IMG/VR virus record: IMGVR_UViG_3300044815_000135
Coordinates: 1-63,072 of that record
DNA length: 63,072 nucleotides
Source: a virus
Reading direction: 5' to 3' (one strand)
The position numbers were made by a program, and so were the translations under genes. This document shows, piece by piece, positions 1 to 63,072 of this stretch. How positions within the stretch are numbered: position 1 is the stretch's first letter; every line of letters begins with the position of its first letter. The notes under the pieces were generated by a model that was given only the letters and a program-made list of their open reading frames with translations, had not been told where the DNA came from and searched no databases.

Positions 1-49
1 GTCCAGAAAATTCAACTAAAGACTGAAATCCTTTACTAAAGCCAGTCAT
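1..49 (-). CDS. partial hypothetical protein (N-terminus only)
   Basis: Only the first 16 codons (MTGFSKGFQSLVEFSG) are inside the window; the gene continues beyond the left edge. The ATG lies two bases after the stop of the upstream membrane-protein gene, the tight spacing seen throughout this operon. Nothing can be said about function. Confidence 0.5.
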   Translation of the reverse strand, partial: MTGFSKGFQSLVEFSG

Positions 50-51
50 TT

Positions 52-243
52 TCATCTTGCGACCCCTAACCATATAGCTGCAATTATAAAACCGAAAGTG
101 GTAATAAGGAAGATGAAGGCAAAAACAACAGCAACCCTGCTGAGTGTATAGTTTTCCTCTGCTTTAGATACCCCAGATATAATTGCTAGAATAATGGCAA
201 AAATAAGAGAAACCCCAGCAGAGAGAAGAGCAGTGAAAATCAT
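52..243 (-). CDS. small two-helix membrane protein
   Basis: 63 residues with two hydrophobic segments (about residues 2-24 and 38-60) separated by a short charged loop (SKAEENYTLSR). The start at 243 is chosen because this ATG sits one base after the stop of the upstream gene; an in-frame ATG seven codons earlier lies inside that gene. Topology is visible, function is not. A membrane-perturbing or exclusion role is possible but unsupported. Confidence 0.6.
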   Translation of the reverse strand: MIFTALLSAGVSLIFAIILAIISGVSKAEENYTLSRVAVVFAFIFLITTFGFIIAAIWLGVAR

Positions 244-244
244 A

Positions 245-664
245 TTACACCGCCAACTGTTCAATCATGGAGCCTTTGATTGGATCGACCATGACATAGC
301 CCCTGCCGAGCATATCCTGAATGGTTTCTGGGTCAGTAATGCCCAAAGATTGAGGAAGAACTACATCCCAAAGGCCTAAGATTGCACCAAGCCCGATAAG
401 TTGAAGAGCTACCCCCTGGTCACCAATCCAGCCCCCAAGCTCTATGTAGCTAGGTCCTTCCATCAGTCGAGCACAAGTAATCTCACCGAACTCTCCCTGT
501 TGTGCTGCTTCAATGTAACGAGCAAGCTGTTCTCCATTGATGGTAGAACCTTCGGCTCTTTTGACTCCAAAGAAACCAACCGAAGTAGCTCCTTCTTCAT
601 CAATCGGTACCTGTACTGCGTGAAGCTGTACCAACTGAGACAGCTCTTGAATCGGTGTTGCCAT
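245..664 (-). CDS. conserved-looking hypothetical protein
   Basis: 139 residues, not recognised. The second ATG (664) is preferred because AAGGAG lies seven bases upstream of it and only one base from the first ATG. The protein is mildly acidic with a hydrophobic middle (LQLIGLGAILGLWDVV). It overlaps the 3' end of the upstream gene by about 65 bp in another frame, which is long for this genome. Confidence 0.7.
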   Translation of the reverse strand: MATPIQELSQLVQLHAVQVPIDEEGATSVGFFGVKRAEGSTINGEQLARYIEAAQQGEFGEITCARLMEGPSYIELGGWIGDQGVALQLIGLGAILGLWDVVLPQSLGITDPETIQDMLGRGYVMVDPIKGSMIEQLAV

Positions 665-971
665 TGTCATTCTCCTTAGTTAGTTTTCCTTGATAGTGCA
701 TGATTAACTGAAGTCTTAATTCCTCTGTAAATTGCCATTTCATGGCCTTGAAAATCTTGATAGCCTCGTCAAGAGCCCAGTCCATCATGAGCCAGCGTTG
801 CTGCTCAATGGGAAGATTTGTAGTATGAACAGTCCAGTTAGTTTTGCCTTGAAAGCCTCGATCAATCCACCTATGGACCTCTGGGTGATTGAATATATCG
901 GGAAGGCTGTTAATCTCAGAGTTCCAAGGTAATCCGCACTTAGGACAATGAGTTATGATCGGTTTACTCAT
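600..971 (-). CDS. hypothetical protein with N-terminal CxxC
   Basis: 123 residues starting MSKPIITHCPKCGLPW. The single N-terminal CPKC resembles half of a zinc ribbon. The ATG at 971 overlaps the upstream stop in an AATGAGTAA arrangement and has GGAG upstream, so it is preferred over the ATG at 986. The Ser/Thr-rich last 20 residues overlap the next gene and may not be conserved. Function unknown. Confidence 0.65.
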   Translation of the reverse strand: MSKPIITHCPKCGLPWNSEINSLPDIFNHPEVHRWIDRGFQGKTNWTVHTTNLPIEQQRWLMMDWALDEAIKIFKAMKWQFTEELRLQLIMHYQGKLTKENDNGNTDSRAVSVGTASRSTGTD

Positions 972-1140
972 TTTTCTCCAACGCATTCAAAGAAGCCCAT
1001 GCCCAGTCGAGCCAATATTGGGACTGAGTTATTATTTTTTGATCCCGAGTAATTCGCTCTTTAGCTCTAAATTCTCGAGTAACCTGAATAGAAATTACTC
1101 GGCGTAGATACCAGCGGATAAGCCATAGTGGAGTACTCAT
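964..1140 (-). CDS. small basic hypothetical protein
   Basis: 58 residues, MSTPLWLIRWYLRR..., Trp- and Arg-rich. The start at 1140 forms an ATGA overlap with the upstream stop, implying translational coupling; the upstream in-frame ATG at 1188 is inside the neighbour. Not recognised. Confidence 0.6.
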   Translation of the reverse strand: MSTPLWLIRWYLRRVISIQVTREFRAKERITRDQKIITQSQYWLDWAWASLNALEKNE

Positions 1141-1349
1141 GATATCCAATCCACCCGCAGGGGTTGGGTAGTTATGTTGGTGATCCATTCAGGATTACGA
1201 GTACCATGGCTTTCAAGATGGATAAGGCAAAGATACCCCCAAGAACCGGCTGTGGTTTTAGCATCTACGACTGCCTTATCAGGGCATCGATCAATATTGC
1301 AAGAGCGATTGAGAGGAGCATTAGCCCCTGGGTAAAATATTATTGTCAT
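1137..1349 (-). CDS. small Cys/His protein
   Basis: 70 residues. CNIDRCPDKAV followed by YLCLIHLESHG gives a C-C-C-H pattern that could bind one metal ion. Flanked by equally small genes with minimal spacing. No family recognised. Confidence 0.6.
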   Translation of the reverse strand: MTIIFYPGANAPLNRSCNIDRCPDKAVVDAKTTAGSWGYLCLIHLESHGTRNPEWITNITTQPLRVDWIS

Positions 1350-1358
1350 ATAACTATG

Positions 1359-1637
1359 CTATCGACTTTTAGAAACCCAGTCAAGGGCTTTTTTGAGGGC
1401 ATAGGCAAATGCCTCTTCTTGTGTAGCAAACCATCTACTAGTCCGACGTCGACTTGCATTATAAGCTTTCCAAGGTTTATCTTCAACCGACAACATCCGC
1501 CAGAACTTCTCAGGACATCGCCTAACAAACCAACGACCACCCTTAACAATTGACCGTCTCTTATCATGAGGGGGTCGAAATCTAAGGGTATTAGGCCATT
1601 GCTGCCATACAGGAATGTCCTGAGAGTAGGAGGGCAT
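1359..1637 (-). CDS. basic hypothetical protein
   Basis: 92 residues, strongly basic and Trp/Arg-rich (RRSIVKGGRWFVRR, NASRRRTSRWFATQEEAF). The C-terminal part ending EEAFAYALKKALDW looks like the DNA-facing fold of small phage AP2/integrase-like domains, but that is only an impression. It starts three bases after the upstream stop. A longer overlapping frame at 1346-1852 is a shadow because it collides with two better genes. Confidence 0.65.
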   Translation of the reverse strand: MPSYSQDIPVWQQWPNTLRFRPPHDKRRSIVKGGRWFVRRCPEKFWRMLSVEDKPWKAYNASRRRTSRWFATQEEAFAYALKKALDWVSKSR

Positions 1638-1640
1638 GAG

Positions 1641-2090
1641 TTATGAACAGGTCTTAGGTCCACCGAGCATTTCTGCCAGGCGATCAAATTCTTCACAATA
1701 GTTATTCTCTTTTGCGAGAAGTTCAGCATCTGCCCAAAACTGAGCAAGTCGAATGTCAGAACCAGTAATCTGCTCCACACCATTGCGAGTAGCGCGCTGA
1801 AGCCAAGATTTAACCAATAGCCGTTTCCCAGTAGGTCGTTTGTTGCGTTCAACTATGAGGAAAATGGTAATGGCCTTAGTACGTTCTTCATCATAGTAAA
1901 TTGGATTACTCTCCACCTCTCGATAAGAACCATGTATACTACTCCATGCTCTTCTAGTAGGTTTGGAGCCGAGGAGTTCAATTGGTGCATGGTCAGAAAC
2001 TTCACCTGGAGCTTGGTCAAACCACTTGATGAAAGCCTTACTCTCGACAATGTCAAATTGAGCCTGTCGCTGGGGGATTGTTAATGCCAT
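1641..2090 (-). CDS. hypothetical phage protein
   Basis: 149 residues, not recognised. It has a strong AAGGAG seven bases before its ATG and is the first gene downstream (on this strand) of the gene-free structured block at 2.1-2.7 kb. The centre contains a basic stretch (ERNKRPTGKRLLVKSWLQR). Soluble, with no membrane segment or metal motif. Confidence 0.8.
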   Translation of the reverse strand: MALTIPQRQAQFDIVESKAFIKWFDQAPGEVSDHAPIELLGSKPTRRAWSSIHGSYREVESNPIYYDEERTKAITIFLIVERNKRPTGKRLLVKSWLQRATRNGVEQITGSDIRLAQFWADAELLAKENNYCEEFDRLAEMLGGPKTCS

Positions 2091-2099
2091 TTTATCTCC

Positions 2100-2692
2100 T
2101 TAGTAGGTAAATTAATTACTGGGCAATGCTATCACCAAAGAATAATGGTGCTAAGGTTCTCTTTCTACACACTCCAAACCCCATACTGCCCGGTGGAACT
2201 CTAAGGAGCGGGAGTATGGGGTTCAGTAGGTTCCGCCTTATTCATTTCCTCCTGGGGGGTAGCCTATTAGTGGCTATGGGAGGGTAACTTCCTCGGCGTG
2301 ATTTCGTTACAATACAAGGCTATCAGCTAAGTTTAATGAGGTCAAGGCTCCCCTACACAGTCATAATGCCCGCTTCACTGGATTACCCATTGCTTCTGAC
2401 CCGTTTATAAGCGGGCGATCACTTTTGGCAGTTCATGACGGGCATTACTAAGGTTCGCAATAGTTCTACCAGGGTTAGCTTTACCTCTAAACCTCAGTCC
2501 TGGCTATAGATACGGCGGAGCAAATCACTCTCCTATGCATCTCATACAAGCGGGGCTTTTTTACCCCTAGGTTTTAATACATAGACCCTAAACTAGGCTC
2601 ACCCGATGAAGTTTACAGACCTTTTCTCACTAGTTGGGCATCTTCAACTCTGTAAGGGGACAATGAGCAACCCCATCGCTTAGCCTCAGCGA
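2100..2692 (-). ncRNA. candidate large structured noncoding RNA
   Basis: About 590 bases without a plausible ORF on either strand but with many complementary segments. Examples are AACCCCATACT at 2177-2187 with its complement at 2213-2223 (11 bp, extended by CCG/CGG); TAATGCCCG at 2364-2372 with CGGGCATTA at 2439-2447; CCAGG/CCTGG at 2469-2473/2499-2503; GGGG/CCCC at 2552-2555/2564-2567; and TCGCT/AGCGA at 2676-2680/2688-2692. The strand is inferred from the flanking genes. Size, ornate folding and phage location recall the GOLLD and ROOL RNA classes; no homology is shown. Confidence 0.5.
2177..2223. other. long imperfect hairpin within the structured block
   Basis: An 11-bp perfect arm (AACCCCATACT with its complement) is continued inward by CCG/CGG after a C mismatch, giving a roughly 47-base stem-loop. 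There is no T-run on either side, so a simple intrinsic terminator is unlikely. It is probably the 3' domain of the candidate RNA at 2.1-2.7 kb. Confidence 0.7.
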
Positions 2693-2944
2693 CTAAATAA
2701 TGCTATCATTTGGGTTTACGGGACCCAAATTGCCTTTTTCAAGTTGTACAACTGGTATATCTACAATGCAGGGACATTTTGGACAGTTATATTGATACCC
2801 GGCAGGTGAAAGATTTTGAATATTCTCGTGATTAGTACTTGTTGTTACTGTCGCCTCAAATTTTAAGTCTTGGGGAATAATAACATAGGGAATACCCTCA
2901 TTCATCAGACTTTCGCATGAGGGGCATTTTAGTCGGATTGTCAT
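2693..2944 (-). CDS. zinc-ribbon protein
   Basis: 83 residues with two cysteine pairs, CPSC (residues 8-11) and CPKCPC (around 54-59), spaced as in a small zinc ribbon. The ATG overlaps the upstream stop (TGATG). The stop is immediately followed by the first hairpin of the gene-free block. Likely nucleic-acid or protein binding; partner unknown. Confidence 0.75.
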   Translation of the reverse strand: MTIRLKCPSCESLMNEGIPYVIIPQDLKFEATVTTSTNHENIQNLSPAGYQYNCPKCPCIVDIPVVQLEKGNLGPVNPNDSII

Positions 2945-3159
2945 CAGAATGTCTCATTAATATCGGAGTACATAGCCTCTTCTTCTAGTTTTGCTTGGCG
3001 CTGGGCATCCGCTTCGTACGCATTCATGAGCGACCAGTAAGCAACAGTCCCATGATGTTTTGACTTTATGTGGTTGTTTAATCTCACCACGCTGGCAAAT
3101 TGCTTCTGGCAGTAAATACAGAAACTATCATCTGGGTCATTAGTGTTATGAATCTGCAT
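2944..3159 (-). CDS. C2H2 zinc-finger protein
   Basis: 71 residues. CIYCQKQFASVVRLNNHIKS followed by KHH is a classical C-x2-C-x12-H-x4-H finger at residues 14-34, followed by an acidic helical tail. C2H2 fingers are infrequent in bacteria but recur in actinobacterial phages. Starts two bases after the upstream micro-gene. Confidence 0.8.
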   Translation of the reverse strand: MQIHNTNDPDDSFCIYCQKQFASVVRLNNHIKSKHHGTVAYWSLMNAYEADAQRQAKLEEEAMYSDINETF

Positions 3160-3161
3160 GG

Positions 3162-3290
3162 CTATTTCAACTGCCCAGAAAGAGCTGCTATGGATAGAAA
3201 GGCAAACAAACTAATGGGAAAGCTAGCTATGCAGAGCCAAAAAGCTGTACAAGGGTTCATACCATGTTTGTGAATTACAATCTTACTCAT
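3162..3290 (-). CDS. 42-residue membrane micro-protein
   Basis: MSKIVIHKHGMNPCTAFWLC, then a hydrophobic segment (SFPISLFAFLSIAAL). The ATG overlaps the stop of the upstream gene (AATGAGTAA) and the stop lies two bases before the next ATG. These couplings, not similarity, support it as real. One predicted transmembrane helix. Confidence 0.65.
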   Translation of the reverse strand: MSKIVIHKHGMNPCTAFWLCIASFPISLFAFLSIAALSGQLK

Positions 3291-3678
3291 TACCCTGGTC
3301 CTCTTTCTCTTGTCGTAGATCTACCTGGCGAGCAACTTGCCATAGAGCTGCAGCCGAGATGTGTGGACCAAAGATACGTCGACCTTTCCACTTAAATGTC
3401 TCGCGGGCTTCATGCTCCCAGTACCCCTTATAGAGACTGAAGATAGTCTGTATCAGTTCAGAATCGCTAGCGTGAGGTGATAAATAGGCTTTGCCTCCAT
3501 AACCAGTACCCCATTCTCCAGTAATGACATCCTGTCGCCAGAATGCTATCTGATAGTAAAAACGGCCGCCTAGCACTTCCTTATCTTGACCGATTTGGAT
3601 GGAGAAGTTATGAGCTAGTTCAATATCTGCTGCAATGTACTCTAATCGAGTTTTAAAACCTATTTGTGTAGTCACCAT
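3283..3678 (-). CDS. hypothetical phage protein
   Basis: 131 residues, mixed composition with many aromatics (FYYQIAFWRQDVITGEWGTGYGGKAY) suggesting a beta-rich fold, then a helical charged C-terminus (RQVDLRQEKEDQ). Family not recognised. Overlaps the following micro-gene by eight bases. Confidence 0.75.
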   Translation of the reverse strand: MVTTQIGFKTRLEYIAADIELAHNFSIQIGQDKEVLGGRFYYQIAFWRQDVITGEWGTGYGGKAYLSPHASDSELIQTIFSLYKGYWEHEARETFKWKGRRIFGPHISAAALWQVARQVDLRQEKEDQGNE

Positions 3679-3684
3679 TTCTCC

Positions 3685-3894
3685 TTAGTATGGCTCATTA
3701 CGAGTCCACCAAACAATAAAATTTATCCTGAGCTTTTGCCAGAACCATAATTTATTCCAATGCCAGCCATGAACCTCTCTCAGAGACTTTCTTACAAGCT
3801 TTATCTCTGAATCAATGATAATATCTGGGGCATCCATCAGGATAAGTTTAGAAAGTCTTTGCTTTCGTTCTTTTAGGAGCTCTTCAGCAGTCAT
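3685..3894 (-). CDS. small hypothetical protein
   Basis: 69 residues, MTAEELLKERKQRLSKLILM, helical, with a Trp-rich C-terminus (HWNKLWFWQKLRINFIVWW). A TATGAT hexamer ends seven bases upstream of this ATG, so a leaderless or very short-leader transcript is possible. First gene of its operon after the 0.9-kb gene-free region. Confidence 0.6.
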   Translation of the reverse strand: MTAEELLKERKQRLSKLILMDAPDIIIDSEIKLVRKSLREVHGWHWNKLWFWQKLRINFIVWWTRNEPY

Positions 3895-3906
3895 ACTTAG
3901 CATCAT

Positions 3907-4778
3907 ATATCAATGGAATATGAGACCCTAGGTACTATTTCTATCATTTTTCTTCCTATTGGCCTCTGGCTCGGATCTTATTGGCAGTGACGTAGTAGTA
4001 AAAAGTTCGCTAAGAGCTCACAGAGGTGCCGTACCATGGTTGGTATTTGCCCCCCCTGTGTTTTTGGGGTTTATTACCCGGGGGGGTTCAGCATATCAGG
4101 ATCCGGGAGCAAAGTCAAGGATATGCAGGAGAATATTTATTCAGGATTGGATGGGCAAAATGAGGATCAATCGCGGATGATTTGATTCGGGAATATATGA
4201 GGATATATCGCGGATATTTTTGAGGGGAATATCGCGGTATTTTTATTGAGGATATATCATGGTATATATGCATGGGGATATATGCATCAATGGGTATATA
4301 TGATGGCGGGGCATATATGGGTTTGTATGGGCATCAGTGGGGGTAAGGGTGCCCGATATATCCCCCCATTGATCCCCCTATATTACCCCCTATCGATATA
4401 CCCCCTCATATGCGCGCCTATGCCCGATACGCCCCATATATACGCCCCCGATATAACCCCCTGATATCGATCCCCCAATGATGATTCCTCATATCCATGC
4501 CCCAACCCCCTGCCCGCGCATAATGAATCCCCCTCATATATACCCCCGCATGATATGGCGCCCCCTCGCCTCAACGCCGATGATGCGACCCCCTTTCGGA
4601 AATCGCGATCATTGGTCAGGGGGCGTTGTCAAGGCAAAAAAAAATATTTTTTTTTGTTCGAGTTTTTCCTTGCATTGTTAGTAGGGAGTATGGTAAAATA
4701 TTGTGAAGCGTTTTTTATTTGGGATTGCGCGCAAAAAAGCGCGAAGTCGAGGTTTAGTCGAAGTCGCGCGATTTTGGG
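3907..4778. repeat. gene-free low-complexity region with G-run to C-run switch
   Basis: No convincing gene. From about 4100 to 4345 the plus strand is almost C-free apart from CGCGG units and carries repeated GGATATATCGCGG- and GGGGATATATGC-like words. From about 4350 to 4620 it is G-poor, with C5-C6 runs alternating with ATATA words at roughly 11-14-base spacing. The halves resemble each other when one is reverse-complemented. A separate C7...G7 pairing flanks 4051-4086. The composition switch resembles a replication origin or a structure-forming element. ORFs drawn across it are composition artefacts. Confidence 0.6.
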
Positions 4779-5081
4779 TTAGGAAATGGAGTTTAGGAAT
4801 TTGCGGTGATTGGCGTAGGCGTTTTTGATGATGGCGCGGAATTCGTCGCGGTAGTGGAATTCGGCATCGGTAATGTGATCGATGTTTGTGTCGGCGTCGA
4901 TGAAAATATCGAAGAGCAATTCATTTTCGTTCAATTCGTCGATGGTAATGTCGGTGAGCGTGTCGTCGTCGTATTCGGCGAAGGCAGCGCGCATATCATT
5001 GGTGGGCGAGGAAAGGATGTAAAAGCAAATCGTCGCAGTGGCGAGTGAATCGAGTGTCAGGGTGGGGAGTGTTTTTGTCAT
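4779..5081 (-). CDS. acidic hypothetical protein, leaderless
   Basis: 100 residues, rich in Asp/Glu/Thr (YDDDTLTDITIDELNENE), with no known motif. TATGAT at 5088-5093 and TTGCGC at 5111-5116 (17-bp spacer) place the transcription start on the A of its ATG, so it is probably translated without a leader. Confidence 0.75.
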   Translation of the reverse strand: MTKTLPTLTLDSLATATICFYILSSPTNDMRAAFAEYDDDTLTDITIDELNENELLFDIFIDADTNIDHITDAEFHYRDEFRAIIKNAYANHRKFLNSIS

Positions 5082-5120
5082 ATCATCATCATATCAGAGT
5101 AGGGAAGGGAGCGCAAGGAA

Positions 5121-5252
5121 TTATTTAGAATCGGCGTCGAGGTCGAATCGGGGATCAATTGCAGCGAGAGGAAGTCGCATATCAGCGGTGGTGAAGCAAT
5201 CAGTGCGGTCGGCATCAGAGAGCAAATCAGCGAGAGCATCAGTCGCGGTCAT
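5121..5252 (-). CDS. 43-residue acidic micro-protein
   Basis: MTATDALADLLSDADRTDCF..., acidic, ending DSK. It lies just upstream of the previous gene in the same orientation and ends about 40 bases before its ATG. Codon use is G/C-ending like its neighbours at 4.8-9.3 kb. No promoter of the standard type was found directly upstream. Confidence 0.5.
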   Translation of the reverse strand: MTATDALADLLSDADRTDCFTTADMRLPLAAIDPRFDLDADSK

Positions 5253-5337
5253 GTCGTGAGGAAGGCCTCACTTATGAATTGTAGTCATCTTCCTCAACGC
5301 CTCAGAATCGCCTCTCAGCGACCTGAAGTGCTTGACC

Positions 5338-5646
5338 CTAAGATTGGGTGCGACGAAATTTCGGTTTGCCCTTGAGCCTCTTGAGGCCAGTGACCTGGGC
5401 GTTGTCCTTGCCCGAGGTCTTTGTCGGGTCAGAGTGATCTGATCCATGTCGTTCCCAGCCTGCTGGCAAGAGGTATGTCTCCAACTGGGTCAGGCTGCGA
5501 GTACCCTGAATGACTGCGGTGGATTCTGCCCCATAGATTTCCTCAAGGTTTGCTTGAAGAGTTTGCAGTGCCTCGAGTGAACTGAGGTCGCGAGCGTTAA
5601 GCAGTTCTCTCCCCGGTACCTCAAGGCCTTTGTTGTATGTTGTCAT
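5338..5646 (-). CDS. hypothetical protein, leaderless
   Basis: 102 residues: an N-terminal helical half (RDLSSLEALQTLQANLEEIYG) and a basic C-terminal tail (GLKRLKGKPKFRRTQ), plausibly nucleic-acid binding. The promoter ending seven bases before the ATG (see 5653-5681) implies leaderless translation. Confidence 0.75.
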   Translation of the reverse strand: MTTYNKGLEVPGRELLNARDLSSLEALQTLQANLEEIYGAESTAVIQGTRSLTQLETYLLPAGWERHGSDHSDPTKTSGKDNAQVTGLKRLKGKPKFRRTQS

Positions 5647-5652
5647 GCTAAC

Positions 5653-5681
5653 ATCCTACCAAATCCTCTTACTTATGTCAA
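5653..5681 (-). promoter_or_regulatory. promoter TTGACA-N17-TAGGAT
   Basis: -35 at 5676-5681 and -10 at 5653-5658, 17-bp spacer. The -10 ends seven bases before the ATG at 5646, the spacing expected if transcription begins at the start codon. Confidence 0.75.
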
Positions 5682-5782
5682 GGCAAAAGGCAATCCCGAT
5701 AGCCATCTTCCTAGCCATCCGTGAGACCCTCAGTCCAACCCACTACACACTTCAAAGCCCCCATTCCTGAGGGCCTGAAGCA

Positions 5783-6208
5783 TTAGTTGATGGGAAGAAG
5801 CAAAGATCCTAGGTAAGCAAGTTGAACTGTTGAGGGTGTTACTTTCTCTGTAGTAGAAACCACCGGAGCAACCTCAACTGTCGGGGTAACGATGGTGGTG
5901 TCAACCCATTCCTCCTCGACTACTTGCCAGTTGGGGCAGTCACCGGTTTCGGTCCCAGTGGCCTGAGCAACTTCTGAGGAGCGGCTTGCCTCAACCCAGT
6001 CACCGTAAATGGTAACTCCTTCGACCAGTTCAGCCGGAGCAACCCAGTGAATGGTGGTGAAGGTGATCGTTGCAGTGGTGCAGTCGAGGACTGGTTCCAG
6101 GTACTCGTCATAAGTAGCGGGAGCCGGAGTCTCGTCAGCGTGAGCGATTGCAGCAGGAGCAAGAGCAAGCAGGATGCCTGTCGCAATTGCCAGGATGCGG
6201 ATGTTCAT
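5783..6208 (-). CDS. secreted protein with decayed cell-wall sorting signal
   Basis: 141 residues with a clear signal peptide (MNIRILAIATGILLALAPAA, cleavage near AHA-DE at 22-24). The mature part has paired Cys and YGDWV/TGDCPNWQV, recalling the YGEWTDGEYGC segment of the LAXTG protein at 60.2 kb. It ends LAYLGSLLLPIN: LAYLG looks like LAXTG with Thr changed to Leu, and the membrane segment and positive tail are missing, so it is probably released rather than anchored. Expressed from TTGACA at 6278-6283 and TAGTAT at 6254-6259, with a ~45-base leader and AAAGGA. Confidence 0.75.
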   Translation of the reverse strand: MNIRILAIATGILLALAPAAIAHADETPAPATYDEYLEPVLDCTTATITFTTIHWVAPAELVEGVTIYGDWVEASRSSEVAQATGTETGDCPNWQVVEEEWVDTTIVTPTVEVAPVVSTTEKVTPSTVQLAYLGSLLLPIN

Positions 6209-6253
6209 TTTAGTTCCTTTGGTTAGTGAAGCAGTGGATGGAGCTTATAAGAA

Positions 6254-6283
6254 ATACTACCACTTCTTCGCTACTAATGTCAA
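6254..6283 (-). promoter_or_regulatory. promoter TTGACA-N18-TAGTAT
   Basis: Drives the secreted protein. Unlike its neighbours it leaves a leader of about 45 bases containing AAAGGAACT before the ATG. Confidence 0.7.
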
Positions 6284-6323
6284 GGCGATTTATTGGCTGT
6301 TTAAGCCCGTAGGTTTTGAAGAA

Positions 6324-6337
6324 GTATGCTAGCATTC
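6324..6337. promoter_or_regulatory. palindrome copy 1 (GTATGCTAGCATTC)
   Basis: Imperfect copy of the GTATGCTAGCATAC palindrome repeated between the small genes of this block; likely a protein-binding site. Confidence 0.5.
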
Positions 6338-6373
6338 CTCCCACACCCAAATGGGCTGAGACACGCTCCTATG

Positions 6374-6391
6374 CCCCGGAGTGACCCGGGG
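6374..6391 (-). terminator. hairpin CCCCGG-N6-CCGGGG after the 86-residue gene
   Basis: Six-bp GC-rich stem six bases downstream of the stop at 6398. No T-tract follows, so termination efficiency is uncertain. Confidence 0.5.
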
Positions 6392-6397
6392 ACTTAG

Positions 6398-6658
6398 TTA
6401 GAGGAGGGCGAGTGCCCGGTCGGAAGGTGTGTAGTTCGGATCCAACTTCTTCATCTCATCGATGCAAAACTGAAGAGCCTTCTTCTTGGTGGCCCCGGTG
6501 AACCCGAGGGACTGAGCGACTGCAATGGCAGAGAAGCGGGATCGCAACTTCATCCCGGTTCCCAGTTCAATCTGCAGGGCTCCGATAAGCGAAACCAACT
6601 GAACCTTGCGGCGAGTGGTGGGATCGGTCATGTCGATGGTGAATCCGGAGTTAGTCAT
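6398..6658 (-). CDS. helical hypothetical protein
   Basis: 86 residues, MTNSGFTIDMTDPTTRRKVQ..., predicted alpha-helical with basic patches (SRFSAIAVAQSLGFTGATKKKAL). The repeated short-helix pattern could be a small DNA-binding fold; not recognised. Starts in an ATGA overlap with the upstream 53-residue gene and is cotranscribed with it. Confidence 0.75.
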   Translation of the reverse strand: MTNSGFTIDMTDPTTRRKVQLVSLIGALQIELGTGMKLRSRFSAIAVAQSLGFTGATKKKALQFCIDEMKKLDPNYTPSDRALALL

Positions 6659-6816
6659 GAATCAATATCCGTTTCTGTGTTCGAGGTCAGGTTGTCATTG
6701 ACCCAGAGGATGGCCCGCTCGGTGTCTCCCTTAGTAATCAGAAGGAACTTGATATCAGCCATTGCCTGCTGATAACCTTTTGAGTAGTTGCGAGAGTCGC
6801 GGTTATTGTTCGTCAT
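6655..6816 (-). CDS. 53-residue protein, leaderless
   Basis: MTNNNRDSRNYSKGYQQAMA..., ending NTETDIDS; helical and polar. ATGA overlap with the next gene. TAGAAT at 6823-6828 and TTGACA at 6847-6852 put the transcription start on its ATG. Confidence 0.7.
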   Translation of the reverse strand: MTNNNRDSRNYSKGYQQAMADIKFLLITKGDTERAILWVNDNLTSNTETDIDS

Positions 6817-6822
6817 ACCTAT

Positions 6823-6852
6823 ATTCTACCACCACGTGGCAAATGTTGTCAA
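6823..6852 (-). promoter_or_regulatory. promoter TTGACA-N18-TAGAAT (leaderless)
   Basis: Near-consensus hexamers. The -10 ends seven bases before the ATG at 6816, so no untranslated leader is expected. Confidence 0.75.
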
Positions 6853-6893
6853 GGTCAATTTTTTAGCTCCCTAAGGAAGTAGTGTGTCAAGGC

Positions 6894-6907
6894 GTATGCT
6901 AGCATAC
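6894..6907. promoter_or_regulatory. palindrome copy 2 (GTATGCTAGCATAC)
   Basis: Perfect 14-bp palindrome upstream of the promoter at 6823-6852 and directly beside a second TTGACA on the minus strand. Confidence 0.6.
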
Positions 6908-6975
6908 AACGGAGTCCACTAAGGCCTTAGGGACGCTCCAGTGCCCCCTATTCCTAGGAGGCCTGGATGTGAGGG

Positions 6976-7221
6976 TTAGTCACTCATTGCGTCGATGTAT
7001 GCATCCTCGTCTGAGTCCTCATCACCTGAGTCTTCATCCTCATCCTCGCCGAAGTCATCGCAAACCCAAATTCCTGAGGCGTGGTCGCAGTATCCGTGAC
7101 CAGTCGACCAGGCCTTCTCAACTGATTCCTTGATCGACTCATCAGAGCCGTAGAGCGAACCATCACAATCACCTGGTTCATGTCCGCAAGCGGGGAAGTC
7201 CTCGCAGCGTTCAGCCATCAT
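6976..7221 (-). CDS. Cys-rich acidic-tailed protein
   Basis: 81 residues. N-terminal MAERCEDFPACGHEPGDCDG has regularly spaced Cys/His and GYCDHASGIWVC adds two more Cys, so one or two metal sites are likely. The C-terminus is a run of Asp/Glu (DEDEDSGDEDSDED). Similar C-x5-C-G-H-x4-C modules occur in small actinophage proteins. Start chosen at the ATGATG seven bases after AAAGGA. Confidence 0.75.
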   Translation of the reverse strand: MMAERCEDFPACGHEPGDCDGSLYGSDESIKESVEKAWSTGHGYCDHASGIWVCDDFGEDEDEDSGDEDSDEDAYIDAMSD

Positions 7222-7235
7222 GGTCATTTCCTTTC

Positions 7236-7346
7236 TTAGCGGTTGGAGGAGCGGTGGTCGGAGTCGGACCAAGCGGAGGTCGACTTGTCAGGACAGTTGG
7301 AGTCATGACCTGAGATTGAGAGGCAGATTGAGCAGTTCGTATTCAT
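7236..7346 (-). CDS. 36-residue zinc-knuckle-like micro-protein, leaderless
   Basis: MNTNCSICLSISGHDSNCPD... carries C-x2-C-x5-H-x4-C, a zinc-knuckle spacing, then a Ser/Asp-rich tail. -10 TAAGGT at 7353-7358 and -35 TTGACT at 7376-7381 (17 bp) make it leaderless. It shares the CGH/SGHD...C pattern with the next gene. Confidence 0.6.
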   Translation of the reverse strand: MNTNCSICLSISGHDSNCPDKSTSAWSDSDHRSSNR

Positions 7347-7383
7347 ACCTAAACCTTACCATTGTCAACCCATCAAGTCAAGG

Positions 7384-7563
7384 TTATTCTTCAGTGTCTC
7401 TCATCATTTTGTCCCAGCAAGCGGAATGAGTGCCCGAGATGATTTGCTCCCTCAGGTTGGTGCTTACTGAGACCAGGGCATCCTGAATCAATTCCCCTTG
7501 TTGGTAGGTTTCCCATTCAATGCGAGGCACCTCGACTACCCCACCTCGATGGCAAAGAAACAT
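7384..7563 (-). CDS. 59-residue hypothetical protein
   Basis: MFLCHRGGVVEVPRIEWETY... followed by a helical part (QGELIQDALVSVSTNLREQI) and ending RDTEE. The start is uncertain: an internal GTG at VPRIEW is an alternative. Not recognised. Ends just before the promoter of the micro-gene at 7236-7346. Confidence 0.55.
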   Translation of the reverse strand: MFLCHRGGVVEVPRIEWETYQQGELIQDALVSVSTNLREQIISGTHSACWDKMMRDTEE

Positions 7564-7597
7564 GAGGGTGTGGCAATTACGATGGTTGTGTTAGGCA

Positions 7598-7762
7598 TCA
7601 GAGGATGGTCCTTCTCTTGCGTCGAGCGGGAGTGCCCCGACGATGGTTGAGTGATTTGTCTGCCTTGCGGTCGGGCATCACGAAAGAGAGGCCTTCGCGG
7701 CGGGCGAGGATGCGAGCGCGCATATCCTCAGCCTGGGCAGTGGTGATGGATGAATTCGTCAT
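7598..7762 (-). CDS. 54-residue basic protein, leaderless
   Basis: MTNSSITTAQAEDMRARILA... then an Arg/Lys-rich tail (HRRGTPARRKRRTIL), probably nucleic-acid binding. TAGCAT at 7769-7774 and TTAGAC at 7793-7798 (18 bp) place the start of transcription at the ATG. Confidence 0.65.
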   Translation of the reverse strand: MTNSSITTAQAEDMRARILARREGLSFVMPDRKADKSLNHRRGTPARRKRRTIL

Positions 7763-7840
7763 GCCTCAATGCTACCATAGTAAAGGGCAAAAGTCTAAGG
7801 CGTCCTCAGCGGCGATTTTGAGCGTGTCGCAGTCGTCGGC

Positions 7841-7854
7841 GTATGCCAGCATAC
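7841..7854. promoter_or_regulatory. palindrome copy 3 (GTATGCCAGCATAC)
   Basis: Variant with one central change (CTAG to CCAG) of the repeated 14-bp palindrome, about 45 bp upstream of the promoter for the 54-residue gene. Confidence 0.55.
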
Positions 7855-7878
7855 CTCAGAATTTCTACACGCCTAAGA

Positions 7879-7895
7879 GGGCCCCATAGGGGCCC
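7879..7895 (-). terminator. hairpin GGGCCCC-N3-GGGGCCC
   Basis: Seven-bp perfect GC stem a few bases after the stop of the 62-residue gene, followed by TCTTAGG. Strong stem, weak T-tract. Confidence 0.6.
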
Positions 7896-7902
7896 CCCTT
7901 TC

Positions 7903-8091
7903 TTATTTGTAGATAATTCGTTCAAGCAACCAGAGTTCAATTCGAGTGTAATCGGCGAGGCAGGCCTGAGGGTCGCGAGCGGTTTCGAGCAAGAAGTTCA
8001 GGTCGTAATCGTTCGGGTTCTCATCGATCGCAAGGAGTGCCTTGCGCATGTCAATTCCAGTAACTTCGGAAGGGATGATGTTTTTCGTCAT
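7903..8091 (-). CDS. 62-residue acidic protein, near-leaderless
   Basis: MTKNIIPSEVTGIDMRKALL..., helical and acidic, ending ELWLLERIIYK. TAAAAT ends five bases before the ATG. Followed by a strong GC hairpin. Function unknown. Confidence 0.65.
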   Translation of the reverse strand: MTKNIIPSEVTGIDMRKALLAIDENPNDYDLNFLLETARDPQACLADYTRIELWLLERIIYK

Positions 8092-8255
8092 ACTTCATTT
8101 TACCATACCCCCTCGCAAATGCCCTAATTCTTTCGAGGCCCCAGGAAGCATCGTAAGGTAACCCTCAAGTTTGCTGTAGTATTGGTCAGCTCATCTCGAC
8201 TCCACCCTTAGGATCGTTCCTGGGCCGGCTGTTTTAGCCCATGGAGTGTTTGGGC

Positions 8256-8269
8256 GTATGCTAGCATAC
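8256..8269. promoter_or_regulatory. palindrome copy 4 (GTATGCTAGCATAC)
   Basis: Second perfect copy of the 14-bp palindrome, about 160 bp upstream of the 62-residue gene and about 200 bp from the parS site. Confidence 0.6.
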
Positions 8270-8393
8270 CAGGAAAACCGCTGCCCCCTCAGAGACGCCT
8301 CTGACGCCTTCTGAGCCTATGGCGTTTTTGATCGCTCAGGCCAAACGTTATCAACATGTTAATAAAGATGTGCATAAGTTTTTCAACAATGGC

Positions 8394-8422
8394 CTTGACT
8401 TTCGCGAGCGACTATGGTTTAA
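8394..8422 (+). promoter_or_regulatory. plus-strand promoter TTGACT-N17-TTTAAT without a downstream gene
   Basis: The only good promoter in this interval pointing right. The transcript would run through the parS site and meet the C6/G6 hairpin at 8500-8515 after roughly 90 bases, so it could make a small RNA or a replication primer. Confidence 0.5.
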
Positions 8423-8465
8423 TTGATGTGAAGCGTGTTTACTTTTGATTAGCAAACGCTAACAA

Positions 8466-8481
8466 TGTTTCACGTGAAACA
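8466..8481. promoter_or_regulatory. parS: parS centromere site (ParB-binding), exact 16-bp consensus
   Basis: TGTTTCACGTGAAACA, identical to the chromosomal parS consensus bound by ParB across Gram-positive bacteria and Actinobacteria; with flanking bases the palindrome is 18 bp. No ParA or ParB gene is visible, so host ParB would be the partner. A 16-bp exact match in 63 kb is very unlikely by chance. Confidence 0.85.
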
Positions 8482-8499
8482 TCGACACACACCGAATCA

Positions 8500-8515
8500 C
8501 CCCCCGCGAGGGGGG
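8500..8515. terminator. hairpin CCCCCC-GCGA-GGGGGG
   Basis: Perfect 6-bp stem with a GCGA loop (TCGC on the minus strand), between the stop of the DNA-binding gene at 8530 and the parS site. It could end minus-strand transcription of that gene and the plus-strand transcript from 8394-8422. Confidence 0.6.
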
Positions 8516-8529
8516 ATCATCGGCGAGGG

Positions 8530-8787
8530 TTACTCGGCGTCGATCTCGTCGAGGTCAGCGTCGGTGGGCTCTTCGCCCTCGGCGCGTGCATCGGCCTTCG
8601 CCTTGGCGGCAGCCTGGAATGCGGTGAACTTCGACTTGAGGGAGCGAACTGCCGACTTCTCGATCGTCCAGCGGCCGCCCTTGCCGGGCTGCTCATCCTT
8701 CGGCGTGATCGAGCGGAGGAACTTGCGGGCGGTGCGCCCATCGGTTCCCAGTTCGGTCGCGAGCTCCGGAACGGTGATCTGTGCCAT
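8530..8787 (-). CDS. Lsr2-like DNA-binding protein with acidic tail (copy 1)
   Basis: 85 residues starting MAQITVPELATELGTDGRTA. The core RKFLRSITPKDEQPGKGGRW resembles the C-terminal DNA-binding domain of Lsr2-type nucleoid proteins and matches the core of the 16.6-kb paralogue (LRQFLRS...GSGGRYEF). A short acidic tail follows (EGEEPTDADLDEIDAE). The ATG at 8850 is rejected because it lies inside the -10 hexamer of the gene's own promoter; the ATG at 8787 has AGGAG upstream. Lsr2-family proteins silence or organise DNA; the target here is unknown. Confidence 0.75.
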   Translation of the reverse strand: MAQITVPELATELGTDGRTARKFLRSITPKDEQPGKGGRWTIEKSAVRSLKSKFTAFQAAAKAKADARAEGEEPTDADLDEIDAE

Positions 8788-8845
8788 TTGAATCAACTCC
8801 TGTAATTCGTCGATCAGCGGCGGTTGCGTTTGATTCGATATGTCA

Positions 8846-8873
8846 ATCATACCATAGTGACCCCCCTCGTCAA
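8846..8873 (-). promoter_or_regulatory. promoter TTGACG-N16-TATGAT
   Basis: -35 at 8868-8873, -10 at 8846-8851, preceded by TGG. Drives the DNA-binding protein below with a ~55-base leader containing AGGAG. Confidence 0.65.
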
Positions 8874-8894
8874 GGCAATTCGCAAAGAAAAATA

Positions 8895-8912
8895 CCCCCC
8901 ACTTCTGGGGGG
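8895..8912. terminator. hairpin CCCCCC-N6-GGGGGG
   Basis: Perfect 6-bp stem followed on the minus strand by TATTTTTCTTTG, a convincing intrinsic terminator. It insulates the divergent promoters at 8846-8873 (minus) and 8923-8951 (plus). Confidence 0.7.
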
Positions 8913-8922
8913 CGATTTTGCC

Positions 8923-8951
8923 TTGACACCATTAGTCCAATGAGATATACT
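8923..8951 (+). promoter_or_regulatory. plus-strand promoter TTGACA-N17-TATACT
   Basis: Near-perfect promoter pointing to the 79-residue plus-strand gene, leaving a ~95-base leader. A second TATGAT ends six bases before that gene's ATG and might give a leaderless transcript. Confidence 0.75.
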
Positions 8952-9049
8952 CGCGTGCGCCTGCGCGTTTAATAATATTGCCTCGCCAACCTTGACATTC
9001 GCTCGAACTAGTGGTAGGGCGAGTTGGCAAGAGATGATATGATTGTAGT

Positions 9050-9289
9050 ATGCTAGGAAAACGAAAGGGCATACCGCCCCGACCCGTAAAAGTCAAGGAA
9101 GTCACGGCAACTCGTGCGATTTTTGTCGCGGGCGCCGATGAACTCCATCGAATCGAACTCGAATTTACCTCAAGTTCTGGTGAGCGAATATCTGCATCCC
9201 TCAACTTGACCGATGCCGCGCGACTCATCACTCAACTCAAGGCGAGTTATAACGCCGCGCTCCCCAAACACCACTCAAACATCCACTAA
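9050..9289 (+). CDS. small basic hypothetical protein
   Basis: 79 residues: basic N-terminus (MLGKRKGIPPRPVKVKEV), beta-like centre (RIELEFTSSSGERISASLNL), helical end. One of only five plus-strand genes. The start codon region reads TAGTATGCTAGG, half of the repeated palindrome. Not recognised; a regulatory protein is plausible from its position. Confidence 0.75.
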   Translation: MLGKRKGIPPRPVKVKEVTATRAIFVAGADELHRIELEFTSSSGERISASLNLTDAARLITQLKASYNAALPKHHSNIH

Positions 9290-9331
9290 CCCCCTCGAGC
9301 ACCTGACGCCTTCAGAGCGTTCCTGAGGGGG
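9290..9331 (+). terminator. CCCCCTC...GAGGGGG hairpin after the plus-strand gene
   Basis: Seven-bp stem enclosing 28 bases, directly at the end of the 79-residue gene. No T-tract. Confidence 0.45.
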
Positions 9332-10376
9332 TAGGGGTGTGTCGGGATAGCTAGCATTCCTGAGCGCCCCCAAATCGCATCAGATCGCTCCCTATACACT
9401 GTAGCGTTCAAGTTTAGTCGTGGGTTACGAGCAAAAAAGCTTATTGAGAATGATGTTCAATAGGAAGCCGTTCGGATAAACTTTCGATTGTCACGGCCTA
9501 CAGATGTGTCCAACTTCGGACATACGTTCGACGGAATAAATCTAGAATAAATGGGACTCTCTTGTCCCCTACAGAGCGGAGAGGTGCGCACTAGACACTT
9601 TCTAGACCCAAACCAAACCCAAACTTTTCTAGAACCTCTCCACCTTTGTACCCGGACAGGCCTGATAGTTCTAACTCACAAGTTTGAGCGCTATACTAGC
9701 AGGAAAAAATAAATTGGAGGACCTTGACGAGACTGAACTCCCATGTTGGCCCAACTAATGTGACCTATAGGTTATCTCTTAAACTTCAAACTCCCTGAAC
9801 GTCGTATATGGCATTCTCCCGGACGAAACCAAATATTCACCCTTACCCCATCAAACCTCAACCCGGATTTCCCAATTCACTTCCCTAATTTTCCTTAGAG
9901 ATTCTCATTCAAACTCTCAACTTATCCCTCAGCTTCAACCCTACCGCATAGCGATGTGTTGTGTGACAGGACGAGCCGAAGGCTCAGGACTGGCATGAAA
10001 TGCAACTCTACTTGAGTTTGGGTGAGTCCTCCGTGCAGCCCTCCATATAGCCCATAGTGCTCCATGCAGCCTCATTCCTAACTACCCTTTTCTGTTGAGC
10101 CCTTTTCTTTTGCCACCGTCTGGCATTTGCCCTAAATAATGCTCAAACACGTAATAAAACCCGAAAGATTAAACCTTATGAGTCATCTAACGGGCTAGAA
10201 TTCGCTCGACCTATTTAATTAATGAGTCTTGAAATTGCTCGAACTTTCTTGCACACATAGCTGTTGCACCAATCGATTGCATATATACCCCAAAGGGGTA
10301 TTATGCATCATGGGAAAGACTTTTACCCCGCGCGCAAGCGCATATGCGTACACGCATGAGTGAGCACTCCAGATAG
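9332..10376. other. gene-free 1-kb region
   Basis: No convincing gene on either strand. It contains a degenerate palindrome copy (9345-9360), TGTCC...GGACA near 9510, CTTTCTAGA/TTTTCTAGAA words near 9598-9634, and a strongly G-poor plus strand from about 9775 to 9950. A GAGCC-GAA-GGCTC hairpin lies near 9974 and ATACCCC-AAA-GGGGTAT near 10285. Its role is unknown. Confidence 0.4.
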
Positions 10377-10700
10377 CTATGAGTAAACTCTCAATATAGC
10401 TGTTCGGGGATAATTATCTAACTCTTGCACCAAACCTCTTGACCATTCAAGACATTGCATGAGATTACCCCAATTCTCGACCTCAAACTGTTGAAAATAC
10501 TTAGGCTGTCTATTCCATTCTCCACAAATATCACTGAGAACGAGAGCCACATCCCACACAGGCAGGTCATTGAGGTCTTTTAGTTTGATGCCCACCCATT
10601 TATGAGATTGTTTCATAAGGCGATCAATGTTATAGGTGATATTGTTATGACGCAGCTCTCTCAGAGGTAGCTTATGCTCAATGTGTAAGTCATAGCTCAT
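10377..10700 (-). CDS. hypothetical phage protein
   Basis: 107 residues, MSYDLHIEHKLPLRELRHNN..., Trp-rich helical centre (DVALVLSDICGEWNRQPKYF). The start at 10700 overlaps the upstream stop by 11 bases; the frame's earlier ATG is deep inside that gene. Last gene of the 10.4-13 kb operon. Confidence 0.7.
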   Translation of the reverse strand: MSYDLHIEHKLPLRELRHNNITYNIDRLMKQSHKWVGIKLKDLNDLPVWDVALVLSDICGEWNRQPKYFQQFEVENWGNLMQCLEWSRGLVQELDNYPRTAILRVYS

Positions 10701-10878
10701 GGGCAATTCCTCTCCTCTTCTCCATTTCTTTCTTTTCAGCTTCAGCACAGGAGAGGCAGACATCCTCTACTTCCCCCTCAACTGGATTAGCTTCTGAGAG
10801 AAGTTTATACTCGAAACATATACAGCACATGAAAGTGCCTGGCTCAGCCTGATCTGCCCACCATGAGAAGTTAGTCAT
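10690..10878 (-). CDS. small zinc-ribbon protein
   Basis: 62 residues. CCICFEYKLL and VCLSCAEAEK provide two Cys pairs about 20 residues apart (zinc ribbon), followed by a basic helix (KKEMEKRRG). The ATG at 10878 overlaps the upstream stop (ATGACTAA). Confidence 0.7.
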   Translation of the reverse strand: MTNFSWWADQAEPGTFMCCICFEYKLLSEANPVEGEVEDVCLSCAEAEKKEMEKRRGIAHEL

Positions 10879-11143
10879 CTGTTGAATCCTCAATACCTGG
10901 TATGTTTATTGGACCAAGAATATTAAACTCTTCGATAGCAAATGCTACCAGCCCAGTAAATTCTGGTTTGTGGGCTATGTAAGGATACTTGAAAGCAAAG
11001 TCAGTAAGTAGATCAGTGATACCTTGCTCATATGCTTTTTCTAGAGCTTTAGCTAAATCCTCAATGGTATGTAGTCCTGGACCCTGAATAACTATATATC
11101 CAGGCCTTTGAGTAGCTATCCATTCTTGTGCTTTAGTGGCCAT
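10871..11143 (-). CDS. hypothetical protein
   Basis: 90 residues, MATKAQEWIATQRPGYIVIQ..., acidic C-terminus (GIEDSTDD). Alternating helix and strand pattern, no motif recognised. Overlaps the upstream HTH gene by 28 bases. Confidence 0.7.
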   Translation of the reverse strand: MATKAQEWIATQRPGYIVIQGPGLHTIEDLAKALEKAYEQGITDLLTDFAFKYPYIAHKPEFTGLVAFAIEEFNILGPINIPGIEDSTDD

Positions 11144-11373
11144 GTGATGTTTCCTCTTTCTACTTCCCTCATCGCTTCAACAATACTAAGTTGTCGCCCT
11201 GTTCGCCTATAGTATTTATACTGAGCATCTTTAATGGATGATCGAGCAGCTTGCAGGGAGATGCTCAAAGCCCAAGCAATCTGGCCAACCCTGAACCCTG
11301 AACCATAAAGCACAGCTACTCTTGCCTCTTGAGGGCTAAATACCGTTGTTATAGGTCGCTTCTTATTAGGCAT
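11116..11373 (-). CDS. helix-turn-helix protein
   Basis: 85 residues. VFSPQEARVAVLYGSGFRVG followed by QIAWALSISLQAARSSIKDA follows the LuxR/GerE- and sigma-region-4-like HTH pattern (residues about 11-52): an opening Ser-Pro-x-Glu-Ala, a turn glycine, and a recognition helix. Probable DNA-binding regulator of phage genes. The ATG overlaps the upstream stop (TAATG). Confidence 0.75.
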   Translation of the reverse strand: MPNKKRPITTVFSPQEARVAVLYGSGFRVGQIAWALSISLQAARSSIKDAQYKYYRRTGRQLSIVEAMREVERGNITWPLKHKNG

Positions 11374-11720
11374 TATTTCTTAAACCAACCTACTATATCC
11401 ATTCGACCATGACCTTCATGGTGATACCGTCTATGTTGACCTACATGTTCCGCAAGGCTCTGAGCCCCCGGAAAAAACTTACCGCAAGCGCACTGGAAGG
11501 TGTGGAGATTAGTGCATAGAAATTGCCAGTGATGCCAATGTCTGCTCTTCCATCTCTCATATATTTCATCTCTTGTGCCCGAATATCCCGGTCCTCGTCG
11601 ACCACAAATGATACATTCAACACTTCGGCTTTTAGTCCCATTATCAGGGTAGATAAAAAGAATATCTTCGTTGGGGAACCATAGTTGAATCATCAGATCT
11701 TTGATGCTCAATGATATCAT
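11373..11720 (-). CDS. zinc-finger protein with C-terminal C2H2 finger
   Basis: 115 residues. A CIICGRRGPGYSG segment (around 36-48) supplies one Cys pair, and FQCACGKFFPGAQSLAEHVG plus QHRRYHH is a C2H2-type finger near residues 74-100. Starts in an ATGA overlap. Likely nucleic-acid binding. Confidence 0.75.
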   Translation of the reverse strand: MISLSIKDLMIQLWFPNEDILFIYPDNGTKSRSVECIICGRRGPGYSGTRDEIYERWKSRHWHHWQFLCTNLHTFQCACGKFFPGAQSLAEHVGQHRRYHHEGHGRMDIVGWFKK

Positions 11721-12133
11721 GCTAAGAACCTAACTACCCTAATACCGTGAGCCTCAGCATAATTTGCACAATGGGTAGCTCCTGGGCTATTATCTCGGAT
11801 GAAGGCTAAACAGAGATTAGCACCTAAATGAACCATGTGCTCATTTCTCTTCATCCCTCCAGCCTTACCAAACTCTGCCCAATCTTGATTCCACTTATGA
11901 ACCTCAGTACGCCCCCCTCCCGCCATCCAATAAAACCCAGCAGTAAGATCTGCTCCTTTAGCTCCTCCATGTACAAGGATAGGATCTCTATATCCAACAT
12001 CCTGTTGAATTCTGTCAAGTACTCTCATCAGTCGAGCATTGTCTGACCATTCCTGACCCCAAGTACGCGATCCAGTAACTAGCAAGCGAAATGGTCTAAT
12101 CTCCAAATTTGGCTCTCCCCACCACTCCTCCAT
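11717..12133 (-). CDS. SLOG-family (DUF2493/YspA-like) nucleotide-binding protein
   Basis: 138 residues. RLLVTGSRTW (17-26), LVHGGAKGADLTAG (around 53-66), a central Trp pair, AGGMKRNEHMV and the C-terminal LCLAF...GATHCANYAEAHGI match the DUF2493 branch of the SLOG superfamily, Rossmann-like proteins thought to sense or process nucleotide-derived ligands. Common in actinophage early regions; ligand unknown. Confidence 0.85.
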   Translation of the reverse strand: MEEWWGEPNLEIRPFRLLVTGSRTWGQEWSDNARLMRVLDRIQQDVGYRDPILVHGGAKGADLTAGFYWMAGGGRTEVHKWNQDWAEFGKAGGMKRNEHMVHLGANLCLAFIRDNSPGATHCANYAEAHGIRVVRFLA

Positions 12134-12438
12134 TAATCAGACCCCCTGTTATCATGGAACTTCTTCAGCATAAAGTTTCGGGTATCTCTACATAACTGCC
12201 CTTTGATAGCCCCGCATGTAGGACAGGTAAAATTCTTGGGATTGGGAATCTTCCTGGCTTGAATCTCTTCAAGTTTAATCTTAGAAGGTTGCTTAATTTC
12301 CACACCCGCAGCAACCAAAATTTCAGCGATATGTCTAGCCGGGTCAATCACCATCATCTTACAGCTAGAACACCACCGTCGATCATTACAACGATGTGGC
12401 TCGATCAGCTTAGTGAGAGTATCTTCGCGAGCACTCAT
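12133..12438 (-). CDS. two-site zinc-binding protein
   Basis: 101 residues. HRCNDRRWCSSCKMM near residues 15-28 and CPTCGAIKGQLC near 71-82, followed by a basic segment and FHDNRG. The second motif (CPxCGAxxGxxC...H) is a recurrent phage zinc-finger module. Role unknown. Confidence 0.75.
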   Translation of the reverse strand: MSAREDTLTKLIEPHRCNDRRWCSSCKMMVIDPARHIAEILVAAGVEIKQPSKIKLEEIQARKIPNPKNFTCPTCGAIKGQLCRDTRNFMLKKFHDNRGSD

Positions 12439-12605
12439 TTTGGCTCTTTGAATATCATCTGAGTAGTGGCGGGAAGATTTAGTCGACCTCTTAGTCTATT
12501 GATCCTATCCTGTTTATACTCAGTTGGAACTTTGAGTTGAGCGGCTTCAAGGTCTGCTAATTCTTTCTCTAACTCTAGCCTATACTCATCGGGGGTTTGA
12601 TTCAT
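12435..12605 (-). CDS. small helical protein
   Basis: 56 residues, MNQTPDEYRLELEKELADLE..., predicted to be one long charged helix plus a short tail. The ATG at 12605 follows AAAGGA; the frame extends further upstream but without a ribosome-binding site. Confidence 0.65.
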   Translation of the reverse strand: MNQTPDEYRLELEKELADLEAAQLKVPTEYKQDRINRLRGRLNLPATTQMIFKEPK

Positions 12606-12728
12606 AACTTTTCCTTTCGTGATGATGCATGATTGCGCGAAGAGTTTATCTTTATAATGATTTGGAGTGACCTGCAATCGACCTATATGCATGATTAGGG
12701 TGATTGCTCAACTGATTATTCTGAGCGA

Positions 12729-13043
12729 TTAGTCAGTGCCTAAAGAGTCAAGAGCTGCTGCGATAAGAGCTCCAGCCTTCTCAAGGTCCCGCTTCATGTT
12801 AGTAGGTTTCCAATGCTTTGGAGCCCATGGCCATCCAATTTCATCCAAAGCTTCTCTCCATTCAGGCAAGGTACCACTACCATCATAAGCAATAACCTGA
12901 ACATCAGATCGAGCATTTAGAATATAAGCAACCGCAGCTGCAAGTAATTCTTCAGTTCTTCCTTTATCCTGTTCAGCATCAAAACCCTCCACAGTTATCT
13001 GTCGCTCACGCTCGAGCTCAATTAACTTAACTCCCGTTGACAT
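12729..13043 (-). CDS. conserved phage protein of the ERERQ..EG type
   Basis: 104 residues. ELERERQITVEGFDAEQDKG near the N-terminus, a central AAAVAYIL, WPWAPKHWKPTNMKRDLEKA and a final AGALIAAALDSLGTD reproduce a family widespread in phages and prophages whose function is not established. The start at 13043 lies one base after the upstream stop. Confidence 0.8.
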   Translation of the reverse strand: MSTGVKLIELERERQITVEGFDAEQDKGRTEELLAAAVAYILNARSDVQVIAYDGSGTLPEWREALDEIGWPWAPKHWKPTNMKRDLEKAGALIAAALDSLGTD

Positions 13044-13044
13044 A

Positions 13045-15156
13045 TTAACCACTGTATTCCTTTCCTGAGGGGAGATTCCAGATATTGGAGCCCCCTGTCA
13101 TTACCGTTCGTTGTACTTTACCTAAATCAAGTAGTTTAGTCATACGTTTGTGAATAGTTGATCGATTTACCTTTAATACCTCCGATAACTGAGCGGTACT
13201 TAAACCTGTTGAACCTTCTCGAAGAGCATCAATTATGGGATCGGGTCGATCATTAGCCTTTCTACGCCTGGATGGTGTGGAAGATTGCCCAAATCCTCTG
13301 CCTTCAGTTTCAGCTCCATCGGCAGCTTCATTTTCATCTGTTCTCCATGGTCTAATTTGGGGAGTCCATGCCAGGTTATGGATATCAGTCATTCGATACG
13401 TTTGAGCAGGTACCGTTTTACTCTCCAAGTCAATTCGTATGTCCTTAATACCTGAACGACTGAGGTATATCGAGTCTTCGGCCCAAGCATGGTTTGCGAC
13501 GGCCCCAAGCATTCGTTGACCAGGGCGGCTTTTCTCGGATTTGCCCATGTGATGGATGACAATAACTGCAGCATTGTGCTTCCTTGATAGTACCTTAAGT
13601 GGACGGAATATCTTATTGGTCATTTCTTGACTTCGGTTTTCATCGACTTCACCAGCAGTCATCATGAGCGTATCAATAATTATAAGACGATATGGCTCGC
13701 CGTCCATACCAGCTGCTAACGTTTCATCAAGCCAGAGTTGCCAAGCCTCATTAGATATTACAAAGCCTTGCTGGATGTAAGCATTGATTTCTGGATCGAA
13801 TTGAGCATCTTGTTCGGGGGGTAACCAATAAAGACCGGCTTCATCTGGTGTATGTATAAGCTCGAACTTGTCAGTACTCTTATTTACCCAGACTTTTGCT
13901 GATCTATTCTTTAGGGTAGTAGGAGGATCTTCCTCCTGAATATAAAGAACGGGGCCCGGATTCTGAACGCGAAAGTTACCCAAAAAGTCCGCCCCTGTCG
14001 CGACTGAGAGAGCAAGATCCAAACCGACCCAGGACTTATAGGTTTTAGGCTCACCTGCGATGAAGCCACATGCACCCTCAGTGAGAATACCTTGAACGAG
14101 ATACTTAGGCTTTTTGATGTTCTTGAGTAAGAAACCCAATCTTTGTGGTGAGGGACGCTCAAGCTCTTCATCTTCTAATTCCTCATCTAATTTATTGGTG
14201 GTTTCTTCAGATCGCTTAGCAATGGCCTTAGAAGCTTCAGTAATAAGCCGCCGGAGCTCGTCGTGACGATCACGAAATTTATTCCATACTGTTTCTCGTA
14301 CAACCGCAACAATTTCCGCCGTGGATAATCCAACATCGGCAAGACAGCGAATAAGGTACCAGAGTTGGTCAGATTTGTCGCCGCTAGCCTCTCTCGCAGA
14401 TAAGAGTTCACGGGCTCTATGGTTGAGTTTGAGTTTAATCCGAGCAATTACTGCTAACCTATCTACTGAATCAATATCTGAGGAGAGAGCTTCAGTTAAC
14501 TCATTATCCACACCCATCTGAACTTCAGGTAGGTCAGCGAAATCTCCGGGACTATATCGAGGTCCATCAGTCCAGAGTATTTTGCCTTCTGGATAAGTAC
14601 CATCAGTTTTTCTGTACTCGGGTTTATGATTGGGTAATCCAGGTACTCTTAGAAGTTGAACTGTATCCCATCCTGAGGCATCTGCCCCAATTAGATAGGT
14701 CATTTTCTGGTTTTCCTTACCAGGCCATGATGCTCCTAGAAAATCCCCCATTTGAGCCACCCATAGGGCTTGATATCTGCCTGGACTAGATTCCCATGCG
14801 ATACTGGGAGGATAATCATCAAGAGTACTAGGGTCAACTGCATCTAAGTCTGCCCATAAAGCATGCTCAGTCATAGCAGTATTCTCATCACGCATGGGAT
14901 ATTCAAACAGTGATGTTGTCCAATAAACATCGTGCTCAAATTTCTCATTACTATGATGTATAATATGTTCTACTATCTTATCCCTATCACGAGGCCATAC
15001 AAAAGAGGGACCTTCGTTAAATCCAGTGCGCCGCTTACCAGTTAATCTTTGCTTTTTACGATCAATGTAGGGAAAAAAGACGTAGCCCATTTGCTTACGT
15101 CCCCATGCTTGGCTGATTAGTTGTAGTGACTTTTCAACCTCTAGTTTTGATACCAC
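13045..15156 (-). CDS. primase-helicase replication protein with C-terminal winged helix
   Basis: 703 residues. The N-terminal ~200 residues (ALWADLDAVDP, IAWESSPGRYQALW) match RepB/AEP-type primases, with the Asp pair as the likely metal site. A helical linker leads to a RecA-fold ATPase with Walker A GEPKTYKS (about 367-374), Walker B RLIIIDTLMM and a VIHHMGKS segment, as in RepA-like hexameric helicases. The last ~60 residues (GLSTAQLSEVLKVNRSTIHK) are a winged helix. Probably primes and unwinds at the phage origin. It heads the operon running left to 10.4 kb. Confidence 0.85.
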   Translation of the reverse strand: MVSKLEVEKSLQLISQAWGRKQMGYVFFPYIDRKKQRLTGKRRTGFNEGPSFVWPRDRDKIVEHIIHHSNEKFEHDVYWTTSLFEYPMRDENTAMTEHALWADLDAVDPSTLDDYPPSIAWESSPGRYQALWVAQMGDFLGASWPGKENQKMTYLIGADASGWDTVQLLRVPGLPNHKPEYRKTDGTYPEGKILWTDGPRYSPGDFADLPEVQMGVDNELTEALSSDIDSVDRLAVIARIKLKLNHRARELLSAREASGDKSDQLWYLIRCLADVGLSTAEIVAVVRETVWNKFRDRHDELRRLITEASKAIAKRSEETTNKLDEELEDEELERPSPQRLGFLLKNIKKPKYLVQGILTEGACGFIAGEPKTYKSWVGLDLALSVATGADFLGNFRVQNPGPVLYIQEEDPPTTLKNRSAKVWVNKSTDKFELIHTPDEAGLYWLPPEQDAQFDPEINAYIQQGFVISNEAWQLWLDETLAAGMDGEPYRLIIIDTLMMTAGEVDENRSQEMTNKIFRPLKVLSRKHNAAVIVIHHMGKSEKSRPGQRMLGAVANHAWAEDSIYLSRSGIKDIRIDLESKTVPAQTYRMTDIHNLAWTPQIRPWRTDENEAADGAETEGRGFGQSSTPSRRRKANDRPDPIIDALREGSTGLSTAQLSEVLKVNRSTIHKRMTKLLDLGKVQRTVMTGGSNIWNLPSGKEYSG

Positions 15157-15170
15157 TGAGGATTACTTTC

Positions 15171-15356
15171 TTAGTTAGAGAATCGAGCGGAGACAACAAA
15201 GCTAATGCCTACTAAAGCTAAAAACAAAATCATTCCCATCCAGATATCAAAATCAGCATTACCATACACAGCATGTACCATAAACCAAAGCATAATGCTA
15301 ACTGTAGAAACTACTAGCAGTAACCAGCCAAAACGGTATTTTTCTAGAGCAGTCAT
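15171..15356 (-). CDS. two-helix membrane protein
   Basis: 61 residues with two hydrophobic helices (about 10-30 and 38-57) joined by a short polar loop (YGNADFDI). Overlaps the upstream gene by four bases (ATGA-type). Function unknown. Confidence 0.7.
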   Translation of the reverse strand: MTALEKYRFGWLLLVVSTVSIMLWFMVHAVYGNADFDIWMGMILFLALVGISFVVSARFSN

Positions 15357-15595
15357 TGTAATTCCTCACTTAATTCTCTAGCAAGTTGAAGTATTGCCTT
15401 AGCTTCAATACTACCTCGTTCAGGAGCATTTTCACCTAGGTATTTATTTTGAAGAAAGGTAAGAGCCTCTTTCTTCATCTGAGCCCTACCCTCTTTTAGT
15501 CCAATTTCAAAGATGGGGTAGTCAGGGTCAGTCTTCATTGACTGAGCATTCTCCATGAATCGCTTCAGTTTAGTCTGACTTGGGGCAGGGGCCAT
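15353..15595 (-). CDS. helical hypothetical protein
   Basis: 80 residues from the ATG at 15595, which follows AAGGAGTAATA; the upstream in-frame ATGs are nearer the promoter but lack a ribosome-binding site. Charged and helical (MKTDPDYPIFEIGLKEGRAQ). First gene of the leftward replication operon, so possibly regulatory. Confidence 0.7.
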   Translation of the reverse strand: MAPAPSQTKLKRFMENAQSMKTDPDYPIFEIGLKEGRAQMKKEALTFLQNKYLGENAPERGSIEAKAILQLARELSEELQ

Positions 15596-15621
15596 TATTA
15601 CTCCTTGAGTCTTGCATAACG

Positions 15622-15710
15622 GGGCTGTTGCGTGATGCAGTGATCGCGCAATAAACATACTATGAGGGAAAGAAATTTATGTCAAACGGCAGATTCTCGG
15701 GCTGTTGCGT
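15622..15710. promoter_or_regulatory. operator pair: direct repeat GGGCTGTTGCGT flanking a promoter
   Basis: Identical 12-mers at 15622-15633 and 15699-15710 lie on either side of the leftward promoter (15657-15685); the second is just upstream of the rightward promoter (15720-15748). A repressor bound to both could control the two divergent operons. Confidence 0.6.
15657..15685 (-). promoter_or_regulatory. leftward promoter TTGACA-N17-TAGTAT
   Basis: -35 at 15680-15685, -10 at 15657-15662. Starts the operon containing the primase-helicase. Confidence 0.75.
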
Positions 15711-15719
15711 ACATAATAG

Positions 15720-15748
15720 TTGACATCTTAGGTTCCAGCTGATAGCAT
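15720..15748 (+). promoter_or_regulatory. rightward promoter TTGACA-N17-TAGCAT
   Basis: -35 at 15720-15725, -10 at 15743-15748. The leader contains an AGCATATGCT palindrome and GAAAGGAAGC before the ATG at 15780. Confidence 0.75.
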
Positions 15749-15779
15749 TAGCATATGCTTATATGATGAAAGGAAGCAG

Positions 15780-16349
15780 ATGAACCTAGAACTCATCACG
15801 ATCCGTGAATTACTTCGTGATCCAAAATATCGTGAGTTTTTTATTAAGATCCCCGAATTACCCCCCCATTATACCCCTGAAGTAAAACCATGGAAGCTAT
15901 TGGTATTGAAAGAGGGTGAGACTAAATGGCGCGCAAAACGATATGGTACATATCGAGAGGCTTTTGATGGATTTAAAAGGATGTTACCCCTCATTACTAA
16001 CGCGGCAATTAACTCACCTGCCCTCACCTTTATGCCGCCCGTGCGCACTGTGCGCGTAAAGGGAAAATTTGTAGTGGTACGAGGTAAACAAAAACCAGTA
16101 ATTAAATCTCTAGTATGGAAGCCTCAGATTACTAGTGATATGGAGCCTCATATATGGTGTTCTCATTGCCGACGACCTAGTATATTTAAAAATGTAGTGG
16201 TAAAACCGCGAGAAGTGGGGGGTTTTGCCATTCCTACTGTAGCTCCAGTAATGCGTTGCATTATCTGTGGAGCTAGTGAACGCATTGTTGATCTTCGCAA
16301 CCCCACCAATGCCCAGAAATGGGACCCCAATCGTCCTAAAATCTACTGA
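15780..16349 (+). CDS. zinc-binding hypothetical protein
   Basis: 189 residues. The N-terminal half is basic and mixed; CSHCRRPSIF (around 128-137) and CIICGASERI (around 160-169) give a two-pair zinc ribbon. GAAAGGAAG precedes the ATG. Opens the plus-strand island that ends with the large Lsr2-like protein; perhaps a DNA- or RNA-polymerase-binding regulator, but this is unproven. Confidence 0.75.
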   Translation: MNLELITIRELLRDPKYREFFIKIPELPPHYTPEVKPWKLLVLKEGETKWRAKRYGTYREAFDGFKRMLPLITNAAINSPALTFMPPVRTVRVKGKFVVVRGKQKPVIKSLVWKPQITSDMEPHIWCSHCRRPSIFKNVVVKPREVGGFAIPTVAPVMRCIICGASERIVDLRNPTNAQKWDPNRPKIY

Positions 16350-16368
16350 TAACTGAATAGGAAACAAA

Positions 16369-16572
16369 ATGCATCATATGTGGGTAGCCCTTAGTTATGT
16401 ACCAATTGAAGTTGAAATCGAGGATGATGGTAGCTTAAGAACATACACAACTGAGCTTTCAGATGAAATAGCAAAAGAGGAATCGCTATTAGGTTGTTGG
16501 CATTGTTTTGAACCCCTCACCATAGATAATGTCCATGATGAGTGCCCAGGCAAAAGTATTACGGGACCTTGA
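16369..16572 (+). CDS. small Cys/His protein
   Basis: 67 residues: acidic centre, then CWHCFEPLTIDNVHDECPG (C-x2-C...H-x2-C), a probable zinc site. GGAAACAAA precedes the ATG. The promoter of the next gene overlaps its stop codon. Confidence 0.7.
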   Translation: MHHMWVALSYVPIEVEIEDDGSLRTYTTELSDEIAKEESLLGCWHCFEPLTIDNVHDECPGKSITGP

Positions 16573-16597
16573 CAAGCTAGGCAATTAAAGATAGTAT
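16569..16597 (+). promoter_or_regulatory. promoter TTGACA-N17-TAGTAT
   Basis: -35 at 16569-16574, -10 at 16592-16597, with a TTTACCGGGTAAA near-palindrome about 20 bases downstream in the leader, a candidate operator for autoregulation. Confidence 0.75.
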
Positions 16598-16652
16598 CAC
16601 AGTATTACCTATTTTACCGGGTAAACCTTATATCCCATGAAGGAGAAATGTA

Positions 16653-17297
16653 ATGGCGCTGTTTACAAAAGGCGAGTTGGCCAAGAAGGAAATCGTCGAA
16701 CTCAAGAAGTTGGCTAAGGCCAATGCCATCGATCCGGCCGGCTTGTCTAAGGCAGAGCTCATTGAGCTGCTGCTAGAGATCGAGGATGAGCCAGAACTCG
16801 AGGAAGATATCGAGGAGGAACTCGATGATGAAGATGTTGAGCTCGAGGATGAAGAGCTTGATGAAGAGGAAGATGAGGTAGCTCCTCCTAAGAAGGGAGC
16901 CAAGAAGTCTTCCACACCCGCAACTGCTGCAAAGTCAAAAAAGGATGCGTCCGCCGGCGATACCCTCGCGGCAAAGCAGGTTGCAACCCTCCTCGGTACT
17001 GAAGCCAAGACGCTTCGACAGTTCTTGCGAAGTGATGCCAGCACCTTCGAAGCAGTCGGCTCAGGGGGTCGATATGAGTTCACTGAGGGCGACGTTGCCA
17101 AGATTCAAAAAGAATTCGAAGCTTGGCGATCCGCTCATGCTGCTCGAGGTTCTAAGCGAGGCCCCAACGGCAAGAAGGCCGCAGTTGAGGCTGAAGAGCT
17201 CGAGGAAGTTGAAGAAATCGAGGAGCTGGAAGAGCTCGACGATGAAATCGACGAGGAAGAGCTAGAGCTTGAAGATGAGGATGAAGAAGAGGAGTAA
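16653..17297 (+). CDS. Lsr2/histone-like DNA-binding protein with SAP-like N-terminus (copy 2)
   Basis: 214 residues in four parts: an N-terminal SAP/Rho-N-like helical motif (KKEIVELKKLAKANAIDPAG followed by LSKAELIELLLEIE, residues 12-45); an acidic linker and Lys/Ala segment (46-105); a core (about 108-160) with LGTEAKTLRQFLRS and GSGGRYEF, paralogous to the 8.5-kb protein; and a ~45-residue Glu/Asp tail. The acidic tail could control DNA affinity or mimic DNA. It has its own promoter and AAGGAG. Probably a phage nucleoid or silencing protein. Confidence 0.8.
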   Translation: MALFTKGELAKKEIVELKKLAKANAIDPAGLSKAELIELLLEIEDEPELEEDIEEELDDEDVELEDEELDEEEDEVAPPKKGAKKSSTPATAAKSKKDASAGDTLAAKQVATLLGTEAKTLRQFLRSDASTFEAVGSGGRYEFTEGDVAKIQKEFEAWRSAHAARGSKRGPNGKKAAVEAEELEEVEEIEELEELDDEIDEEELELEDEDEEEE

Positions 17298-17378
17298 CGC
17301 CCTTTGGTGCCGGTAGTCCGGGAGGAGTAAGCGCTTACCCTCATAAAATAACGCAGCCTAATTAAGCTAGCAGCCGCT

Positions 17379-17424
17379 AAATACCCCCTCAGTTAATCTC
17401 TTAGGAAGTTATGAGGGGGTATTT
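17379..17424. terminator. bidirectional terminator between convergent genes
   Basis: Twelve-bp perfect stem (AAATACCCCCTC with its complement at 17413-17424) around a 22-base loop; the stem ends in A/T runs so it can act both ways. It separates the plus-strand island from the leftward gene ending at 17431. Confidence 0.85.
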
Positions 17425-17430
17425 GGTGTG

Positions 17431-17778
17431 TCAATGAACTAACCAGTCAGGCACTGGTACCATATCTATGGTTTGTCCCACAAGAGAGTGGGTACAATCA
17501 TCTAAGTACTGTATATGACCCTCTTTAATAAAGGAATGACATTGTGGTGAGCCCTTATACCCCGGTACACTATCATCAGTTGGCTCATGACCATAGGATA
17601 GATAGCTTCCATTGATGGTGGGCTTATCAGGTAGTCCAATAGGTTCAGGCCAACGGTCATCGATCCTATGAGCGCCATGACCATTAAAATCTGCGCAACC
17701 GGGACACCACCACCAATACGACATGTACTTTTTGCCATGATCGTCTGTAGGGGTAGCAATGATAATGGGATTCGTCAT
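17431..17778 (-). CDS. DUF6527-like zinc-binding protein
   Basis: 115 residues. WWCPGCADFNGHGAH, the W...P..G...PTINGSYL centre and QCHSFIKEGHIQYLDDCTHS near the C-terminus match a conserved phage/bacterial family (DUF6527) with invariant Cys/His, presumed to bind zinc; function unestablished. TATAAT six bases before the ATG suggests a leaderless start. Confidence 0.75.
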   Translation of the reverse strand: MTNPIIIATPTDDHGKKYMSYWWWCPGCADFNGHGAHRIDDRWPEPIGLPDKPTINGSYLSYGHEPTDDSVPGYKGSPQCHSFIKEGHIQYLDDCTHSLVGQTIDMVPVPDWLVH

Positions 17779-17848
17779 GAGCCAATTATATCATCGATCA
17801 ATAATAAGAATGCCAGAAGAGCTACCTGAGATAATTCCTGCGCGACCT

Positions 17849-18109
17849 TTACATGCGGCTTGATCGATTGCTTCGCTTTGATAATCGAGCGCTTAGGGAT
17901 TGCTTGGAGCCTTTTCGTTTAGAATTGCTACTATTGTTATCCAATTCTGCAAAACGACGTTGATATTCCTCAAAAGCATCAGTAGTGCAATCATCGACGT
18001 GCCCCCTAATGTATTCTGACGCAAGCCCACGGACGGCTAACTCATTTAAGCCCCTGGCCCACTCAAGGCGCTGCTGCATATATGAGGGGTCTTGATTAGG
18101 GATTGACAT
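17849..18109 (-). CDS. hypothetical protein with basic Ser-rich tail
   Basis: 86 residues: helical N-terminal two thirds (MQQRLEWARGLNELAVRGLA), then a Ser/Arg/Lys tail (SSNSKRKGSKQSLSARLSKR). Not recognised. Immediately downstream of the VRR-NUC gene. Confidence 0.65.
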   Translation of the reverse strand: MSIPNQDPSYMQQRLEWARGLNELAVRGLASEYIRGHVDDCTTDAFEEYQRRFAELDNNSSNSKRKGSKQSLSARLSKRSNRSSRM

Positions 18110-18114
18110 AGAGA

Positions 18115-18414
18115 TTAGGCAATTGCAAGGGCTTGTTCAACAACTTCTAAGGCTTCTGCGGGAGAACAAACAACAACTGCTATCCCACCGGCGTTCTGAA
18201 TTTGTGAATGTACATAGGCTTGTCGAGGAGAAACATCACCTCGAGTTGAGGGGAGTTTGGTTTCAAGTCCAATAAATCGCCCCTGTGCACATACAATAAT
18301 ATCTGTTAGCCCGGCCATCATAAATTCACTACCGTGAACTTTAAAACAAAAATGGCCATTTGCCCGAAGTGCATCCATAATCTTTCGACTAAGCTTTGAC
18401 TCTGCTTGACTCAT
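18115..18414 (-). CDS. VRR-NUC domain nuclease
   Basis: 99 residues. The compact PD-(D/E)XK fold of the VRR-NUC family is visible: an N-terminal E..L, AGLTDIIV (catalytic Asp), GLETKLP (E-x-K) and a final VVVCSPAEALEVV. Stand-alone phage VRR-NUC proteins act as Holliday-junction or flap-type endonucleases in replication/recombination. Own promoter upstream (18450-18479) and a strong GAAAGGAGGGG. Confidence 0.85.
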   Translation of the reverse strand: MSQAESKLSRKIMDALRANGHFCFKVHGSEFMMAGLTDIIVCAQGRFIGLETKLPSTRGDVSPRQAYVHSQIQNAGGIAVVVCSPAEALEVVEQALAIA

Positions 18415-18449
18415 GATCCCCTCCTTTCGTATGGTGTGGAATCATTGTT

Positions 18450-18479
18450 ATACTATTCGACTGGACCCCGAAAAGGCAA
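18450..18479 (-). promoter_or_regulatory. promoter TTGCCT-N18-TAGTAT
   Basis: -35 at 18474-18479, -10 at 18450-18455; re-initiates transcription after the terminator of the ssDNA-binding gene. Confidence 0.6.
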
Positions 18480-18496
18480 GGAGCTATAAACACCAA

Positions 18497-18529
18497 TCTG
18501 CTCAGGGACCCATGTAATCCCCGAGCAGA
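18497..18529 (-). terminator. stem-loop TCTGCTC...GAGCAGA
   Basis: Seven-bp stem extended inward by GGG/CCC, about 25 bases after the stop of the ssDNA-binding protein gene and followed by a T-rich stretch (ATTGGTGTTTATAG). Confidence 0.65.
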
Positions 18530-18551
18530 CTAGGTTTGTAGCGGCGCTGTG

Positions 18552-19349
18552 CTACAAGTTATCGATGTCGAGTTCTTCTAACTCATCATCCGAGATATCT
18601 GCAGCCTTCTTTGCAGCAGGCTTCTTGGCAGCTGGCTTAGCAGCAACCTTCTTTACCGGAGGAGCAACCTCTTCCTCTTCTTCCTCATCCTCCTCGATAT
18701 CTTCATCCTCCGACCCGGCAGCTGCACGGATAAGATTACGAATATCATCATCGGACATGGAAGTAGTAGTCTTCACTTCAGGGTCTAGCTTCTTGAGAGC
18801 CTTGCGAAGTTCAAGACGATCAATGATGTTATCCCACTCATCACCCGTTTCAACTTCTTCTTCCGGCTCTTCCTCAGCCTCATCAAGATCTTCGAGGTCA
18901 TCATCTGCAGCCTCGTCATCCTCAACATCTTCTACTTCGTCAGAATCATCAGAATCTGCGAGTTCAGCAGCCGGGAATACCCCATCAATCTGACTCTGAG
19001 GCTTGTCGTCATATTCAGTATCACCGATAGTAACACCAATTGTCTTACCAATGATGCTGTTAGGGTCAACCTTCTGCTTACTCTTAGGTACATTCTTGCC
19101 GGCAGCAATAAAGATGTTGCGAAGCTTCCAGAGCTGGTTGTCTTGCAACTTGCAGTAGTAAGGCAATACAGTACTCGGGCGCTTCTTGATCTTGATAGTG
19201 AAGAGGAACTGTGGAGTTTCGTCCTTAGCCTCCGCATCTTCTACCTTAGTGATGATAGCAAGATAATCTCCTGCAGGAATACGGGTCTTGTTAAAGTTGC
19301 CCCCATCCTTTACCCCACTAAAGTCTACATTTCTCGCTGTTGCACTCAT
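18552..19349 (-). CDS. DUF669-type ssDNA-binding protein with acidic and Lys/Ala-rich tail
   Basis: 265 residues. The N-terminal ~130 (VDFSGVKDGGNF, IPAGDYLAIITKVEDAEAKD, PYYCKLQDNQLWKLRNIFIA) match DUF669, an OB-fold ssDNA-binding protein often encoded beside Sak4-type ATPases, as here. Then an acidic stretch, a short helical LELRKALKKLD region resembling a SAP/HeH motif, another acidic stretch and a KPAAKKPAAKK tail. Acidic tails of phage SSBs recruit replisome partners. A GACCTTA/TAAGGTC hairpin lies in its leader. Confidence 0.8.
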   Translation of the reverse strand: MSATARNVDFSGVKDGGNFNKTRIPAGDYLAIITKVEDAEAKDETPQFLFTIKIKKRPSTVLPYYCKLQDNQLWKLRNIFIAAGKNVPKSKQKVDPNSIIGKTIGVTIGDTEYDDKPQSQIDGVFPAAELADSDDSDEVEDVEDDEAADDDLEDLDEAEEEPEEEVETGDEWDNIIDRLELRKALKKLDPEVKTTTSMSDDDIRNLIRAAAGSEDEDIEEDEEEEEEVAPPVKKVAAKPAAKKPAAKKAADISDDELEELDIDNL

Positions 19350-19425
19350 TTGTTTCCTTTGCTTTGTTTGAGGCTTCGTTTAACTAGTTTATCAGACCTT
19401 ATTTATGGTTCTAAGGTCTCCTTTC

Positions 19426-20223
19426 TCACTTAGCCGAGGTTTTCACCGCGGAAGTCGTTGCAGGTTTTTCAGACCCAGTTCTCATAAGTCGAACTAACTT
19501 GGGGATTGTGGGATTCCGGATGTAATCGGGTAGAGTGTAATCAGATCTATATCCGGTATCGTACTTAAGTGATTCACCAATCCAAAGTCGGCGTTCAACC
19601 TTACCATCTTCTTTTACAATGTATAGTCGACCAATAACATCAACTATCGAATTGACATACCCTCTTACCCCCTTGGGTAAATCAGCAATGTAAGAAGCAG
19701 CAGGAGTTTCAACATCTGAATCTTCTTCTGAGTCAAATGCCTCATCTTGTCGCTCCTGAGAGGTAAAGATAACCCCCATAGGTAGATTATGAAACCGGGT
19801 AAGCATATCCTTCATAAGCTCCCCAGCCTTACCATAGTCTCGCTGTTGAACCATCCCGGGAATACGATCGAGGCTTTTTTCCTCCTGAAGTCTCATAACA
19901 TATTTCAATGCCATGTTACTCATCTTAGTAAGTCCATCAACCCCAACCCACTTATAGGGGTGTGGACTATAGCGAAGATAGTTTAGAATATCATCGACAT
20001 CCTCCCACTTCTCCATATGCCAAACATATGGGTCAGATTTCTTCATCTCATCTGTACCATGCTCAGGATCGATGATAAGGATGTTCTCCACACCTACCGA
20101 GAGGCAGAAGGTGGATTTACCCTTTTTGTTTCTTGCAACCACCATGATACGGGGAAACTTTTTGATGGTGGAGGGCCTAGAAATTTGTTTCTCAGCCAGG
20201 GCTGCATAGTCAATCTTTGCCAT
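19426..20223 (-). CDS. Sak4-like RecA-fold ATPase (single-strand annealing/recombination)
   Basis: 265 residues. IMVVARNKKGKSTFCLSVGV carries the Walker A (KKGKST, about 33-38), ILIIDPEHGTDE follows, YKWVGVDGLTKM is the Walker B strand and GVIFTSQERQ the sensor. This matches the AAA_24/Sak4 family used by phages for annealing-type recombination with their own SSB. Adjacent to the DUF669 SSB and an exonuclease, a typical recombination module. TAATG coupling upstream. Confidence 0.85.
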   Translation of the reverse strand: MAKIDYAALAEKQISRPSTIKKFPRIMVVARNKKGKSTFCLSVGVENILIIDPEHGTDEMKKSDPYVWHMEKWEDVDDILNYLRYSPHPYKWVGVDGLTKMSNMALKYVMRLQEEKSLDRIPGMVQQRDYGKAGELMKDMLTRFHNLPMGVIFTSQERQDEAFDSEEDSDVETPAASYIADLPKGVRGYVNSIVDVIGRLYIVKEDGKVERRLWIGESLKYDTGYRSDYTLPDYIRNPTIPKLVRLMRTGSEKPATTSAVKTSAK

Positions 20224-21344
20224 TATTTCTCTTCCTTGTCGAAATCGCCAGCTTTATCTTGATAGTAGTCGTTGGGGTCACCCTGGAGATAATTAGACTT
20301 CATGAGAGGTTTCATATTACCCCCCATAAGCTCAGCATCACAGATGTCAGTATAATTACAAGCATACTCACAACTTCGTTCAACTACCCGTTCAACAGCA
20401 TCTGGATCGCTGAAGTCATATGTATGCATTCGATTTGAGGTGGTGATATTGCTCTTCAGTACTCGTTCAAGCATATCTGGAGATTTCTCAAGTACATCTC
20501 GGCGAAACAATTCCGAAGTTTGCGGCTTACCAAACTCATATCGTTGTTTTTGCAACATCTTGAGTTTATCTCGATCTTTATCCCGTACCTCAAATGTGGG
20601 ATATTCTTCTTTGTATTTGACAATGGTTTTATACATTGTTGGAAAATCAGTATCACAAGCCGCATCACTTAGGCGAGCTACCTTACGAGTAAGATCAACA
20701 ATCTTAGGTTCAGATGGGGCCTTCCATCGGATATAGTTCCAAATAAAGCCTTGCACTTCCAGGCCATTCTCTGCGGCAGCCCATAAGTAAAGGGCAGATT
20801 GAGCATCCTTGAGTCGATAGGAGAGCCCTGGCAGTGTTTTATGCGTCTTGTGGTCTACAAGCCATAACCCAAATTGATTACGAATGAGGGCATCAACTTT
20901 ACCCCGATAAATAGTTCCATCAGGTAAGGTGGCTTCAAGTTGAAATTCTTGGTCAATGTATTCCCATGGGTCATATTTATAATGCCACATGTAAGATTCC
21001 ATAATGATAAGAATCTCAGTTGGCATATCACCATAATAATCCTTTTCTTCATCCATCATCAGCGCGAACTTGGCACTGTACTTTGAATGAAGTTTTCGCC
21101 AGTCTTCACCACTGTGATATGCTTCTAACAACGCATGAACCCAAGTTCCTCGTTTCAATGGAGAACCGAGTCGCTTGGGCTTTAATCTATGTACATATTT
21201 AAACTCAGCTTGTTTGGGGCATCGGCGAAAGGTTTTCAACATTGAATGTGTGCTTATGCGTGCTCCAGCACCATCATTCGCTTCGGGATCCCAATATAGT
21301 CCTTGTGAAGAACTAAGGGGCATACCTAGATTAATTGCGGCCAT
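20223..21344 (-). CDS. RecB/Cas4-like PD-(D/E)XK exonuclease
   Basis: 373 residues. SMLKTFRRCPKQAEFKYVHR with GSPLKRGTWVHALLEAYHSG near the N-terminus, GKVDALIRNQ (catalytic Asp) and LWLVDHKTHK (D-x-K) form the RecB-family core. C-terminal CEYACNYTDIC together with the N-terminal Cys could hold an Fe-S cluster as in Cas4/AddB nucleases. Probably resects DNA for annealing by the Sak4-like ATPase. Confidence 0.85.
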   Translation of the reverse strand: MAAINLGMPLSSSQGLYWDPEANDGAGARISTHSMLKTFRRCPKQAEFKYVHRLKPKRLGSPLKRGTWVHALLEAYHSGEDWRKLHSKYSAKFALMMDEEKDYYGDMPTEILIIMESYMWHYKYDPWEYIDQEFQLEATLPDGTIYRGKVDALIRNQFGLWLVDHKTHKTLPGLSYRLKDAQSALYLWAAAENGLEVQGFIWNYIRWKAPSEPKIVDLTRKVARLSDAACDTDFPTMYKTIVKYKEEYPTFEVRDKDRDKLKMLQKQRYEFGKPQTSELFRRDVLEKSPDMLERVLKSNITTSNRMHTYDFSDPDAVERVVERSCEYACNYTDICDAELMGGNMKPLMKSNYLQGDPNDYYQDKAGDFDKEEK

Positions 21345-21681
21345 AATCAGGACCTCCCAATTCTACCCAACGGGCTCGTTTAATAGAACCCAAATAAGGC
21401 CACAAAGACTGCATTACTTCCTGAGCAGCTGCCCATGAGGTAATGGTAAGATAAATTCCCCACTTAAGGCCATTGGGTTTCAATGTTTTGGGATAACATA
21501 GATTGCCATAACCTACAATCTCTTGGAATTTAAGTAGTACCTCATCATCTTGTTGACCCACGGTCAAACGAATACGGGTACTTTTAGCTCGATGGGGATT
21601 TTGTCGAGAGACACAACCCTCGCCATCAAAAAAGCCAGCGGCCCATGCCAAGCCGACTTCTTTCTGTGTAGTTGAAAGCAA
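21331..21681 (-). CDS. LAGLIDADG homing endonuclease
   Basis: 116 residues. LAWAAGFFDGEGCVSR at 11-26 is the LAGLIDADG helix with its catalytic acid; one motif implies a homodimer. The following basic beta strands (KSTRIRLTVGQQ) are typical. Free-standing, wedged between the exonuclease (14-bp overlap) and a small gene, so probably a selfish insertion that avoids interrupting either. Confidence 0.85.
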   Translation of the reverse strand: MLSTTQKEVGLAWAAGFFDGEGCVSRQNPHRAKSTRIRLTVGQQDDEVLLKFQEIVGYGNLCYPKTLKPNGLKWGIYLTITSWAAAQEVMQSLWPYLGSIKRARWVELGGPDYGRN

Positions 21682-21739
21682 TTGAGCTCCTTGAAATGAA
21701 AGTTAGTTACCTCCATCATACCATTCTGAGAATGGGGAG

Positions 21740-21970
21740 TCAATTACTTAAGTCTTGCTCCAGCTCTTTTGAGAATTCGGCTACTGCATGGTCGATTCTC
21801 CATTGCTGGGCCTTAGAACTCATATATCCTCGACCAAAGAAGTCTGAGGCAAAAAGTATAAGTGAGGGGGGTATATCGTCAAGATCGCTTCGTTTTTTGA
21901 AAAGCTCTTCAGCTTCTTTTCTCCATTGAACAAAGTCATTAATGGTGGGATGGGGAATTTTATTACTCAT
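21740..21970 (-). CDS. helical hypothetical protein
   Basis: 76 residues, MSNKIPHPTINDFVQWRKEA..., charged and helical. ATGA coupling with the upstream zinc-binding micro-gene. Not recognised. Confidence 0.7.
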   Translation of the reverse strand: MSNKIPHPTINDFVQWRKEAEELFKKRSDLDDIPPSLILFASDFFGRGYMSSKAQQWRIDHAVAEFSKELEQDLSN

Positions 21971-22137
21971 GCGACCTTCTGCTCCTCACTTGTGAGATGG
22001 TAATGTTTACCAAATTTACAAGGATAATATCGCCTTTCTCCCTTATCCTTCCACACCCTACGAGAAAGGGCAATCTTGGCCTCGATTTCTTCTCGAAAAA
22101 TCACTTTCCCAGTGCGTCTGCACTTCAAGGCGCCCAT
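21967..22137 (-). CDS. 56-residue zinc-binding protein
   Basis: MGALKCRRTGKVIFREEIEA... then RYYPCKFGKHYHLTS, the C-x4-H-x-H-L-T-S signature of a small zinc protein repeatedly seen in actinophages. Coupled at both ends (TAATG upstream, ATGA downstream). Confidence 0.7.
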   Translation of the reverse strand: MGALKCRRTGKVIFREEIEAKIALSRRVWKDKGERRYYPCKFGKHYHLTSEEQKVA

Positions 22138-22547
22138 TAGTGTAACTGCTCAATCAGGTAGGCAGTGAAAGCTGCTCTTTGTGTAAGGTTCATTCCGATC
22201 ATCGAGGTTCGAAGAGTACTCACTGCCCGATCAACAGGCGTTGAATGATCCCTGTTTAATTCCTTTTCTCGACGTCGTTTTGTTGCAAGAACTACATCGG
22301 AATGACTTAAAGCCTCCCATTGAGCAACAGCTACTTTGTCATCAAAATAACCAATAATACGAGGAGCATCCTCACCAGAAACCTTAACCATGCTCCCTTC
22401 AGTTTCGGTAATCTCGATAAGAGCTCCAATTTTGGCTGCTGGTATAAGTACTCGCTTATAACTGAAAGTATTTATTCCATTGGTATAAAAGTGTCGAAGA
22501 GTGGGATTACCTCTACGACCAATGTAAGTGATGGTTTTCTTTGTCAT
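22137..22547 (-). CDS. hypothetical protein
   Basis: 136 residues: beta-rich N-terminal half (TITYIGRRGNPTLRHFY), basic linker (KRRREKELNRD), helical C-terminus. Not recognised. Upstream AAGGAGGC gives a strong ribosome-binding site; lies downstream of the polymerase gene. Confidence 0.75.
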   Translation of the reverse strand: MTKKTITYIGRRGNPTLRHFYTNGINTFSYKRVLIPAAKIGALIEITETEGSMVKVSGEDAPRIIGYFDDKVAVAQWEALSHSDVVLATKRRREKELNRDHSTPVDRAVSTLRTSMIGMNLTQRAAFTAYLIEQLH

Positions 22548-22608
22548 TTGTTCGCCTCCTTAGCGATTTGATTGATACCCCCATTTTATCAGCCTAGCAG
22601 GCAAGACC

Positions 22609-25137
22609 CTACTGTCCCTTATACTCAAGTTTGAAGTCATATACCTGTTCGGGGCTTAGCTCAATCTTATCACCCCAATGTTGTCCAACAGATACATCGG
22701 CAACAATTGGAATATCAACCACAGTGCCAAACTTACGAGATACAAGGTCCATATCTTCCATGACATCCTTGATAATGGGTAAGCATCGAAACAACCAGTC
22801 ATCCCTAATCTCATAGTTGATGGCATCATGTACTAATCCAAGACAGTTAGCCGCAGCACCAATTTCTCTGAAACGTCGGTTAATTTCGATCATAGCCAGT
22901 ACAGCCAGGTCAGAAGCAAATCCTTGCACTGGTGAGTTAATGGCCTGACGTTCAGCTTCGGCGCGCACCCCCTGATCGGGTGAATATATATCAGGGAGAT
23001 GACGGATGCGCCCAATCGGACTTTGCACTCGTCCATATTCGTTTACCAGTCGACGCATTTTGGCGTGCCAGGGAAGCAATCTAGGATACAAATCAAAATA
23101 TGCCTTGCGTGCGCCTTGGGCTTCTGACATATTGAAGATAGAACCATAGTTCTCAAATGCGGTAATAATGAACTTACCAGGCCCCATACCATATAGAAAA
23201 CCAAAGTTAACCGGCTTACCTACCTTTTTGCGAATTTCTTTAGTAACTTGAGATTCAGGTAAACCAGTAACGCGCATGGAGGTAGTCATATGAATATCCC
23301 CACCAATAGCATAGATATGCTTCATTGTGGTTTCATTGGCTAGAAGAGCAGCAATCCTTAGCTCAATTTGAGAATAGTCAGATTCTACGAAGGTCCATCC
23401 GGGGGGAGCTCCAAAAAGACCCCTAATGAAAGGGTCCCGGGGGACTTGCTGGAGATTGACACCCCGCATTTTACCCCTAGTACCTGAAATCTTATCTGGG
23501 TCAGATTTGCCTGAACTAAGCCGGCCCGTAACTGTGCCACCGAGCTTGAATGTTGTATGTATCCTATGATCTTCATCGTATAACTCCGCGTATGGTCTAA
23601 AGAAACTGGATAGATGCTTCTGTGCAGTAACTCGCTCAAGCATTCCTTCAACTACCGGGTGCTTATCACGGAGTCCCATGAGAATACCCTCAGCCATGCT
23701 CGGGTCACCAGGCAAACCATCCTGTTTTTGCTTACCTCGTTCAATTATGGGAAGCTCTAGCCAATCAAATAACATCCAACGAGCAAAGATGCTAGCATTG
23801 AAGTTTTCTTTGTAGGGTATACGTTTATCCCCCGACTTCAAATGCTTTACAACTGCAGGCCACCGATCATCTTCGGGTGTGGGAAGTTCTGCAGCATCAC
23901 GGATATTTTGCTCAATACGGGCTAAGTTAGCTTCGGCAATGGGAGTTCGTTCATTGAGTCGTTGTACATCAATCCAAGCTCCTCGGATTTCAGAGTCAAT
24001 TAGGTCTCGTTGAGCAGGCATTGTTAATTTACTAAATACTCTAGCAATTCGAGGTTGAGCCTTTAGTTCTTCAACCAACTGCTGTTTAACCCAGTACATA
24101 TACCAAGTATCAAGAACATTGTAATGTAGGACATCCGCTATGGGGTATGAGTCAAGATTACCAGTATCAATACCCCATGGTTCTACTCCTAGTCGAGACA
24201 TCGCTTGAGGCTTTAGCCCCTTTTGAACATTCTCATTCAATAAGTGGATCGCAAGCATAGTATCAAAGGTAGGATAGAGTTTTACTCCATACCATATTAA
24301 CCACTTACAGTCGAAGCTTGCATTATGAGCAACTACCCTTTTAATCTTGGTACAATGCTTAGCCATGACCTCAAGAATACGTTGCCACATATTACGCCAT
24401 GGTGATTGTACATGAGCGAGGGGAATGGCAAAAACTGCCCGTTTTTTAATACCAAAGCTATCAATGACTACACAAGTGGCAGCAATGGAAATCATTCTAG
24501 AACCTTGCTCAGCCTGATAGTATTCCCCGCCCGCAGTCTCAATATCAACATAGATTTCATCAGTCATATCAAGAATCTTCCAAATCTTCTTGAGTTTTTC
24601 GACTGTGTCACCGACAATGTAATTAGGATCGGGAATACCTTGCTCACGTTCAAGAACCCGATTGGCAAATAGTCTCATATCCGCCATATATCCAGGCTTT
24701 TGCCCAGGATTGCGATTGACTGCTGAAGGAGAAATGGTTGCCATTACTATGGCATCACCATGATCGAAAGGTTTACCTCGATACTTCATAATGCCCGATT
24801 TACCAGCCATTACTTGTAGAGATTCATTACCTAAAGCTAAGATATACTTCGGATTGATTCTTTCAATCTCAGGAAGTAGATACTTAGCAGCATGCTCCTT
24901 GAGTTGCTTAGTGGTTAGAGAAGTATCAAAATCTCGACATTTGATTACTGGAGTAAAGTAAATCTTACTAGGATCAAGACCTAGCTCCTTCAACTCCAGT
25001 TCGAGCGAATCTTGAAATCTGCCAGAAGACTTGCGATTAGTTACTACTACGATTTCTGCATCTTTAGGACCTATAGCATAAGATTCAACATCATGCTCAG
25101 CACAATAGATGCACTGCTCATCAAGTTGAACTACCAT
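22609..25137 (-). CDS. family A DNA polymerase fused to N-terminal uracil-DNA-glycosylase-like domain
   Basis: 842 residues. The first ~170 (CIYCAEHDVE, FTPVIKCRDFDTS, KYILALGNESLQVMAGKSG, TISPSAVNRNPG) look like a family-4/5 UDG fold. A DEDD 3'-5' exonuclease follows, with YVDIETAGGE around 198 and a late YNVLDTWYMY. The polymerase domain has motif A (ESDYSQIELR), motif B (KVGKPVNFGFLYG) and motif C (VHDAINYEI, about 769-777). SPO1-type phage polymerases also carry such a UDG-like domain. This is the phage replicase; whether the UDG part is catalytic is unclear. Confidence 0.9.
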   Translation of the reverse strand: MVVQLDEQCIYCAEHDVESYAIGPKDAEIVVVTNRKSSGRFQDSLELELKELGLDPSKIYFTPVIKCRDFDTSLTTKQLKEHAAKYLLPEIERINPKYILALGNESLQVMAGKSGIMKYRGKPFDHGDAIVMATISPSAVNRNPGQKPGYMADMRLFANRVLEREQGIPDPNYIVGDTVEKLKKIWKILDMTDEIYVDIETAGGEYYQAEQGSRMISIAATCVVIDSFGIKKRAVFAIPLAHVQSPWRNMWQRILEVMAKHCTKIKRVVAHNASFDCKWLIWYGVKLYPTFDTMLAIHLLNENVQKGLKPQAMSRLGVEPWGIDTGNLDSYPIADVLHYNVLDTWYMYWVKQQLVEELKAQPRIARVFSKLTMPAQRDLIDSEIRGAWIDVQRLNERTPIAEANLARIEQNIRDAAELPTPEDDRWPAVVKHLKSGDKRIPYKENFNASIFARWMLFDWLELPIIERGKQKQDGLPGDPSMAEGILMGLRDKHPVVEGMLERVTAQKHLSSFFRPYAELYDEDHRIHTTFKLGGTVTGRLSSGKSDPDKISGTRGKMRGVNLQQVPRDPFIRGLFGAPPGWTFVESDYSQIELRIAALLANETTMKHIYAIGGDIHMTTSMRVTGLPESQVTKEIRKKVGKPVNFGFLYGMGPGKFIITAFENYGSIFNMSEAQGARKAYFDLYPRLLPWHAKMRRLVNEYGRVQSPIGRIRHLPDIYSPDQGVRAEAERQAINSPVQGFASDLAVLAMIEINRRFREIGAAANCLGLVHDAINYEIRDDWLFRCLPIIKDVMEDMDLVSRKFGTVVDIPIVADVSVGQHWGDKIELSPEQVYDFKLEYKGQ

Positions 25138-25149
25138 AAGATAACCCTA

Positions 25150-25584
25150 TCATTTATGAATCGACATCTCAAGAACCTTGATCCCAGCTTTCTCAAGCAG
25201 TTCCACACCCTCAGTGAGTCGATATGGGAAGGTAAAGGTTACTATACTAATACCTGCACTAATTATGGTTCTGGCACAAGCAAGGCAGGGGGCATGAGTT
25301 ACATATAAATCACTACCCTCAAGTGCTGTACCATATCTCGCAGCATAAGCTATTGCGTTTCTCTCAGCATGTTCCGCATTTTCACAACCTCGAGTGCTCT
25401 CAATCATAAGATGATGATGTTCACAATGGGGTAACCCAGTAGGGGCTCCATTATAACCCATGCTAATAATCCGCCCATCTCGGGCAATTACTGCTCCCAC
25501 CTGAAGCCGTTGACAAGTGCCTCGCTTAGCCACAGTGAAAGCCATTTCCATCAGCATCTCACTACGAGAAATTCTTAGTACCAT
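25150..25584 (-). CDS. dcd-like: deoxycytidylate deaminase
   Basis: 144 residues. Zinc-dependent cytidine/dCMP deaminase motifs are intact: HAERNA (HAE at 72-74) and PCLACA (Cys 100 and 103), plus GYNGAPTG and the GCENAEHAE allosteric-type segment. Converts dCMP to dUMP for thymidylate synthesis; the overlapping upstream ThyA-like gene and ThyX at 58 kb fit. No gene symbol is certain. Confidence 0.9.
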   Translation of the reverse strand: MVLRISRSEMLMEMAFTVAKRGTCQRLQVGAVIARDGRIISMGYNGAPTGLPHCEHHHLMIESTRGCENAEHAERNAIAYAARYGTALEGSDLYVTHAPCLACARTIISAGISIVTFTFPYRLTEGVELLEKAGIKVLEMSIHK

Positions 25585-26489
25585 ATTTTACCCTGCGTTT
25601 TCCAGAAATTGATAAGATCTACATCTTGAGCAAATATGTGCATGTTAGCCGTGTGAAAAATTAAATCGCCAACCTCTAAGCCTGGGTCAGTAAATGGTCC
25701 ATCTATGGCAAGATGATAATCTCTTAATTGTTTTACCATCCACTGCGCCAATCGACCTGCCATATATACATCATCTTGAAAATGACGTAGTAAATCAGTA
25801 GAACGCATGAAGTAAGTGATGTTTAACTTGCCATCACGGATTAAGAAGTGATACCCAAGAGTACAAGGAACTCGCTTACCATGAACAGCTCCAGTATCTT
25901 CAGGGAACCATATAGGTAAATAGGCCTGACGAGTTAATGGTGTTTTATTAAGCTGTTTAATAACATCCTGTAAATCACCAACCTCAAATCGAATACCATG
26001 ATGAGGAAAGGTACGAATCAAATCACCAAGTTTAGGCTCTACTTGATTAGCATATTTCGGCCACATTCGCTCAGGGTAGGTGTGACTAAAGGCCTCACCT
26101 TCACTCTTGTGATCGGCATTGGTAGTTTCACCTTTCTTAGCGAATGGCCACCATGCTTCACTAGGTGAGGGATTTAGTGGTTTACCTCCGACCCTCTCAA
26201 GAAAATGATCCTCAGCCCAAGGCACGCGAGCCCCAGTTTGATTAGCAAGTTCTTCTGCAGTTTCAGGTAATGGCATACTAAAAACTACATTGAGTAGCTC
26301 ATGCATTACCATTTCACCCTTAATGCTTTGCCATTCTCCTACATCTACTGGGTCAGCATCTAAAAGTTCATCTCGCATTTGAACAAACATGCGGTGAAAA
26401 CCATCACCTCGAACTATTTGCTTGGGAATTTCAAAATGGTTAATCAAGTCTATCTCCTTAGGGGCTGGGAAGCGATCTAAAATCGCCAA
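25575..26489 (-). CDS. ThyA-fold enzyme: thymidylate synthase or dCMP hydroxymethylase
   Basis: 304 residues. RQAYLPIWFPEDTG, VPCTLGYHF (nucleophile Cys 209), MRSTDLL (phosphate-binding Arg 229) and VGDLIFHTANMHIF near the C-terminus define the thymidylate synthase fold. At the position aligned by eye with E. coli ThyA Asn177 there is Asp (about residue 240, HFQDDVYM), the change that switches the enzyme toward dCMP in T4-type dCMP hydroxymethylases. With ThyX also present, a hydroxymethylase role is attractive. Overlaps the deaminase by ten bases. Confidence 0.75.
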   Translation of the reverse strand: MAILDRFPAPKEIDLINHFEIPKQIVRGDGFHRMFVQMRDELLDADPVDVGEWQSIKGEMVMHELLNVVFSMPLPETAEELANQTGARVPWAEDHFLERVGGKPLNPSPSEAWWPFAKKGETTNADHKSEGEAFSHTYPERMWPKYANQVEPKLGDLIRTFPHHGIRFEVGDLQDVIKQLNKTPLTRQAYLPIWFPEDTGAVHGKRVPCTLGYHFLIRDGKLNITYFMRSTDLLRHFQDDVYMAGRLAQWMVKQLRDYHLAIDGPFTDPGLEVGDLIFHTANMHIFAQDVDLINFWKTQGKIWY

Positions 26490-26507
26490 TACGGGTTACG
26501 CGATCAA

Positions 26508-27551
26508 TTACTCATCGTCTTCATCAGAGTCATCAAAATCGCCTCCAACAAATGGTTCACCATAGCTTCTACTTGCTGGCATACCAATTGGTGATAAATC
26601 AAGGGTACCAACCTTTACTGAGGGAAGCAACTTGTAGAGCTTAAAAAATTCCTTCTCTTCACCCTTTTTTCCTTTGGCAGTATCCTGCTTGTAATAACTA
26701 TAACCCTCGAACTGCTCCGCATATTTCTCCCCATAAACTTCGGTGTGGAATCGTCGAACAATACGTCGGAAGGTATTGTAAGTCATATCACCATAACTGC
26801 GACCAGAGTTATCCTCTTTAATTACCTTTTGTAACCACTTACGCGAAAGTCTAATCGCAGGATGATTAAGAATCTCTCGTTTTTCTTCATTTGACAAAGC
26901 AGTTGAAGGATCTATCAGCAAGCTACGGTAGCGATTTTGTTTTTCTTCCTCAGTATGATTAAGCATATATGCCAAAGATTTGAAGTTATGCCATTGGATT
27001 GCCTGATTAACCCAGACAAACTTCATTTTCTCAACTGGGATCCCTAATTCTTTAGCCAGATATTTCCCTACGACCCAGGCCACACATAAGTCGAGAGCTC
27101 CGATATAGCCGAGATAGCTTGTTCGGGAGTAGAGAGTAATTTGCGGTACAGGGAGGGCTTTATAGCTGAGGTTAAGCATGCAACTTCCCCAGGTTCTGGT
27201 CTGTTTATTGGTATGCCCAGTTGAAGCTCCCCCCCTTGGTTTGACAATCTTAGTTCTGAGGACGGCGATTCCACGGTTACTGGTTCCAATCTTACTAGTA
27301 CACTGACCAATCCAAGCTTCTAATTCATCCGGGTCAAGATACTGACGAACCATCATCGACCATCGAGACTTAGTAAGCCAAGCCGATTTGAAATCAAAGT
27401 TCCAAGCCATAGAATCAGCTTCACCGATGATGTCATGGATCTGCACATCTACTGAAGAAATAATGTCTAGGTCTTCCTCAGATCCATGAATCAGACTATC
27501 TGTGAGCTTATCGTAAAGTTCTGTCATGGTTGAAGCTGTATAGTGCCTCAT
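26508..27551 (-). CDS. possible divergent thymidylate-synthase-superfamily protein
   Basis: 347 residues. WGSCMLNLSYK, then ITLYSRTSYLGYIGALDLCV and VGKYLAKELGI...FVWVNQAIQWH, echo the Cys / Arg-Ser / GDxHxY layout of ThyA-fold enzymes at low similarity; the first ~90 residues and acidic tail (GGDFDDSDEDDE) are unassigned. Its position between the ThyA-like enzyme and the MazG-like gene supports a nucleotide role, but a different fold is quite possible. Confidence 0.55.
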   Translation of the reverse strand: MRHYTASTMTELYDKLTDSLIHGSEEDLDIISSVDVQIHDIIGEADSMAWNFDFKSAWLTKSRWSMMVRQYLDPDELEAWIGQCTSKIGTSNRGIAVLRTKIVKPRGGASTGHTNKQTRTWGSCMLNLSYKALPVPQITLYSRTSYLGYIGALDLCVAWVVGKYLAKELGIPVEKMKFVWVNQAIQWHNFKSLAYMLNHTEEEKQNRYRSLLIDPSTALSNEEKREILNHPAIRLSRKWLQKVIKEDNSGRSYGDMTYNTFRRIVRRFHTEVYGEKYAEQFEGYSYYKQDTAKGKKGEEKEFFKLYKLLPSVKVGTLDLSPIGMPASRSYGEPFVGGDFDDSDEDDE

Positions 27552-27979
27552 ACTGGATATCCATACTTTCGAAGGATAGATGCGCCGTCAGGACCAACCC
27601 AACCCTCAGGTTTAATTACATCAAGAGCACTACCTCGTTTAGAATTAGAGCCGTCAGTAGCTGCTCGTTCCTTACGCATGTTCGCCGCCTGAACATCATC
27701 CCAAAGCTCAGGATGCGGAAAGCCAAGCATATGAGAGGTACCAAGAACCACATATTCGAGGTCAATAAGAGCATCAGCCATCTGGGCGTAATCCCCCTCT
27801 TCCCAGCCCTTGAGAAATTCATCGAGTTCTTCTTGCATGAACTGAAGACGGAACTTGATTAAAGCCGCCATATCAAAACTGCTCTTCGGAAGTTGGTGGT
27901 GACCAGGGTCACTAGTTGCCTCAGGTAAACCAAATTTGGCATGGAAGGCTGCAACATCAGCCCAGTGATTTTCACTCAT
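27548..27979 (-). CDS. MazG/PRA-PH-like NTP pyrophosphohydrolase
   Basis: 143 residues. All-alpha fold with FMQEELDEFLKGWEEGD and ADALIDLEYVVLG (E-E-x2-E and D-x2-D metal motifs, about 49-85), then VQAANMRKERA and DVIKPEGWVGPD, a phage subfamily signature. Such enzymes hydrolyse (d)NTPs, for example dUTP or host alarmone-like nucleotides. ATGA-type overlaps with both neighbours. Confidence 0.85.
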   Translation of the reverse strand: MSENHWADVAAFHAKFGLPEATSDPGHHQLPKSSFDMAALIKFRLQFMQEELDEFLKGWEEGDYAQMADALIDLEYVVLGTSHMLGFPHPELWDDVQAANMRKERAATDGSNSKRGSALDVIKPEGWVGPDGASILRKYGYPV

Positions 27980-28524
27980 GAAGCTAGTTTCTCTTTCATC
28001 TCTCGGTGTACATCATTAAACCAGATTGGCAAACCGTCAATTTGGATACTGTTTTGATAATCCCACACATGAACGGTTGTTCGTGCATGGGTATAGTCAA
28101 GGGAAGCTCGGGCAACATATGCGGAGTAAATCTGTTCGATGTGTGCAAATACTGCAGCATTATCATTATCTCCGAAGAGGTTGGCTTTTATCTGGTCAAG
28201 AGAGGGTAAGCAGTAGATGATAATGGGCTCAATCTCATAGAACCGCTTCATTCGAGGGGCTAACCAAGCTATTTCGCCAAATCCGGGCTGAGGTTCAGAC
28301 CTAAGTATCGGACCGTAAATAGTTTCTGAAATCAAACGGTGTCGATCGAAGATGGTATTCTGGAAACCAGCATCAAGATTAGCATCCACCCATATCCTCA
28401 GGTTAACCAAAGCCGTAGTTTCTTTACTAACTACTCTAGACGCAACTGGAATATCGAAAGCTTCTTGAAAAGCCTTAATCAACGTTGTTTTTCCTGCGCC
28501 ATCAGGTCCTTCGAAGACTAGCAC
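27976..28524 (-). CDS. deoxynucleoside monophosphate kinase (thymidylate-kinase-like)
   Basis: 182 residues from a GTG start (AAAGGG upstream). P-loop GPDGAGKTT at 6-14, a DRHRLISE motif (DRx) near 70 and a LID-like region follow the thymidylate kinase family. It would phosphorylate dTMP or a modified dCMP from the neighbouring ThyA-like enzyme. First gene of the nucleotide operon, directly after promoter 28556-28585. Confidence 0.85.
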   Translation of the reverse strand: MLVFEGPDGAGKTTLIKAFQEAFDIPVASRVVSKETTALVNLRIWVDANLDAGFQNTIFDRHRLISETIYGPILRSEPQPGFGEIAWLAPRMKRFYEIEPIIIYCLPSLDQIKANLFGDNDNAAVFAHIEQIYSAYVARASLDYTHARTTVHVWDYQNSIQIDGLPIWFNDVHREMKEKLAS

Positions 28525-28555
28525 CTAGTATCCCTTTCTATGGATGATTACGAGA

Positions 28556-28585
28556 ACTATATCATTATGTGAACGCGGCTGTCAA
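28556..28585 (-). promoter_or_regulatory. promoter TTGACA-N18-TATAGT
   Basis: -35 at 28580-28585 overlaps the end of the helicase gene; -10 at 28556-28561. Gives the nucleotide-metabolism genes their own transcription start. Confidence 0.7.
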
Positions 28586-30111
28586 TCACCGAGTGATTGC
28601 CCGAGTCTTAGTAATCTTTCTGGACTTTGGATCATTTTTTTACCAATGTCTCCATCCTCCATCAGCGTTTCATACATAAGAAAATCTACAGTACCCGCTG
28701 CGAGGTAGAATTCGTGAAACGTGGGTTTTTCACTAAGGGCAATTCGATCAGAAAATTGGCGGAAATTGACCCAGCTTGATGGGAGACTGTACCATTGCAA
28801 GATGCTCGCTGCACTGAGATCAATAGCCTCACCCGCCGCGGCAGGCTGTCCAATAAAGATAGCGCCGCCTGATACCTTGCTAAACTGCTTAGGTATCGGC
28901 GCACGATCTGTTTGCTTAACTCCACCATGGATAGCAAACGTTGGTACTCCAAGTCGTTTACCGACCTCAATAAGTCGTTGGATATCGGATTTGAATAACG
29001 CACCTATGACCACCTTTTCATCTGCTTCCATAAGATCCTCGAGTCGATCCTCGATTGCTCTTAGCTTTTCTGCACCAATTACTACCAAACGACCACTAGG
29101 ATATTGCAGAGTTGGGGAAGTTTTACTAATACCGGAAGTTATCTGTTGGAGCCTAAGCCTTTGAACAAGTCGTATACTGGCTTCAGTAATCTCCCCAGTA
29201 TGTATCCTAGCAACCATGTCCTCCGCCATTGCGTCATAGAGCTCGGCGGACTCTTCAAGAGGGACGGGAATAATCTGCGGGGTGATGGGCGGTAAGTCAT
29301 AACATTCCTCTCTAGTAATACTGAAGGAGTCAAGGTGAATCTTAGCATGTAAGTTTTTCTCATTACGACTACCTAGCCACTTTGAATACTTATCCATTGG
29401 CAGCCAACGACCATACTTGTGCTTAAACTCATTGAAGTTCATGCCGGCAAATCGACCGGGATTCAAGAATTTCCATTGGCTATAAATATCGAATAGTCTC
29501 TTACTCTTTGTTACTACGGTACCAGTCATGATAATTCGGTAATCCGCAATAGGTCCAAGGGAATGAAGAGCTGTAGCTTTCTTAGCACTAGGAGATTTAA
29601 TACGATGGCTTTCATCAAGAACTATTAACTGAGGTTGCCATTTCTTGATTTTGTTCTTGAGCTCATAACGACCCCCACGGGTGCTCGATCGTAATTTGTT
29701 GCCATGTTGATCAGTAACTACCTTACCACTCTTGCGATCAATACGGTATCGCCCTGGTGTGGAAAAGGCATCATAATTTACTAGAACAATGTCAAGAATA
29801 TCTTTACCATATGTTGGTAGATCTTGTTCTTTTCTTCCCTTACGATCCCAAATTGTAAGTCTATATGGATAAGGCATGTTATCCTTAAGCTGTTCTTTCC
29901 ACACCTCGATTGCCACAACTGGGCCAACTATGACTATCCGGTTAACTCCAAAGAATTGGTGCAGAATGGCACTATAGTCAACTACAACCTTTGTCTTTCC
30001 AGTTCGGGGTTCCATCAGCAAGGCTCCCCCCCAGCCAGTACTGAGAAGTTTCTTGAGAGCTGCTACCTGATGTTTATAGGGACGCTTTTTGAAACGATAC
30101 TTTTGACTCAC
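28582..30111 (-). CDS. SNF2-type DEAD/DEAH helicase
   Basis: 509 residues. YKHQVAALKKLLSTGWGGAL then MEPRTGKTK (Walker A), LIVLDESHRIKSPSAK (motif II, DESH), YRIIMTGTVVTKS (motif III), and a C-terminal helicase lobe with GQPAAAGEAIDLSAASIL and FSDRIAL (motifs V-VI). Phage SNF2-like helicases are thought to remodel replication or recombination intermediates. Confidence 0.9.
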   Translation of the reverse strand: MSQKYRFKKRPYKHQVAALKKLLSTGWGGALLMEPRTGKTKVVVDYSAILHQFFGVNRIVIVGPVVAIEVWKEQLKDNMPYPYRLTIWDRKGRKEQDLPTYGKDILDIVLVNYDAFSTPGRYRIDRKSGKVVTDQHGNKLRSSTRGGRYELKNKIKKWQPQLIVLDESHRIKSPSAKKATALHSLGPIADYRIIMTGTVVTKSKRLFDIYSQWKFLNPGRFAGMNFNEFKHKYGRWLPMDKYSKWLGSRNEKNLHAKIHLDSFSITREECYDLPPITPQIIPVPLEESAELYDAMAEDMVARIHTGEITEASIRLVQRLRLQQITSGISKTSPTLQYPSGRLVVIGAEKLRAIEDRLEDLMEADEKVVIGALFKSDIQRLIEVGKRLGVPTFAIHGGVKQTDRAPIPKQFSKVSGGAIFIGQPAAAGEAIDLSAASILQWYSLPSSWVNFRQFSDRIALSEKPTFHEFYLAAGTVDFLMYETLMEDGDIGKKMIQSPERLLRLGQSLGD

Positions 30112-30488
30112 ATTGGCCCATCTTTGTGGAAATGAATATGTTCGGTAGTATAATTACCATCTCTATCTTGGTAAGCATAACAACCTGGACGTTTGTTTTC
30201 AATGTTCCATTTATCCACTTTTTCATCATCCCAAGTATGAGGAGTTTCAGGAGTTGAATAAGCCATAAGAGTCCAAGTACAAAGTTCACCAATCTCATGT
30301 TCAACCAGGTCAGGTCGGCAGTCACTAAGCCAATGACGTTTACGATTACCCCTCTCATCAAAATCATGTTCATAACCCTCTCGAACATAAGTTCCGCAAA
30401 AATGACATTGATGGGTTGTATCTTCTTTAACCATGTTTGGGCCAGAAATATCCTTCGGCGGGTTCTTCACTCCATCCAAATTTGCCAT
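30108..30488 (-). CDS. zinc-binding hypothetical protein
   Basis: 126 residues. HQCHFCGTYVREGYEHDF, then WLSDCRPDLVEHEIGELC, giving C-x2-C...H...C...H...C; the C-terminus is His/Asp-rich (TEHIHFHKDGPM). Overlaps the upstream glycosylase frame by about 60 bases and the helicase by four. Role unknown. Confidence 0.7.
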   Translation of the reverse strand: MANLDGVKNPPKDISGPNMVKEDTTHQCHFCGTYVREGYEHDFDERGNRKRHWLSDCRPDLVEHEIGELCTWTLMAYSTPETPHTWDDEKVDKWNIENKRPGCYAYQDRDGNYTTEHIHFHKDGPM

Positions 30489-30891
30489 AATGATCGGGAT
30501 CCTTTCTTAATAAGTTAGCTCGGTGGGGGGAGTGGAATTTCTTTAACCCCAGCCATCGAGGATCATCGATAATTTGAAACCCCGGTTGGGCTAATAACAA
30601 GTCAGCAGTTTTTTCTAAACAAGTGTCATTAAAACCTCGTCTAATCCATTCTCCGCACATTGCTTCTTGGTATCTTAAAAGACTATGTTCAAACCCTTTC
30701 CACATTAGGGTAGCGGGATGATTAGCCCAAGGAATAGCCCCCCCCTTGATGTCATTATGACCTTGTAAACGGATAAGAGCATGCATAATTTGCATGATTT
30801 CCACTCGTTGTTTACCAAGTCTTTTATCATCAAGTACTCTCGCACTTGATTCAAAACTCTTATATGGTAGAAATGTTTGAATTAGTCTCAC
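30427..30891 (-). CDS. pyrimidine-dimer DNA glycosylase (T4 endonuclease V-like)
   Basis: 154 residues. MRLIQTFLPYKSFESSARVL then LDDKRLGKQRVEIMQI, HPATLMWKGFE and EWIRRGFNDTC, with the final GYFWPKHG, match the Pyr_excise/endonuclease V family. T4 enzyme catalysis uses the N-terminal residue and Glu23; an acid sits in a comparable place (about 31). Repairs UV lesions, which fits a phage in sunlit habitats. Confidence 0.8.
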   Translation of the reverse strand: MRLIQTFLPYKSFESSARVLDDKRLGKQRVEIMQIMHALIRLQGHNDIKGGAIPWANHPATLMWKGFEHSLLRYQEAMCGEWIRRGFNDTCLEKTADLLLAQPGFQIIDDPRWLGLKKFHSPHRANLLRKDPDHYGKFGWSEEPAEGYFWPKHG

Positions 30892-31352
30892 CTCGGGAAA
30901 TTAAGAGAGGCATTATGGCCCCAGTAATAGCTTGCAGCATCATCATATGCCTTAGCGGCATCTTCAGCAAGGACCCATCGCCCTAACTCGATCAACTGTC
31001 CTGCTACGCGAATTCTTGCAACAAATTTGGCAGTTGGATGTCTTTGACTAACCCCCTTATATCCTGAGGTATTGTTTTTGAAGTCATTTCTATTTTGTTG
31101 ATTTTGTGCTCTAGTCGATGGTCTAAGGTTTGATCGTTGATTATTGAGGGGATATCGATCAATGTGGTCCACCTCTTCATCATCGACGAGCCCTAAAACC
31201 ATCCGACCCATTTCTACTCGACCTCTACCGGGAATTGTAGCTCGACATCTATTACCTAAGAAAAGATACCAGCTATAATGTTTTAGATCTTCATAGATAT
31301 CATCATCTACTAAAGTTACTAAATCACTATTTTCCAATCCGATGTGTTGCAT
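30888..31352 (-). CDS. HNH endonuclease with AP2 DNA-binding domain
   Basis: 154 residues. EEVDHIDRYPLNNQRSNLRP carries the HNH core (D-H at 62-63, N residues 71-77), and the C-terminal NNTSGYKGVSQRHPTAKFVA...DAAKAYDDAASYYWG is an AP2 domain. Free-standing homing endonuclease typical of phages, inserted in the replication operon with four-base overlap. Confidence 0.9.
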   Translation of the reverse strand: MQHIGLENSDLVTLVDDDIYEDLKHYSWYLFLGNRCRATIPGRGRVEMGRMVLGLVDDEEVDHIDRYPLNNQRSNLRPSTRAQNQQNRNDFKNNTSGYKGVSQRHPTAKFVARIRVAGQLIELGRWVLAEDAAKAYDDAASYYWGHNASLNFPR

Positions 31353-31364
31353 CTATTTACCTTA

Positions 31365-31778
31365 TCAGTTGGGTTTCTTCTTAGCAATTCGTTCAGGTAG
31401 AGTTATCAACGACAGTCCTATAGCATGCCTGATATATGATCTTGGTCTTACTTGAGGGATATAGTAATCCACACCCTCAAAGGTGTTGGGATCAATGATT
31501 TGATCTGGGGTTAATATATTGGTTAGTTGGTGATCCCCCAGACGAGGTTTATTACAAGTTGTACAAAGCCACCAACCAAATTTAGATCCTCTGGTGAATC
31601 GGTCTTTTATTTTCTCTCCCCTAGTGGGAGCACATTGACAAGAGGAACCTGGACGAGCAAATAAACCTACCACCCGAAAAAGCTTTCCTGATCGAGTCGC
31701 TTTATTTATTTGCTCGCGCAAGCTAGTTGCAGATGTTTCATCATCAAACTCTATAAGAAGATACCGAGAAACCATCAT
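31365..31778 (-). CDS. zinc-binding hypothetical protein
   Basis: 137 residues from the ATGATG that follows AGGAAGTGGTA and overlaps the stop of the upstream micro-gene (TAATG). N-terminal MMVSRYLLIEFDDETSATSL resembles a ferredoxin-like fold; SCQCAPTRG and WWLCTTCNKPRLGDH provide a zinc site. The long frame continues upstream to 31874 but that part belongs to the micro-gene. Confidence 0.7.
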   Translation of the reverse strand: MMVSRYLLIEFDDETSATSLREQINKATRSGKLFRVVGLFARPGSSCQCAPTRGEKIKDRFTRGSKFGWWLCTTCNKPRLGDHQLTNILTPDQIIDPNTFEGVDYYIPQVRPRSYIRHAIGLSLITLPERIAKKKPN

Positions 31779-31882
31779 TACCACTTCCTGGCATATTTGC
31801 AAGAGGCTTTTTGACATGCCCAGATCCCAACGCCATCTGCCGCTTGTATCAAAAGTCTCCCACATTCTGGACATTTGAACAT
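31778..31882 (-). CDS. 34-residue zinc-ribbon micro-protein
   Basis: MFKCPECGRLLIQAADGVGI... then WACQKASCKYARKW: CxxC...CxxxxC, a complete zinc ribbon in 34 residues. AAGGAGTTCTA precedes the ATG, and the stop is coupled to the next gene. Too short for routine gene calling but well supported. Confidence 0.75.
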   Translation of the reverse strand: MFKCPECGRLLIQAADGVGIWACQKASCKYARKW

Positions 31883-31937
31883 TAGAACTCCTTAAAATGT
31901 CATTTAATCGGTATACTTGAATTCTATCAGAAGATAT

Positions 31938-32186
31938 CTACTGGGCATCCCACTTGTCCTTTAGAAATTCCTTAGCAGTACAATCTGAATTTTCCCATCC
32001 ATCTAACCAAGCATGGGCTCGAGGGCTAGAGGGAGAAAGTTTTTGCTTATGACAATAGGCATCAAAATAAGTATCTACGTCAGGGTCATTAGCTGAAACA
32101 ATGTCATATTCATTAGCCCCAGCATTGAAGGCCTTTTCATAACTACTGGCAGTTAAACCTCGTCGAATATCAGTCATAGTCGGCAT
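31938..32186 (-). CDS. hypothetical protein
   Basis: 82 residues, MPTMTDIRRGLTASSYEKAF..., with a C-terminal SPSSPRAHAWLDGWENSDCT that resembles the ribosome-modulation-factor-like pattern (A..AW..GW..A) seen in many small phage proteins. AAGGAGTTCCAT upstream; promoter at 32226-32254. Confidence 0.7.
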   Translation of the reverse strand: MPTMTDIRRGLTASSYEKAFNAGANEYDIVSANDPDVDTYFDAYCHKQKLSPSSPRAHAWLDGWENSDCTAKEFLKDKWDAQ

Positions 32187-32225
32187 ATGGAACTCCTTGG
32201 GAATGTGATCAAGTTATATACTTCA

Positions 32226-32254
32226 ATGCTATATGATGAGCAGCACCCCGTCAA
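32226..32254 (-). promoter_or_regulatory. promoter TTGACG-N17-TAGCAT
   Basis: -35 at 32249-32254, -10 at 32226-32231; the leftward half of a divergent promoter pair with 32272-32300. Confidence 0.65.
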
Positions 32255-32271
32255 TAGCCTCCTTCTCAACC

Positions 32272-32300
32272 TTGACAGCAAGATATGCTAGCATTATAGT
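32272..32300 (+). promoter_or_regulatory. promoter TTGACA-N17-TATAGT with palindrome in the spacer
   Basis: -35 at 32272-32277, -10 at 32295-32300. The spacer contains ATATGCTAGCATTA, the same palindrome repeated at 6.3-9.4 kb, so a bound protein would block this promoter. It drives the third DNA-binding protein, a natural candidate for the binder. Confidence 0.75.
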
Positions 32301-32354
32301 AGTACTTGCTGCTCAACGAGCAAACATATGAAACCAACTGGAAAGAAGAACACA

Positions 32355-32801
32355 ATGGCAAAGCCTGCCCCAACTAAGAAGGCAGCGGCCAAGCCTGCTG
32401 CTAAGCCGGCGCCTAAGGCTGCTCCTGCTGAGGAGTCTGTCTTCGGTGTTTCTGACATCGTCGAAATCATCAAGGTTCGCACGGGTAAGGAAACTAAGAC
32501 CCGCGATCTGCGTACTCTGCTTCGCAAGATGGCTCGGGATGGTCGACTTGACCGCGAGATCGTTGCGGGTAACCGCGAACGCTGGACCTGGACTGGTCCA
32601 GACGACCCCGAGGTAGAGACGATCATCGAGGCCTTCGAGAATGGTGAGCTCGACGCAGATAAGAAGGAGAAGCTCGACGCTCTCAAGGCTCGAAAGGCCA
32701 AGCAGCGGGCTGACAAGAAGGCTGAAGAGGCCGCCGAAGATGAGGCTGATGAGGACGAAGAGTCTGAGGATGCTGACGACGAGGACCTTGACGAGGAGTA
32801 A
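32355..32801 (+). CDS. Lsr2/histone-like DNA-binding protein with basic and acidic tails (copy 3)
   Basis: 148 residues (start at the ATG after GGAAAGAAG; an ATG at 32328 is possible). Lys/Pro/Ala-rich N-terminus (AKPAPTKKAAAKPAAKPAPK) like histone H1 tails; a compact core (SDIVEIIKVRTGKETKTRDL ... DREIVAGNRERWTWTG) resembling the other two copies in role rather than sequence; then a Lys/Glu helix and a ~35-residue acidic tail. Encoded opposite to the surrounding genes, between the early and late operons; possible late-gene silencer or genome organiser. Confidence 0.75.
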   Translation: MAKPAPTKKAAAKPAAKPAPKAAPAEESVFGVSDIVEIIKVRTGKETKTRDLRTLLRKMARDGRLDREIVAGNRERWTWTGPDDPEVETIIEAFENGELDADKKEKLDALKARKAKQRADKKAEEAAEDEADEDEESEDADDEDLDEE

Positions 32802-32836
32802 ATTCCTCTGCAATAACTCTTTGCCCTGCCCCGATT

Positions 32837-32867
32837 CTTCTAAGCAATTAATCGGTGCGGGGCAGAG
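32837..32867 (+). terminator. CTGCCCCG...CGGGGCAG hairpin
   Basis: Eight-bp GC-rich stem about 25 bases after the plus-strand gene; little T-tract. The larger hairpin at 32886 follows. Confidence 0.55.
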
Positions 32868-32885
32868 TTGTAGATAGTAACACTA

Positions 32886-32943
32886 TAATCGCCCAATAAC
32901 CTGATATGACCAATCATGCGAGTCATATGGTATTGGGCGATTA
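32886..32943. terminator. long bidirectional hairpin between convergent operons
   Basis: TAATCGCCCAATA pairs with its complement at 32931-32943 (13 bp), continued inward by CC/GG and ATATGAC/GTCATAT, so roughly 22 paired bases. It lies between the plus-strand DNA-binding gene and the end of the late operon and probably stops both transcripts or protects the late mRNA 3' end. Confidence 0.8.
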
Positions 32944-32990
32944 GAGAAGAGCTCAGAGATTGCTGAATAGCAACTCATTATGACAATCAA

Positions 32991-33167
32991 CTAATTACCA
33001 ATAACAGCTTGAGCTTCTTTTTCTGTAAGGCCTAAAGCCATAAGTTTGGCTTTTCCAGCTTCTTTAGCCTTATGTTGAAAGGCTGGGGGATCAATAGGCT
33101 CAGTGGGAACTGGATTAATAAAAATGGGAACAACTGAATTTTCCGGAGTAACTTCTTCTAGATTCAT
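32991..33167 (-). CDS. 58-residue hypothetical protein ending the late operon
   Basis: MNLEEVTPENSVVPIFINPV..., Pro-rich N-terminal half, then a Lys/Ala helix (HKAKEAGKAKLMALGLTEKE). ATGA coupling to the tail gene upstream. Probably expressed late; no function assigned. Confidence 0.7.
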   Translation of the reverse strand: MNLEEVTPENSVVPIFINPVPTEPIDPPAFQHKAKEAGKAKLMALGLTEKEAQAVIGN

Positions 33168-35500
33168 GATACTTTTACCACTTTCATTGTGCCACTCATT
33201 GTTCCAGCTAAGGCTATAAGAGAAAGCCCATCACAACCCCCAGAACCTTGTCCATATTCAGACCATTTAAAACGATCACTAGCTGCAGATAAAGCCTCAG
33301 TTAGACATTGAGCAATTGAACCAGTTTTCATAGGAGTAAATACTGTAATTCTGGCACTAATGTTTGGAATAGCAGTGGTAAATGGGAATAAGTATGAGAA
33401 TTCAGATGTACCAGTTGCAGTAGATCGAGTAGGTCCAGCCGCAAGTTGAGTTGTTTCACCTACCCGGTTATAACTAGTACCACTAATATTTAGTCCTCCC
33501 TGTCGAAGACGTAGGAATTGATAATTAGCTACTGAACCAACACTATTAATAAAAACATCATAAGTATCTCCACCTAAACCATTAAAGATGTTATTAAGAG
33601 AAACACTAGAGCACCCATTAAACAAGATAAGACCATCTGAAGCTACTGAGGCAGTTCCAGAACCAAGATCAACAGATGAAGGAAGAACACCTTGTAATGA
33701 AGTAATACTAGCAGGAATTCCTAAAATGGTTTGCTTAGGAGATGTCTCGGTAAATCTATCAGCAATTTGAAGGGTTTGACCCCGATTGGCATTTTTAACA
33801 ATACCCCCCAGAGATCCCTTATCTACTCGAGCTAACCATTGAGCTAATCTATCATTAGTATCTTGAAACATGGTATCAAATTCAGCTGTATAAATAACTC
33901 GCCCAGTACTAGCTTCAACCCCAGCAGCTAAACTAACAATTCTTCGAGGTACTAAAGTATCAGTATCATCGGGAGCAAGAACCCAGTCCCCCTCATGGAT
34001 ATCCTTGAATGGTGTGGAACCAGCTATAGGTACGATTTCATAGGTAGCTGAGATTTCTGGAGTATTTTTTTGAGATAAGATAACATCAGCAGTTAATTGA
34101 CTGACTCTTAAGCCATTATTAATACTTAGATACCCCTCAATTCTCCCATAAAGAGCTTGAGAATAAGCCATGTTATCTTCAGCTTCAAACCAACCCTCAT
34201 TACTTTTTACTAAGAGCATATTTTTAATTGCTGAAACATTCTGTTGAGAGGCAGATAGTAAGTTTTTACCTCGTTCAAATGTCTTAGCACTAGGAGATCC
34301 TTTGATAGAGTAATCTTGACCTCTTGAAGGTACAATGTTAAAAGTATATAGATCCGGATCAATCCAAGCTTCAAAGCCTACTTCTTCTATTGATTCAAGA
34401 ATAGCTAGGTAATTAGTGCCTAGTTCCCAACTCCAATCTAGAGAATCAGGCCAGGCATCTCCATTACTATCAGTTGTTGAAGTAAAGGTGGGGATTACCC
34501 AATGGGCAAACCATACCCCTCTATCTTGGGCTTCCGATAGAAGCTTAATCAATATTTCCCCAACACTCCAGCCGGGAGCTTTATCGGGATAAGCATTTAC
34601 TAACCAGGAGATACCATCACCAGTATAGTTTAATAAAGTTCCAGCAGCTTCAGCTGTAGCTCCAGCTTTAAATACTGAAGCAATAAACCCTGCTTTACCA
34701 GCCGTATTTAATACTCTAGCTGCAATAACATGCTTACCAACAGAAAGATGAAAGTCGGATCGCCAAGTCTTTGTATCTGGATTTATACCCTCACTTTGAA
34801 TAAGAATACCACCATCAACAAATACCTGAAATTCATCATTTCCCGAAGCATAAATGGTGTAGTCACCTTCACCCTCAGCTTCTGTAACAATCAGTTCTGA
34901 TCTAAAGTAATTAATACCTTCAGCAGCATAATTAGTATCAGTGTTGTAAGTACCCCATACCCACCAGGCACCAGTTGAAGTGGGCCATTCTGAAGGATAA
35001 GTACTCCAAGTCCCAGTATTGATAGTTGAAGTTTGAGCTTGTATTTTAGTGGGAGCTACCCATTTGGTAGAATCATACCAATCTCCCTTTTCTGAAGCAA
35101 AATTAAAGACCCTATTGGTATTAATACCGGATTGTAAACCTACTGAGGGGTAAAGAATGGCATCTGGTAACCAAGCCCCTTTTAGTCCCACACCCGCAAA
35201 GGTGAAGGTTTCGGCCTTAGTTTCTCCAACTTGAATAAAACTAGGAGCTTTTTGATCTATAACAAAAGCTCCTACAATAGTTCCATCAATTCTACATTTA
35301 GCGATAACTCTGGAGGCAAACCATTCTGGGTTATTGACAAGTTTATTATTGACCCGGTTAACCTTAAAGGAACCTCCTCCATTACCCAGATCAGAAAGAA
35401 ATTGAGGTTCTAAAAATTGGGAGAAGATACCCATCTTATTAGTGGGATCATCAGCAGGATATAATTCAATATCCATGTAATCATTTATTACTTTAGTCAT
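33164..35500 (-). CDS. minor tail / baseplate protein with PA14-like insert
   Basis: 778 residues from the TAATG-coupled ATG. It follows the Dit gene, as tail-associated lysin/hub proteins do. N-terminal ~120 residues are hub-like (ELYPADDPTNKMGIFSQFLE; WFASRVIAKCRIDGTIVGAF). Residues around 180-280 (DYTIYASGNDEFQVFVDGGI; GKHVIAARVLNTAGKAGF) resemble a PA14/GLEYA sugar-binding module. The remainder resembles the Gp27-like hub region. No peptidase motif was recognised. Confidence 0.75.
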   Translation of the reverse strand: MTKVINDYMDIELYPADDPTNKMGIFSQFLEPQFLSDLGNGGGSFKVNRVNNKLVNNPEWFASRVIAKCRIDGTIVGAFVIDQKAPSFIQVGETKAETFTFAGVGLKGAWLPDAILYPSVGLQSGINTNRVFNFASEKGDWYDSTKWVAPTKIQAQTSTINTGTWSTYPSEWPTSTGAWWVWGTYNTDTNYAAEGINYFRSELIVTEAEGEGDYTIYASGNDEFQVFVDGGILIQSEGINPDTKTWRSDFHLSVGKHVIAARVLNTAGKAGFIASVFKAGATAEAAGTLLNYTGDGISWLVNAYPDKAPGWSVGEILIKLLSEAQDRGVWFAHWVIPTFTSTTDSNGDAWPDSLDWSWELGTNYLAILESIEEVGFEAWIDPDLYTFNIVPSRGQDYSIKGSPSAKTFERGKNLLSASQQNVSAIKNMLLVKSNEGWFEAEDNMAYSQALYGRIEGYLSINNGLRVSQLTADVILSQKNTPEISATYEIVPIAGSTPFKDIHEGDWVLAPDDTDTLVPRRIVSLAAGVEASTGRVIYTAEFDTMFQDTNDRLAQWLARVDKGSLGGIVKNANRGQTLQIADRFTETSPKQTILGIPASITSLQGVLPSSVDLGSGTASVASDGLILFNGCSSVSLNNIFNGLGGDTYDVFINSVGSVANYQFLRLRQGGLNISGTSYNRVGETTQLAAGPTRSTATGTSEFSYLFPFTTAIPNISARITVFTPMKTGSIAQCLTEALSAASDRFKWSEYGQGSGGCDGLSLIALAGTMSGTMKVVKVS

Positions 35501-38500
35501 TAGAACCACCTTGGCTGATAACGCAAGACAGCAGTGCCATTACCCGCATCTACTCTAAATCTTACTAATTGTTCTCCAGGGTCAAGATAAAGCCAATCAG
35601 AACTTCCCTCATGAGTTACTAATCCACTATCATCGGTAGTAACGGCTGAGACTGTTTTAGTAGCTTCGTAGTTAACTACATCAATATCAGCTGAATCTCC
35701 CCCTAGAATTTTGCCCAAGTATTTTACAGAAACCTCGTTGTTGGCATCAGTAATATTCGCTAAGGAAGGAGCCCATAAGACATCCTCAAATTCCGCAGTA
35801 ATAGCATTAGTTCTAGCATCTCCAATAACTGTGAAAGTATTAGTATCACCTACATCATTAGGGTCCGGAAGCTTAATGACTGATCTACTGTCATAAGCAC
35901 TACCCTCCCAAACATAATCCCTATCTGGGTCAGCCCAAGCAGTGGCTCCATCATAGTAATCTTGAAGAAGCACTCCAGCTGTAACCATGGCTCGATCACC
36001 TACAAGAGAATCCCCCGCTCTTAGTGAAACTTTACTAGTAGCATCCCATGAATGGACTAAACCATCCGATGTAGCCCCTGAATTACCCCAGAACCAATCT
36101 AACAGATCAGAACCCTTGTTAATCATAGGAGCACCTATAGCCCAGAAATCGGAGTTAGCGGCTTGGTAAACCCTAGCATCAGATATTTCTATTTGTACTG
36201 CAGCATAAGCGGCGGTCTCTGGAGCAATAGCAGCTAAATTGAGTCGTTGCCAAGCTAGAGAAAAATGAGGTTCAAGATAAGTAACTTCAGTAGAACCTGA
36301 AGATCCAACTGCAACAAATTTAGTACCACTCCAAACAATTCCCATAGCTGGATTATTAGTTAAAGGAGTAACATCTCGGGAAGTCCATGTAATACCATCA
36401 GGTGATGTACTAAAATCAAAGTTTACTCCATTACTTACTGCCACATATACTCCCACACCATACGCGATACCAGTCCATTGCTCAGCAGCGATAGTTCGTT
36501 GTGTCCATGTAATACCATCAGGTGAGGTCATACATCTATTTGTACCTGAGTTACCAATAGCAATGTATAAACCATTTCCATAAGTAATACCTGTCCAAGT
36601 TACTGCTGCAGCTGCAGTTCTACTTGTCCATGTAATACCATCTGGAGAAGTCATAACCCTGTTTGCCCCAGTATTAGATACCGCTACATATAAGCCATTC
36701 CCATAGGTAACTGCCTGCCAGGCATTAGCGGCCGCTGGGGTTCGTGACGTCCATGTAATACCGTCAGGGGAGGTCATCACTCCAGCATCAGATACTACCA
36801 CAAATAATCCAGCTCCGAAAACAATTCCTCTCATTGGATCACTATAAGCGGCATTCCTAATTGTCCATGTAATACCGTCAGGGGAGGTCATCACTCTTTG
36901 AAGACTTGTTCCTACTGTAGTACTAGAAATGGCTACATATAAACCAGCTCCATAAGCTACCCCAGTCCAGTTATTAGCTAAGGCAGCAGTTCGTGACGTC
37001 CATGTAATACCGTCAGGGGAGGTCATCACTCGGCTAGTACCACTGCCAGCCACTGCCACGAATAAACTATTTCCATAGGTGATGGCGTTCCATTGATTTA
37101 ATGCAGCAGCTGTAGCAGCTGTCCAATGAGAAGCTACTTCTGGGTTAAATGTCATGGTACTAAGAGTACTAGGGAAAACATACCCAGATGAAGTAGTAGA
37201 AATCAATACCCCAGCAGAATCATACCATACAACGTTAATTCTAGCTCCAACGGATTGAAGTCGAGAAGAAGCAATATAACATGAGATCATATATGTGGTA
37301 AGCGGAACAACTATAGCACCTAAAGTGCCAGAAGCAGTAATTCCAGAAGCAATTGTACTAGCATTAGGTCTAGTTGTATACTTTACAATGTGACTGCCCG
37401 ATAAGGTAGCAGGATTGCCATTTGTTGCAAAAGTATCAGTAGAAGCTACAGGAATATCAACTATTGCCCCTCCAGTTCCAGCAGTTAATGTAAAAGGTAA
37501 CCCAGAAGTTGGAATGGTAGGATAAGAGGCAAGAGGAATGGCATTTTTTCTAATTCCCCTCCATTGAGTTCCACTGTTAGAAGCTCGAATAATAATCTTA
37601 GCATGAGTAACAGTAGCTGGTATTGTTAGGGGAGATGAAGATAATCTCTCAAATACCCCCCTGCTTACCACTTTATAGCCACTATCAGCTGTAGCAACTA
37701 AGGCATTACTACTATTGTAGAATCGAATTCTTAAACCTAATACCTGAGAACTAAGGTTTAGAATTTTTCCATACATGGAGAAAACATAGGTTAATCCCTC
37801 AGTAACTGGGATATCGCTAGCAGTAGATCGTCCATAGGCAACTCCCACCAATAAGGCATTCTCATTAGTACCAAGCTGTTCTCCAAGAGTAACTACCTCA
37901 CCATACTGTGTTGGGTCAACCCCAGCAAGAGCAGTACGAGTGGCGGTAGAACCAGAGAATACAGATTCAGGGTCGTAACCTGACCATCCTGTATCATTAG
38001 TTTGAGGACTTGGGTTATGGGGTTGACTATAGTCAGAAGCAACTAAAGTGGGAGCAACTCCAGTAAATTGAATCTCTAGTTGATCCCCATACCAGAAAGG
38101 GTCAGTTAACTTTAGATCTACTGATAAATTGGCCTTAGTTTGTCCATTCATCGTTGGATCAAGACCACTAACATATTGAGCATTAGTAGTAGCAGAGATT
38201 AGAACGTAATCTCCATCTTCATCCATTCCCGTAATATCAATGCCTGCATCAGTAAGTTCTACAGTGGGAATATAGAATCTCTTAGTAATAACAATCTGAC
38301 GTCGAGGGGTCCATAGAAGTCGCTGTAATTTTCTCAGATTCTCATCAAAAGTATGACGTTGAATACTTCCCGCACTAGGAATGGTCCCATCTTCATCTGA
38401 TCCCCTAACCCACATATTCAAAGTCATAATACGGGCGTCTTCCACCTTTTCCAGCCACTCCTGACCAACCTGGTGTGGAATAAGCACATCTTCACCTCGA

Positions 38501-38607
38501 AGGGGAGGTACAGATTTTCTACCTCCCCCTGCACTAGAGATATTGAAAGCTAGAGTATTTAAAGGAACTCCATCAATATCCCAGTACTCATCAGTAGTAA
38601 CAGTCAT
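35500..38607 (-). CDS. distal tail (Dit) protein with inserted sugar-binding-like domains and seven-bladed propeller
   Basis: 1035 residues. The first ~185 (DEYWDIDGVPLNTLAFNISS; RIMTLNMWVRGSDEDG; LKLTDPFWYG) and the last ~60 (SSDWLYLDPGEQLVRFRVDA ... LRYQPRWF) are a Dit. Between them are a jelly-roll-like module, then a second module interrupted by about seven repeats of ~41 residues, each with Y-G-x-G-L-Y-V-A-V and, in six, SPDGITWT, the signature of BNR/sialidase-like propeller blades. Repeat copies differ at synonymous sites but near-identical stretches (SPDGITWTSR) remain. Probable receptor-binding part of the tail tip. Confidence 0.85.
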   Translation of the reverse strand: MTVTTDEYWDIDGVPLNTLAFNISSAGGGRKSVPPLRGEDVLIPHQVGQEWLEKVEDARIMTLNMWVRGSDEDGTIPSAGSIQRHTFDENLRKLQRLLWTPRRQIVITKRFYIPTVELTDAGIDITGMDEDGDYVLISATTNAQYVSGLDPTMNGQTKANLSVDLKLTDPFWYGDQLEIQFTGVAPTLVASDYSQPHNPSPQTNDTGWSGYDPESVFSGSTATRTALAGVDPTQYGEVVTLGEQLGTNENALLVGVAYGRSTASDIPVTEGLTYVFSMYGKILNLSSQVLGLRIRFYNSSNALVATADSGYKVVSRGVFERLSSSPLTIPATVTHAKIIIRASNSGTQWRGIRKNAIPLASYPTIPTSGLPFTLTAGTGGAIVDIPVASTDTFATNGNPATLSGSHIVKYTTRPNASTIASGITASGTLGAIVVPLTTYMISCYIASSRLQSVGARINVVWYDSAGVLISTTSSGYVFPSTLSTMTFNPEVASHWTAATAAALNQWNAITYGNSLFVAVAGSGTSRVMTSPDGITWTSRTAALANNWTGVAYGAGLYVAISSTTVGTSLQRVMTSPDGITWTIRNAAYSDPMRGIVFGAGLFVVVSDAGVMTSPDGITWTSRTPAAANAWQAVTYGNGLYVAVSNTGANRVMTSPDGITWTSRTAAAAVTWTGITYGNGLYIAIGNSGTNRCMTSPDGITWTQRTIAAEQWTGIAYGVGVYVAVSNGVNFDFSTSPDGITWTSRDVTPLTNNPAMGIVWSGTKFVAVGSSGSTEVTYLEPHFSLAWQRLNLAAIAPETAAYAAVQIEISDARVYQAANSDFWAIGAPMINKGSDLLDWFWGNSGATSDGLVHSWDATSKVSLRAGDSLVGDRAMVTAGVLLQDYYDGATAWADPDRDYVWEGSAYDSRSVIKLPDPNDVGDTNTFTVIGDARTNAITAEFEDVLWAPSLANITDANNEVSVKYLGKILGGDSADIDVVNYEATKTVSAVTTDDSGLVTHEGSSDWLYLDPGEQLVRFRVDAGNGTAVLRYQPRWF

Positions 38608-38610
38608 TTA

Positions 38611-41493
38611 TTATCTCCCTGCTAAGTAAGTCATAGTTCGAACTGTTCTAGGTAAAGACTCTGTAATCTTATCACCCTCAGAAGTATTAACTACCATATT
38701 GTAGATAGTATCTCCTGCATTACTCCCATCGGCTAATGAATCAACAGCTGCAGTAACAGCAAGACTTTGACTAGCTTCCACACCCAACTTGGCTGAGGAG
38801 GCTGCTAATTGAGATTCAAGATCCTTAGTGGCAACTACAGTTCGGTAAAGAGCCTTTAGATCATCGCTCATACCAGTACCAAGAGTAAGACTATTACCCA
38901 CTTCACTGATACCATTACCAAGGTTTTGAAGAACTCTAACCTGATTCTTCATTCTCTTGGTTTCATCCGATACGACATCCGTAATCGCCCACATCGCGCG
39001 TTCGATATATGAGGGGGAATGAATACCCAAGCCGTCTTTAAAGCCCTCCCAGAGACCGCTAGCGAAATCTGTAACTGCTTTTACTGCACCGGCAATTGCA
39101 TCTTGAATAGCTTTAACCACATTGTTAAAGATACCCTTAACAAGATCGGGTAAGCCAAGCAGAGCATTTTTAATACTGTTGAAGATGTTAGTGGCAATTT
39201 TAACTGCATTGTTATAGGCATCAGTAAAGAACTTTACTACGTTTTTTACAATTTGCTGGAATAAGGCAGCAATTGCCGCAGGAAGTCCAACTATCCAAGC
39301 AACAATGCCATTGAAAATGTTCTGAGCAATAATAACGGCATTGTTCCAAAAATCAGTTAACCACTTGACTGCCCCATTGAAAAGGTCAATGAAAAACTGG
39401 ATAATCTTGGCAGGTAATTCTCGGAAGAAAGTTATGATGTTCTCGATAATTAGGGGAACATTAGTAACTATCCATTCCCCAATAGCAACCCACATAGTAA
39501 TGATATTGTTCCAGATATCAGTAAAGAACTGAGCAATTTTCCCGGGGAGTTCTTGGAAGAATTTAACAATGTTACCGATAATAATGGGAACATTGGTTGC
39601 TATCCAAGTTCCAATACTTAGAATAACCCTAACTATTGTACCTAATAGGAAACCGAGAGCATATCCAATCATTCCCGGTAAGGCCTGGAAGAATGCCACA
39701 ATCTTAGCTGGTAAGGCCTGGAAAAAACTAACTACATTAGTAATAAAAGTAGCCACTCCCTTGATGATGTTATTCCAAGTAGTAGTTACAAAGTTGTAGG
39801 CATTAATCCAGGGTTGGATAAAGATATCAAACAGTGTCTTCCCAAACCACTGGAAAAAGCTTACTACATTATTAAATACTTGTACTGCAGTTGAAGAAAT
39901 GGTGTTCCATACATCAACCAAAATTGGCACTGCTGCCTGGAAAGCTGCTACTAACTCATCCCAAAATACTACTATTGCAGTAAGGGGAACAATGAGAGCA
40001 ATCCAAGGGTTACTTTGAATCCAAGCTGCAACTTGGTCCCAATATACTAGTAGGAGGATGATGCCCGCAATAAGAGCAGCAATGGCTACAATGATAATAC
40101 CAATTGGGTTAGCCGTTAGAGCAGCATCTAGTCCAATTTGTGCTGCAGTAGCAAGGGCTGTTAATGCATTCCAAATAGCCTGTTTAGCGGCAACAATTAT
40201 GAGTACATCCTTGAGCTGAATAAACAATGCGATAATGTTTAGTAGAGACCCAGCCATAAATCCGGCAGTACCAATACCAACTAATAAGGCTCCAGTAAAA
40301 CCAATGAAACCAACAATGGCAGTTTGAACACCCTTAGGTAAATCTAAAAAGCCCTGAATAAGATTTGTTAAACCCTGTATAGTACCTCGGGCAAATTCTT
40401 GAAAACCAGAACCACTAGAGACAAACAAAGTATCAAGATTACCTCGAAGAATCTCCAGGTCACCAGATAGGTTGTCAAGTCGTTTATTTGCTACATCAAG
40501 AGCAGTTGTTTTTTCAATAGCAGCAGCCATCTCATTAAAACCATCAGCCCCCTCGCGGGTGAGCGCAATAAGTGAGGGGAGAGCTCGAGTTGCAAAAATC
40601 TGCTGAAGAGTAGCCACCTTTTGCTGGTCAGTCATACCTGCTGTGGCTTCTTGAAGAATTTGAAAGATATCAGCTAGGGATTTAGCAGACCCAGTTTCAT
40701 CATAGAACTTATTAGTACCATCCTCGGTAATGATACCAAGTTCCTTAAGAGCAGCAGTGGCTTTTGGAGTTGTACCACTAAGACCGAGCATAATCTGCCG
40801 TAGAGAAGTACCGGCAGTAGAGCCCTTGATGCCATTTACGCCCAAAATGGCCAAAGCGGCATTGACATCTTCAAATGGGATCTTTAATGCTGCAGCGATT
40901 CCACCTACATACTTCAGTGATAAGCCAAGATCTTGAACATCAACAATGGAAGAGTTAGCTGCGCCAGCAAGTTGGTCAGCAACATGTACTGCCTGATCTG
41001 CTCCCAACTGAAATGTAGCTACTGCACTAGTTATGATATTAGCGGCAGTATCTAGAGGAATATCAGCGGCCGCTCCAAGAGCAGCAACACCTTCACCAAT
41101 TCCATCAATAATATCTCTAGCAGATACACCAGACTTACCTAGTTCAATAAAACTATCAGCAATCTGATTAGCTGAGAAGATGGTATCAGCACCAAGCTGA
41201 AGAGCTTTCTCGCTAATGGCTTCATACTCAGCCTGAGTAGTGTTAGAAACTGCAGCAAAGAAGTCAAGCTTACGTTCAAATTCTGCAGCAGCATTGACTG
41301 CAATGGCAAAACCAGCAACCATTGCCGCTCCCACACCAGCGATGACAGCCCCCGAAGCCTGCATGGCTCCAGCCCCAGTATGAAGAGCAGTTACCGTTGA
41401 AAGATGGGATTGGCGAGCTAAGGTATAGGATGCAAGAGCTTGCTTGACATCCAGGATCATTTGACCCTTGATAGTACCTAATGATTCGCTCAT
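38611..41493 (-). CDS. tail tape measure protein
   Basis: 960 residues. The N-terminal TP901-type domain (AAEFERKLDFFAAVSNTTQA; FIELGKSGVSARDIIDGIGE; GIKGSTAGTSLRQIMLGLSG) is clear. The middle has several hydrophobic helices and repeated Trp/Phe-rich units (FFQELPGKIAQFFTDIWNNI and variants), and the C-terminus contains HSPSYIE typical of tape measures. Length sets the tail at roughly 140 nm by the usual 1.5 Angstrom per residue rule. Confidence 0.95.
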   Translation of the reverse strand: MSESLGTIKGQMILDVKQALASYTLARQSHLSTVTALHTGAGAMQASGAVIAGVGAAMVAGFAIAVNAAAEFERKLDFFAAVSNTTQAEYEAISEKALQLGADTIFSANQIADSFIELGKSGVSARDIIDGIGEGVAALGAAADIPLDTAANIITSAVATFQLGADQAVHVADQLAGAANSSIVDVQDLGLSLKYVGGIAAALKIPFEDVNAALAILGVNGIKGSTAGTSLRQIMLGLSGTTPKATAALKELGIITEDGTNKFYDETGSAKSLADIFQILQEATAGMTDQQKVATLQQIFATRALPSLIALTREGADGFNEMAAAIEKTTALDVANKRLDNLSGDLEILRGNLDTLFVSSGSGFQEFARGTIQGLTNLIQGFLDLPKGVQTAIVGFIGFTGALLVGIGTAGFMAGSLLNIIALFIQLKDVLIIVAAKQAIWNALTALATAAQIGLDAALTANPIGIIIVAIAALIAGIILLLVYWDQVAAWIQSNPWIALIVPLTAIVVFWDELVAAFQAAVPILVDVWNTISSTAVQVFNNVVSFFQWFGKTLFDIFIQPWINAYNFVTTTWNNIIKGVATFITNVVSFFQALPAKIVAFFQALPGMIGYALGFLLGTIVRVILSIGTWIATNVPIIIGNIVKFFQELPGKIAQFFTDIWNNIITMWVAIGEWIVTNVPLIIENIITFFRELPAKIIQFFIDLFNGAVKWLTDFWNNAVIIAQNIFNGIVAWIVGLPAAIAALFQQIVKNVVKFFTDAYNNAVKIATNIFNSIKNALLGLPDLVKGIFNNVVKAIQDAIAGAVKAVTDFASGLWEGFKDGLGIHSPSYIERAMWAITDVVSDETKRMKNQVRVLQNLGNGISEVGNSLTLGTGMSDDLKALYRTVVATKDLESQLAASSAKLGVEASQSLAVTAAVDSLADGSNAGDTIYNMVVNTSEGDKITESLPRTVRTMTYLAGR

Positions 41494-41503
41494 GGTTTAC
41501 TTT

Positions 41504-41752
41504 CTATAGTCCAAATAGAGCTGCAGGATCGGCATATTGCTGCTTTACTGGATCAGAACCGGTACTAAGATATTTAGCCAGTACCCTCTTGCGTGCGGCT
41601 TCACTTCGACCCTGTCCCTTTGATTTCTTTTGACCAGCTTGCTCAAGTTCTGAGTTTACTGTAGAACCAAAATACCAAACTGCCTGATCTAGACAATAAG
41701 CTTCATAACTACCGGGGGTCAAGCCCAGCAGCTGACTGGGCGGCACGAACAT
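41504..41752 (-). CDS. tail assembly chaperone, frameshifted C-terminal part
   Basis: Sequence downstream of MFVPPSQLLGLTPGSYEAYC... is protein-like (EQAGQKKSKGQGRSEAARKR), while the frame upstream of this Met overlaps the first chaperone gene out of frame and looks random. Probably made as a +1 frameshift extension of that gene near its stop (see 41712-41720), giving the long chaperone (gpGT type); independent initiation at this ATG is the alternative. Confidence 0.75.
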   Translation of the reverse strand: MFVPPSQLLGLTPGSYEAYCLDQAVWYFGSTVNSELEQAGQKKSKGQGRSEAARKRVLAKYLSTGSDPVKQQYADPAALFGL

Positions 41753-42254
41753 CGCCTGAGCTTGCTGCCACAGCATCCAAACCGATCCGCTGTTGCTGAC
41801 GAAATTTTTCGAGGTCGCGGGTACCCCCGGAAACCCACTGCAGAAGGAACTGCTTATCATCCTGGGGAAGTTCATCAGCATACAGCTGCTCATCACTTCG
41901 TTCAGCTTCTGTCTTAGGCCGGGGAAGAATAACTGGCTCAACAATAACCTTGACAACTACCGCATCAAGCATTACATCCATTGCCGCGAGCATTTCGGGG
42001 TCAAGGTCGCCCTCAGTGCTCATAAAATCTTTGACGGAGGGGGCTTTACCTTTAGATAGGGCTTCCTTAATAATAACCATTAGGTTGTTAGGAATGATAC
42101 CACCATCCATAAAAGCCTGAAGACCTCCAGGGTTTCTAGCTTTTACAACTAACCCAGATGGCAACTCCATAGTGCCACCCATTCGCTTCTTAAAATCACC
42201 AATTTGTGAGATTTTTAGCTCTTCAGCTTTCTTCTCATCTTTTGTTATGGTCAT
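41709..42254 (-). CDS. tail assembly chaperone (short form)
   Basis: 181 residues between the major tail protein and tape measure genes, the standard place for gpG-type chaperones. Acidic and helical (MTITKDEKKAEELKISQIGD; TEGDLDPEMLAAMDVMLDAV). It binds the tape measure protein during tail assembly. AGGAGGACCTA upstream is a strong ribosome-binding site. Confidence 0.85.
   Translation of the reverse strand: MTITKDEKKAEELKISQIGDFKKRMGGTMELPSGLVVKARNPGGLQAFMDGGIIPNNLMVIIKEALSKGKAPSVKDFMSTEGDLDPEMLAAMDVMLDAVVVKVIVEPVILPRPKTEAERSDEQLYADELPQDDKQFLLQWVSGGTRDLEKFRQQQRIGLDAVAASSGDVRAAQSAAGLDPR
41712..41720 (-). other. candidate +1 programmed frameshift site GAC CCC CGG
   Basis: Codons GAC-CCC-CGG directly precede the TAG stop of the short chaperone. 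A one-base forward slip on CCC/C continues as GGT AGT TAT GAA in the frame of the 41504 ORF. Most tail-chaperone slips are -1; +1 slips at CCC codons are known from Listeria phage PSA. Confidence 0.55.
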
Positions 42255-42336
42255 TAGGTCCTCCTGGGGATCTTTTAGTGACTATGTATTTTCTGTTGTT
42301 GTAGCAAGTTATAGCTGGTCTTGCCCGTTTCGTATT

Positions 42337-42366
42337 TCGTGCAATATCCCAAGGATATATGCACGA
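42337..42366 (-). terminator. hairpin TCGTGCA-TATCC...GGATA-TGCACGA
   Basis: About 12 paired bases with one A bulge on each arm and a three-base loop, between the major tail protein and chaperone genes. There is no T-tract; partial termination or mRNA processing would lower chaperone expression relative to the tail-tube protein. Confidence 0.65.
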
Positions 42367-42428
42367 TACAAATCACGCAACAACCTGCGATACCCATGCC
42401 ATATTCTTGCGGCGAGCTTCTCTTTCTA

Positions 42429-42977
42429 TTAGGTTCCCGCAGTCATTGCAATAGCAGTTTCGTTGTGAACCATATCGTAGAGCTTGCTATCCGACTCATT
42501 TCCATAGCCCTTACCAGAAGCAGCGGTAAGAAGGAAGGAGCCATTGGACATTTCAGCCTCAAGGTCACCATCTGCCTTGCAACGATAAACAACAGTATGG
42601 AAATCACCGCTGTTATCTGAAATAGCCCGGCCTTCAACCTGGAAGTAAGGACGCTGTTCAGTAGTTAACTTGGTATAGGTGTGCTTGATAGCGGGAGTAG
42701 TACCACTGACAACGATAGTACCACCAGAGAGGATCTTCCAAATGGCAAGTGAAATACCGCCACCCTCAAGATCCCAATCGACCGTTGGACCAGAGCCATG
42801 AGAAGCAACCGTGTGATCGTCACCCTCGAGCTGCTCGAAATCTTCTACTTCACTGAAGGAGAAAGTACGAGAAGCAGGAAGCAGTAGCGAATCAGCAGCG
42901 ACCAAAGCACCGGCAACGATAGGCGTAAGTTTTACCTGTCGGAGACCGAAAGGCAAAGCATAAGCTGCAAGAGCCAT
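42429..42977 (-). CDS. major tail protein (tail tube)
   Basis: 182 residues, directly upstream of the chaperones and tape measure. Beta-rich and Gly/Ser-rich (SFSEVEDFEQLEGDDHTVAS; WDLEGGGISLAIWKILSG), ending MTAGT, fitting the tube-protein fold of siphoviruses. Ribosome-binding site AAGGAA. Confidence 0.85.
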   Translation of the reverse strand: MALAAYALPFGLRQVKLTPIVAGALVAADSLLLPASRTFSFSEVEDFEQLEGDDHTVASHGSGPTVDWDLEGGGISLAIWKILSGGTIVVSGTTPAIKHTYTKLTTEQRPYFQVEGRAISDNSGDFHTVVYRCKADGDLEAEMSNGSFLLTAASGKGYGNESDSKLYDMVHNETAIAMTAGT

Positions 42978-42978
42978 T

Positions 42979-43176
42979 TTATTCCTTTCTTGTGAGAGGT
43001 TCTTTAAACCTCTTAGTTTCTATTACCTGCCCAGTTTCCAGAGACAGGGTGTGGAGAACAACTACCTCAGGAGTTGATCCGCACTTCCGTCGATGACATT
43101 TAACTTCTATGGTACCTTTAGCATCTACTGATGCAATACCATATAAATCACCAGCGCAACGAAGTTCAGTTGTCAT
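42979..43176 (-). CDS. small zinc-binding protein
   Basis: 65 residues: MTTELRCAGDLYGIASVDAK, then EVKCHRRKCG and a beta hairpin (VVVLHTLSLETG). The C...C-x4-C layout recurs in small actinophage proteins within structural operons; role unknown, perhaps translational regulation like Mu Com. Confidence 0.75.
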   Translation of the reverse strand: MTTELRCAGDLYGIASVDAKGTIEVKCHRRKCGSTPEVVVLHTLSLETGQVIETKRFKEPLTRKE

Positions 43177-43300
43177 CCCAAGGCTTCCTTATAACTTGTT
43201 TCAAGTCAATGACCAATTTATCATGCAGCGCATGAAAGTCGCTTAGAAGATCATCCTAGCGATTCCCATATGCAACTCATGATGAATTATGAATGATTGA

Positions 43301-43618
43301 CTATTTGGTTGGAGAAGAATTCTTTACTGGGGCTTCTGGGACAATAGTCGGATTTTCAACTTCGAGTTCCTCCTCCTCCTGATCTTCCTCTTCTTGAGTA
43401 GTAGCTTTAGAAGATTCCTTTGGTTCCTTCTTACTAAGACGGAATTCACCGAAGATGTTATCAGGAGCAAGAAGAGCATCTGCCACCTTATCATCTACCT
43501 CTACAGCCTTTTTACGAGGGAAAAGAGTCTTTGTAAATCCTTCCACACCCGCCTTTGCAAGGTCAGCAGTGGTAAGCTCACGGACATCGGCAAACCCAGT
43601 GTAAACTACTTTCTTCAT
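43301..43618 (-). CDS. structural-operon protein with acidic tail
   Basis: 105 residues: globular N-terminal ~60 (VVYTGFADVRELTTADLAKA...), then Ser/Glu-rich disordered tail. Similar in layout to the 45.1-kb protein. Sits between the tail terminator and the small zinc protein; may be a head-tail joining or decoration factor. Confidence 0.65.
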   Translation of the reverse strand: MKKVVYTGFADVRELTTADLAKAGVEGFTKTLFPRKKAVEVDDKVADALLAPDNIFGEFRLSKKEPKESSKATTQEEEDQEEEELEVENPTIVPEAPVKNSSPTK

Positions 43619-43619
43619 C

Positions 43620-44054
43620 TTACATCTCCTTCTTTATTAATTGGAACCGTACATAGCGAAATACCGTATTGAGAGTATCGTCATTTAGATCCTGAGAGGT
43701 TTCGAGATATCGAGCAATCCAAACTCCATCGGCTGTTGAACTAGCTAACCTAAAGGCTTTTCTAACCTGAGTTACTACTGCATCAATTTTGTCATAGTCA
43801 GCCACATCACCGTCATGGAAATCATGTACCCAAACCTGGAAATACTGCCTAGAAATTTCCTGATCTTCTGCTAAGTCTTCAGTTGTTTCATTCCCCAGTT
43901 TATAAACGATGTAAGGGCATTCTTCTACTGATGAGGTTAAAGATTTCTTAGCAAAAATTCGAGGTCGTGGTTCTAAATCATCTTCATTAGTGACTAAAGC
44001 AAGAAGGGGGCTGAATGTCGTTAGAGTTCCATAAACAAAAGTACGAGCAGTCAT
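43620..44054 (-). CDS. tail terminator / minor tail protein
   Basis: 144 residues. MTARTFVYGTLTTFSPLLAL, YFQVWVHDFHDGDVADYDKI and the final ATSQ-like LETSQDLNDDTLNTVFRYVR fit the tail-terminator (gpU-like) proteins that cap the tail tube, in the expected order between the gp10-like gene and the major tail protein. Confidence 0.7.
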   Translation of the reverse strand: MTARTFVYGTLTTFSPLLALVTNEDDLEPRPRIFAKKSLTSSVEECPYIVYKLGNETTEDLAEDQEISRQYFQVWVHDFHDGDVADYDKIDAVVTQVRKAFRLASSTADGVWIARYLETSQDLNDDTLNTVFRYVRFQLIKKEM

Positions 44055-44431
44055 TAGTTTCTCCCCCGTCTTGCTCGTGAAATTCTTGCAACAGCCTTAC
44101 CCATAACTTGAGGAGCCATGACTTCCAGGGTGGGTAAAATAATGGCAAATCGTCCATTTTGGATAATTTCAAGCCAAAGTCCATATTCCACTGTATGAGC
44201 CAGCTCAAGAAATACAGAACCATCATTCTCATAAACGTCGGTGGTTAAGCCCGCTCGAGCATCGCCAGTTCTATCTTCCCAGGGGGCATGGTTTCTAGCA
44301 TAATTTTCAACTTGACCTCTAGCAGTTTCAAATTCTTCTTTAGCTACATCATCCCACTCAGGACCATCAAACCAAACTACAATGCCATCGAATATATTGC
44401 TAAATAGCCCTGTTTTACGAGTTTTAGCCAC
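44054..44431 (-). CDS. HK97 gp10-like neck/tail-connector protein
   Basis: 125 residues. ETARGQVENYARNHAPWEDR, TGDARAGLTTDVYENDG and EYGLWLEIIQNGRFAIILPT are the hallmarks of the HK97-gp10 family (A..Y...F/L...PW.DRTG.AR..L). Basic C-terminus. Involved in head-tail joining. Confidence 0.85.
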   Translation of the reverse strand: MAKTRKTGLFSNIFDGIVVWFDGPEWDDVAKEEFETARGQVENYARNHAPWEDRTGDARAGLTTDVYENDGSVFLELAHTVEYGLWLEIIQNGRFAIILPTLEVMAPQVMGKAVARISRARRGRN

Positions 44432-44816
44432 TTCGATTCACCGGACCTAGTAATTCAATAGCAGCAAGAATCGATTCAATCCTTTGCTTATGAATACCTA
44501 CAATCTTGTATTTCTCCCCTTTCCAAAAGAATTGATCTTCCTCTTGGATATCTAAAGAATACTTCCCAATTAATAGGTAGTCAGTGTGGGGAATATCACC
44601 CGCTTCAGCATTTACTATCCCTGGGTTGTATCGTCTTTTATTGAGTACAATGCGAGCCTTTTGAGGATCTAAATCTGAAGGTAATCCTTGAGTATAACCA
44701 CCTGTACCGGTATTTTGTATAGGTACTGCTGCACGTGAGATTACAAGCGAGATCGGGTCAGCGTTGATAAATTCTCTAACGTTGACCCGTCTCATTATAA
44801 GCTCACTGCGGTTCAT
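44424..44816 (-). CDS. head closure / stopper protein
   Basis: 130 residues, beta-rich (LLIGKYSLDIQEEDQFFWKG; EKYKIVGIHK), between the gp6-like connector and the gp10-like gene. Layout matches head-tail stopper proteins (gp16/gpFII-like). Eight-base overlap with the next gene. Confidence 0.7.
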   Translation of the reverse strand: MNRSELIMRRVNVREFINADPISLVISRAAVPIQNTGTGGYTQGLPSDLDPQKARIVLNKRRYNPGIVNAEAGDIPHTDYLLIGKYSLDIQEEDQFFWKGEKYKIVGIHKQRIESILAAIELLGPVNRSG

Positions 44817-45142
44817 GGTGTTCGAACAATCTTTCCTACTCGAGAGCGACCATATCCTGGACCTAGAATTTGTTCTCTATAATGGTTTATCATGTACTTG
44901 GCATGATCCATAAGATCGCTAAATTCCCTAGCAGCTGCTCCATCTACCACATTCACAAGGTTAGCCCAGTGAGCTAGTTTGGCTTCCCAACCCTCGACTA
45001 GAGCATGATTCAGAGTATCTGTATCATCAATCCAAAGGGTAATTTGGTCATTGGTAAACAGAGTATCATCTTCATCCCCATCTGGGGGAATACTCTCACC
45101 GAGTTTCATTCTTACTGAAGTAATTTCAGCCTCGGTTGCCAT
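44813..45142 (-). CDS. head-tail connector (gp6-like adaptor)
   Basis: 109 residues, mostly helical; MATEAEITSVRMKLGESIPP, TNDQITLWIDDTDTLNHALV and a C-terminal helix ending YREQILGPGYGRSR. Helical adaptors of this size follow the capsid gene and dock on the portal. ATGA overlap with the next gene. Confidence 0.75.
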   Translation of the reverse strand: MATEAEITSVRMKLGESIPPDGDEDDTLFTNDQITLWIDDTDTLNHALVEGWEAKLAHWANLVNVVDGAAAREFSDLMDHAKYMINHYREQILGPGYGRSRVGKIVRTP

Positions 45143-45147
45143 GAGTT

Positions 45148-45600
45148 TTATTCCTCAGTAATATCAGCTTCAGCTTCAAGAGCATCAGCCTCAATCAGAG
45201 CAGCACGAACTTCACTAGCCTTCTTCATGCCAGTTGTGTCCACACCCCGCTGGGTGGCAAGAGCCTTAAGTTCTGGACCAGCAAGTTCACTGTAGTCTCT
45301 AACTTCGACCTCTTCAGCCTCTTCATCTTCTTCGACTTCTTCTTCGACCTCTTCATCGGCTTCTGCTTCATCATCGGTCTCGTCGTCGCTTAGTTCCTCT
45401 TCATCAGCAATTGCCTCAGGTTCGGGGGTTGGAGCGACTGCAGGCTTCTTTACGGCCTTCTTAGGCTGAGCCTTTGGGGCATCGTCAGCAAGTCCAGCAG
45501 CAGCGAGAGTTTGTCGTGCCAAGAAGACTGGATCATTACTGATGATGTTTCCACGAGAGTCTTCAAAAACAACGGGTTCGTAATCTTTGGTCTTAGCCAT
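45148..45600 (-). CDS. capsid-associated protein with acidic linker and SAP-like C-terminus
   Basis: 150 residues: short N-terminal domain (YEPVVFEDSRGNIISNDPVF), Lys/Pro then Glu-rich linker (60-105), and a C-terminal helix-extended-helix (YSELAGPELKALATQRGVDT) resembling a SAP/Rho-N motif like that of the 16.6-kb protein. Follows the major capsid gene. Possibly binds DNA or capsid; unproven. Confidence 0.65.
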   Translation of the reverse strand: MAKTKDYEPVVFEDSRGNIISNDPVFLARQTLAAAGLADDAPKAQPKKAVKKPAVAPTPEPEAIADEEELSDDETDDEAEADEEVEEEVEEDEEAEEVEVRDYSELAGPELKALATQRGVDTTGMKKASEVRAALIEADALEAEADITEE

Positions 45601-45682
45601 GATGGCTTCTCCTTAGTTCAAATAAAAGGGAGCTAAAGGGGGGCAGCCCCATTATATGAACTGCCCCACCTCTAGATGATGC

Positions 45683-46864
45683 TTAACCGAGGGCGATGTC
45701 GTATGCAGCAGGCACGGCGTAGTTGCCTGAAGCCTTTACCTGCATAATGGCGATTGCTCCACGGTGGCGAATACCAGTACCTAGGCCTCGACGGTAGAAT
45801 GAGTCGAGCAGTGGGTAATCACTGCGCTGACCCGGAATTACCTTGAGTCCTCGATATGATGGGTTGTTGTGCTCGCGGTAGCCAATGGGGTTCGAGATGT
45901 TATTCTGTCCACCCGTAACTACTGAGACCAAGTAACCTGCTGGGATATAGCCTTCTTCAACGATGTGGAAAGGACCATAGGTACCAATCTCACCCTTGAC
46001 GGTACCAGTAGGACCGCCGACATAAGTTCCGGTATTCGGTACGAATACTGCACCCCCGTAATAAGCAGGGTTGGGAACGAAGTCAAATGCCGCACCGGTA
46101 GCAGTACGGAATACCTTGATGATATCCGCTTCCTGCTTGTTAACCAGAAGAACGTTACGGTAGCCACCCTGCAAGGTATAGCCATGCTCTTCAGTAAGAA
46201 GTGCGAGGGCGGTAAGGTTTGCAGAAGTAACTGCGGTGTTACCCGAAATTACATAGTGGTTGTGGCTGCCAGCAAAGGTAACGTGCTTGTAAGTGGGAGG
46301 CACTTCGCCATCCGCATTGTAAGCAGCGAAAACCGTAACCGGCTCGTTCTTATCGGTGTAACCATTGCTGTTAAGGGGGTTGAACAGTCGCTGCATAACC
46401 TTGCGGAACTGCAGCTTAATGTCCGCCTCTAGAGCGAGGTTGTGGTTCATGCGAAGCTGAGACTGATCAGCCTCTGCAATGAACATCCAGGTGTATCGAA
46501 TGGCCAGGTCGTAGAACTTGAAGTCATACCCTCGGAAGAACCGAGTAGCAGTACCACTGATACCGACCGGCTGACCATACTCAGAAGCCTCTTCGAAGTC
46601 AACTTCACTAGGGACTTGAACTTCACTAGTGATAGTGTTAACTCGAACCGACAGAGAGTCAATTAGACTGGTGCGATCCCGGTTGCGAATTGCGATGGTG
46701 TTCTGAACTTCATTCCAGAAGTCATTCAGATCAGTACCATCAGCAGCTCGGACTACATCAGCTCGCTCGTTGAATCCCTGCTCCTGACCAAACACAGTCA
46801 GAGAATCAGGCGACTCATCCAGGAGCCAATGAATTAGTGCCTCAGCACTGGTGTTAATTTTCAT
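45683..46864 (-). CDS. major capsid protein (HK97 fold)
   Basis: 393 residues from the ATG preceded by AAGGAACCTGAG; the frame extends upstream into the previous gene. Position after scaffold and decoration genes, size, and the sequence (SVRVNTITSEVQVPSEVDFE; YDFKFYDLAIRYTWMFIAEA; E-loop region; GYIPAGYLVSVVTGG; KVIPGQRSDYPLLDSFYRRG) fit HK97-fold capsid proteins of actinophages. G/C-ending codons are used more than in neighbours, as expected for a highly expressed gene. Confidence 0.9.
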   Translation of the reverse strand: MKINTSAEALIHWLLDESPDSLTVFGQEQGFNERADVVRAADGTDLNDFWNEVQNTIAIRNRDRTSLIDSLSVRVNTITSEVQVPSEVDFEEASEYGQPVGISGTATRFFRGYDFKFYDLAIRYTWMFIAEADQSQLRMNHNLALEADIKLQFRKVMQRLFNPLNSNGYTDKNEPVTVFAAYNADGEVPPTYKHVTFAGSHNHYVISGNTAVTSANLTALALLTEEHGYTLQGGYRNVLLVNKQEADIIKVFRTATGAAFDFVPNPAYYGGAVFVPNTGTYVGGPTGTVKGEIGTYGPFHIVEEGYIPAGYLVSVVTGGQNNISNPIGYREHNNPSYRGLKVIPGQRSDYPLLDSFYRRGLGTGIRHRGAIAIMQVKASGNYAVPAAYDIALG

Positions 46865-46874
46865 CTCAGGTTCC

Positions 46875-47465
46875 TTAAGAGAAGTACGGCGAGCTCTTGA
46901 TTTCGCCAATTACCGTGTTAAGGTAAGTGCGAACCGCAGCGAGGTCGGCGAATGATCCGGGTACCGCGGTCAATGCGGTGGCAGCAACAGCATCCGCAGT
47001 TGCATCGCCGGCAGCACCGGTAGCAATACGAACGATGAGACGACCAGCCTCGACCGTGAATCCGATTGGAATGTCCCCTGCAGTTGCATCGGCCTGAGCA
47101 ACAATGTCGCCATCAGCCTGTGCGAAAAACAGAGTACCAGCGGGATAGTCATCTTCATCTAGATCAACGATATCTCCGTTGGTCATGATGTCAACAACAT
47201 CGCCGGCTTGTGCCCCAATTGGGGCGTATGCGTTGGGTGTACCACCGTTAAGCGAGGTAGTCCACGAGCCGATCGGGCCCTTGGCAACATTCTTCACGAG
47301 AATGCCAACCAGGCCAGACTGTCCGGCAGTGCCAACGACTGCTAAACCGGACGCATTGAGTGAAACGGCCTTAGGACCAAATTCACCACTGACGAGAGTC
47401 AACGCGGCATTAAGCCGAGCACGAAACCCACCTGCGAGCGGCTCGTACTTATCGTACTTTGCCAT
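46875..47465 (-). CDS. capsid decoration / head fibre protein
   Basis: 196 residues. An N-terminal ~140-residue beta-rich domain (KYEPLAGGFRARLNAALTLV; VGILVKNVAKGPIGSWTTSL; GDVVDIMTNGDIVDL) like DUF2190/decoration proteins, then an Ala-rich linker and a short helix (FADLAAVRTYLNTVIGEIKS) that may bind or trimerise. Lies between scaffold and capsid genes. Confidence 0.8.
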   Translation of the reverse strand: MAKYDKYEPLAGGFRARLNAALTLVSGEFGPKAVSLNASGLAVVGTAGQSGLVGILVKNVAKGPIGSWTTSLNGGTPNAYAPIGAQAGDVVDIMTNGDIVDLDEDDYPAGTLFFAQADGDIVAQADATAGDIPIGFTVEAGRLIVRIATGAAGDATADAVAATALTAVPGSFADLAAVRTYLNTVIGEIKSSPYFS

Positions 47466-47513
47466 TTGCTTTACCTTTCTGGTGTGGAAGTTGATTTAAC
47501 TGGTGGTTATCAT

Positions 47514-48206
47514 TTAAAGCGAGGGATAGAATTCCTTCAAAGCATCATCAGTTGGCTTCTTCTGGCGATTAGAACCACCAAATTGACCACCTGTTTCTTG
47601 CCCATCATCAGTACCCGAGGTAATGAAATGAGGTTTCTTAAGTGAAAGCTCCTTTACCAATTTCTCTACTGACTTGACATCAATAGTAATATCGGATGGA
47701 TCATCCTCATCTTGTGTAAAAATGATTTTGGATCGATTAACCCCATCGATTGCATCAGCAGGATCAATAAACTTTAGCTTTTCAGCTGCAGCCTTAATTT
47801 CTGCGTTCTGGTCACGAATCAAAAGCCCAGAGGCCAACTTGGCAACTTTCTCAGTTGCGAGCTTTTCCTTAGCCTGAGCTCTTTGGATGTCAGTCATCTT
47901 AGCTTGATCGCGCGCATCCTTCTCCTTCTGGAGTTTGGTAGCGAGTTTTTCAGCTGCTTTCCGGTCTTTACGTTCCTTATCCAGGGCCGTTTTTAAACCG
48001 GTGACATCTTCAGGTTTTTCTTCATCCTCTTCATTCTCTTCAGATTCATCTTCAGTTTCTTCGGAATTCTCTTCCTCAGTATTTTCTGATTCAGAACCTT
48101 CTGTCTCAGTTTCCCCATTTTCCTCAGCTCCAGAGATCACCTCGGGAAGTTGGCGGATTAAGCCACCTTTAGTAAGGTGGTCAAGAGGAATCCTCAGCTT
48201 GTTCAT
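47514..48206 (-). CDS. capsid scaffolding protein
   Basis: 230 residues from MNKLRIPL (AAAGG upstream). A Glu/Ser-rich disordered N-terminal third, a long Lys/Glu/Ala coiled coil (TALDKERKDRKAAEKLATKL...), and a C-terminal region (FIDPADAIDGVNRSKI; KPTDDALKEFYPSL) typical of DUF4355-like scaffolds between portal and capsid genes. No protease motif was seen. Confidence 0.85.
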   Translation of the reverse strand: MNKLRIPLDHLTKGGLIRQLPEVISGAEENGETETEGSESENTEEENSEETEDESEENEEDEEKPEDVTGLKTALDKERKDRKAAEKLATKLQKEKDARDQAKMTDIQRAQAKEKLATEKVAKLASGLLIRDQNAEIKAAAEKLKFIDPADAIDGVNRSKIIFTQDEDDPSDITIDVKSVEKLVKELSLKKPHFITSGTDDGQETGGQFGGSNRQKKPTDDALKEFYPSL

Positions 48207-48231
48207 GATAACCTTTCTTACGCATCCCGCG

Positions 48232-49827
48232 TTATTTCGAAGCATCCCGCTTCTTGTTTATTGCCTCAGTACCTGAACTTTCATTCGGCCGAGACTTGTT
48301 ATTACTACCGTTTTTTGATCCTGGTAGTGTATCTCCGTTAGCGTCCCCGCCTTCAGAATCCTTTGTAGCTAAGAAAGCGGCTCTCGCAGCCTCAGTTGCT
48401 TTCTTGGTCTCTTCGTCGAGCTGGTCCTGAATATTCTCAGGAAACTTGTAACCCAATTTCTCCATCTCAGAGCGGTAATATGCTCCAGGAATTAACTTTC
48501 TATCCAACATATTGTTGAGTTCATTTACTCGAGCAATTCGATCAGTTGGGAGCTTATCCCCAATTACTGGAACAATATCACCTTCTAGTTGTTCTTGCTC
48601 AAAAATAGCATGCCATGTCTTCCAATCAAAGAACAATTGAGTGAGAATGTCAATTCCCGCCTGGTCTCTTGTTTCAATCTTTGCAAGTGTTGGTATGAAC
48701 TTAATAGCAAGTGCTATACCCGACTGAGCTACCTGAGCATCAATTTTACCAAGTGCAACATCTGAAAGACCAGCTGCCTGGTTCGCCTTATCTTCAAGGT
48801 ATTTGATTTGATCTACAGCAGGAGTGATAGATCCCACACCCTCAACTCGGCGGAAATAGGAACCCTGAGGAACTTCCATCACCTTTCCAGGAGATACTTC
48901 CCATTCAGTTTCTGCTCCCTCTGAATCTACTGGACGACCTCCATCAGTTGCATATACTCCAAGGCCTTCCAGAGAAAGGGAAGCAGAAACATCAGTAGCT
49001 GCTTGAGAAACAACTTCAATCAGCCGTTCAATACCTCGAAGCTCTGATGAACCATAATCCTCACCCTGCCAACTACGGTTTTTAAACCAATAGATTGGAA
49101 TAGTTGTAATATCCTCATGCAAATACCCGAGCGGAATGGTGGTTTGAATTAACTTGGCTTTCTCACCAAATCCAAACCCATTAGTACCAAGTTCATAAAT
49201 TGCCTCTTGACGACTAATGCGCTTCTTACCATTAACCTCTTCAATTCTATACGTTAGTCGACGAAGACGAGTCTTCTGTTCAGGATCTTTTTCAATTGGG
49301 AGAGTATATTGAGTTGCAAGACTACAACCCACTAATTTACCTGGTTCATCATCATCCCAAATGGGGAAGACATTCATTGGCTCTACAGCGTTAAGAGAAA
49401 TTCGACTTCCCTTTTTCTTCTTGGGATTGGCCGTTAGATGAAAGAGGAAATCACCTCGAGCAACGCCAGTTTGCTTAGCTGCATGGAATCGGGAGTAAAA
49501 AGTCTCTCTCTTTAGAAAAGCATCTAAAGCTCGCTTAGTAGGATTAGTTTTATCCTCCGGCTTTATTCCATCTACGATGATTTGAAGCCCCTTAAGCAAG
49601 TAGTGAGAGGTAGTATCAACTACCGTACGAGCATTGGGAATGTAAATGGGGGATTCTCCCTCAAGTACACGTAAAGCAAATTGACGAGGATCATTCCAAT
49701 ACATCTCATCATATTTGATGTAAGCGGCAATTCGATCTCTATCATCTGGGGGCATCCAAGTCATCGCCGTAACTAATGACCCTATTAGGGGCTTAACGGT
49801 AGACCACTGGTTATAATCTTCACTCAT
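48232..49827 (-). CDS. portal protein
   Basis: 531 residues directly after the large terminase. YIPNARTVVDTTSHYLLKGL, GVARGDFLFHLTANPKKKKG, YWFKNRSWQGEDYGSSELRG, PQGSYFRRVEGVGSI and QAAGLSDVALGKI reproduce the SPP1-gp6/actinophage portal family. The C-terminal ~60 residues are disordered. Forms the dodecameric DNA entry vertex. Confidence 0.95.
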   Translation of the reverse strand: MSEDYNQWSTVKPLIGSLVTAMTWMPPDDRDRIAAYIKYDEMYWNDPRQFALRVLEGESPIYIPNARTVVDTTSHYLLKGLQIIVDGIKPEDKTNPTKRALDAFLKRETFYSRFHAAKQTGVARGDFLFHLTANPKKKKGSRISLNAVEPMNVFPIWDDDEPGKLVGCSLATQYTLPIEKDPEQKTRLRRLTYRIEEVNGKKRISRQEAIYELGTNGFGFGEKAKLIQTTIPLGYLHEDITTIPIYWFKNRSWQGEDYGSSELRGIERLIEVVSQAATDVSASLSLEGLGVYATDGGRPVDSEGAETEWEVSPGKVMEVPQGSYFRRVEGVGSITPAVDQIKYLEDKANQAAGLSDVALGKIDAQVAQSGIALAIKFIPTLAKIETRDQAGIDILTQLFFDWKTWHAIFEQEQLEGDIVPVIGDKLPTDRIARVNELNNMLDRKLIPGAYYRSEMEKLGYKFPENIQDQLDEETKKATEAARAAFLATKDSEGGDANGDTLPGSKNGSNNKSRPNESSGTEAINKKRDASK

Positions 49828-51218
49828 GCTGCACGTCTCCTAACGCCTATTCTACTTTGTCGACTATGTCGATTACCTGCAGTAGAGAACTGCTCCATAT
49901 GACCCTTGAAGAATCGTCCTAGTGCCTCAGGTCCATGGTTATCAACATCCATCGGAATTTCACTAATATTTCTCATGTCATTATGCGACTCTGGCCATCT
50001 GTAGCCTTCTCGCATTTCCCAGATAAGACGAGTACATGACTTATCTATCCGAAGCTGTGCCACCTTTTCTGGATGGTCGTCTGGAAGATGTTCGGGACGT
50101 CGTTTCAAAGCCGAACGAATCAGCTGAAGACGAAGCTTAATTTCACCACCAGTATTCGCCTTAGTACTAATATTTAAGTGTCGTCTGAGGATTGCTGCAT
50201 CATCTGGGGATGATGGGTCTACATAGATAGCAAGGCATTTGCTCATTAAGGGATGATGCTTTAGCTCATTTCGAGCAATGTCCTCAGTATCACGAAGTCG
50301 GAATCGATGTTCACCAATAACGTAGATATTGTGATTCATAGGATCTTCTTGAATCCAAAGCCAAACCCAGTCATTGGTATAACCGAAGTCTACTGCCCCA
50401 TAGAGAGGCCAATCATAGTTGTAGTTAAATGTGCCAATGTGGTAATCATCATCCCATTCCTTCATTACGCGACCGCGCTTGAGGATGAATTCACCACCAT
50501 ATTGCCGACGGAATTCATCCTCCGTTAGATCATCTTCAGCATCTAAGATTTCAGGATCATTACGTCCACCTGGGAATACTGTGGTATTAGTCCATGAGGG
50601 GAGTTGCCAAGATTTCCACTGAGGATTATTTGCTTTACCTTTTAAGTAACCCCAGTAAAGAAGATTAGTATCATTAGCATCTTCAGGAACTCCTGACATC
50701 ATACTAATACCACGCTTATCCGATAATGCAGGTCGTACATACTCGGTAAAAGTTTTACGTTTATGTCGACCAGCTTCAGATAAAAGCACGAAATCCAGAC
50801 CTTCACCAACCAAGCTTTCTGGATGCCGAGCAGATCGACATTGAAGATCAAAGCCCCAGTTGGTGGCAATGTGCATGTTGCCATTCTCTGTATTATTTAA
50901 GAATTTACTAGAGATGGTATCAATGCCAAGCTTTTTGAATGTATCATAAACAATACGGAACTCTTTCTCCGCATCAGGGTATTCTGGCCCAATAATCCAG
51001 CCTCGCATTGGCTGCCCAAGATAGTTACGCACAAAAGCCATGCATTCCATCTCTTTACCACCAAAAAGAGACTTGCCCCACCGTCGCCCATTGCTAAGAA
51101 CACGATGTCGAGTATTGTCATAATGCACAAGTGACTGCCCCGGGTGTGGAGTGTAATCTGTAGCTTCAAACCACTTGTCTTTACGAAAAAGTTTGCCTTC
51201 TCCCGGCATTACTAGCAT
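49824..51218 (-). CDS. terL: terminase large subunit
   Basis: 464 residues from the ATG preceded by AAAGGAGTTGCC. Walker A GRRWGKS (44-50), Walker B DFVLLSEAG (142-150, with Glu at the catalytic position), coupling region MMSGVPED, and the RNase H-like nuclease with AVDFGYTND (about 275-283) and YVDPSSPDD. Packages DNA together with the small subunit encoded at 54.7 kb. Confidence 0.95.
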   Translation of the reverse strand: MLVMPGEGKLFRKDKWFEATDYTPHPGQSLVHYDNTRHRVLSNGRRWGKSLFGGKEMECMAFVRNYLGQPMRGWIIGPEYPDAEKEFRIVYDTFKKLGIDTISSKFLNNTENGNMHIATNWGFDLQCRSARHPESLVGEGLDFVLLSEAGRHKRKTFTEYVRPALSDKRGISMMSGVPEDANDTNLLYWGYLKGKANNPQWKSWQLPSWTNTTVFPGGRNDPEILDAEDDLTEDEFRRQYGGEFILKRGRVMKEWDDDYHIGTFNYNYDWPLYGAVDFGYTNDWVWLWIQEDPMNHNIYVIGEHRFRLRDTEDIARNELKHHPLMSKCLAIYVDPSSPDDAAILRRHLNISTKANTGGEIKLRLQLIRSALKRRPEHLPDDHPEKVAQLRIDKSCTRLIWEMREGYRWPESHNDMRNISEIPMDVDNHGPEALGRFFKGHMEQFSTAGNRHSRQSRIGVRRRAA

Positions 51219-51301
51219 GGCAACTCCTTTCGTAATATGAGTCAAATACCCGTCACCTGATTGCGGGGCGATTAGAAGTCAACTGGATGACTCCTAAGGG
51301 C

Positions 51302-51331
51302 ATGCTATATGATCGTCGATCGTTCGCCCAA
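51302..51331 (-). promoter_or_regulatory. promoter TTGGGC-N18-TAGCAT upstream of terL
   Basis: -35 at 51326-51331, -10 at 51302-51307, leaving a ~85-base leader before terL. Would allow packaging and head genes to be expressed separately from the lysis genes. Confidence 0.5.
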
Positions 51332-51350
51332 CATGATAAGTCCCTAAAAC

Positions 51351-51629
51351 TTAGATCTTGGTTTCCTTGTAGCGATTAGCATTATCTCTAATGATACGTT
51401 GAGCTCGTTCAACTTGCTCGGGAGTTGGTTTAGGTACTTCATTGGGATCAAAGCGAACTACTCCTTGCCAATATCCAGGATCAACTGGCATATGACTATC
51501 CTCAGTTTGCCCTGTAGTTGAAAGTAGTCGAAGCTTGTCCGAAGCAGATAAGGCATCATTACCCTTGGGAAATACCCCGTTGGGCATAGGTCCTGCTCCA
51601 CCATATTCTGATTGTTCCACACCAGCCAT
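51351..51629 (-). CDS. small hypothetical protein
   Basis: 92 residues: Gly/Pro-rich start (EYGGAGPMPNGVFPKGNDAL), then PDPGYWQG-like centre and a C-terminal helix (PTPEQVERAQRIIRDNANRY). Lies between holin and terL; a small conserved actinophage protein in this place is common, function unknown. Confidence 0.7.
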   Translation of the reverse strand: MAGVEQSEYGGAGPMPNGVFPKGNDALSASDKLRLLSTTGQTEDSHMPVDPGYWQGVVRFDPNEVPKPTPEQVERAQRIIRDNANRYKETKI

Positions 51630-51660
51630 TGTAAATCCTTTCTTGTTTAACGAGCCAAAG

Positions 51661-51694
51661 GGCCCCGGAAGGGGAGTAGAATCCCTCCGGAGCC
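51661..51694 (-). terminator. strong stem-loop after the lysis genes
   Basis: On the minus strand GGCTCCGGA pairs with TTCCGGGGCC (nine pairs, one G-T), continued by GGG/CCC, and is followed by CTTTGG. Separates lysis genes from the next transcription unit. Confidence 0.75.
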
Positions 51695-51787
51695 CCTCAG
51701 TAGATTGGGATCACCCCCTACTGGCAGCTATCACACTGCAATAGATCCATTGGGTCGACGGGGACGGAATAACCACCCACATTGTCA

Positions 51788-52183
51788 TCATTGTCCACCT
51801 GGGATATCTTCTTTCTTCATTGTGACCCCACCGGCAGTAACTTTACTGTCGTTTTCTTCTTCAGCAGCTTTGGCAACCAATGTGGTTTGGATGGCCTCAG
51901 CGTATTTCTTACTAACTCCATTAGCCAATACATTGAAATAAGCATCTGCCCCTGAAACGATAGCAGTAAGGAGAATGGAAGCAGCGGCAAAACCTAATAC
52001 TACCCAATCTACTGTTGCTATTTCAGTAACTGTAACCCCAGCTCCTAGTAAACTACCAATGAGAGCAGAACCACGAATGGTTTGCCCAAAGGTACGAAAA
52101 AAGGCCACTGCAGCAACTAATCGATTCTCTTTAGGAGCAAGAGCCTCCATCAACTTAGTCCAAAAACCTGGTTCTTTATCCAT
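51788..52183 (-). CDS. holin
   Basis: 131 residues, two hydrophobic helices (about 39-60 and 64-90 including VDWVVLGFAAASILLTAIVS), an N-terminal amphipathic segment and a charged C-terminal tail ending KKEDIPGGQ. Directly follows the endolysin gene, as actinophage r1t-type holins do. Would permeabilise the membrane to release or activate the endolysin. Confidence 0.75.
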   Translation of the reverse strand: MDKEPGFWTKLMEALAPKENRLVAAVAFFRTFGQTIRGSALIGSLLGAGVTVTEIATVDWVVLGFAAASILLTAIVSGADAYFNVLANGVSKKYAEAIQTTLVAKAAEEENDSKVTAGGVTMKKEDIPGGQ

Positions 52184-52194
52184 ATTGTTCCTTT

Positions 52195-53070
52195 CTAATT
52201 GGCAATCTGTTTGATGACTTCGGTAGCAATTGAGACCTCAGTTGGAGGCTTTGGAATGGCAGCAATCGCATCGAGGATTTTTTTCTCAGTTGCGAGTAGA
52301 TCGGCCTTGGTAACTGAGGATGAAGAGGATGGAGGAATTACTGGATCGAGGCTAGTGATTCCATTGACAGAGGGATCGGTGAATGTGCTTGAGTGAGACC
52401 ACAATACATTACCTCCATCTTCGGCATCATCGACCAAAAACCATTTATTACTCCCAGGAGCAGGACAAGTTTCTGAAATAATGAAATGTGTCGGATCAAG
52501 ATCGGTGCGATAGCCAGTCACTAACATTGGAGTGTTAAAGGTGAGCAAATCGGGATAGAGATTGTCGGGCTCGCCGGTTTTAGGAATGGTTGGACCTGTG
52601 CGGCGCTTTGAGTTGGTTGCTCCAACGGTGCGAGTGTTCGGTGCCACGGTATAGTTCTCCTTCTGATAGGGCTGCTCGTCGACACGGACGCCGTCAAGCC
52701 ATAGTTCTGAATGCAGATGCTTCGACTTCACCCCATTGATTACTGGGATGAGAGAGCCGGTGTTGCCCATAACGCCGATCTGCTGGCCTCGCTTCACTCT
52801 AGTGGGCTTCAATGCAGTTCCTACTGCCACGTCCTGTCGAGACAGATGGCAGTATCGAGTCTGGGTGACACCCTTGATGATAGGGCCATGGTCGATGATG
52901 ATGATCTTTCCATAATCGGTAAGCGTGCGAACGTCGACAACGACACCGTCTGCCATTGCATATACAGCATCACCTTGACCCCAGCCCCAGTCAGTACCAT
53001 GGTGACCACCAACACCGAACGCTTTATTTGCCTCGGTATCATTAGAGGGTCGAGCAAGTCTTCCAGGCAT
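52195..53070 (-). CDS. M23-family endolysin
   Basis: 291 residues. LytM/M23 zinc peptidase core: HHGTD (His23, Asp27), YCHLS (His75) and HLHSELW (His118, His120), giving the H-x3-D and H-x-H ligands. A linker (about 140-175) leads to a second domain with SH3b-like features (MLVTGYRTDLDPTHFIISET; SNKWFLVDDAEDGG), probably cell-wall binding, and a Ser-rich, helical tail. Cleaves peptide cross-bridges in host peptidoglycan. It has no signal peptide, so it needs the holin. Confidence 0.9.
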   Translation of the reverse strand: MPGRLARPSNDTEANKAFGVGGHHGTDWGWGQGDAVYAMADGVVVDVRTLTDYGKIIIIDHGPIIKGVTQTRYCHLSRQDVAVGTALKPTRVKRGQQIGVMGNTGSLIPVINGVKSKHLHSELWLDGVRVDEQPYQKENYTVAPNTRTVGATNSKRRTGPTIPKTGEPDNLYPDLLTFNTPMLVTGYRTDLDPTHFIISETCPAPGSNKWFLVDDAEDGGNVLWSHSSTFTDPSVNGITSLDPVIPPSSSSSVTKADLLATEKKILDAIAAIPKPPTEVSIATEVIKQIAN

Positions 53071-53084
53071 TATATTTCCTTAGT

Positions 53085-53525
53085 TTATGAGGCTTTAGGT
53101 TGTGTAGTCTCAAGTTCAGCCAATTGCTCTTCAGTAAGAATAATGTTATTCTGTTTTACTATAGACCTTAATAGTCTAATCAATCGTCGTTGATTGGCAT
53201 TAACAGTAGATAATTCCCTCTTATACTTGGCTACTTCTGACTTATGATCTTTTTCCATTTGTTCCATTTTATCAATGGCTTCATCTCGGTCATGATTAGA
53301 TCGATCCAATAGATCTTTATAAGCAGGCAGGGCGGCATTAAATTGATCTACAGTAAGAGCACCTTCTTGAACTTTAACAGTAGATTCTGCAGTAATTTCG
53401 TCTACTTTCAATCTTCTATTAGCCCCCTTTTGTTGAAGAAATGCCCATACAAACCCTGATGGCCCTAAGACAAAAGCAGCGAGAGTTAAAACATCTCCAA
53501 CCCAGCCTGGCAAAAAGCCAAACAT
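53085..53525 (-). CDS. membrane-anchored coiled-coil protein (lysis cassette)
   Basis: 146 residues: N-terminal transmembrane helix (about 3-29), a polar region and a long coiled coil (LLDRSNHDRDEAIDKMEQME...). In this position it could be a second holin or a spanin-like protein, but Gram-positive-type hosts have no outer membrane, so a regulator or antiholin is as likely. Confidence 0.65.
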   Translation of the reverse strand: MFGFLPGWVGDVLTLAAFVLGPSGFVWAFLQQKGANRRLKVDEITAESTVKVQEGALTVDQFNAALPAYKDLLDRSNHDRDEAIDKMEQMEKDHKSEVAKYKRELSTVNANQRRLIRLLRSIVKQNNIILTEEQLAELETTQPKAS

Positions 53526-54031
53526 TAGATACCTTCGATCAAGGGGGGTAAGTTCTTAGCCTTGCGTTCTCTTTCTTGTCTTACTAGTAAAACGATGACA
53601 ACAATAGTTCGACAGGTGGGAAGTACCATAATAGACCAAATCAAAAACCATCCGGCAAATGATCCATCACCTTCAATTACATTTTTCAGTATAAAATATA
53701 GATACAGAGCAATCAGTCCACCAAAACTTGCTCCAAAGAATAACTCTATCCGGGCAAGATGAGGCCAGAAAGTAGCTCCTAAACAAGAAGGCGCAGCGGT
53801 AATTAAAACTAAAACTGAAAACCAAAATTGGAAATGGTCACCCTCAGCTTTTACTATAGTTGGTAAACCATCAAATACAGAAATAACAGCCCAGAGGCTA
53901 TAAAAAGCATAGACTGTAGCACTAAAACGATGAAAAATAGTAGCAAGAACATCATTCATTGCTGTATTATCAGGGATAGATTTAAATACTGATGTGGTTA
54001 TAATGATCTTAAGCTTATTTAAGATGGTCAT
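53525..54031 (-). CDS. four-helix membrane protein
   Basis: 168 residues from the ATG after AGGAGTTATGAT. About four hydrophobic helices (FSATVYAFYSLWAVISVF; FWFSVLVLITAAPSCLGATF; FGGLIALYLYFILKNVI; WFLIWSIMVLPTCRTIVVIV) with a basic C-terminus. Similar multi-helix proteins occur in actinophage lysis cassettes. Function unknown. Confidence 0.7.
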   Translation of the reverse strand: MTILNKLKIIITTSVFKSIPDNTAMNDVLATIFHRFSATVYAFYSLWAVISVFDGLPTIVKAEGDHFQFWFSVLVLITAAPSCLGATFWPHLARIELFFGASFGGLIALYLYFILKNVIEGDGSFAGWFLIWSIMVLPTCRTIVVIVLLVRQERERKAKNLPPLIEGI

Positions 54032-54119
54032 ATCATAACTCCTGTAATGGCCTTTCACTCGATGGTGTGGGAATATAACCCAAAGTATGAGCTCATCATA
54101 TCATTGACCAGAGAATTAC

Positions 54120-54452
54120 CTAATACCAAGTGGGAATAATTTCACCCTCAACAAGAGATAATACTAGATGATAGGGAAAGGCAGTCTTCTGTCTAAGATC
54201 AATCCTACTAGGTCCAATTCCCCCTGAGGGATGTGAGTGCCAAAGAATTAGATTTGAAGTGTCAGTTTCTTTTTCTATAGCAGAAGTAATATCTGCTAAG
54301 TTTAATTCAAAAGTATTATGTGGACTGTTAGAATGATTTGACATTTCAACTACAGTACCATCGGTTAAAATTATTCCAGCAGCTTCATTAGGCGCCTGTT
54401 GGAGGATTATTCTCTTCAGATCGTCGTGGAGTCTGCCCTCGATCAGTCTCAT
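54120..54452 (-). CDS. JAMM/MPN+ metalloprotease
   Basis: 110 residues from MRLIEGRL. Complete JAMM signature: Glu23 (NEAAGII), His72 and His74 (WHSHPSGG), Ser82 and Asp85 (GPSRID). Related domains occur in lambda gpK tail-tip proteins and in deubiquitinase-like enzymes. Here it stands alone upstream of the lysis genes and has no NlpC/P60 partner. The substrate may be a phage tail protein or a host protein. Confidence 0.8.
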   Translation of the reverse strand: MRLIEGRLHDDLKRIILQQAPNEAAGIILTDGTVVEMSNHSNSPHNTFELNLADITSAIEKETDTSNLILWHSHPSGGIGPSRIDLRQKTAFPYHLVLSLVEGEIIPTWY

Positions 54453-54720
54453 TACCACCACCAAAAATATACTTAAGGTCATCTTCTTGTAAGACATTGG
54501 CACTAATTAAGCGTTCTACTAAACGCATAAGGGGACCAAGTAAAGGATCACGAACCACTTGCTGAACCATCGGATTAGGGGCTTGATTACGTGGATCTGG
54601 CCCAGGCTTTAGAGGAATTAATTCTCCCTCTATTGAGAACTTATGATTCTTATCTCCATGGTTCTCACGGATTTCATCACATACTCCACACCTATCATCC
54701 GGGGAAAGCGGCTCAGTCAT
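54388..54720 (-). CDS. hypothetical protein with CGVC start
   Basis: 110 residues: DRCGVCDEIRENHGDKNHKF has two Cys and two His (possible zinc site), then a Pro-rich middle and a helix (PLLGPLMRLVERLISANVLQ). Overlaps the JAMM frame by 65 bases. Recurrent in actinophage terminase regions; function unknown. Confidence 0.65.
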   Translation of the reverse strand: MTEPLSPDDRCGVCDEIRENHGDKNHKFSIEGELIPLKPGPDPRNQAPNPMVQQVVRDPLLGPLMRLVERLISANVLQEDDLKYIFGGGNETDRGQTPRRSEENNPPTGA

Positions 54721-55409
54721 TAAACTTCATCTTCCTCTTCATATTCAGCTTCTTCCATTTCATCACCAGTTGATAGAGCCATTGTGATACCGGGGAAATG
54801 GGCAGGCATATAATGCCCAGTAGCCATATCGGCAGGGTTAACCATAACTTGACCGAGAATACCTTGAAGCTTAACTGAAACATCGCTCTCAATACGTTGA
54901 GTCGGTTTTCCAACTACATGTTCAAGTAGGAACTTAGCAGCATCTAGTTTAGTAGACCAAGCAACTATTGGTTTACCTCGCTCATCAACATCATCATTGC
55001 CTATTAGTTCTTTAAGCAAATCTAGAGCATCGACTGTGGTAGCACGCATACTTGATTTAACAGCTGCTGTATATTTTTCCATAGCGGCTTCATGAACTGT
55101 ACGATCAATCCAGTCAGGAGTAGGTCCTGTAAAATGACCTTTAATATTACGGGGTCGACCATGAGCAAGTTCTTCAAGATCCCATTCCTCAATGGGTTTC
55201 TTGTATAGATACTCTAACTCCTGTGAACTAAGGTGCACATTTCGTTTTCGCTTACGACGAGCTCTAGCTCGAATTTGCTTAGCGGTTAGGAGTTTACCAT
55301 CAGCATCAATAGGCTTACCCGCCATATCTTCTTGGCTTTTTCCTGAGGCATGTTGAACAATATCTCTAGTTTTACTAAAGTCAAATGTTCGGGGTTGTAC
55401 CGCCACCAC
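54720..55409 (-). CDS. putative terminase small subunit
   Basis: 229 residues. Basic N-terminal segment (AKQIRARARRKRKRNVHLSS), a helical middle with MRATTVDALDLLKELI and TKLDAAKFLLEHVVGKPTQRI, the last resembling the AA..LLD.VLGKP segment of small terminases, and an acidic tail. Position at the head of the late operon fits. It would recognise the packaging site; no separate HTH is obvious. Confidence 0.65.
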   Translation of the reverse strand: MVAVQPRTFDFSKTRDIVQHASGKSQEDMAGKPIDADGKLLTAKQIRARARRKRKRNVHLSSQELEYLYKKPIEEWDLEELAHGRPRNIKGHFTGPTPDWIDRTVHEAAMEKYTAAVKSSMRATTVDALDLLKELIGNDDVDERGKPIVAWSTKLDAAKFLLEHVVGKPTQRIESDVSVKLQGILGQVMVNPADMATGHYMPAHFPGITMALSTGDEMEEAEYEEEDEV

Positions 55410-55674
55410 TCTTCTCCCTGTGAACGGCAGTACTCATACGAGCACCCCTAGTTGGAATATCTCTAGAATCCCGCTGAGTTGTTCTAGCCTTAGCATCAAC
55501 AATCGGGATAGGATCACTAGCGTAAGCCCGTTTGATTCGACCTTGTCGAACACGAAACTGATCGAGTCCCAATGCAATAGTACGCAACCGAGATTCGATC
55601 GAAGTAAGACGTCGTAGAATAAGAACCAATACGACAAAAATTGCTAGCGATGTAATCCATACCAGCCAGTCCAT
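55381..55674 (-). CDS. single-pass membrane protein
   Basis: 97 residues: N-terminal transmembrane helix (WLVWITSLAIFVVLVLIL), then a basic cytoplasmic part (LRRLTSIESRLRTIALGLDQ). First gene of the late operon, with AAAGGAGG as ribosome-binding site and TATGAT about 20 bases further upstream. Function unknown. Confidence 0.7.
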   Translation of the reverse strand: MDWLVWITSLAIFVVLVLILRRLTSIESRLRTIALGLDQFRVRQGRIKRAYASDPIPIVDAKARTTQRDSRDIPTRGARMSTAVHREKSGGGTTPNI

Positions 55675-55831
55675 TGCGGCCTCCTTTATGTTAGGATGAC
55701 CGTATCATAGTCCGAGCTTTGATTGCAAGGAGCAACCTAATCGCTTGAACTAATTAGCTAAGCAATGACTCGATAAATGGCTATTGGCAATTTATAGGCT
55801 ACTTGAGGATGCACCCAAAGGCATCTCCTCG

Positions 55832-55858
55832 CATAATCAACGATTATATGCGAGCGCC
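55832..55858. terminator. CTCGCATA...TATGCGAG inverted repeat
   Basis: Eight-bp stem overlapping the last codons of the 166-residue gene, in front of the late promoter region; probably ends the upstream transcript. Confidence 0.55.
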
Positions 55859-56344
55859 TAATTCATATAGTTCTGTAAGATCATCAGGGATGATGATATC
55901 TAGGGGTTCAGTTAGAGGCATCATTGCCATCTCGAACTCTAGCATATCAAGAGGGTTGTCATATGAGACAATTACTCCCTCAGTAACTGGCTTACTAAGC
56001 CAATCAATTGGCTCATCTTGCCATCGTACCTGCATTTCATGAACCTTGCAGATCACAATGGTGGTAGAGCCTTCGAACTTCTTAGCGAATCGCCCACAAG
56101 AGGGGCAATGAATGTTGTGTCGGTAATTGGGTTTAGGTGGTTCAACATCAGGGCAGAATACTTCTACCATGGTTTGATCTAAAGCAAGGTTGAGGGTTTC
56201 CTCAACAGCTTCTTGCTTGGATTGTAGGTGGCGTATTCTCAGATAAGTAACAGCTTGGATAGTTCCTAGTGTTCCACTATAAGCAAAGGCAAGTAGCGCT
56301 AATACTAGTAATACCATTCCAATCTGTAATTCTTGCTCAGTCAT
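55844..56344 (-). CDS. membrane-anchored zinc-binding protein
   Basis: 166 residues: N-terminal transmembrane helix (about 10-32), short coiled coil (RHLQSKQEAVEETLNLAL), then HNIHCPSCGRFAKKFEGSTT...CKVHEMQV (C-x2-C...C-x2-H zinc site) and an acidic C-terminal part. Lies just after the RNA cluster. Function unknown. Confidence 0.7.
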   Translation of the reverse strand: MTEQELQIGMVLLVLALLAFAYSGTLGTIQAVTYLRIRHLQSKQEAVEETLNLALDQTMVEVFCPDVEPPKPNYRHNIHCPSCGRFAKKFEGSTTIVICKVHEMQVRWQDEPIDWLSKPVTEGVIVSYDNPLDMLEFEMAMMPLTEPLDIIIPDDLTELYELGARI

Positions 56345-56640
56345 TTTAGCTCCTAAGTCAGTTTGGCGGGTATCGCGGAATCTGTACCATCATCGATTTC
56401 CCATACCCACTACCAGAGGTACATAACCTAGTAGGTTCTAATCGCCTAAACATCGCCGTGACAGGGCGTGAATGACTTGTTCCTATTCCTCTTTCGGGAG
56501 GCGGGCTTAATCCGGTGGAACCACTACCTTTGAGCTGAGTCCTGCGCTTTGTTTCCTCACGCTTCCTTCGAGAAGTCTCACCTCGGTATCGGCCATAGGT
56601 ACGAATCCATTTAAGGATCAATCTCAAATACCCTTAGTAC
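56345..56640 (-). ncRNA. possible structured RNA segment (no convincing gene)
   Basis: The only ORF here (56358-56627, 89 codons, Arg/Ser/Gly/Pro-rich) differs in composition from every real gene nearby and has no ribosome-binding site. Paired segments are visible on the minus strand: GGTAC TAAGG...CCTTA...GTACC upstream, CCTC-CCGAAA-GAGG, and AACCT-ACT-AGGTT. Probably untranslated; the boundaries are guesses. Confidence 0.3.
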
Positions 56641-56745
56641 CTTATTCGTTTCACGGAGAATCAGGCCGCTGGGTGACTATAGAGGATGAATTGCGTCATT
56701 TATCAGTGTCATTCTGAGAGCACTGCACCAGATCTTTAATTAGAT

Positions 56746-56791
56746 GCCCCAAGCCTAGCCGACAATTTGGCAGTCATAACCGCGTTGGGGC
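56746..56791 (-). ncRNA. short RNA element closed by a 7-bp stem
   Basis: GCCCCAA at the 5' side pairs perfectly with TTGGGGC 46 bases on; inside, GCC-N8-GGC can pair. The 7-bp closing stem has the length of a tRNA acceptor but there is no T-arm consensus. It lies directly downstream of the tRNA at 56819. Confidence 0.35.
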
Positions 56792-56818
56792 GACCCATCA
56801 TCGAATGATGTGGATCAG

Positions 56819-56891
56819 TGGAAATGGCAGGATTCGAACCGACTACCTCTTTGACTGAGTCAAAGCGCTCTACCAACTGAGCTACATTCCC
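56819..56891 (-). tRNA. tRNA with abnormal anticodon loop (predicted anticodon UCA)
   Basis: Seven-bp acceptor stem (one G-U), D-arm GCTC...GAGC, T-arm with TTCGAAT loop and discriminator A; CCA not encoded. The anticodon arm CTTTG-ACTCAGT-CAAAG gives UCA in the normal register, but position 33 is C rather than the near-universal U, and the loop can close further (GAC/GTC). It may read UGA, be decayed, or be a tRNA mimic. Many genes here end in TGA, so efficient opal suppression would be costly. Confidence 0.6.
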
Positions 56892-56895
56892 AGAG

Positions 56896-56969
56896 TCGGA
56901 TAAACGGGACTTGAACCCGTACTAAGTTGATTTTAAGTCAACTGCCTCTACCAATTGGGCTATTATCCG
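56896..56969 (-). tRNA. tRNA-Leu(UAA) with short variable loop
   Basis: Perfect 7-bp acceptor (CGGATAA/TTATCCG), D-arm, anticodon arm GTTGA-CTTAAAA-TCAAC (U33 present, anticodon UAA), 5-base variable loop and T-arm ACGGG-TTCAAGT-CCCGT, discriminator A. UAA reads the Leu codon UUA, common in this phage but rare in GC-rich actinobacteria. Bacterial tRNA-Leu normally has a long variable arm; its absence is odd. Confidence 0.8.
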
Positions 56970-56973
56970 AGGT

Positions 56974-57035
56974 GCCAGTCGCGGTCAGAACCTAGTTCTT
57001 ACGGGTTAGGAAAGCATCTGAATAGCCCCACTGGC
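56974..57035 (-). ncRNA. tRNA-like remnant
   Basis: GCCAGT and ACTGGC close a 62-base segment containing CTTTC-CTAACCC-GTAAG, the size of an anticodon arm (loop with U33, anticodon AAC), but the D-arm and T-arm are truncated. Probably a decayed tRNA or a non-standard tRNA-like RNA. Confidence 0.35.
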
Positions 57036-57062
57036 TGTTGGCCTGCAATGTATCCAACTGCG

Positions 57063-57157
57063 TGGGAGGGAAAGACTCGAACTTCCTCGGAGCCCCGAAT
57101 TGCTCCTACCCTAATGCTTATTTGTCATCCCCGAAATACAAATAAACATTCCTCCCG
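57063..57157 (-). ncRNA. tRNA-like structure lacking normal D and anticodon arms
   Basis: Ends pair as an acceptor-like stem (GGGAGG/CCTCCC) next to a proper T-arm (GGAAG-TTCGAGT-CTTTC). In place of D and anticodon arms there is a 13-bp hairpin (AATGTTTATTTGT with its complement, one G-U) with a 12-base loop, then GGAGC-N8-GCTCC where a long variable arm would be. Clearly structured, not a canonical tRNA. Confidence 0.5.
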
Positions 57158-57168
57158 GTACTGCGAAG

Positions 57169-57375
57169 TTATGACGACTTCCGAATTGCAGTACCCGTTT
57201 TTGGTTTCTTATCAGGAAGAAAGATCAAATCATCTCGAGCAACTTCTCGTTGTGTATCATCACTATCTACGATATGAAATGGTTTCTTTTCACCGGACTC
57301 ATACCATGCAATGCGTACCCTGCGTTTGCGATAGATAGCATAACGTGGGATTGTCCCAAGCGAATCAGTCGTCAT
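57169..57375 (-). CDS. small basic protein, leaderless
   Basis: 68 residues, MTTDSLGTIPRYAIYRKRRV..., an SH3-like beta pattern (VRIAWYESGEKKPFHIVDSD) and a Lys-rich tail. The promoter at 57382-57410 ends seven bases before the ATG. The transcript would run on into the tRNA cluster. Confidence 0.7.
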   Translation of the reverse strand: MTTDSLGTIPRYAIYRKRRVRIAWYESGEKKPFHIVDSDDTQREVARDDLIFLPDKKPKTGTAIRKSS

Positions 57376-57381
57376 ATATCT

Positions 57382-57410
57382 ATGCTAATTGATGAGCGCC
57401 ATAGTGTCAA
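57382..57410 (-). promoter_or_regulatory. promoter TTGACA-N17-TAGCAT (leaderless)
   Basis: -35 at 57405-57410, -10 at 57382-57387; the best consensus example of the leaderless class, probably also expressing the tRNA cluster. Confidence 0.8.
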
Positions 57411-57424
57411 GGCAACTTGAACAT

Positions 57425-58087
57425 TTATTTTACTATGTATATCTCTAGCTTATGAAGCTCTAGCCATGCCTCGTGAGTACCTCCAGAATCGGGATGACAA
57501 GCTCGTTGAGCTCGCCGCCACAATTGCTTTAGAGTTAATTGCTTAGCATTCTCAGGGGTTAACTTAGCAAACTTGGTAAGCTGATTGATTAATACATCAG
57601 TTGACATGGAAGGTTTAGCAGGATTTGATTGGATACCATCATCTCGGCCCGCATATCGACTACTACCCGGGCCATAATCATAACCATAACCCCCATTAAC
57701 AAAAGGGTTTTGATGTTCCCAGTGTCGTTTTGCATCATACTCTTGCTGCCTACGCCGTTGCTGATAATCTTGTTCTCTACGTCGAGCTTCTTCGGCCTCT
57801 TGGCGACGTTTATGCTCTTCTCGCCGACGTTCTTCTTCTTGACGACGCCGGTACTCTTTACTTCTATCAATAAAGTCGTCTACTTCGGCATTCTTAAGAG
57901 GAACTTCCATTTTCACCCCATTAGGCAAGATTATGGTTACAACCTCAATTTTGGGACGGGGAGGAGTATTAAATATTCCGTTAAAAAGATCTGATAGATT
58001 AGAAGCGGCATCTGCAGTAAAGAAAAAAGTTCCGTTCCAAGCATTACTACCAGAGGTAAATTGGAAGGAATTGTCATCATGTTCCAC
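57425..58087 (-). CDS. J-domain protein with C-terminal HPD
   Basis: 220 residues. The first ~80 form a small globular domain (FFTADAASNLSDLFNGIF; IIILP-like strands), then a long Arg/Glu coiled coil (EERRREEHKRRQEAEEARRR), a Gly/Tyr-rich linker and a C-terminal J-domain with HPD at 198-200 (RAQRACHPDSGGTHEAWLEL). Most DnaJ proteins have the J-domain first. It may recruit host DnaK to phage replication or assembly complexes. Confidence 0.75.
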   Translation of the reverse strand: MEHDDNSFQFTSGSNAWNGTFFFTADAASNLSDLFNGIFNTPPRPKIEVVTIILPNGVKMEVPLKNAEVDDFIDRSKEYRRRQEEERRREEHKRRQEAEEARRREQDYQQRRRQQEYDAKRHWEHQNPFVNGGYGYDYGPGSSRYAGRDDGIQSNPAKPSMSTDVLINQLTKFAKLTPENAKQLTLKQLWRRAQRACHPDSGGTHEAWLELHKLEIYIVK

Positions 58088-58848
58088 TAGGGGGCTATCC
58101 TTCCATGCTCATTGAACTTGGTTAATGAAATGGGAAATAGCTGAGTCAGAATTTCTTCTACCTTCTTAGCAGCTAGTACAATTTCATACTGAGGTCGACC
58201 TTTATTGGTGGCATTTTCTTCAGCAGTACGAAGACCTAAGAAATGCAACCATGCTCGAAGATTAGCAGTAGCATACATAGTTGAGTTAATTGCTACTGGG
58301 AGATGAAGTCGAGCCATCTCATTAGCAATACCCATATTTAAAGCCTTTTGATACAAAGCCCATGACTGCTCATACCCCCAGATAAGATCCTCAACAAATT
58401 GGGTGTGGAGAATTATATCAGCAGGACCCATTACTGGTCTAGCACTAGTACCAATGTTAATAAGAGGCCTATTAGCTTCAGGGATATAAAAATTGGGAGT
58501 GAACTGGGTATATCGTCCAGATTGCTCATTGTAAGACTGAACTCGGTGACGATGCCACTCACGGAAAACCATAATGGGCGCAGTTACTCGAAATGTAATG
58601 GAGTTATGCTCAAAAGGGGTACCATGGCGTTCACTCATAAGATAGTTGATAAGGCCAGCACTTTCACCTTCTCCAAACTGAGTAGCATCAACTACTTCAC
58701 CAGTACTTACTCGAGCAGCATGAACAACCCCTGCATCATTACCCATATGTTGAATGAGTTCTACCCTTACACCTTCATGAAGTGTAATGTCATTGTGCTG
58801 ACGAATCACTTGATTGCCTCCTTGGCAGTATAGGTCTTGTACATCCAT
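58087..58848 (-). CDS. thyX: flavin-dependent thymidylate synthase
   Basis: 253 residues. The ThyX signature RHRVQSYNEQSGRY (from residue 100) is complete, with HGTPFEHNSITFRV before it and LHFLGLRTAEENA after it. Makes dTMP from dUMP using FAD and methylenetetrahydrofolate. Common in actinobacteria and their phages. Present in addition to a ThyA-fold enzyme at 25.6 kb. Overlaps the upstream gene by 43 bases, so a later start is possible. Confidence 0.95.
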   Translation of the reverse strand: MDVQDLYCQGGNQVIRQHNDITLHEGVRVELIQHMGNDAGVVHAARVSTGEVVDATQFGEGESAGLINYLMSERHGTPFEHNSITFRVTAPIMVFREWHRHRVQSYNEQSGRYTQFTPNFYIPEANRPLINIGTSARPVMGPADIILHTQFVEDLIWGYEQSWALYQKALNMGIANEMARLHLPVAINSTMYATANLRAWLHFLGLRTAEENATNKGRPQYEIVLAAKKVEEILTQLFPISLTKFNEHGRIAP

Positions 58849-59285
58849 GCTTTATGCTTCCACACCCATCGACGAAATTTGCCTCGCGGGATTCTTTTTA
58901 ATAGGGGATATAGCTTGGTATGCTTACTAAGGATATAGAATGTAAGACCCCAATCTTCACTAAAAGCTTGAGGATTACGAAGATTTTGCCATAGCCTTAA
59001 GTCGCCGGCAAATTTAGGATCTACTCTACTCCATTCAATGGGGTCGTTAGTTAGAGGAGAAAGGGGCTTATACTGAAGAAGTTGAGAAACCATATTTAGT
59101 GTTTGATTGGCTGATTCTCCAGAATGGCCCTGTTTACTAAATACAGTAACTAGTTCCATAACTCGCTTACGAAGTTCAGCATCCCAATGAGCTGATGGAT
59201 CTTTACTTCTAAGTTGGTCTCTGGTAAGCTGGGGAAAACCTATCAAATCTAGTTCTCTGTTAGCATGGTCGATCAAATTTGACAT
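58806..59285 (-). CDS. conserved-looking phage protein
   Basis: 159 residues. Central WQNLRNPQAFSEDWGLTFYI resembles the W.N.RN..AFSEDGG.TYY pattern of an uncharacterised phage family often near ThyX; basic aromatic C-terminus (RRWVWKHKAWMYKTY). Function unknown. Confidence 0.75.
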   Translation of the reverse strand: MSNLIDHANRELDLIGFPQLTRDQLRSKDPSAHWDAELRKRVMELVTVFSKQGHSGESANQTLNMVSQLLQYKPLSPLTNDPIEWSRVDPKFAGDLRLWQNLRNPQAFSEDWGLTFYILSKHTKLYPLLKRIPRGKFRRWVWKHKAWMYKTYTAKEAIK

Positions 59286-59286
59286 C

Positions 59287-59463
59287 TTAATCCTTAATCA
59301 CTAAGTATTCTTCAATTTCTTGCTTACGTTTCTCATCCCAGTCAATTTGGTCTTCACCGGGAGAAAGTTGAGGATGCCAGTTTTCATCAGAACTGGCAAA
59401 TTGTACATGGACAGTTTTGTGTTCAGGATACTTTTTCCCAGTTGCAATCAATAGCCTTGTCAT
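59287..59463 (-). CDS. 58-residue hypothetical protein
   Basis: MTRLLIATGKKYPEHKTVHV... ending EEYLVIKD; beta then charged helix. Starts in a TGATG overlap with the previous gene and ends two bases before the next ATG. Confidence 0.7.
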   Translation of the reverse strand: MTRLLIATGKKYPEHKTVHVQFASSDENWHPQLSPGEDQIDWDEKRKQEIEEYLVIKD

Positions 59464-59636
59464 CACATAGTTTGTTTTACTATAAGAGGTATCTGATAGT
59501 CCTCTGAAAGGGCTTTTGCCTTAGTAATTGCTTCATCTCGAGTCAAATAGTCATGGTCCTTGAGAGGCGTACCATCAGTCTCTTGGATTTGCCAATTCTC
59601 AATGGTAGGTGTATGCCCGCTATAATCAGTAACCAT
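59463..59636 (-). CDS. 57-residue hypothetical protein
   Basis: MVTDYSGHTPTIENWQIQET..., then DYLTRDEAITKAKALSEDYQ, a short dsRBD- or ASCH-like impression only. Coupled to neighbours at both ends. Confidence 0.65.
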   Translation of the reverse strand: MVTDYSGHTPTIENWQIQETDGTPLKDHDYLTRDEAITKAKALSEDYQIPLIVKQTM

Positions 59637-59718
59637 TGGGCATTCTCATTCTGTTATCTCTTGGGCGTACATGCTCAATGTTCATTGTATCCATTACTGG
59701 AGAGTTAAAGTAATGCAT
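59626..59718 (-). CDS. possible 30-residue micro-protein
   Basis: MHYFNSPVMDTMNIEHVRPR... begins one base after the previous stop (TGATATG) and overlaps the next ATG by 11 bases. Supported only by this spacing. Confidence 0.4.
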   Translation of the reverse strand: MHYFNSPVMDTMNIEHVRPRDNRMRMPNGY

Positions 59719-59719
59719 A

Positions 59720-59887
59720 TCACTTAGTAACAAAAGCTACAACTTTCTGAATTTCTTCAGCTGTAAGTTCTTCTCCCCGTTCCACCTTATGAATGATAGC
59801 CCATAACTCATCAAAGGTATCGGGGTTTTCTTTTTTAGCTTTACGAAGATTATCGGCTGCGTCAGCTATCTCATCAAAGTCTCTCAT
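59720..59887 (-). CDS. 55-residue helical protein
   Basis: MRDFDEIADAADNLRKAKKE..., entirely helical, ending AEEIQKVVAFVTK. TGATG overlap with the upstream gene. Not recognised. Confidence 0.65.
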   Translation of the reverse strand: MRDFDEIADAADNLRKAKKENPDTFDELWAIIHKVERGEELTAEEIQKVVAFVTK

Positions 59888-60114
59888 CACATGTTCGCAA
59901 TCTTACGATCAAGGGCGCGGATATCTCGTTCAAGAGCTACCCGTTCTACTTCTTGAGCAGCTGAACGAAGTCGACGCATCGGGATTTTATCACGCTTTGT
60001 CTGTAGTTCCTTGCGCCGAGCAACAAAGAATGCCCTATCTTCAATCGGAGTATGCTGCTCGATACCTTTACGTTTATGCGGGGGGTTACCGGGGCGAGGA
60101 GGAGCATATGCCAT
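59887..60114 (-). CDS. basic helical protein
   Basis: 75 residues: Pro/Arg-rich start (MAYAPPRPGNPPHKRKG), then a long charged helix (ARRKELQTKRDKIPMRRLRS). AAAGGA upstream; promoter at 60156-60184. First gene of a six-gene run of small proteins ending at ThyX. Confidence 0.7.
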   Translation of the reverse strand: MAYAPPRPGNPPHKRKGIEQHTPIEDRAFFVARRKELQTKRDKIPMRRLRSAAQEVERVALERDIRALDRKIANM

Positions 60115-60155
60115 GGGGATGGTCCTTTCATACGGGGTAAATTAGTGATATTGCT

Positions 60156-60184
60156 ATGCTATTTGCTCGGTTTTTTGTTGTCAA
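60156..60184 (-). promoter_or_regulatory. promoter TTGACA-N17-TAGCAT
   Basis: -35 at 60179-60184 begins five bases after the tRNA-like element at 60190-60239; -10 at 60156-60161. Confidence 0.75.
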
Positions 60185-60189
60185 CTAAG

Positions 60190-60239
60190 TACCTGCTCGG
60201 GGGTTGAACCCGATTAACCTCCCCAGTGGAGGACAGGCA
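60190..60239 (-). ncRNA. 50-base tRNA-like structure (acceptor, one hairpin, T-arm)
   Basis: TGCCTGT/GCAGGTA form seven pairs (two G-U); inside are CCTCC-ACTGG-GGAGG, TTAA and a perfect T-arm TCGGG-TTCAACC-CCCGA. D-arm and anticodon arm are replaced by the single 15-base hairpin. Begins ten bases after the stop of the LAXTG protein. Could be a tRNA relic, an mRNA 3'-end signal, or an attachment-site remnant. Confidence 0.45.
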
Positions 60240-60248
60240 TCTTACTTC

Positions 60249-61466
60249 TTAGACGAAAATTCGCTTACGAAGGAAGAGGGCTGCAAGACCAAGGAACAGA
60301 ATTCCTGAGCCCGTAAGGCCATTGCGAATGTATACTACTAGCTCATCACCTGTACAGGCAAGGGTTGTAGCAGTTCCGCACTTATCGCTAGGCGGCGGAG
60401 GCGGTAGCTTGCAATCCTCTTCCGCATCCTTAGCAGCGATTTCTTCTGGTGTCAGGATTCGAGGTTCACCAATTTCAGGCTCACTCTCAGTAGTTTCCTC
60501 ATTGACTGACCCATCCTCATTGTTTGAGTAATGGGTGTGCCAAACCTGACGGGTTTGTGAAACGGTGGTGTCATCGCAACCATATTCGCCATCTGTCCAT
60601 TCACCATAGGTGTCATAGTCTTCAGGCAAGTCGCAATTAACTGCTGTCCAAGTGACCGAGGTGAATGGGAACGTTGCTGTTCCATTACCATTGTCAACCC
60701 ATCCAGTAGGCAGAACTCCCCATCCATCGCCACCGATTCGGGTGGCAATAATGTCAAGTTCATCACGTGCATAGGTAACATTCTCAGTATTGACTGGCAG
60801 ACCAAAGTGGTCGTCAGCTACAGCGCACTTATCCTTCTGACCGGGGTCAGTGGGAATCACCAGAATGGGATCGACGCAATCTGGACCAGTAAGTAGGACC
60901 AGCTTGTATGCTTCCCCCCAGCCGCCACCCCAAAGAGCTTCGGCAGGATTGCCTGGGCCATAGAGTGAACCACCCGCGATTGCATCACGGACAGGCTGGG
61001 TATCGAAGTTGCCATCCACCTGGAACTGAACTGAGGTTTCACAAGTTAAGTTAGCCTCAATCTCGGCAAGAGCCGCATCAAGCGCACTAAGGTTCTTAGT
61101 AGCACTGTCAGCTGTCAATGGAGGCATGAGCCCCGCAGCAACACCTTGCGGCCAGGTTGGAGTTGTTGGTCCGGCCCAGCTGGGCATTGGCCATCCAATT
61201 ACCACAAAGGGCATTGGATCAACTGGAGGTTCCTCGACTACATTCTTCGCGAGACATTCCGCCTCGGTTAGTCCGAATACATCGGCATCATGATGCTTAT
61301 GACCGTTATAGCCATTCGCATCAGGTGTGATATATGTCCAGTGATTCCCATCTCCACTGTGACAAGCGGGCAACTCGGCTTCTGATGCCATGGCTGGTGA
61401 GACATTAAATCCTACCAACCCCAGCACAAGAATACCAGCAGCAACACCTGCAGGATATCGCTTCAT
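60249..61466 (-). CDS. secreted cell-wall-anchored protein with LAXTG sorting signal
   Basis: 405 residues. Signal peptide (MKRYPAGVAAGILVLGLVGF..., cleavage after AMA at ~27). The exported part has paired Cys (PACHSGDGNHWTYITPDANG; TEAECLAKN) and a His-rich HKHHDAD. Near the end a Pro-rich spacer is followed by LACTG (369-373), a hydrophobic helix (GILFLGLAALFL) and RKR: the tripartite signal recognised by class E sortases of actinobacteria. The phage would display this protein on its host's wall. Promoter 61519-61547; GGGAGAAG ribosome-binding site. Confidence 0.85.
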   Translation of the reverse strand: MKRYPAGVAAGILVLGLVGFNVSPAMASEAELPACHSGDGNHWTYITPDANGYNGHKHHDADVFGLTEAECLAKNVVEEPPVDPMPFVVIGWPMPSWAGPTTPTWPQGVAAGLMPPLTADSATKNLSALDAALAEIEANLTCETSVQFQVDGNFDTQPVRDAIAGGSLYGPGNPAEALWGGGWGEAYKLVLLTGPDCVDPILVIPTDPGQKDKCAVADDHFGLPVNTENVTYARDELDIIATRIGGDGWGVLPTGWVDNGNGTATFPFTSVTWTAVNCDLPEDYDTYGEWTDGEYGCDDTTVSQTRQVWHTHYSNNEDGSVNEETTESEPEIGEPRILTPEEIAAKDAEEDCKLPPPPPSDKCGTATTLACTGDELVVYIRNGLTGSGILFLGLAALFLRKRIFV

Positions 61467-61518
61467 ATTCTTCTCCCTGTAGAGTTATCAACACCAGCTC
61501 AATTGCTGATGCATAAGC

Positions 61519-61547
61519 ATGCTATCGACATAGGCAATAGTTGTCAA
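61519..61547 (-). promoter_or_regulatory. promoter TTGACA-N17-TAGCAT
   Basis: -35 at 61542-61547, -10 at 61519-61524, preceded by TTGCC as in most promoters of this phage. Leaves a ~45-base leader for the LAXTG protein. Confidence 0.75.
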
Positions 61548-61559
61548 GGCAATTATACT

Positions 61560-61763
61560 CTACAGTTCCCACCAAGGCTTAGCTTCTTTAGGTGTGGAAA
61601 AATCAAAATTATGCTTGGCTTCTCGCCAAGTCCCATCTGGGTTCATATGCCGACGGATAAAATGGGATACATACTTTACTCGAGTTTTCAAGGCTAATCC
61701 GCAGTAAGTACATTTGACTTTATTCCCTCGAATTATATACTCTGGAGCTGGTACTTTAATCAT
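61560..61763 (-). CDS. C2H2 zinc-finger protein
   Basis: 67 residues from MIKVPAPE. KCTYCGLALKTRVKYVSHFI then RRHM is C-x2-C-x12-H-x4-H; the tail is Trp-rich (EAKPWWEL). ATGA coupling with the upstream gene. Confidence 0.8.
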   Translation of the reverse strand: MIKVPAPEYIIRGNKVKCTYCGLALKTRVKYVSHFIRRHMNPDGTWREAKHNFDFSTPKEAKPWWEL

Positions 61764-61909
61764 CCCCAATCTCCAGTATACCAATAAGCTACCTCAATTG
61801 AATCTGGAAATTGGTTATATCGTTCCAACATCTGACTTGCTACATCTGCCTCATGAGGCGCGGAAGCAATACGACGCGTCCCATCAGGTAGAGTAGCAAT
61901 GAACAACAT
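61760..61909 (-). CDS. 49-residue hypothetical protein
   Basis: MLFIATLPDGTRRIASAPHE..., ending EVAYWYTGDWG; beta-alpha-beta pattern. GGTGTGGA serves as a weak ribosome-binding site; the stop is coupled to the next ATG. Confidence 0.7.
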   Translation of the reverse strand: MLFIATLPDGTRRIASAPHEADVASQMLERYNQFPDSIEVAYWYTGDWG

Positions 61910-61924
61910 TCCACACCAATCAGG

Positions 61925-62164
61925 TTAGCTAAACGGTTTTAATTCCCATTCCCCAGTATAATTTCGCTTCCAAAGTTCATCTTGGCCATCTTCTAAACTC
62001 GTAAGGAGAATTTTGCCAATATTCTTACGACGTTTTCCTGCAGCAACTTCTATTTGAGCGCTATGGATGCCTACATGAACAATCTCTATGGCTAATTCTC
62101 CCAAGATTTGGGGAAACTTAGCCTCTTTACCATAGTAAAGAGTAACTGAATGAGTATATCTCAT
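61925..62164 (-). CDS. hypothetical protein
   Basis: 79 residues, MRYTHSVTLYYGKEAKFPQI..., beta-rich with a basic centre (EVAAGKRRKNIGKILL). Overlaps the upstream stop by four bases. Not recognised. Confidence 0.7.
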   Translation of the reverse strand: MRYTHSVTLYYGKEAKFPQILGELAIEIVHVGIHSAQIEVAAGKRRKNIGKILLTSLEDGQDELWKRNYTGEWELKPFS

Positions 62165-62418
62165 AGCAATTCCTGCAATGCATCGATCGTGCGAATTGAT
62201 CGGATAACTTTCAAGCGTCCTAATCGGTCTTCTACCGACATCGCACGCAATGATTGGCCCAATATGAGGCGATGATTTGCGAGAATCGCACGGACGCTCC
62301 TGCGATCATCAGCTCTACCAGCAGCGCTAGCCTGACGTAAAAGTACCAAGACTTCTTTACGATTAGCTCCGCCATACCTGGTTATTAAACCATTGGCAAT
62401 AGCTTTATCACTTGCCAT
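62161..62418 (-). CDS. basic helical protein
   Basis: 85 residues, MASDKAIANGLITRYGGANR..., repeated Arg/Leu helices (GRADDRRSVRAILANHRLIL), possibly nucleic-acid binding. Overlaps its neighbours by 4 and 11 bases. Confidence 0.7.
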   Translation of the reverse strand: MASDKAIANGLITRYGGANRKEVLVLLRQASAAGRADDRRSVRAILANHRLILGQSLRAMSVEDRLGRLKVIRSIRTIDALQELL

Positions 62419-62647
62419 TGGGCTTTAGTTTCCATTTGAAGAGTTTAGGCATTTCCTTCGATGGTTCACTGGGCTTTGGCCACCAACACCAGTTAATGAG
62501 AATATCAAACTCATTATTCGGAGTAAGCCGATGAACGTAGGTAAAGGGGTGGTAGAACTCTCGAGTAAAGGCATTATGAGGTTCTGCTTTATCAGCTTGG
62601 TATGATCGAGGAAATAGCTCTCCTGGACCGGGTAAAAAGAGAGTCAT
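62408..62647 (-). CDS. hypothetical protein
   Basis: 79 residues, MTLFLPGPGELFPRSYQADK..., aromatic-rich (EFYHPFTYVHRL; ILINWCWWPKP), basic end. Not recognised. Confidence 0.65.
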   Translation of the reverse strand: MTLFLPGPGELFPRSYQADKAEPHNAFTREFYHPFTYVHRLTPNNEFDILINWCWWPKPSEPSKEMPKLFKWKLKPNGK

Positions 62648-62943
62648 TTTTTATCCCAGTCTGGATGATAAAGCAATCGAGCGGGTAACCAAGATTCTCT
62701 GACTGTGGTGTAGGGTGTTTCAACTCCAGGCCAAAACCATCCCTGATCTGTTAGTTTCTCAAGAGTTTTAGGTTCACCATTCTCAGAGATAAGTTGGATT
62801 ACACTTAGTGAAGGTAAAGCTTCTATTTCTTTTACTGAGTTCAGCATTCTAAATGGAGTTATGATTACTCCATCCATAATAGCTTGATGAAATTGAGATA
62901 AGTTCTCAATTATGACAGTTACTCCAGATTTAGTCTTACCCAT
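62644..62943 (-). CDS. hypothetical protein
   Basis: 99 residues from MGKTKSGVTVIIENLSQF, whose ATG overlaps the stop of the upstream gene (TAATG); an in-frame ATG 21 bases earlier lies inside that gene. Ends ARLLYHPDWDKK. Function unknown. Confidence 0.7.
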   Translation of the reverse strand: MGKTKSGVTVIIENLSQFHQAIMDGVIITPFRMLNSVKEIEALPSLSVIQLISENGEPKTLEKLTDQGWFWPGVETPYTTVRESWLPARLLYHPDWDKK

Positions 62944-63072
62944 TATTGAACCCCAGTGATGCACTTAGCACCGAAAAGGGTGGTATACAGTTTCATGCCA
63001 TCCTGCTGAACCATGTAATTGTGAGGATGGGAGCATTGCTGAAGAGAAATAACCATAGCGTTGAGTTCGCTG
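62943..63072 (-). CDS. partial hypothetical protein (C-terminus)
   Basis: The open frame running to the right edge encodes SELNAMVISLQQCSHPHNYM..., ending FGAKCITGVQ, before a TAA coupled to the next gene. Two Cys and two His suggest a possible metal site. The start is beyond the window. Confidence 0.6.
   Translation of the reverse strand, partial: SELNAMVISLQQCSHPHNYMVQQDGMKLYTTLFGAKCITGVQ

Follow-up and report, generated by a model that had tools for sequence, protein, structure and literature searches.

Why should one octamer, GGTGTGGA, recur throughout this viral DNA, and which protein might read it? The window, by which we mean the whole stretch of 63,072 nt analysed here, contains 29 exact copies of the word, 13 on the + and 16 on the - strand, compared to 1.4, 0.7, 1.0 and 3.0 copies expected on both strands under Markov models of order 1, 2, 3 and 4, respectively.

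Abundance, spacing and conservation of the word

GGTGTGGA ranks first among all 8-mers of the window (Markov order 3) and has the same rank in each of the six complete close relatives included in the count. The reversed word, used as a control, occurs five times. When synonymous codons were shuffled within the ORF-predicted genes, 200 shuffles gave a mean of 7.4 and a maximum of 13 copies. The copies lie in sense frames 0 (9) and 2 (3), in antisense frames 0, 1 and 2 (5, 4 and 3) and in intergenic or partial positions (5). The initial annotation had reported 29 copies, approximately half in each orientation and in all reading frames; these counts confirm the abundance and the use of several frames, and the excess holds against the Markov and codon-adjusted backgrounds and in relatives. 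Its positions were exact for 28 of the 29 copies, the site given as 20097 lying at 20087. The gap that it described at 2-11 kb exists for the exact word but is partly filled by the variants TGTGTGGA (3360), GGTGTGGG (6340) and TGTGTGGG (10553).

These variants belong to a fuller motif, KGTGTGGR, which occurs 39 times in the window (16 times on one strand and 23 on the other, mostly as GGTGTGGA; Table 1) and 24-70 times per genome or contig. GGTGTGGG was observed 102 times (11.9 expected) and TGTGTGGA 16 times (4.6 expected), while TGTGTGGG is the weakest form of the motif.

Table 1 Sites of the KGTGTGGR motif in the window and genes of candidate readers.
Feature	Position	Strand	Remark
GGTGTGGA site	1774..1781	-	
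TGTGTGGA variant site	3360..3367	+	
GGTGTGGG variant site	6340..6347	-	
TGTGTGGG variant site	10553..10560	-	weakest form
GGTGTGGA site	11499..11506	+	
GGTGTGGA site	12299..12306	-	
Predicted RepB'-type AEP primase + RepA-type helicase fusion	13045..15156	-	proposed reader; Pfam, AF2, PDB matches
GGTGTGGA site	13274..13281	+	
GGTGTGGA site	14507..14514	-	kept in 0/9 aligned relatives
GGTGTGGA site	16911..16918	-	
GGTGTGGA site	18433..18440	+	
AAA ATPase	19426-20223		candidate rival reader
GGTGTGGA site	19959..19966	+	
GGTGTGGA site	20087..20094	-	kept in 6/8 aligned relatives
Cas4-like nuclease	20223-21344		candidate rival reader
GGTGTGGA site	22050..22057	-	
GGTGTGGG variant site	23876..23883	+	
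GGTGTGGA site	25202..25209	-	
GGTGTGGA site	26742..26749	+	kept in 4/7 aligned relatives
TGTGTGGG variant site	28062..28069	-	weakest form
Second helicase	28582-30111		candidate rival reader
GGTGTGGA site	29756..29763	+	left half of 142-b convergent pair
GGTGTGGA site	29898..29905	-	right half of 142-b convergent pair
GGTGTGGA site	31468..31475	-	
GGTGTGGA site	34011..34018	+	
GGTGTGGG variant site	35187..35194	-	
GGTGTGGG variant site	36452..36459	-	
GGTGTGGA site	38472..38479	+	
GGTGTGGA site	38777..38784	-	
GGTGTGGG variant site	41330..41337	-	
GGTGTGGA site	43048..43055	+	kept in 4/7 aligned relatives
GGTGTGGA site	43542..43549	-	
GGTGTGGA site	45239..45246	-	
GGTGTGGA site	47481..47488	+	
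GGTGTGGG variant site	48833..48840	-	motif kept in 5/8 aligned relatives
GGTGTGGA site	51143..51150	+	motif kept in 8/8 aligned relatives
GGTGTGGA site	51616..51623	-	
GGTGTGGG variant site	54064..54071	+	
GGTGTGGA site	54685..54692	-	
GGTGTGGA site	58402..58409	+	
GGTGTGGA site	58859..58866	-	
GGTGTGGA site	61591..61598	+	
GGTGTGGA site	61910..61917	-	

The sites are evenly spaced on each strand. None of the 37 same-strand gaps in the window is shorter than 600 b (6.4 expected), and pooled over 11 genomes (n=581, median 1931 b) 88% of such gaps measure 1-6 kb, compared to 55% in random placements. Gaps below 600 b were scarcer than random (p<0.05) in 23 of 25 genomes, the signal being weak in Lebethron (p 0.04) and short of significance in G002 (p 0.11) and G023 (p 0.51). 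The variants respect the same exclusion: only 1% of GGTGTGGG copies lie within 600 b of an exact site on the same strand (31% in random placements), as do none of the 16 TGTGTGGA copies. Between strands, convergent pairs no more than 300 b apart are in excess (60 observed, 41.6 expected) and divergent ones rare (17 observed, 41.7 expected); some opposite-strand sites are 26-32 b apart, and the 142-b convergent pair is common to seven of seven whole genomes. Furthermore, in 48 of 90 aligned site comparisons the relative has the motif at the homologous position, compared to 4-9% for ordinary identical 8-mers, and the flanks of the aligned sites show only average identity. Enrichment in relatives and conservation of the sites mark GGTGTGGA as a functional DNA word and as the product of neither codon bias nor chance.

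With regard to gene direction, top-strand sites persist in the leftward-gene block of Muddy (8 top, 2 bottom), whereas in the leftward-gene blocks of Teagan (11/12), Lebethron (21/16) and Azira (6/10) the top/bottom balance shifts toward the bottom strand, so that a strand bias tied to gene direction found mixed support and was set aside. UGA recoding, considered on account of a tca tRNA, produced no obvious genome-wide merging of main genes when TGA was read as W.

Word variants across phages and host-family DNA

Phages of Microbacterium, Gordonia, Mycobacterium and Pseudomonas with a homologue of the protein encoded at 13045-15156 also have the GTGTGG core, and the bases 3' of this core track the primase clade, even within one host strain. 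At primase-domain identities of at least about 50%, GGTGTGGA was enriched 23-fold in 26 of 26 loci and GTGTGGCC 1.0-fold; in the clade at 25-30% identity, GTGTGGCC was enriched 10.8-fold in 17 of 17 loci and GGTGTGGA 1.0-fold. This comparison comprised 67 of 92 loci, those below 13 kb having been dropped, and at least 17 of the 67 are pieces of genomes counted elsewhere (for example L164 = G005, L206 = Muddy, L253 = Teagan). Most IMG/VR records are fragments with shared ancestry, and the genomes are not independent. The clade words are GGTGTGGR, GGTGTGGNC and GTGTGGCC; Triscuit and Teagan, which share the isolation host M. foliorum NRRL B-24224 SEA, carry the first and the last of these, respectively.

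Some phages and loci showed no excess of the core. This holds for L212 and L214, with primases at 32-33% identity (7 observed, 9.6 expected; 4 observed, 6.9 expected), for the control phage D29 (29 observed, 26.8 expected), which has pol I, Cas4 and ThyX and in which primase genes 57/58 are annotated separately, and for the PrimPol cyanophage S-2L (25 observed, 22.1 expected, in 40.0 of 45.1 kb), which argues against a word general to other AEP phages. Only three loci were without a detected primase domain, one of them with 9 copies (3.9 expected). Zuko carries the word, and its primase match is remote (hhalign probability 47%; PHROG 1.2e-8). The scan of genome contigs gave at least one match, a Polynucleobacter MAG contig.

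A comparison with host DNA had also been suggested: GGTGTGGA showed no strong excess in Curtobacterium plasmids (1.1-1.9-fold), a Microbacterium plasmid (2.4-fold) or Arthrobacter (1.6-fold), this host-family set consisting, for Microbacteriaceae, of plasmids and otherwise of Arthrobacter DNA (1.35 Mb; 200 kb in the enrichment-fold test). The excess is 19-39-fold in the window, Shrew and Triscuit. Several records entered in part, namely G007, G009, G012, G018 and G019 (first 60 or 40 kb), T5 (120 kb), phiC31 (40 kb), S-2L (40 kb), the Microbacterium plasmid (60 kb), two Curtobacterium plasmids and Arthrobacter (200 kb); in G006, G008, G010, G013, G015 and G017 the word was counted, and these stand outside the whole-genome set.

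A candidate primase-helicase and proposed primer-start sites

The protein encoded at 13045-15156 is predicted, from profile matches and a structural model, to be a RepB'-type AEP primase (residues ~1-212) joined by a helix bundle (~217-325) to a RepA-type helicase (~335-601) and a C-terminal winged HTH. Pfam reports PF16793 (5.9e-13; 49.5 bits, curated cut-off 24.3) and PF13481 (1.4e-30) and, at E<=1, no PriCT family; PDB 3h25/3h20 was matched by sequence profile (E 0.007). The catalytic DxD of motif I is present, D103 and D105 being invariant in 22 aligned proteins, and motif II (ESSPGRYQALW) carries Gln instead of His, Q129 being found in at least 90% of 20 aligned proteins. Such a replacement is described as a RepB'-type trait in the excerpts of PMC5862659 considered. 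The primase domain model (AF2, pLDDT 89.7) best matches the S-2L AEP (6zp9, Z 17.0, rmsd 2.7 over 177), and also matches RepB' (Z 15.5; 3h25 Z 15.2, rmsd 3.5 over 182). The helices at 217-325, where the template-reading C-terminal bundle (PriCT) of such primases would be expected, align with the pRN1 helix bundle (9rtj) over 100 residues at Z 7.7, a value that helix bundles can reach by chance, and RSF1010 RepA (1g8y) tops the list for the helicase domain, a RecA fold (Z 23.2, rmsd 2.7 over 219 residues). Members of PHROG 3123, to which no function is assigned, bear the label 'RecA-like DNA recombinase' in a number of GenBank phages.

Based on the observed array, this model and analogy with known enzymes, we consider it likely that the phage-encoded primase starts its primers at KGTGTGGR on the single-stranded template. 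The ring helicase half would open the DNA and expose a single strand, on which the primase half would read GTGG(R) and begin a primer there or just 5' of it, in the KGT part; the phage DNA polymerase I (22609-25137) would then extend it. With one site per ~1.5-4 kb on each strand, either strand could be made duplex in Okazaki-sized pieces, whichever the fork direction. A second same-strand site nearby would add nothing and drift away, and such loss of redundant neighbours would leave the remaining sites evenly spaced. Close convergent pairs (+ then -) may prime outward on both strands, as ssiA/ssiB of RSF1010 do. Binding and initiation by the primase at KGTGTGGR, the Okazaki role and this role of the pairs are the most likely interpretation of the array.

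Known systems offer partial parallels. According to the available excerpts, AEP primases use a template GTG, NrS-1 preferring GTGG/GTGA, with the first upstream base as its start (PMC8718748), GTG at nt31-33 of ssiA is the proposed primer start of RepB' (PMC4434180), and T7 Okazaki fragments measure ~3 kb (range ~1-6 kb), with a proposed 1-6 kb between active gp4 sites (PMC12839067). Like ssiA/ssiB, which lie on both strands, the phage sites occupy both strands, some in convergent pairs, and every one contains GTG within its GTGTGG core. Unlike in RSF1010, however, primase and helicase form one protein, and where RSF1010 has one site per strand with a hairpin just 5' of GTG (~40 nt in all), the phages have 24-70 short sites without hairpin excess: among 996 sites, upstream 30-mers averaged -5.30 kcal/mol compared to -4.98 for random ones (sd 2.89). 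For NrS-1 PrimPol and pRN1 ORF904, too, the template words are short and G/T-rich, with 5'-GTG(G/A) as the central element, and their fold resembles the phage model, as may their helix bundle (Z 7-8, for the bundle within the chance range); they also polymerise, in contrast to the phage enzyme as proposed, and for them the source excerpts mention no extended word arrayed at intervals across the genome. T7 gp4 likewise reads a G/T-rich template site, 5'-(G/T)2GTC, through a primase that is joined to a ring helicase but is of DnaG type. GTC occurs 504 times on the T7 lagging strand (excerpts of PMC12839067), so that spacing there is set by choice among many sites and not by a planted word.

Competing explanations and significance

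The primase is accompanied by other replication genes, so that clade tracking by itself does not distinguish it from them, and the word could instead serve another protein of the replication module for loading, nicking or recombination. The genes for the second helicase, the Cas4-like nuclease and the AAA ATPase accompany the primase in most relatives seen, a nicking endonuclease is a further candidate, and even per-strand spacing with convergent pairs would also fit a strand-specific loader or nickase. However, D29 lacks the word in spite of its pol I, Cas4 and ThyX, GTG(G/A) specificity is already known for characterised AEP primases (excerpts of PMC8718748), and nicks on opposite strands 26-32 b apart would endanger the duplex. 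Such a reader is therefore unlikely. A T5-style nick word, which we take to be the octamer GCGCGGTG, was dropped, as it has one copy in 120 of the 121.75 kb of T5.

We attach little credence to a Chi-like word that would either shield the phage DNA against a host RecBCD/AdnAB-type nuclease or attract this enzyme. Chi words are asymmetric, strand-dependent, G-rich octamers like GGTGTGGA, and a regular distribution over the two strands would be useful for protection, but the host-family plasmids and Arthrobacter DNA show no strong excess, the 3' flanks differ between two phages of one host strain, and an identical core occurs in a Pseudomonas phage. Very improbable is a restriction/modification enzyme needing convergent (head-to-head) sites: it would fit the excess of convergent over divergent pairs, yet phages usually lose such sites instead of gaining and conserving them, the per-strand spacing is left unexplained, and the word follows phage clade, not host; no methyltransferase was identified among the scanned proteins, which were part of the full set. 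A by-product of base composition or of codon and amino-acid usage, suggested by the nine sense frame 0 copies encoding Gly-Val-Glu/Asp, is refuted by the Markov, synonymous-shuffle, conservation and same-strand exclusion tests and by the use of both strands and several frames, and has practically no chance of being correct. Among the roles named in the initial annotation (Chi-like, uptake/packaging, nucleoid-protein, modification) none is favoured, and a primase start site was not among them, although its view of a functional word stands: packaging is disfavoured by the even spread of sites over both strands, and a minimum distance of about 0.6-1 kb between same-strand sites would not be expected of either a nucleoid-protein site or a modification target.

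In the usual picture, primases initiate at very common tri- to pentanucleotides, the sites used being picked from many. If KGTGTGGR is a primer-start site, long start sites have apparently been written by selection into coding DNA at fixed intervals. We lean, with some reserve, towards hard-wired starts of DNA synthesis in these phages, in which a conserved, extended primase word, spaced at Okazaki intervals on both strands and coevolving with a RepB'-RepA fusion replicase, would make fragment boundaries sequence-fixed and not stochastic. A description of such a word array was not found in the literature, for which open-licence full texts were considered. If true, the Okazaki spacing rule could be read from sequence, and PHROG 3123 would gain a function as a candidate primase-helicase. 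The clades would furthermore provide natural pairs of word (GGTGTGGR, GGTGTGGNC, GTGTGGCC) and enzyme for studying how AEP primases read DNA.

Over-representation of the octamer

The octamer GGTGTGGA occurs 29 times in the window, as the initial annotation had claimed, with 13 copies in forward and 16 in reverse orientation; among the positions it listed, a single one was wrong by ten (20087 instead of 20097). The both-strand expectation is 0.7-3.0 copies (Markov orders 1-4), and under order 3 the word ranks first among all 8-mers of the window. The excess also persisted after codon adjustment: 200 synonymous-codon shuffles of the predicted genes gave a mean of 7.4 and a maximum of 13 copies. 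Equivalent shuffles gave means of 15.6 for Curtobacterium phage Shrew (48 real copies) and 6.9 for Microbacterium phage Triscuit (30 real copies). The DNA polymerase I of the window, an IMG/VR virus record of 63,072 b, shares 72% identity with that of Shrew and 67% with those of Triscuit and Huwbert, the latter also a Microbacterium phage. Genes 1-10 of Shrew are repeated as genes 112-121. A published description of Triscuit calls it a lytic singleton and gives a direct terminal repeat of 3,795 b (PMC7302621). The enrichment extends to relatives: GGTGTGGA is the top 8-mer (order 3) in all seven whole genomes compared (window, the relatives G001-G004, Shrew and Triscuit), and in every one of 23 records, with totals of 10-55 copies each, it outnumbers the reversed-word control.

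The single-base neighbours of GGTGTGGA lead to the motif KGTGTGGR. GGTGTGGG (102 observed, 11.9 expected) and TGTGTGGA (16 observed, 4.6 expected) are enriched, GGTGTGGC and GGTGTGGT (0.5x) are not, and AGTGTGGA, GCTGTGGA and GGTGTGAA have almost no copies. In a set of 996 sites from 17 genomes, the motif begins with G (87%) or T (13%) and ends with A (65%) or G (35%).

Further features of the window were recorded alongside the word. The palindrome ATGCTAGCAT, with a double-strand count of 10 against 0.5 expected (order 5), may be an operator or a promoter element. The core of this palindrome, GCTAGC, has 14 copies in the window and 16 in the relative G005. The pair TGTCAAGG/CCTTGACA, which is the top word in the related loci L181 (21 copies) and L182 (18 copies), looks like -35 boxes. 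The tRNA with anticodon tca may be a suppressor that decodes UGA; the main window genes showed no clear recoding. Two thymidylate-synthase-like genes hint at altered pyrimidine metabolism or base modification.

Features of the window with their coordinates
Feature	Position	Remarks
Primase-helicase gene	13045-15156(-)	product of 703 residues
GGTGTGGA site	51143	conserved in 8/8 relatives aligned
Palindrome ATGCTAGCAT	6326, 6896, 8258, 23789, 32285	5 copies; the one at 6896 adjoins -35-like CCTTGACA
TGTCAAGG/CCTTGACA	4627-8990, 16567, 32270, 41948, 57405, 61542	12 copies vs 1.7 expected; clustered in early region
tRNA, anticodon tca	56818-56891	74 nt, which is short for the tRNA-SeC that ARAGORN calls
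tRNA-Leu(taa)		beside the tca tRNA
Thymidylate-synthase-like genes	25575-26489, 58087-58848	PF00303; PHROG 85

Spacing, strand and conservation of the sites

Sites of the same orientation avoid each other, while those of opposite orientation can be close. For the exact word, the coefficient of variation of the gaps was below random in all 14 strand sets of the seven genomes, not every set being significant alone; for KGTGTGGR, 13 of the 14 sets reached p<0.005, the exception being the minus strand of G002. Same-strand gaps below 600 b were rarer than random (p<0.05) in 23 of 25 genomes, with the clade's own shorter word used for the phages Azira, Muddy, Teagan, Lebethron and Zuko; the depletion was not significant in G002 (p 0.11) and the relative G023 (p 0.51). 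The 581 same-strand gaps pooled from 11 genomes had a median of 1,931 b, and 88% of them measured 1-6 kb compared to 55% under random placement. With one strand shifted as the control, convergent pairs within 300 b were more frequent than expected (60 vs 41.6) and divergent pairs less frequent (17 vs 41.7), although these counts are non-independent owing to shared ancestry. The strand of the sites partly tracks the orientation of the genes in Teagan, Lebethron and Azira; Muddy does not show this. In the whole Muddy genome (L116), KGTGTGG lies 39 times on the top and 17 times on the bottom strand, and the leftward-gene block 28851-40427 is still top-biased (8 vs 2); this bias may reflect a mainly one-directional fork.

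In nucleotide alignments of the window with nine relatives, the motif was kept at 48 of 90 aligned sites (10/13, 6/11, 9/12, 4/9, 7/12, 3/10, 3/8, 4/9 and 2/6 per relative). Since ordinary 8-mers were identical in only 4-9% of cases and the site flanks were conserved at the average rate, the word itself must be under selection as DNA sequence.

The word, the host and the primase-helicase

A word of host origin is disfavoured: relative to order 2, GGTGTGGA reached 39x in the window, 31x in Shrew and 19x in Triscuit. The corresponding values in the host-family DNA covered were 1.1-1.9x for three Curtobacterium plasmids, 2.4x for one plasmid of Microbacterium and 1.6x for 200 kb of Arthrobacter. 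Triscuit and Teagan were isolated on the same host, M. foliorum NRRL B-24224 SEA, and carry 30/22/3 and 4/2/41 copies of GGTGTGGA/GGTGTGGG/GTGTGGCC, respectively, which argues that the host does not set the word. In the Microbacterium proteolyticum plasmid NZ_CP121273.1, sites repeat exactly 68,106 b apart, a distance equal to half the record length; the record may therefore be a head-to-tail dimer or an assembly duplicate.

The primase-helicase combines RepB_primase (PF16793) and AAA_25 domains with a C-terminal winged-helix signal under the Pfam cut-offs, and matches PHROG 3123, whose function is listed as unknown. Modelled with AlphaFold2 (pLDDT 89.7), residues 1-326 resemble the AEP domain of cyanophage S-2L (Z 17.0, rmsd 2.7 over 177) and RSF1010 RepB' (3h25, Z 15.2, rmsd 3.5 over 182; 3h20, Z 15.5 over 259 residues, with an rmsd of 16.0 across two hinged domains). 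Residues 335-601 match RSF1010 RepA best (Z 23.2, rmsd 2.7 over 219). A Gln in motif II, said to mark RepB'-like enzymes (PMC5862659), occupies position 129 in 90% or more of the 20 proteins aligned. The PHROG 3123 members Muddy gp54, Teagan gp34 and Triscuit gp94 are RepB'-type primase and RepA-type helicase fusions; their current labels are unknown function, 'RecA-like DNA recombinase' or 'DNA recombinase'.

The window primase was matched by tblastn in 23 of 25 genomes, the exceptions being G018 (40.0 of 42.7 kb covered) and Zuko, in whose gp68 a distant AEP match was seen (PHROG 3123 1.2e-8; hhalign probability 47%). Either GGTGTGG or GTGTGG ranks first or nearly first among the words of the Gordonia phage Azira, the Mycobacterium phage Muddy, the Microbacterium phage Teagan, the Pseudomonas phage Lebethron and the Streptomyces phage Zuko. 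The bases 3' of the core differ by clade: the second is C in 40 of 71 Azira sites and A in 40 of 71 Muddy sites, and both are mostly C in Teagan (47/67 and 44/67).

We compared 67 loci of at least 13 kb, out of 92 retrieved, by primase-domain identity to the window. At about 50% or more, GGTGTGGA was enriched 23x in 26 of 26 loci and GTGTGGCC 1.0x; at 25-30%, GTGTGGCC reached 10.8x in 17 of 17 loci and GGTGTGGA 1.0x. GTGTGG was enriched 2.75x at 38-48% (above 1.5x in 14/14) and 2.4x at 32-35% (above 1.5x in 5/7). The top words of locus L216 (IMGVR_UViG_3300010376_000014), CTGTGGCT, TGTGGCTG and TGTGGCTA with 16, 12 and 9 copies, are perhaps a further divergent form with the core TGTGGC.

The control phages T5, Min1, D3 and phiC31 showed GGTGTGGA at only 0-1.2x and no match to the window primase (local tblastn). 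D29, which has pol I, Cas4 and ThyX in common and primase genes 57/58 annotated separately from its helicase, had no word excess (GTGTGG 29 vs 26.8; GGTGTGGA 1 vs 2.0). Several observations, however, count against linking the word to the primase. L212 and L214 carry the primase at 32-33% identity yet show no word excess, nor does S-2L, the nearest fold match. Of the three loci in which no primase domain was detected, one has 9 copies of GTGTGG against 3.9 expected, and other replication genes accompany the primase.

A putative priming site

The AEP primases of plasmid pRN1 and phage NrS-1 are reported to recognise their template at 5'-GTG, with GTGG and GTGA as the best NrS-1 sites and synthesis starting at the first base upstream (PMC8718748); the proposed start at RSF1010 ssiA is likewise a GTG (PMC4434180). 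KGT-GTGG-R includes this element. The spacing of the array is on the same scale as T7 Okazaki fragments (mean ~3 kb, range ~1-6 kb) and as the proposed T7 primase sites, which a recent study found to lie 1-6 kb apart after clustering (PMC12839067). We therefore infer that the fused primase-helicase probably uses the word as its priming site.

The AEP primase, the RepA helicase and a GTG-based start are already known. In open-licence papers, we found no description of an extended start word, distributed evenly along both strands of entire phage genomes, that diverges together with its enzyme, and the main text of a 2020 survey including Triscuit contains neither GTGTGG nor CCACAC. The convergent pairs recall RSF1010 ssiA/ssiB; because the phage sites show no ssi hairpin and greatly outnumber those of RSF1010, the name ssi is not applied to them. 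The even spacing would stem from selection to keep one usable start every couple of kilobases along each strand, and the convergent pairs would prime outward.

What the first reader, a model, noticed from the sequence alone, without database searches (positions are those of the whole stretch)
2095..2695. Candidate ~590-nt ornate structured RNA with no coding capacity
The block contains many perfect complementary segments, including two long-range stems of 9-11 bp and several nested hairpins, some mutually exclusive (TAATGCCCG can pair with CGGGCATTA; GCCCGC with GCGGGC). Established knowledge: GOLLD and ROOL are large ornate RNAs of phages and prophages, GOLLD first found in lake samples and often near tRNAs. 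Size and setting match, but no homology is shown, so it may be a new class.
Basis: partly seen in the sequence, partly recalled or inferred. Interest (0 to 1): 0.85.

Follow-up and report, generated by a model that had tools for sequence, protein, structure and literature searches.

The report
Phage promoter region with noncoding leader
The 600-base stretch is a real non-coding gap in a phage genome, but it is best explained as a set of three tandem promoters that read into the neighbouring gene through moderately folded leader RNA; nothing ties it to the giant GOLLD or ROOL RNAs.

Summary
The window is a 63-kb contig of a tailed phage related to Curtobacterium phage Shrew and Microbacterium phages Triscuit and Huwbert. 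The block (2091 to about 2747) is truly non-coding and has two inverted repeats that are rare in shuffles. Rfam, including the GOLLD and ROOL models, finds nothing, even at E up to 10. I found no homologue in 12 related phages, IMG/VR, GTDB genomes, phage records or plasmids, so covariation cannot be tested. Folding is modest on the minus strand (z about -2.5) and ordinary for this group: 26% of comparable gaps fold as well or better. The clearest signal is different. The 10-mer AATGCTATCA, repeated in the block, is on the minus strand TGATAGC(A/C)TT, an extended -10 box. Three copies lie at about 2705, 2322 and 2131, all reading towards the 149-aa gene (ATG at 2090), each with a -35-like hexamer 17 bp upstream (TTGGGT, TTGACC, TTAGCA). 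The same box occurs in canonical promoters at window 15743 and in relatives. Best reading: a minus-strand tandem-promoter and leader region. The first predicted transcript could be a folded RNA of about 375 nt; this remains an untested possibility.

The parts
2091..2747 (-). Non-coding block between the 83-aa zinc-ribbon-like gene and the 149-aa gene; its real upstream edge may be about 2747, because a homologue of the 83-aa protein ends where the window protein runs on for about 17 residues
2699..2728 (-). Putative promoter Pa: TTGGGT-17-TAGCAT with extended -10 (TGATAGCAT); predicted start near 2692
   Evidence: weak -35 (3 of 6)
2317..2345 (-). Putative promoter Pb: TTGACC-17-TAGCCT with extended -10 (TGATAGCCT); predicted start near 2310
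   Evidence: -35 5 of 6
2126..2154 (-). Putative promoter Pc: TTAGCA-17-TAGCAT with extended -10 (TGATAGCAT); predicted start near 2119
   Evidence: -35 4 of 6; ribosome-binding site and ATG follow
2094..2101 (-). Shine-Dalgarno-like AAGGAGAT before ATG 2090
   Evidence: sequence
1641..2090 (-). 149-aa gene of unknown function driven by the block
2693..2944 (-). 83-aa CxxC...CxxC protein upstream; homologue in relative G005 (38%)
2319..2692 (-). Possible 374-nt leader or non-coding RNA from Pa to Pb, closed by a predicted 20-bp long-range helix (2690-2669 with 2343-2319)
   Evidence: z -2.98; the helix is below 0.7 probability when the 602-nt block is folded alone
2170..2230 (-). 21-bp hairpin between Pb and Pc, the most robust local structure
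2708..2730 (.). Perfect dyad ATTTGGGT-N7-ACCCAAAT across the Pa spacer; operator-like, or a plus-strand terminator-like hairpin (tail TGCCTTTTTC)

Best explanation
The block is a minus-strand transcription control region of a phage accessory arm, about 1.3 kb beyond the inferred end of the terminal repeat. Three tandem sigma70-type promoters with an extended -10 box read towards the 149-aa gene. Pc, 35-40 nt upstream of the ATG and followed by a ribosome-binding site, makes a short-leader mRNA. Pb and Pa make the same message with leaders of about 220 and 600 nt, which fold moderately. The promoter motif and its enrichment are shown computationally. Use of the promoters, the exact start sites and any regulatory role of the leader (for example through the 21-bp hairpin, or a repressor at the dyad over Pa) are inferred.
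For: AATGCTATCA with up to one mismatch is over-represented in the window (16 against 6.8 expected, 0 of 100 shuffles); three copies lie in this block in one orientation. On the minus strand each is TGATAGC(A/C)T with a -35-like hexamer exactly 17 bp upstream (TTGGGT, TTGACC, TTAGCA). Shuffling the block gives two or more such promoters (at least 4 of 6 in the -35) on one strand in 15 of 5000 cases, and three TGATAGC(A/C)T in 0 of 5000; the plus strand has none at that threshold. The same box forms a perfect promoter at 15743 (+), TTGACA-17-TGATAGCAT, just upstream of a gene start with a ribosome-binding site. It recurs with 5-6 of 6 -35 boxes in relatives G002, G007, G009, G010 and G011. Across 728 kb of the group the motif class is 6-fold over one shuffle set (91 against 15) and about 6 times denser in gaps than in coding DNA. 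Gene-like minus-strand ORFs flank the block on both sides.
Against: No transcript data. Pa has only a weak -35 (3 of 6). Three promoters do not by themselves need 600 nt of spacing, and segments 2692-2319 and 2309-2091 each fold with z near -2.9, so the leader itself may matter. No homologue exists to show that the arrangement is kept.
Confidence: 0.6

Rival explanations
1. A stand-alone structured non-coding RNA of unknown class is made from Pa on the minus strand (about 375-600 nt), and its fold is the function.
For: The predicted Pa start (about 2692) falls next to the start of a predicted 20-bp closing helix (2690-2669/2343-2319); segment 2319-2692 has z -2.98 (0 of 100 shuffles) and the whole block -2.5. 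No coding capacity.
Against: Segment ends were chosen from the fold; the closing helix is below 0.7 probability when the 602-nt block is folded alone; such z values are common in gaps of this group; no homologue and no Rfam match; no minus-strand terminator found.
Confidence: 0.2
2. The block is decayed accessory sequence: small genes once driven by Pa and Pb have been lost, leaving their promoters in non-functional DNA.
For: In this arm and the terminal repeat each small gene tends to have its own extended -10 promoter, with ATG a few nt downstream in several cases; left-arm genes are poorly conserved among relatives; no other phage carries the block.
Against: No residual similarity to any protein family or to relatives' genes; the stop density is higher than in shuffles.
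Confidence: 0.15
3. A plus-strand RNA (about 2121-2740) with its own terminator, antisense to the operon direction.
For: Terminator-like hairpin 2708-2730 with a T-rich tail; predicted pairing of GGGCAAT (2121) with ATTGCCT (2729-2735); well-defined plus-strand fold of 2321-2500 (z about -3).
Against: No plus-strand promoter of the phage's type at the 4-of-6 threshold; plus-strand terminator-like hits are no more common than chance; the whole block's plus-strand z is only -1.0; no homologue by covariance model in 750 kb of relatives.
Confidence: 0.05

Closest known systems
Phage intergenic tandem promoters of the sigma70 extended -10 type (TTGACA-17-TGnTAnnnT)
   Same: Same hexamers, spacing, and position upstream of a ribosome-binding site; the same box is used elsewhere in this phage and its relatives
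   Different: Unusually long spacing (190 and 380 bp) and long folded leaders; activity not measured
GOLLD RNA (Rfam)
   Same: Phage-borne and non-coding
   Different: GOLLD RNAs often exceed 800 nt and lie near tRNA islands (PMC12286853); no model match and no tRNA beside the block
ROOL RNA (Rfam)
   Same: Phage-borne and non-coding; similar length from memory
   Different: No model match, not beside a tRNA island, multi-branched pseudoknotted fold not demonstrated

Membership tests
GOLLD RNA | Match to the Rfam covariance model | tested here: not met
   cmscan of the window at gathering score and of 1900-2900 at E up to 10: no GOLLD
GOLLD RNA | Typical location near tRNA islands in phages or prophages (PMC12286853) | tested here: not met
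   tRNAs only at 56818-56969
ROOL RNA | Match to the Rfam covariance model | tested here: not met
ROOL RNA | Covarying multi-branched secondary structure with pseudoknots | not testable with these tools
   No homologue found in any collection searched
Phage sigma70-type tandem promoters | -35 and extended -10 elements at about 17 bp, more than chance | tested here: met
Phage sigma70-type tandem promoters | The same motif at other gene starts of the phage and relatives | tested here: met
Phage sigma70-type tandem promoters | Transcription actually starts there | not testable with these tools
   Needs RNA 5'-end mapping

The most novel reading that the evidence does not exclude
The Pa transcript is a new class of structured phage RNA (about 375-600 nt, minus strand), closed by a long-range helix whose 3' strand overlaps the next promoter, so far known from this phage alone.
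Probability: 0.15. Interest if true: 0.6.

Novelty: new member of a known kind. Interest (0 to 1): 0.25.

Why it matters
It shows how a non-coding phage gap full of inverted repeats can look like an ornate RNA while its clearest signal is a repeated promoter box, and it supplies a usable promoter motif for this group of actinobacterial phages. If the leader RNA proved functional it would add an orphan to the few large phage RNAs.

Tried and rejected
GOLLD, ROOL and all other Rfam families: no match at E up to 10 except a microRNA family far below its threshold. Homologues by DNA: none in phage records or plasmids; only 12-17 nt chance matches in 11 relatives. Back-translated scans of the block in IMG/VR and GTDB genomes: none confirmed; with exact 8-residue patterns this mainly excludes close relatives (roughly 90% identity, my estimate). 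Helix-pattern scans: scattered matches that I read as chance (only the two were aligned to the block). A single-sequence covariance model of plus-strand 2338-2487 found only itself in relatives. A supposed synteny with the gap after Shrew gene 10 was wrong: that gap is the end of Shrew's terminal repeat and shares no sequence. Coding under recoded stops: rejected. Plus-strand RNA with its own terminator: considered at length, then down-weighted when the promoter motif proved to be on the minus strand. GAACCTTAG as an operator: not convincing.

Full report
Setting. The window is a 63,072-base virus record. It encodes a typical tailed-phage set: terminase, portal, tape measure, a family A DNA polymerase, primase-helicase and Cas4-type nuclease. 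Its nearest named relatives are Curtobacterium phage Shrew (79.5% identity in one conserved protein) and Microbacterium phages Huwbert and Triscuit; eleven further relatives are in IMG/VR. In Shrew, duplicated genes show a terminal repeat of about 4.5 kb whose end carries GATATA/GGGG repeats. A similar repeat tract occurs in the window at about 4.1-4.6 kb, with BLAST similarity to the corresponding gaps of relatives, so the block lies about 1.3 kb beyond the inferred end of the terminal repeat, in a poorly conserved accessory arm.

Observation. The block 2091-2692 lies between two minus-strand ORFs, of 83 and 149 aa. It has no coding capacity under the standard code or with TGA or TAG read through. 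It has a long hairpin at 2170-2230 and the pair TAATGCCCG/CGGGCATTA. Folding exceeds shuffles only moderately and on the minus strand: z -2.5, 3 of 200. In 150-nt windows on the minus strand only the hairpin region (2090-2289) stands out. The important control is the group itself: 153 long-gap strands of this phage and relatives have mean z -1.66, and 26% are at or below -2.5.

Known families and homologues. No Rfam family matches. No homologue was found in phage records, plasmids, eleven IMG/VR relatives, all of IMG/VR or GTDB genomes by the methods available. Covariation, the proper test of an ornate RNA, therefore cannot be done. A homologue of the 83-aa protein in G005 ends at the motif VDIPIER, where the window protein continues for about 17 residues into the block. 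This suggests, but does not prove, that the non-coding unit begins near 2747.

What the block contains. A 10-nt repeat, AATGCTATCA, occurs three times in one orientation (2125, 2316 with one change, 2699). Read on the minus strand it is TGATAGC(A/C)TT, an extended -10 element. Each copy has a -35-like hexamer exactly 17 bp upstream: TTGGGT (Pa), TTGACC (Pb) and TTAGCA (Pc). Block shuffles reach two promoters of at least 4 of 6 on a strand in 15 of 5000 cases and three boxes in none; the plus strand has no promoter at that threshold. The same box makes a perfect promoter at 15743 (+), shortly upstream of a gene start with a ribosome-binding site, and recurs with strong -35 boxes in five relatives. 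The general motif is 6-fold enriched in the group and concentrated in gaps. Pc is followed by AAGGAGAT and the ATG of the 149-aa gene. A perfect dyad, ATTTGGGT-N7-ACCCAAAT, spans the Pa spacer and could be an operator (one search finds no second exact copy) or a plus-strand terminator.

Mechanism. The best-supported reading is a tandem-promoter region that reads into the 149-aa gene with leaders of about 30, 220 and 600 nt. The motif, spacing and enrichment are shown; promoter use and regulation are inferred. The predicted Pa transcript starts next to a predicted long-range helix and could be an RNA gene of about 375 nt (z -2.98). However, the helix disappears at 0.7 probability when the block is folded alone and the segment ends were chosen from the fold, so I keep this as a rival.

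Verdict. Observation partly confirmed; interpretation partly supported (non-coding, probably transcribed) but not as GOLLD, ROOL or a demonstrated ornate RNA. Interest is low to moderate.

Noticed in passing
L013:11895-13595, L023:8281-8853, L121:3691-4516, L124:7692-8730, L119:8388-9363, L113:15993-16921, L008:11748-12268; L008:11748-12268 is syntenic with window 56345-57168: Relatives carry tRNA-bearing or tRNA-like non-coding regions with conserved 40-80-nt modules. Rfam finds Pistol ribozymes in two of them (L013:11998-12045, L121:4167-4223), which fits ribozymes next to phage tRNAs as reported for theta ribozymes (PMC10879173).
   Followed up: partly
L013:12369-12447, L023:8622-8699, L121:4032-4100, L113:16435-16520, L008:11920-12020: A conserved module of about 80 nt next to tRNA-like 3' ends (...ACGGCTTG...ACAGAAACAAA...GAAGTTAAACG) seems to keep a helix by compensatory change (CTGG/CCAG, GCGG/CCGC, GCCCC/GGGGC by eye). 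The L013 copy has no Rfam match even at E up to 10. It may be an unrecognised ribozyme or RNA element and deserves its own study.
   Followed up: partly
L023:8500-8622, L113:16350-16454: tRNA-like sequences with matching acceptor ends but an insert in the anticodon region, missed by default ARAGORN and by Rfam; intron-bearing or non-canonical tRNAs.
   Followed up: no
window 56818-56891 (-): ARAGORN calls tRNA-SeC, but it looks like an ordinary-length tRNA with a UCA anticodon, so a UGA suppressor is likelier.
   Followed up: no
window 5650-8860 (-): Several strong extended -10 promoters (TTGACA-17/18-TGGTAGnAT) with ATG a few nt downstream suggest leaderless early genes in the terminal repeat.
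   Followed up: no
window 4050-4650: Dense GATATA/CCCC repeats, similar in kind to the end of Shrew's terminal repeat; BLAST links this gap to gaps in relatives G005, G008 and G009; probably the genome terminus or packaging region.
   Followed up: partly
window 22609-25137 (-): DNA polymerase with an N-terminal uracil-DNA-glycosylase-like domain fused to exonuclease and family A polymerase domains.
   Followed up: no

Follow-up and report, generated by a model that had tools for sequence, protein, structure and literature searches.

A lone chromosomal-type parS site beside a probable replication origin in an uncultured virus of actinobacteria

Introduction

The chromosomal parS site of the bacterial ParABS system can be recognised by a 16 bp sequence (TGTTTCACGTGAAACA) or by its 14 bp core (GTTTCACGTGAAAC), as with the 14 bp ScparS core of Streptomyces. 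Mobile elements of actinobacteria are known to carry centromeres of their own. The actinophages RedRock, Miko and Alma, which have plasmid prophages, encode both ParA and ParB, and their parS consists of repeated 8 bp motifs (PMC7157519). The Streptomyces plasmid SCP1 has a dual ParABS, with ParB specificities that do not overlap that of the chromosomal ParB (PMC13245405).

The locus described here lies in a 63,072-base IMG/VR virus record; the whole of this stretch is called the window. It carries a 16-mer identical to chromosomal parS, including the 14 bp core, and has DnaA-box-like sequences beside it, as do the oriC-proximal parS sites of chromosomes. Unlike those of chromosomal ParABS, the site is single and lies on a phage genome without parA or parB, where it is known from sequence. 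It resembles the RedRock, Miko and Alma loci in being a centromere-type site of an actinophage near a probable replication origin, but differs in lacking ParAB and in being of host type. SCP1 is likewise a mobile actinobacterial element with centromere sites, and its strategy is the opposite of that implied by the host-type site of the window. Within the open-access literature (most subscription papers lie outside it), no description of ParB-less, host-type parS sites in phages was found, and a search for phage use of host ParB gave nothing relevant. Apart from a few jumbo and cytoskeleton-encoding phages, little is known of the way in which phages arrange and position their DNA in the bacterial cell.

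Results

The Virus Genome and Its Relatives

The window has a GC content of 44.5%. In reverse orientation it is collinear with Curtobacterium phage Shrew and with the Microbacterium phages Huwbert and Triscuit over the terminase, portal, capsid, tape measure, DNA polymerase I, Cas4-type exonuclease, Sak4-like ATPase and primase/helicase genes. The hosts of these closest cultured relatives are Microbacteriaceae (Microbacterium, Curtobacterium), and the phage is an uncultured virus of actinobacteria, its host being placed at the level of the phylum. All relatives examined have a GC content of 50–63%, and the gap to the window suggests a low-GC actinobacterial host. A plasmid origin of the fragment was rejected, as a comparison with PLSDB found no similarity to any plasmid.

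Exact direct terminal repeats are present in Shrew (4,512 bases), Huwbert (3,811) and Triscuit (3,795). No end repeat was found in the window, which is expected if the repeat collapsed during assembly. The Shrew repeat starts 1,171 bases before the start of a gene for an HTH protein that is shared with the window. If built in the same way, the repeat of the window would start at about 9.9 kb and end at about 5.4 kb, which would put the parS site and the box array described below at both ends of each packaged genome.

Several other features of the genome were recorded. A region of about 1.1 kb without a long ORF (9290–10376) occupies the position homologous to the left edge of the Shrew terminal repeat. 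The cumulative GC skew reaches its maximum at about 8.0 kb, where the prevailing direction of genes is unchanged; this agrees with an origin or a terminus close to the parS region. A palindromic repeat, GTATGCTAGCATAC, occurs at 6324, 6894, 7841 and 8256, and also in L128, L146–L148 and at position 1542 of Shrew, and looks like an operator or stoperator-like element. Apart from tRNAs, no Rfam families were found in the window. One tRNA gene (56818–56891, minus strand; tRNA-SeC by ARAGORN), adjoining a tRNA-Leu(taa) gene, has the anticodon TCA and is possibly a UGA-reading tRNA. A match to the anti-defence protein Tad3, an inhibitor of type I Thoeris, is found at 58809–59285 on the minus strand (E 2.6e-26).

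An Exact parS Site without Partition Genes

The parS site (8466–8481) matches TGTTTCACGTGAAACA at all 16 positions; it is palindromic and forms the core of an 18 bp perfect palindrome (8465–8482). It is the only site in the whole window with three or fewer mismatches, and the number of exact sites expected in the window by chance is 1e-5 under a first-order Markov model or 2e-5 from base composition. It stands between the HTH gene (8530–8787, minus strand) and an array of three DnaA-box-like sequences (8348–8377).

Neither a ParB_N nor an HTH_ParB domain was found in the window, and a Pfam scan of its 70 otherwise unassigned genes gave no ParA, ParB or integrase family. The initial annotation, which had reported an exact parS and no ParA or ParB gene, was therefore correct on both counts. 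Its proposal of an extrachromosomal prophage found no such backing: a plasmid-like prophage would be expected to have partition, lysogeny or plasmid replication genes, and a complete ParABS system would have parA and parB on the same replicon, but these searches gave neither an integrase nor a par family, and no lysogeny genes are annotated in Shrew, Huwbert or Triscuit.

The same site is common on chromosomes of the host phylum (Actinomycetota), the level at which the comparison was made. The exact 16-mer was found in 13 of 22 actinobacterial genomes, usually clustered, and the reversed control in none. Across 80 actinobacterial parB loci TGTTTCACGTGAAACA is the commonest parS 16-mer, and 78 of these loci have a site with two or fewer mismatches; control palindromes gave none.

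The DnaA-Box-Like Array

Phage and plasmid origins such as P1 oriR may contain arrays of DnaA boxes, in which TTATNNACA-type 9-mers occur several times and in part head to head. The array of the window is similar in both respects. Three boxes of the form TTAT[N][CA]ACA fall within 30 bp at 8348–8377: TTATCAACA (8348–8356, plus strand), TTATTAACA (8357–8365, minus strand), which is head to head with the first and forms with it the near-palindrome TTATCAACATGTTAATAA, and TTATGCACA (8369–8377, minus strand), which fits TTATNCACA. Both DnaA-box-like sites noticed initially are thus present, while TTATTAACA had been missed. Three boxes within 120 bp were not seen in any of 200 shuffles of the window, so the cluster exceeds chance.

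The same 9-mers recur in arrays near the HTH gene of relatives (L368; L370, of genome G001; L371, of genome G009; and L379), which strengthens the initial proposal of a replication origin in this region. These arrays have three to five boxes and lie 0.75–1.2 kb from the HTH start, on the opposite side of the gene from that in the window. The largest, in L371, has five boxes, including two head-to-head pairs that form palindromes, and the perfect palindrome TTATCAACATGTTGATAA is found in L148 and L371; in L370 the boxes all point the same way. Such freely mixed orientations and spacings are easier to reconcile with an initiator of the DnaA kind than with a single palindromic operator. We infer that the boxes are of the DnaA type and that the region is a probable replication origin. 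In two respects the array differs from those of the P1 oriR type: no initiator gene was identified adjoining it, and its boxes are near-consensus variants rather than the commonest host forms, which near actinobacterial parB loci are TTATCCACA and TTGTCCACA. Because of these variant forms, the reader of the array may be a phage protein.

The HTH Gene and Its Transcription Signals

The HTH gene (8530–8787, as above) encodes 85 aa, and in Shrew, Huwbert and Triscuit its homologues fall within the terminal repeats. After its stop codon comes a GC hairpin with a C6/G6 stem (CCCCCCGCGAGGGGGG; 8500–8515, minus strand). A GC-rich hairpin directly 3′ of the HTH stop was found in all five relatives folded (L146, L147, L148, Shrew and Huwbert), which identifies the hairpin as the terminator of the HTH gene. 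A promoter scan gave a promoter-like TTGACG-N16-TATGAT on the minus strand (8846–8873), which would drive the HTH gene, and a divergent promoter on the plus strand (8923–8951).

A plus-strand element, TTGACT (8395–8400)-N17-TTTAAT (8418–8423), had initially been described as a gene-less promoter giving a short primer RNA that ends at the hairpin. Neither part of this description survived: the scan rejected the element, the −10 of which lacks an A at position 2, the two divergent promoters are stronger, and the hairpin belongs to the HTH gene. A promoter with a dedicated terminator and no gene, as would mark an RNA-primed origin, was thus not found.

parS in Relatives of the Window Phage

A lack of conservation in relatives was among the refuting outcomes named with the initial annotation. 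No parS with two or fewer mismatches was found in any of 62 relatives, comprising the three cultured phages (Shrew, Huwbert and Triscuit), 13 from IMG/VR and a further 46; about 26 of the 62 have genomes longer than 50 kb. The 20 HTH-region loci gave the same result, none having a parS. Within the phage family, then, the check came out against conservation. Decayed copies were also considered and rejected, since the set of 46 genomes had only three matches at three mismatches, the same number as the reversed control. Given its absence from the family, the parS of the window phage is best described as a recent or patchy, lineage-specific gain, as judged from the genomes compared. The HTH protein was considered as a reader of parS and rejected, as the HTH gene is retained in relatives that have no parS.

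ParB-less parS Sites across IMG/VR

Exact parS sites were found in at least 120 IMG/VR stretches, compared with 0 and 4 for two composition-matched palindromes, so that at most about 3% of the matches are expected by chance; the count is a lower bound, and the stretches listed are possibly not a random sample. Among the matches listed, 46 of 50 records of at least 16 kb lack a ParB_N domain (it is present in four), and 22 of the 50 have terminase family phrog_2, the one family tested, which together reduce the scope for chromosome contamination as their source. HTH_ParB did not exceed the cut-off in any of the 39 of these 50 records that were tested. Misclassified chromosome may explain part of the listed stretches, and a large part of them is phage. 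Some of these other phages carry two to five parS sites each.

A single terL family is present in 35 of the at least 120 stretches; it belongs to a marine phage clade with Pelagibacter phage HTVC027P and Phage DSL-LC04 as relatives. Among the matches listed, parS lies no more than about 150 bp upstream of terL in 14 of these 35. Members of the clade with parS about 20–150 bp upstream of terL include L033, L035, L048, L089, L099, L103, L107, L125 and L126, among others. The relatives L023 and L050 have five parS sites, mostly 0.3–1.4 kb upstream. An alignment of five diverged terL leaders (43% invariant columns) had as its longest invariant run the parS sequence ATGTTTCACGTGAAACA (17 nt), the next longest being 11 nt, and in a second, more diverged set of leaders parS was the sole conserved block. 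A separate motif resembling AGGGGCCCC is conserved immediately ahead of the start codon of terL in the leaders of the parS-bearing marine phages L033, L048, L107, L125 and L117.

In a sample based on terL, and so drawn independently of parS, the leader could be read in 37 close relatives. Thirteen have the exact parS and one has TGTTCCACGTGAAACA, while the rest have five or more mismatches; control palindromes never occurred at two or fewer mismatches. With almost no decayed forms between these extremes, the marine sites are either kept intact or missing. In the five cultured members parS was not found near terL. As parS is patchy in the marine clade too, its patchiness in the family of the window phage is no strong argument against function. 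The marine phages are an unrelated lineage that shares with the window phage an exact, ParB-less, host-type parS in an intergenic position. Their sites lie upstream of terL, whereas that of the window adjoins an HTH gene and a box array, and the uses of the site in the terL leader and in the origin-like region may differ.

Discussion

The exact consensus makes it very probable that the ParB of a permissive actinobacterium binds the parS of the window phage. Somewhat less certain, and still the likelier case, is that the site is a docking place for host ParB beside the probable origin and that this serves the phage. Host chromosomal ParB would load at the phage parS as a CTP-dependent clamp and spread over the flanking kilobases, thereby marking the box array, the HTH gene and the segment homologous to the terminal repeats as if they were a bacterial oriC-parS region. 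In a lytic infection, the likely benefit is that the infecting or replicating genome is positioned or tethered at the host segregation or pole machinery; alternatively, the phage genome may be compacted through ParB and SMC. Positioning or compaction ranks first among the possible benefits, titration of ParB second and prophage partition third, each being less probable than the docking site itself. That the phage borrows host ParB, as first suggested in the initial annotation, remains the best reading, strengthened by the ParB-less parS records and by conservation ahead of terL in the marine phages.

The site might instead act as a decoy: the many replicating phage copies, with host ParB loading and spreading on each, would strip it from the host chromosome, so that segregation and the loading of SMC are blocked. 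One parS is enough for ParB clamps to load, and cells have ParB in limiting amounts; such a sponge would also suit a lytic phage, and the gene scan found no prophage functions. It is nevertheless unlikely, because several sites might be expected and the window genome has one, though other phages carry two to five; nothing in the present results separates it from tethering. More doubtful still is partition of a plasmid-like, extrachromosomal prophage by the host ParABS. The site would be served by host ParB, and actinophages with plasmid prophages exist, but those carry their own ParAB (PMC7157519). That no integrase, ParA or ParB family was found, and that the cultured relatives are annotated without lysogeny genes, also speaks against it, and host ParB on a high-copy element may cause incompatibility with the chromosome.

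About as improbable as partition is a coincidental identity with parS, either of an operator for some regulator of the phage or host or of a palindrome arising by chance. The site is indeed palindromic, lies 50 bp from the HTH gene in a genome with other palindromic repeats (GTATGCTAGCATAC) and is absent from relatives. Against this stand the expectation of about 1e-5 in the window, the excess over control palindromes in IMG/VR and, for an operator, the retention of the HTH gene where parS is missing; despite the absence from relatives, the observation is unlikely to be noise. Least probable by some distance is RNA-primed replication from the plus-strand promoter, stopping at the hairpin. The TTGACT-N17-TTTAAT sequence exists, and initiator RNAs take part in the prophage replication of some cluster A mycobacteriophages (PMC7157519), but the element fails the promoter scan, the hairpin serves the HTH gene as a conserved terminator, and genes for a primase/helicase and for DNA polymerase I are present in the phage itself.

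Docking of host ParB can be placed in a wider setting, for which the chances seem to us evenly balanced: unrelated phage lineages may exploit host segregation through a centromere without ParB, with the marine parS ahead of the terminase gene held by purifying selection, and with the actinophage carrying a small mimic of the oriC-parS region, formed by parS and the DnaA-box-like array, in its probable terminal-repeat segment. The association with terL in the marine phages would link ParB-parS to the expression of late genes or to packaging, and such a link would be unexpected. Chromosomal-type ParB-parS tags for watching phages presume that the phages are free of such sites, and some phages carry them. 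If the proposed role is true, ChIP-seq of ParB in infected cells is predicted to show signal on these phages, and by carrying one centromere of the host type a phage could, simply and testably, leave the placement of its DNA to the host.
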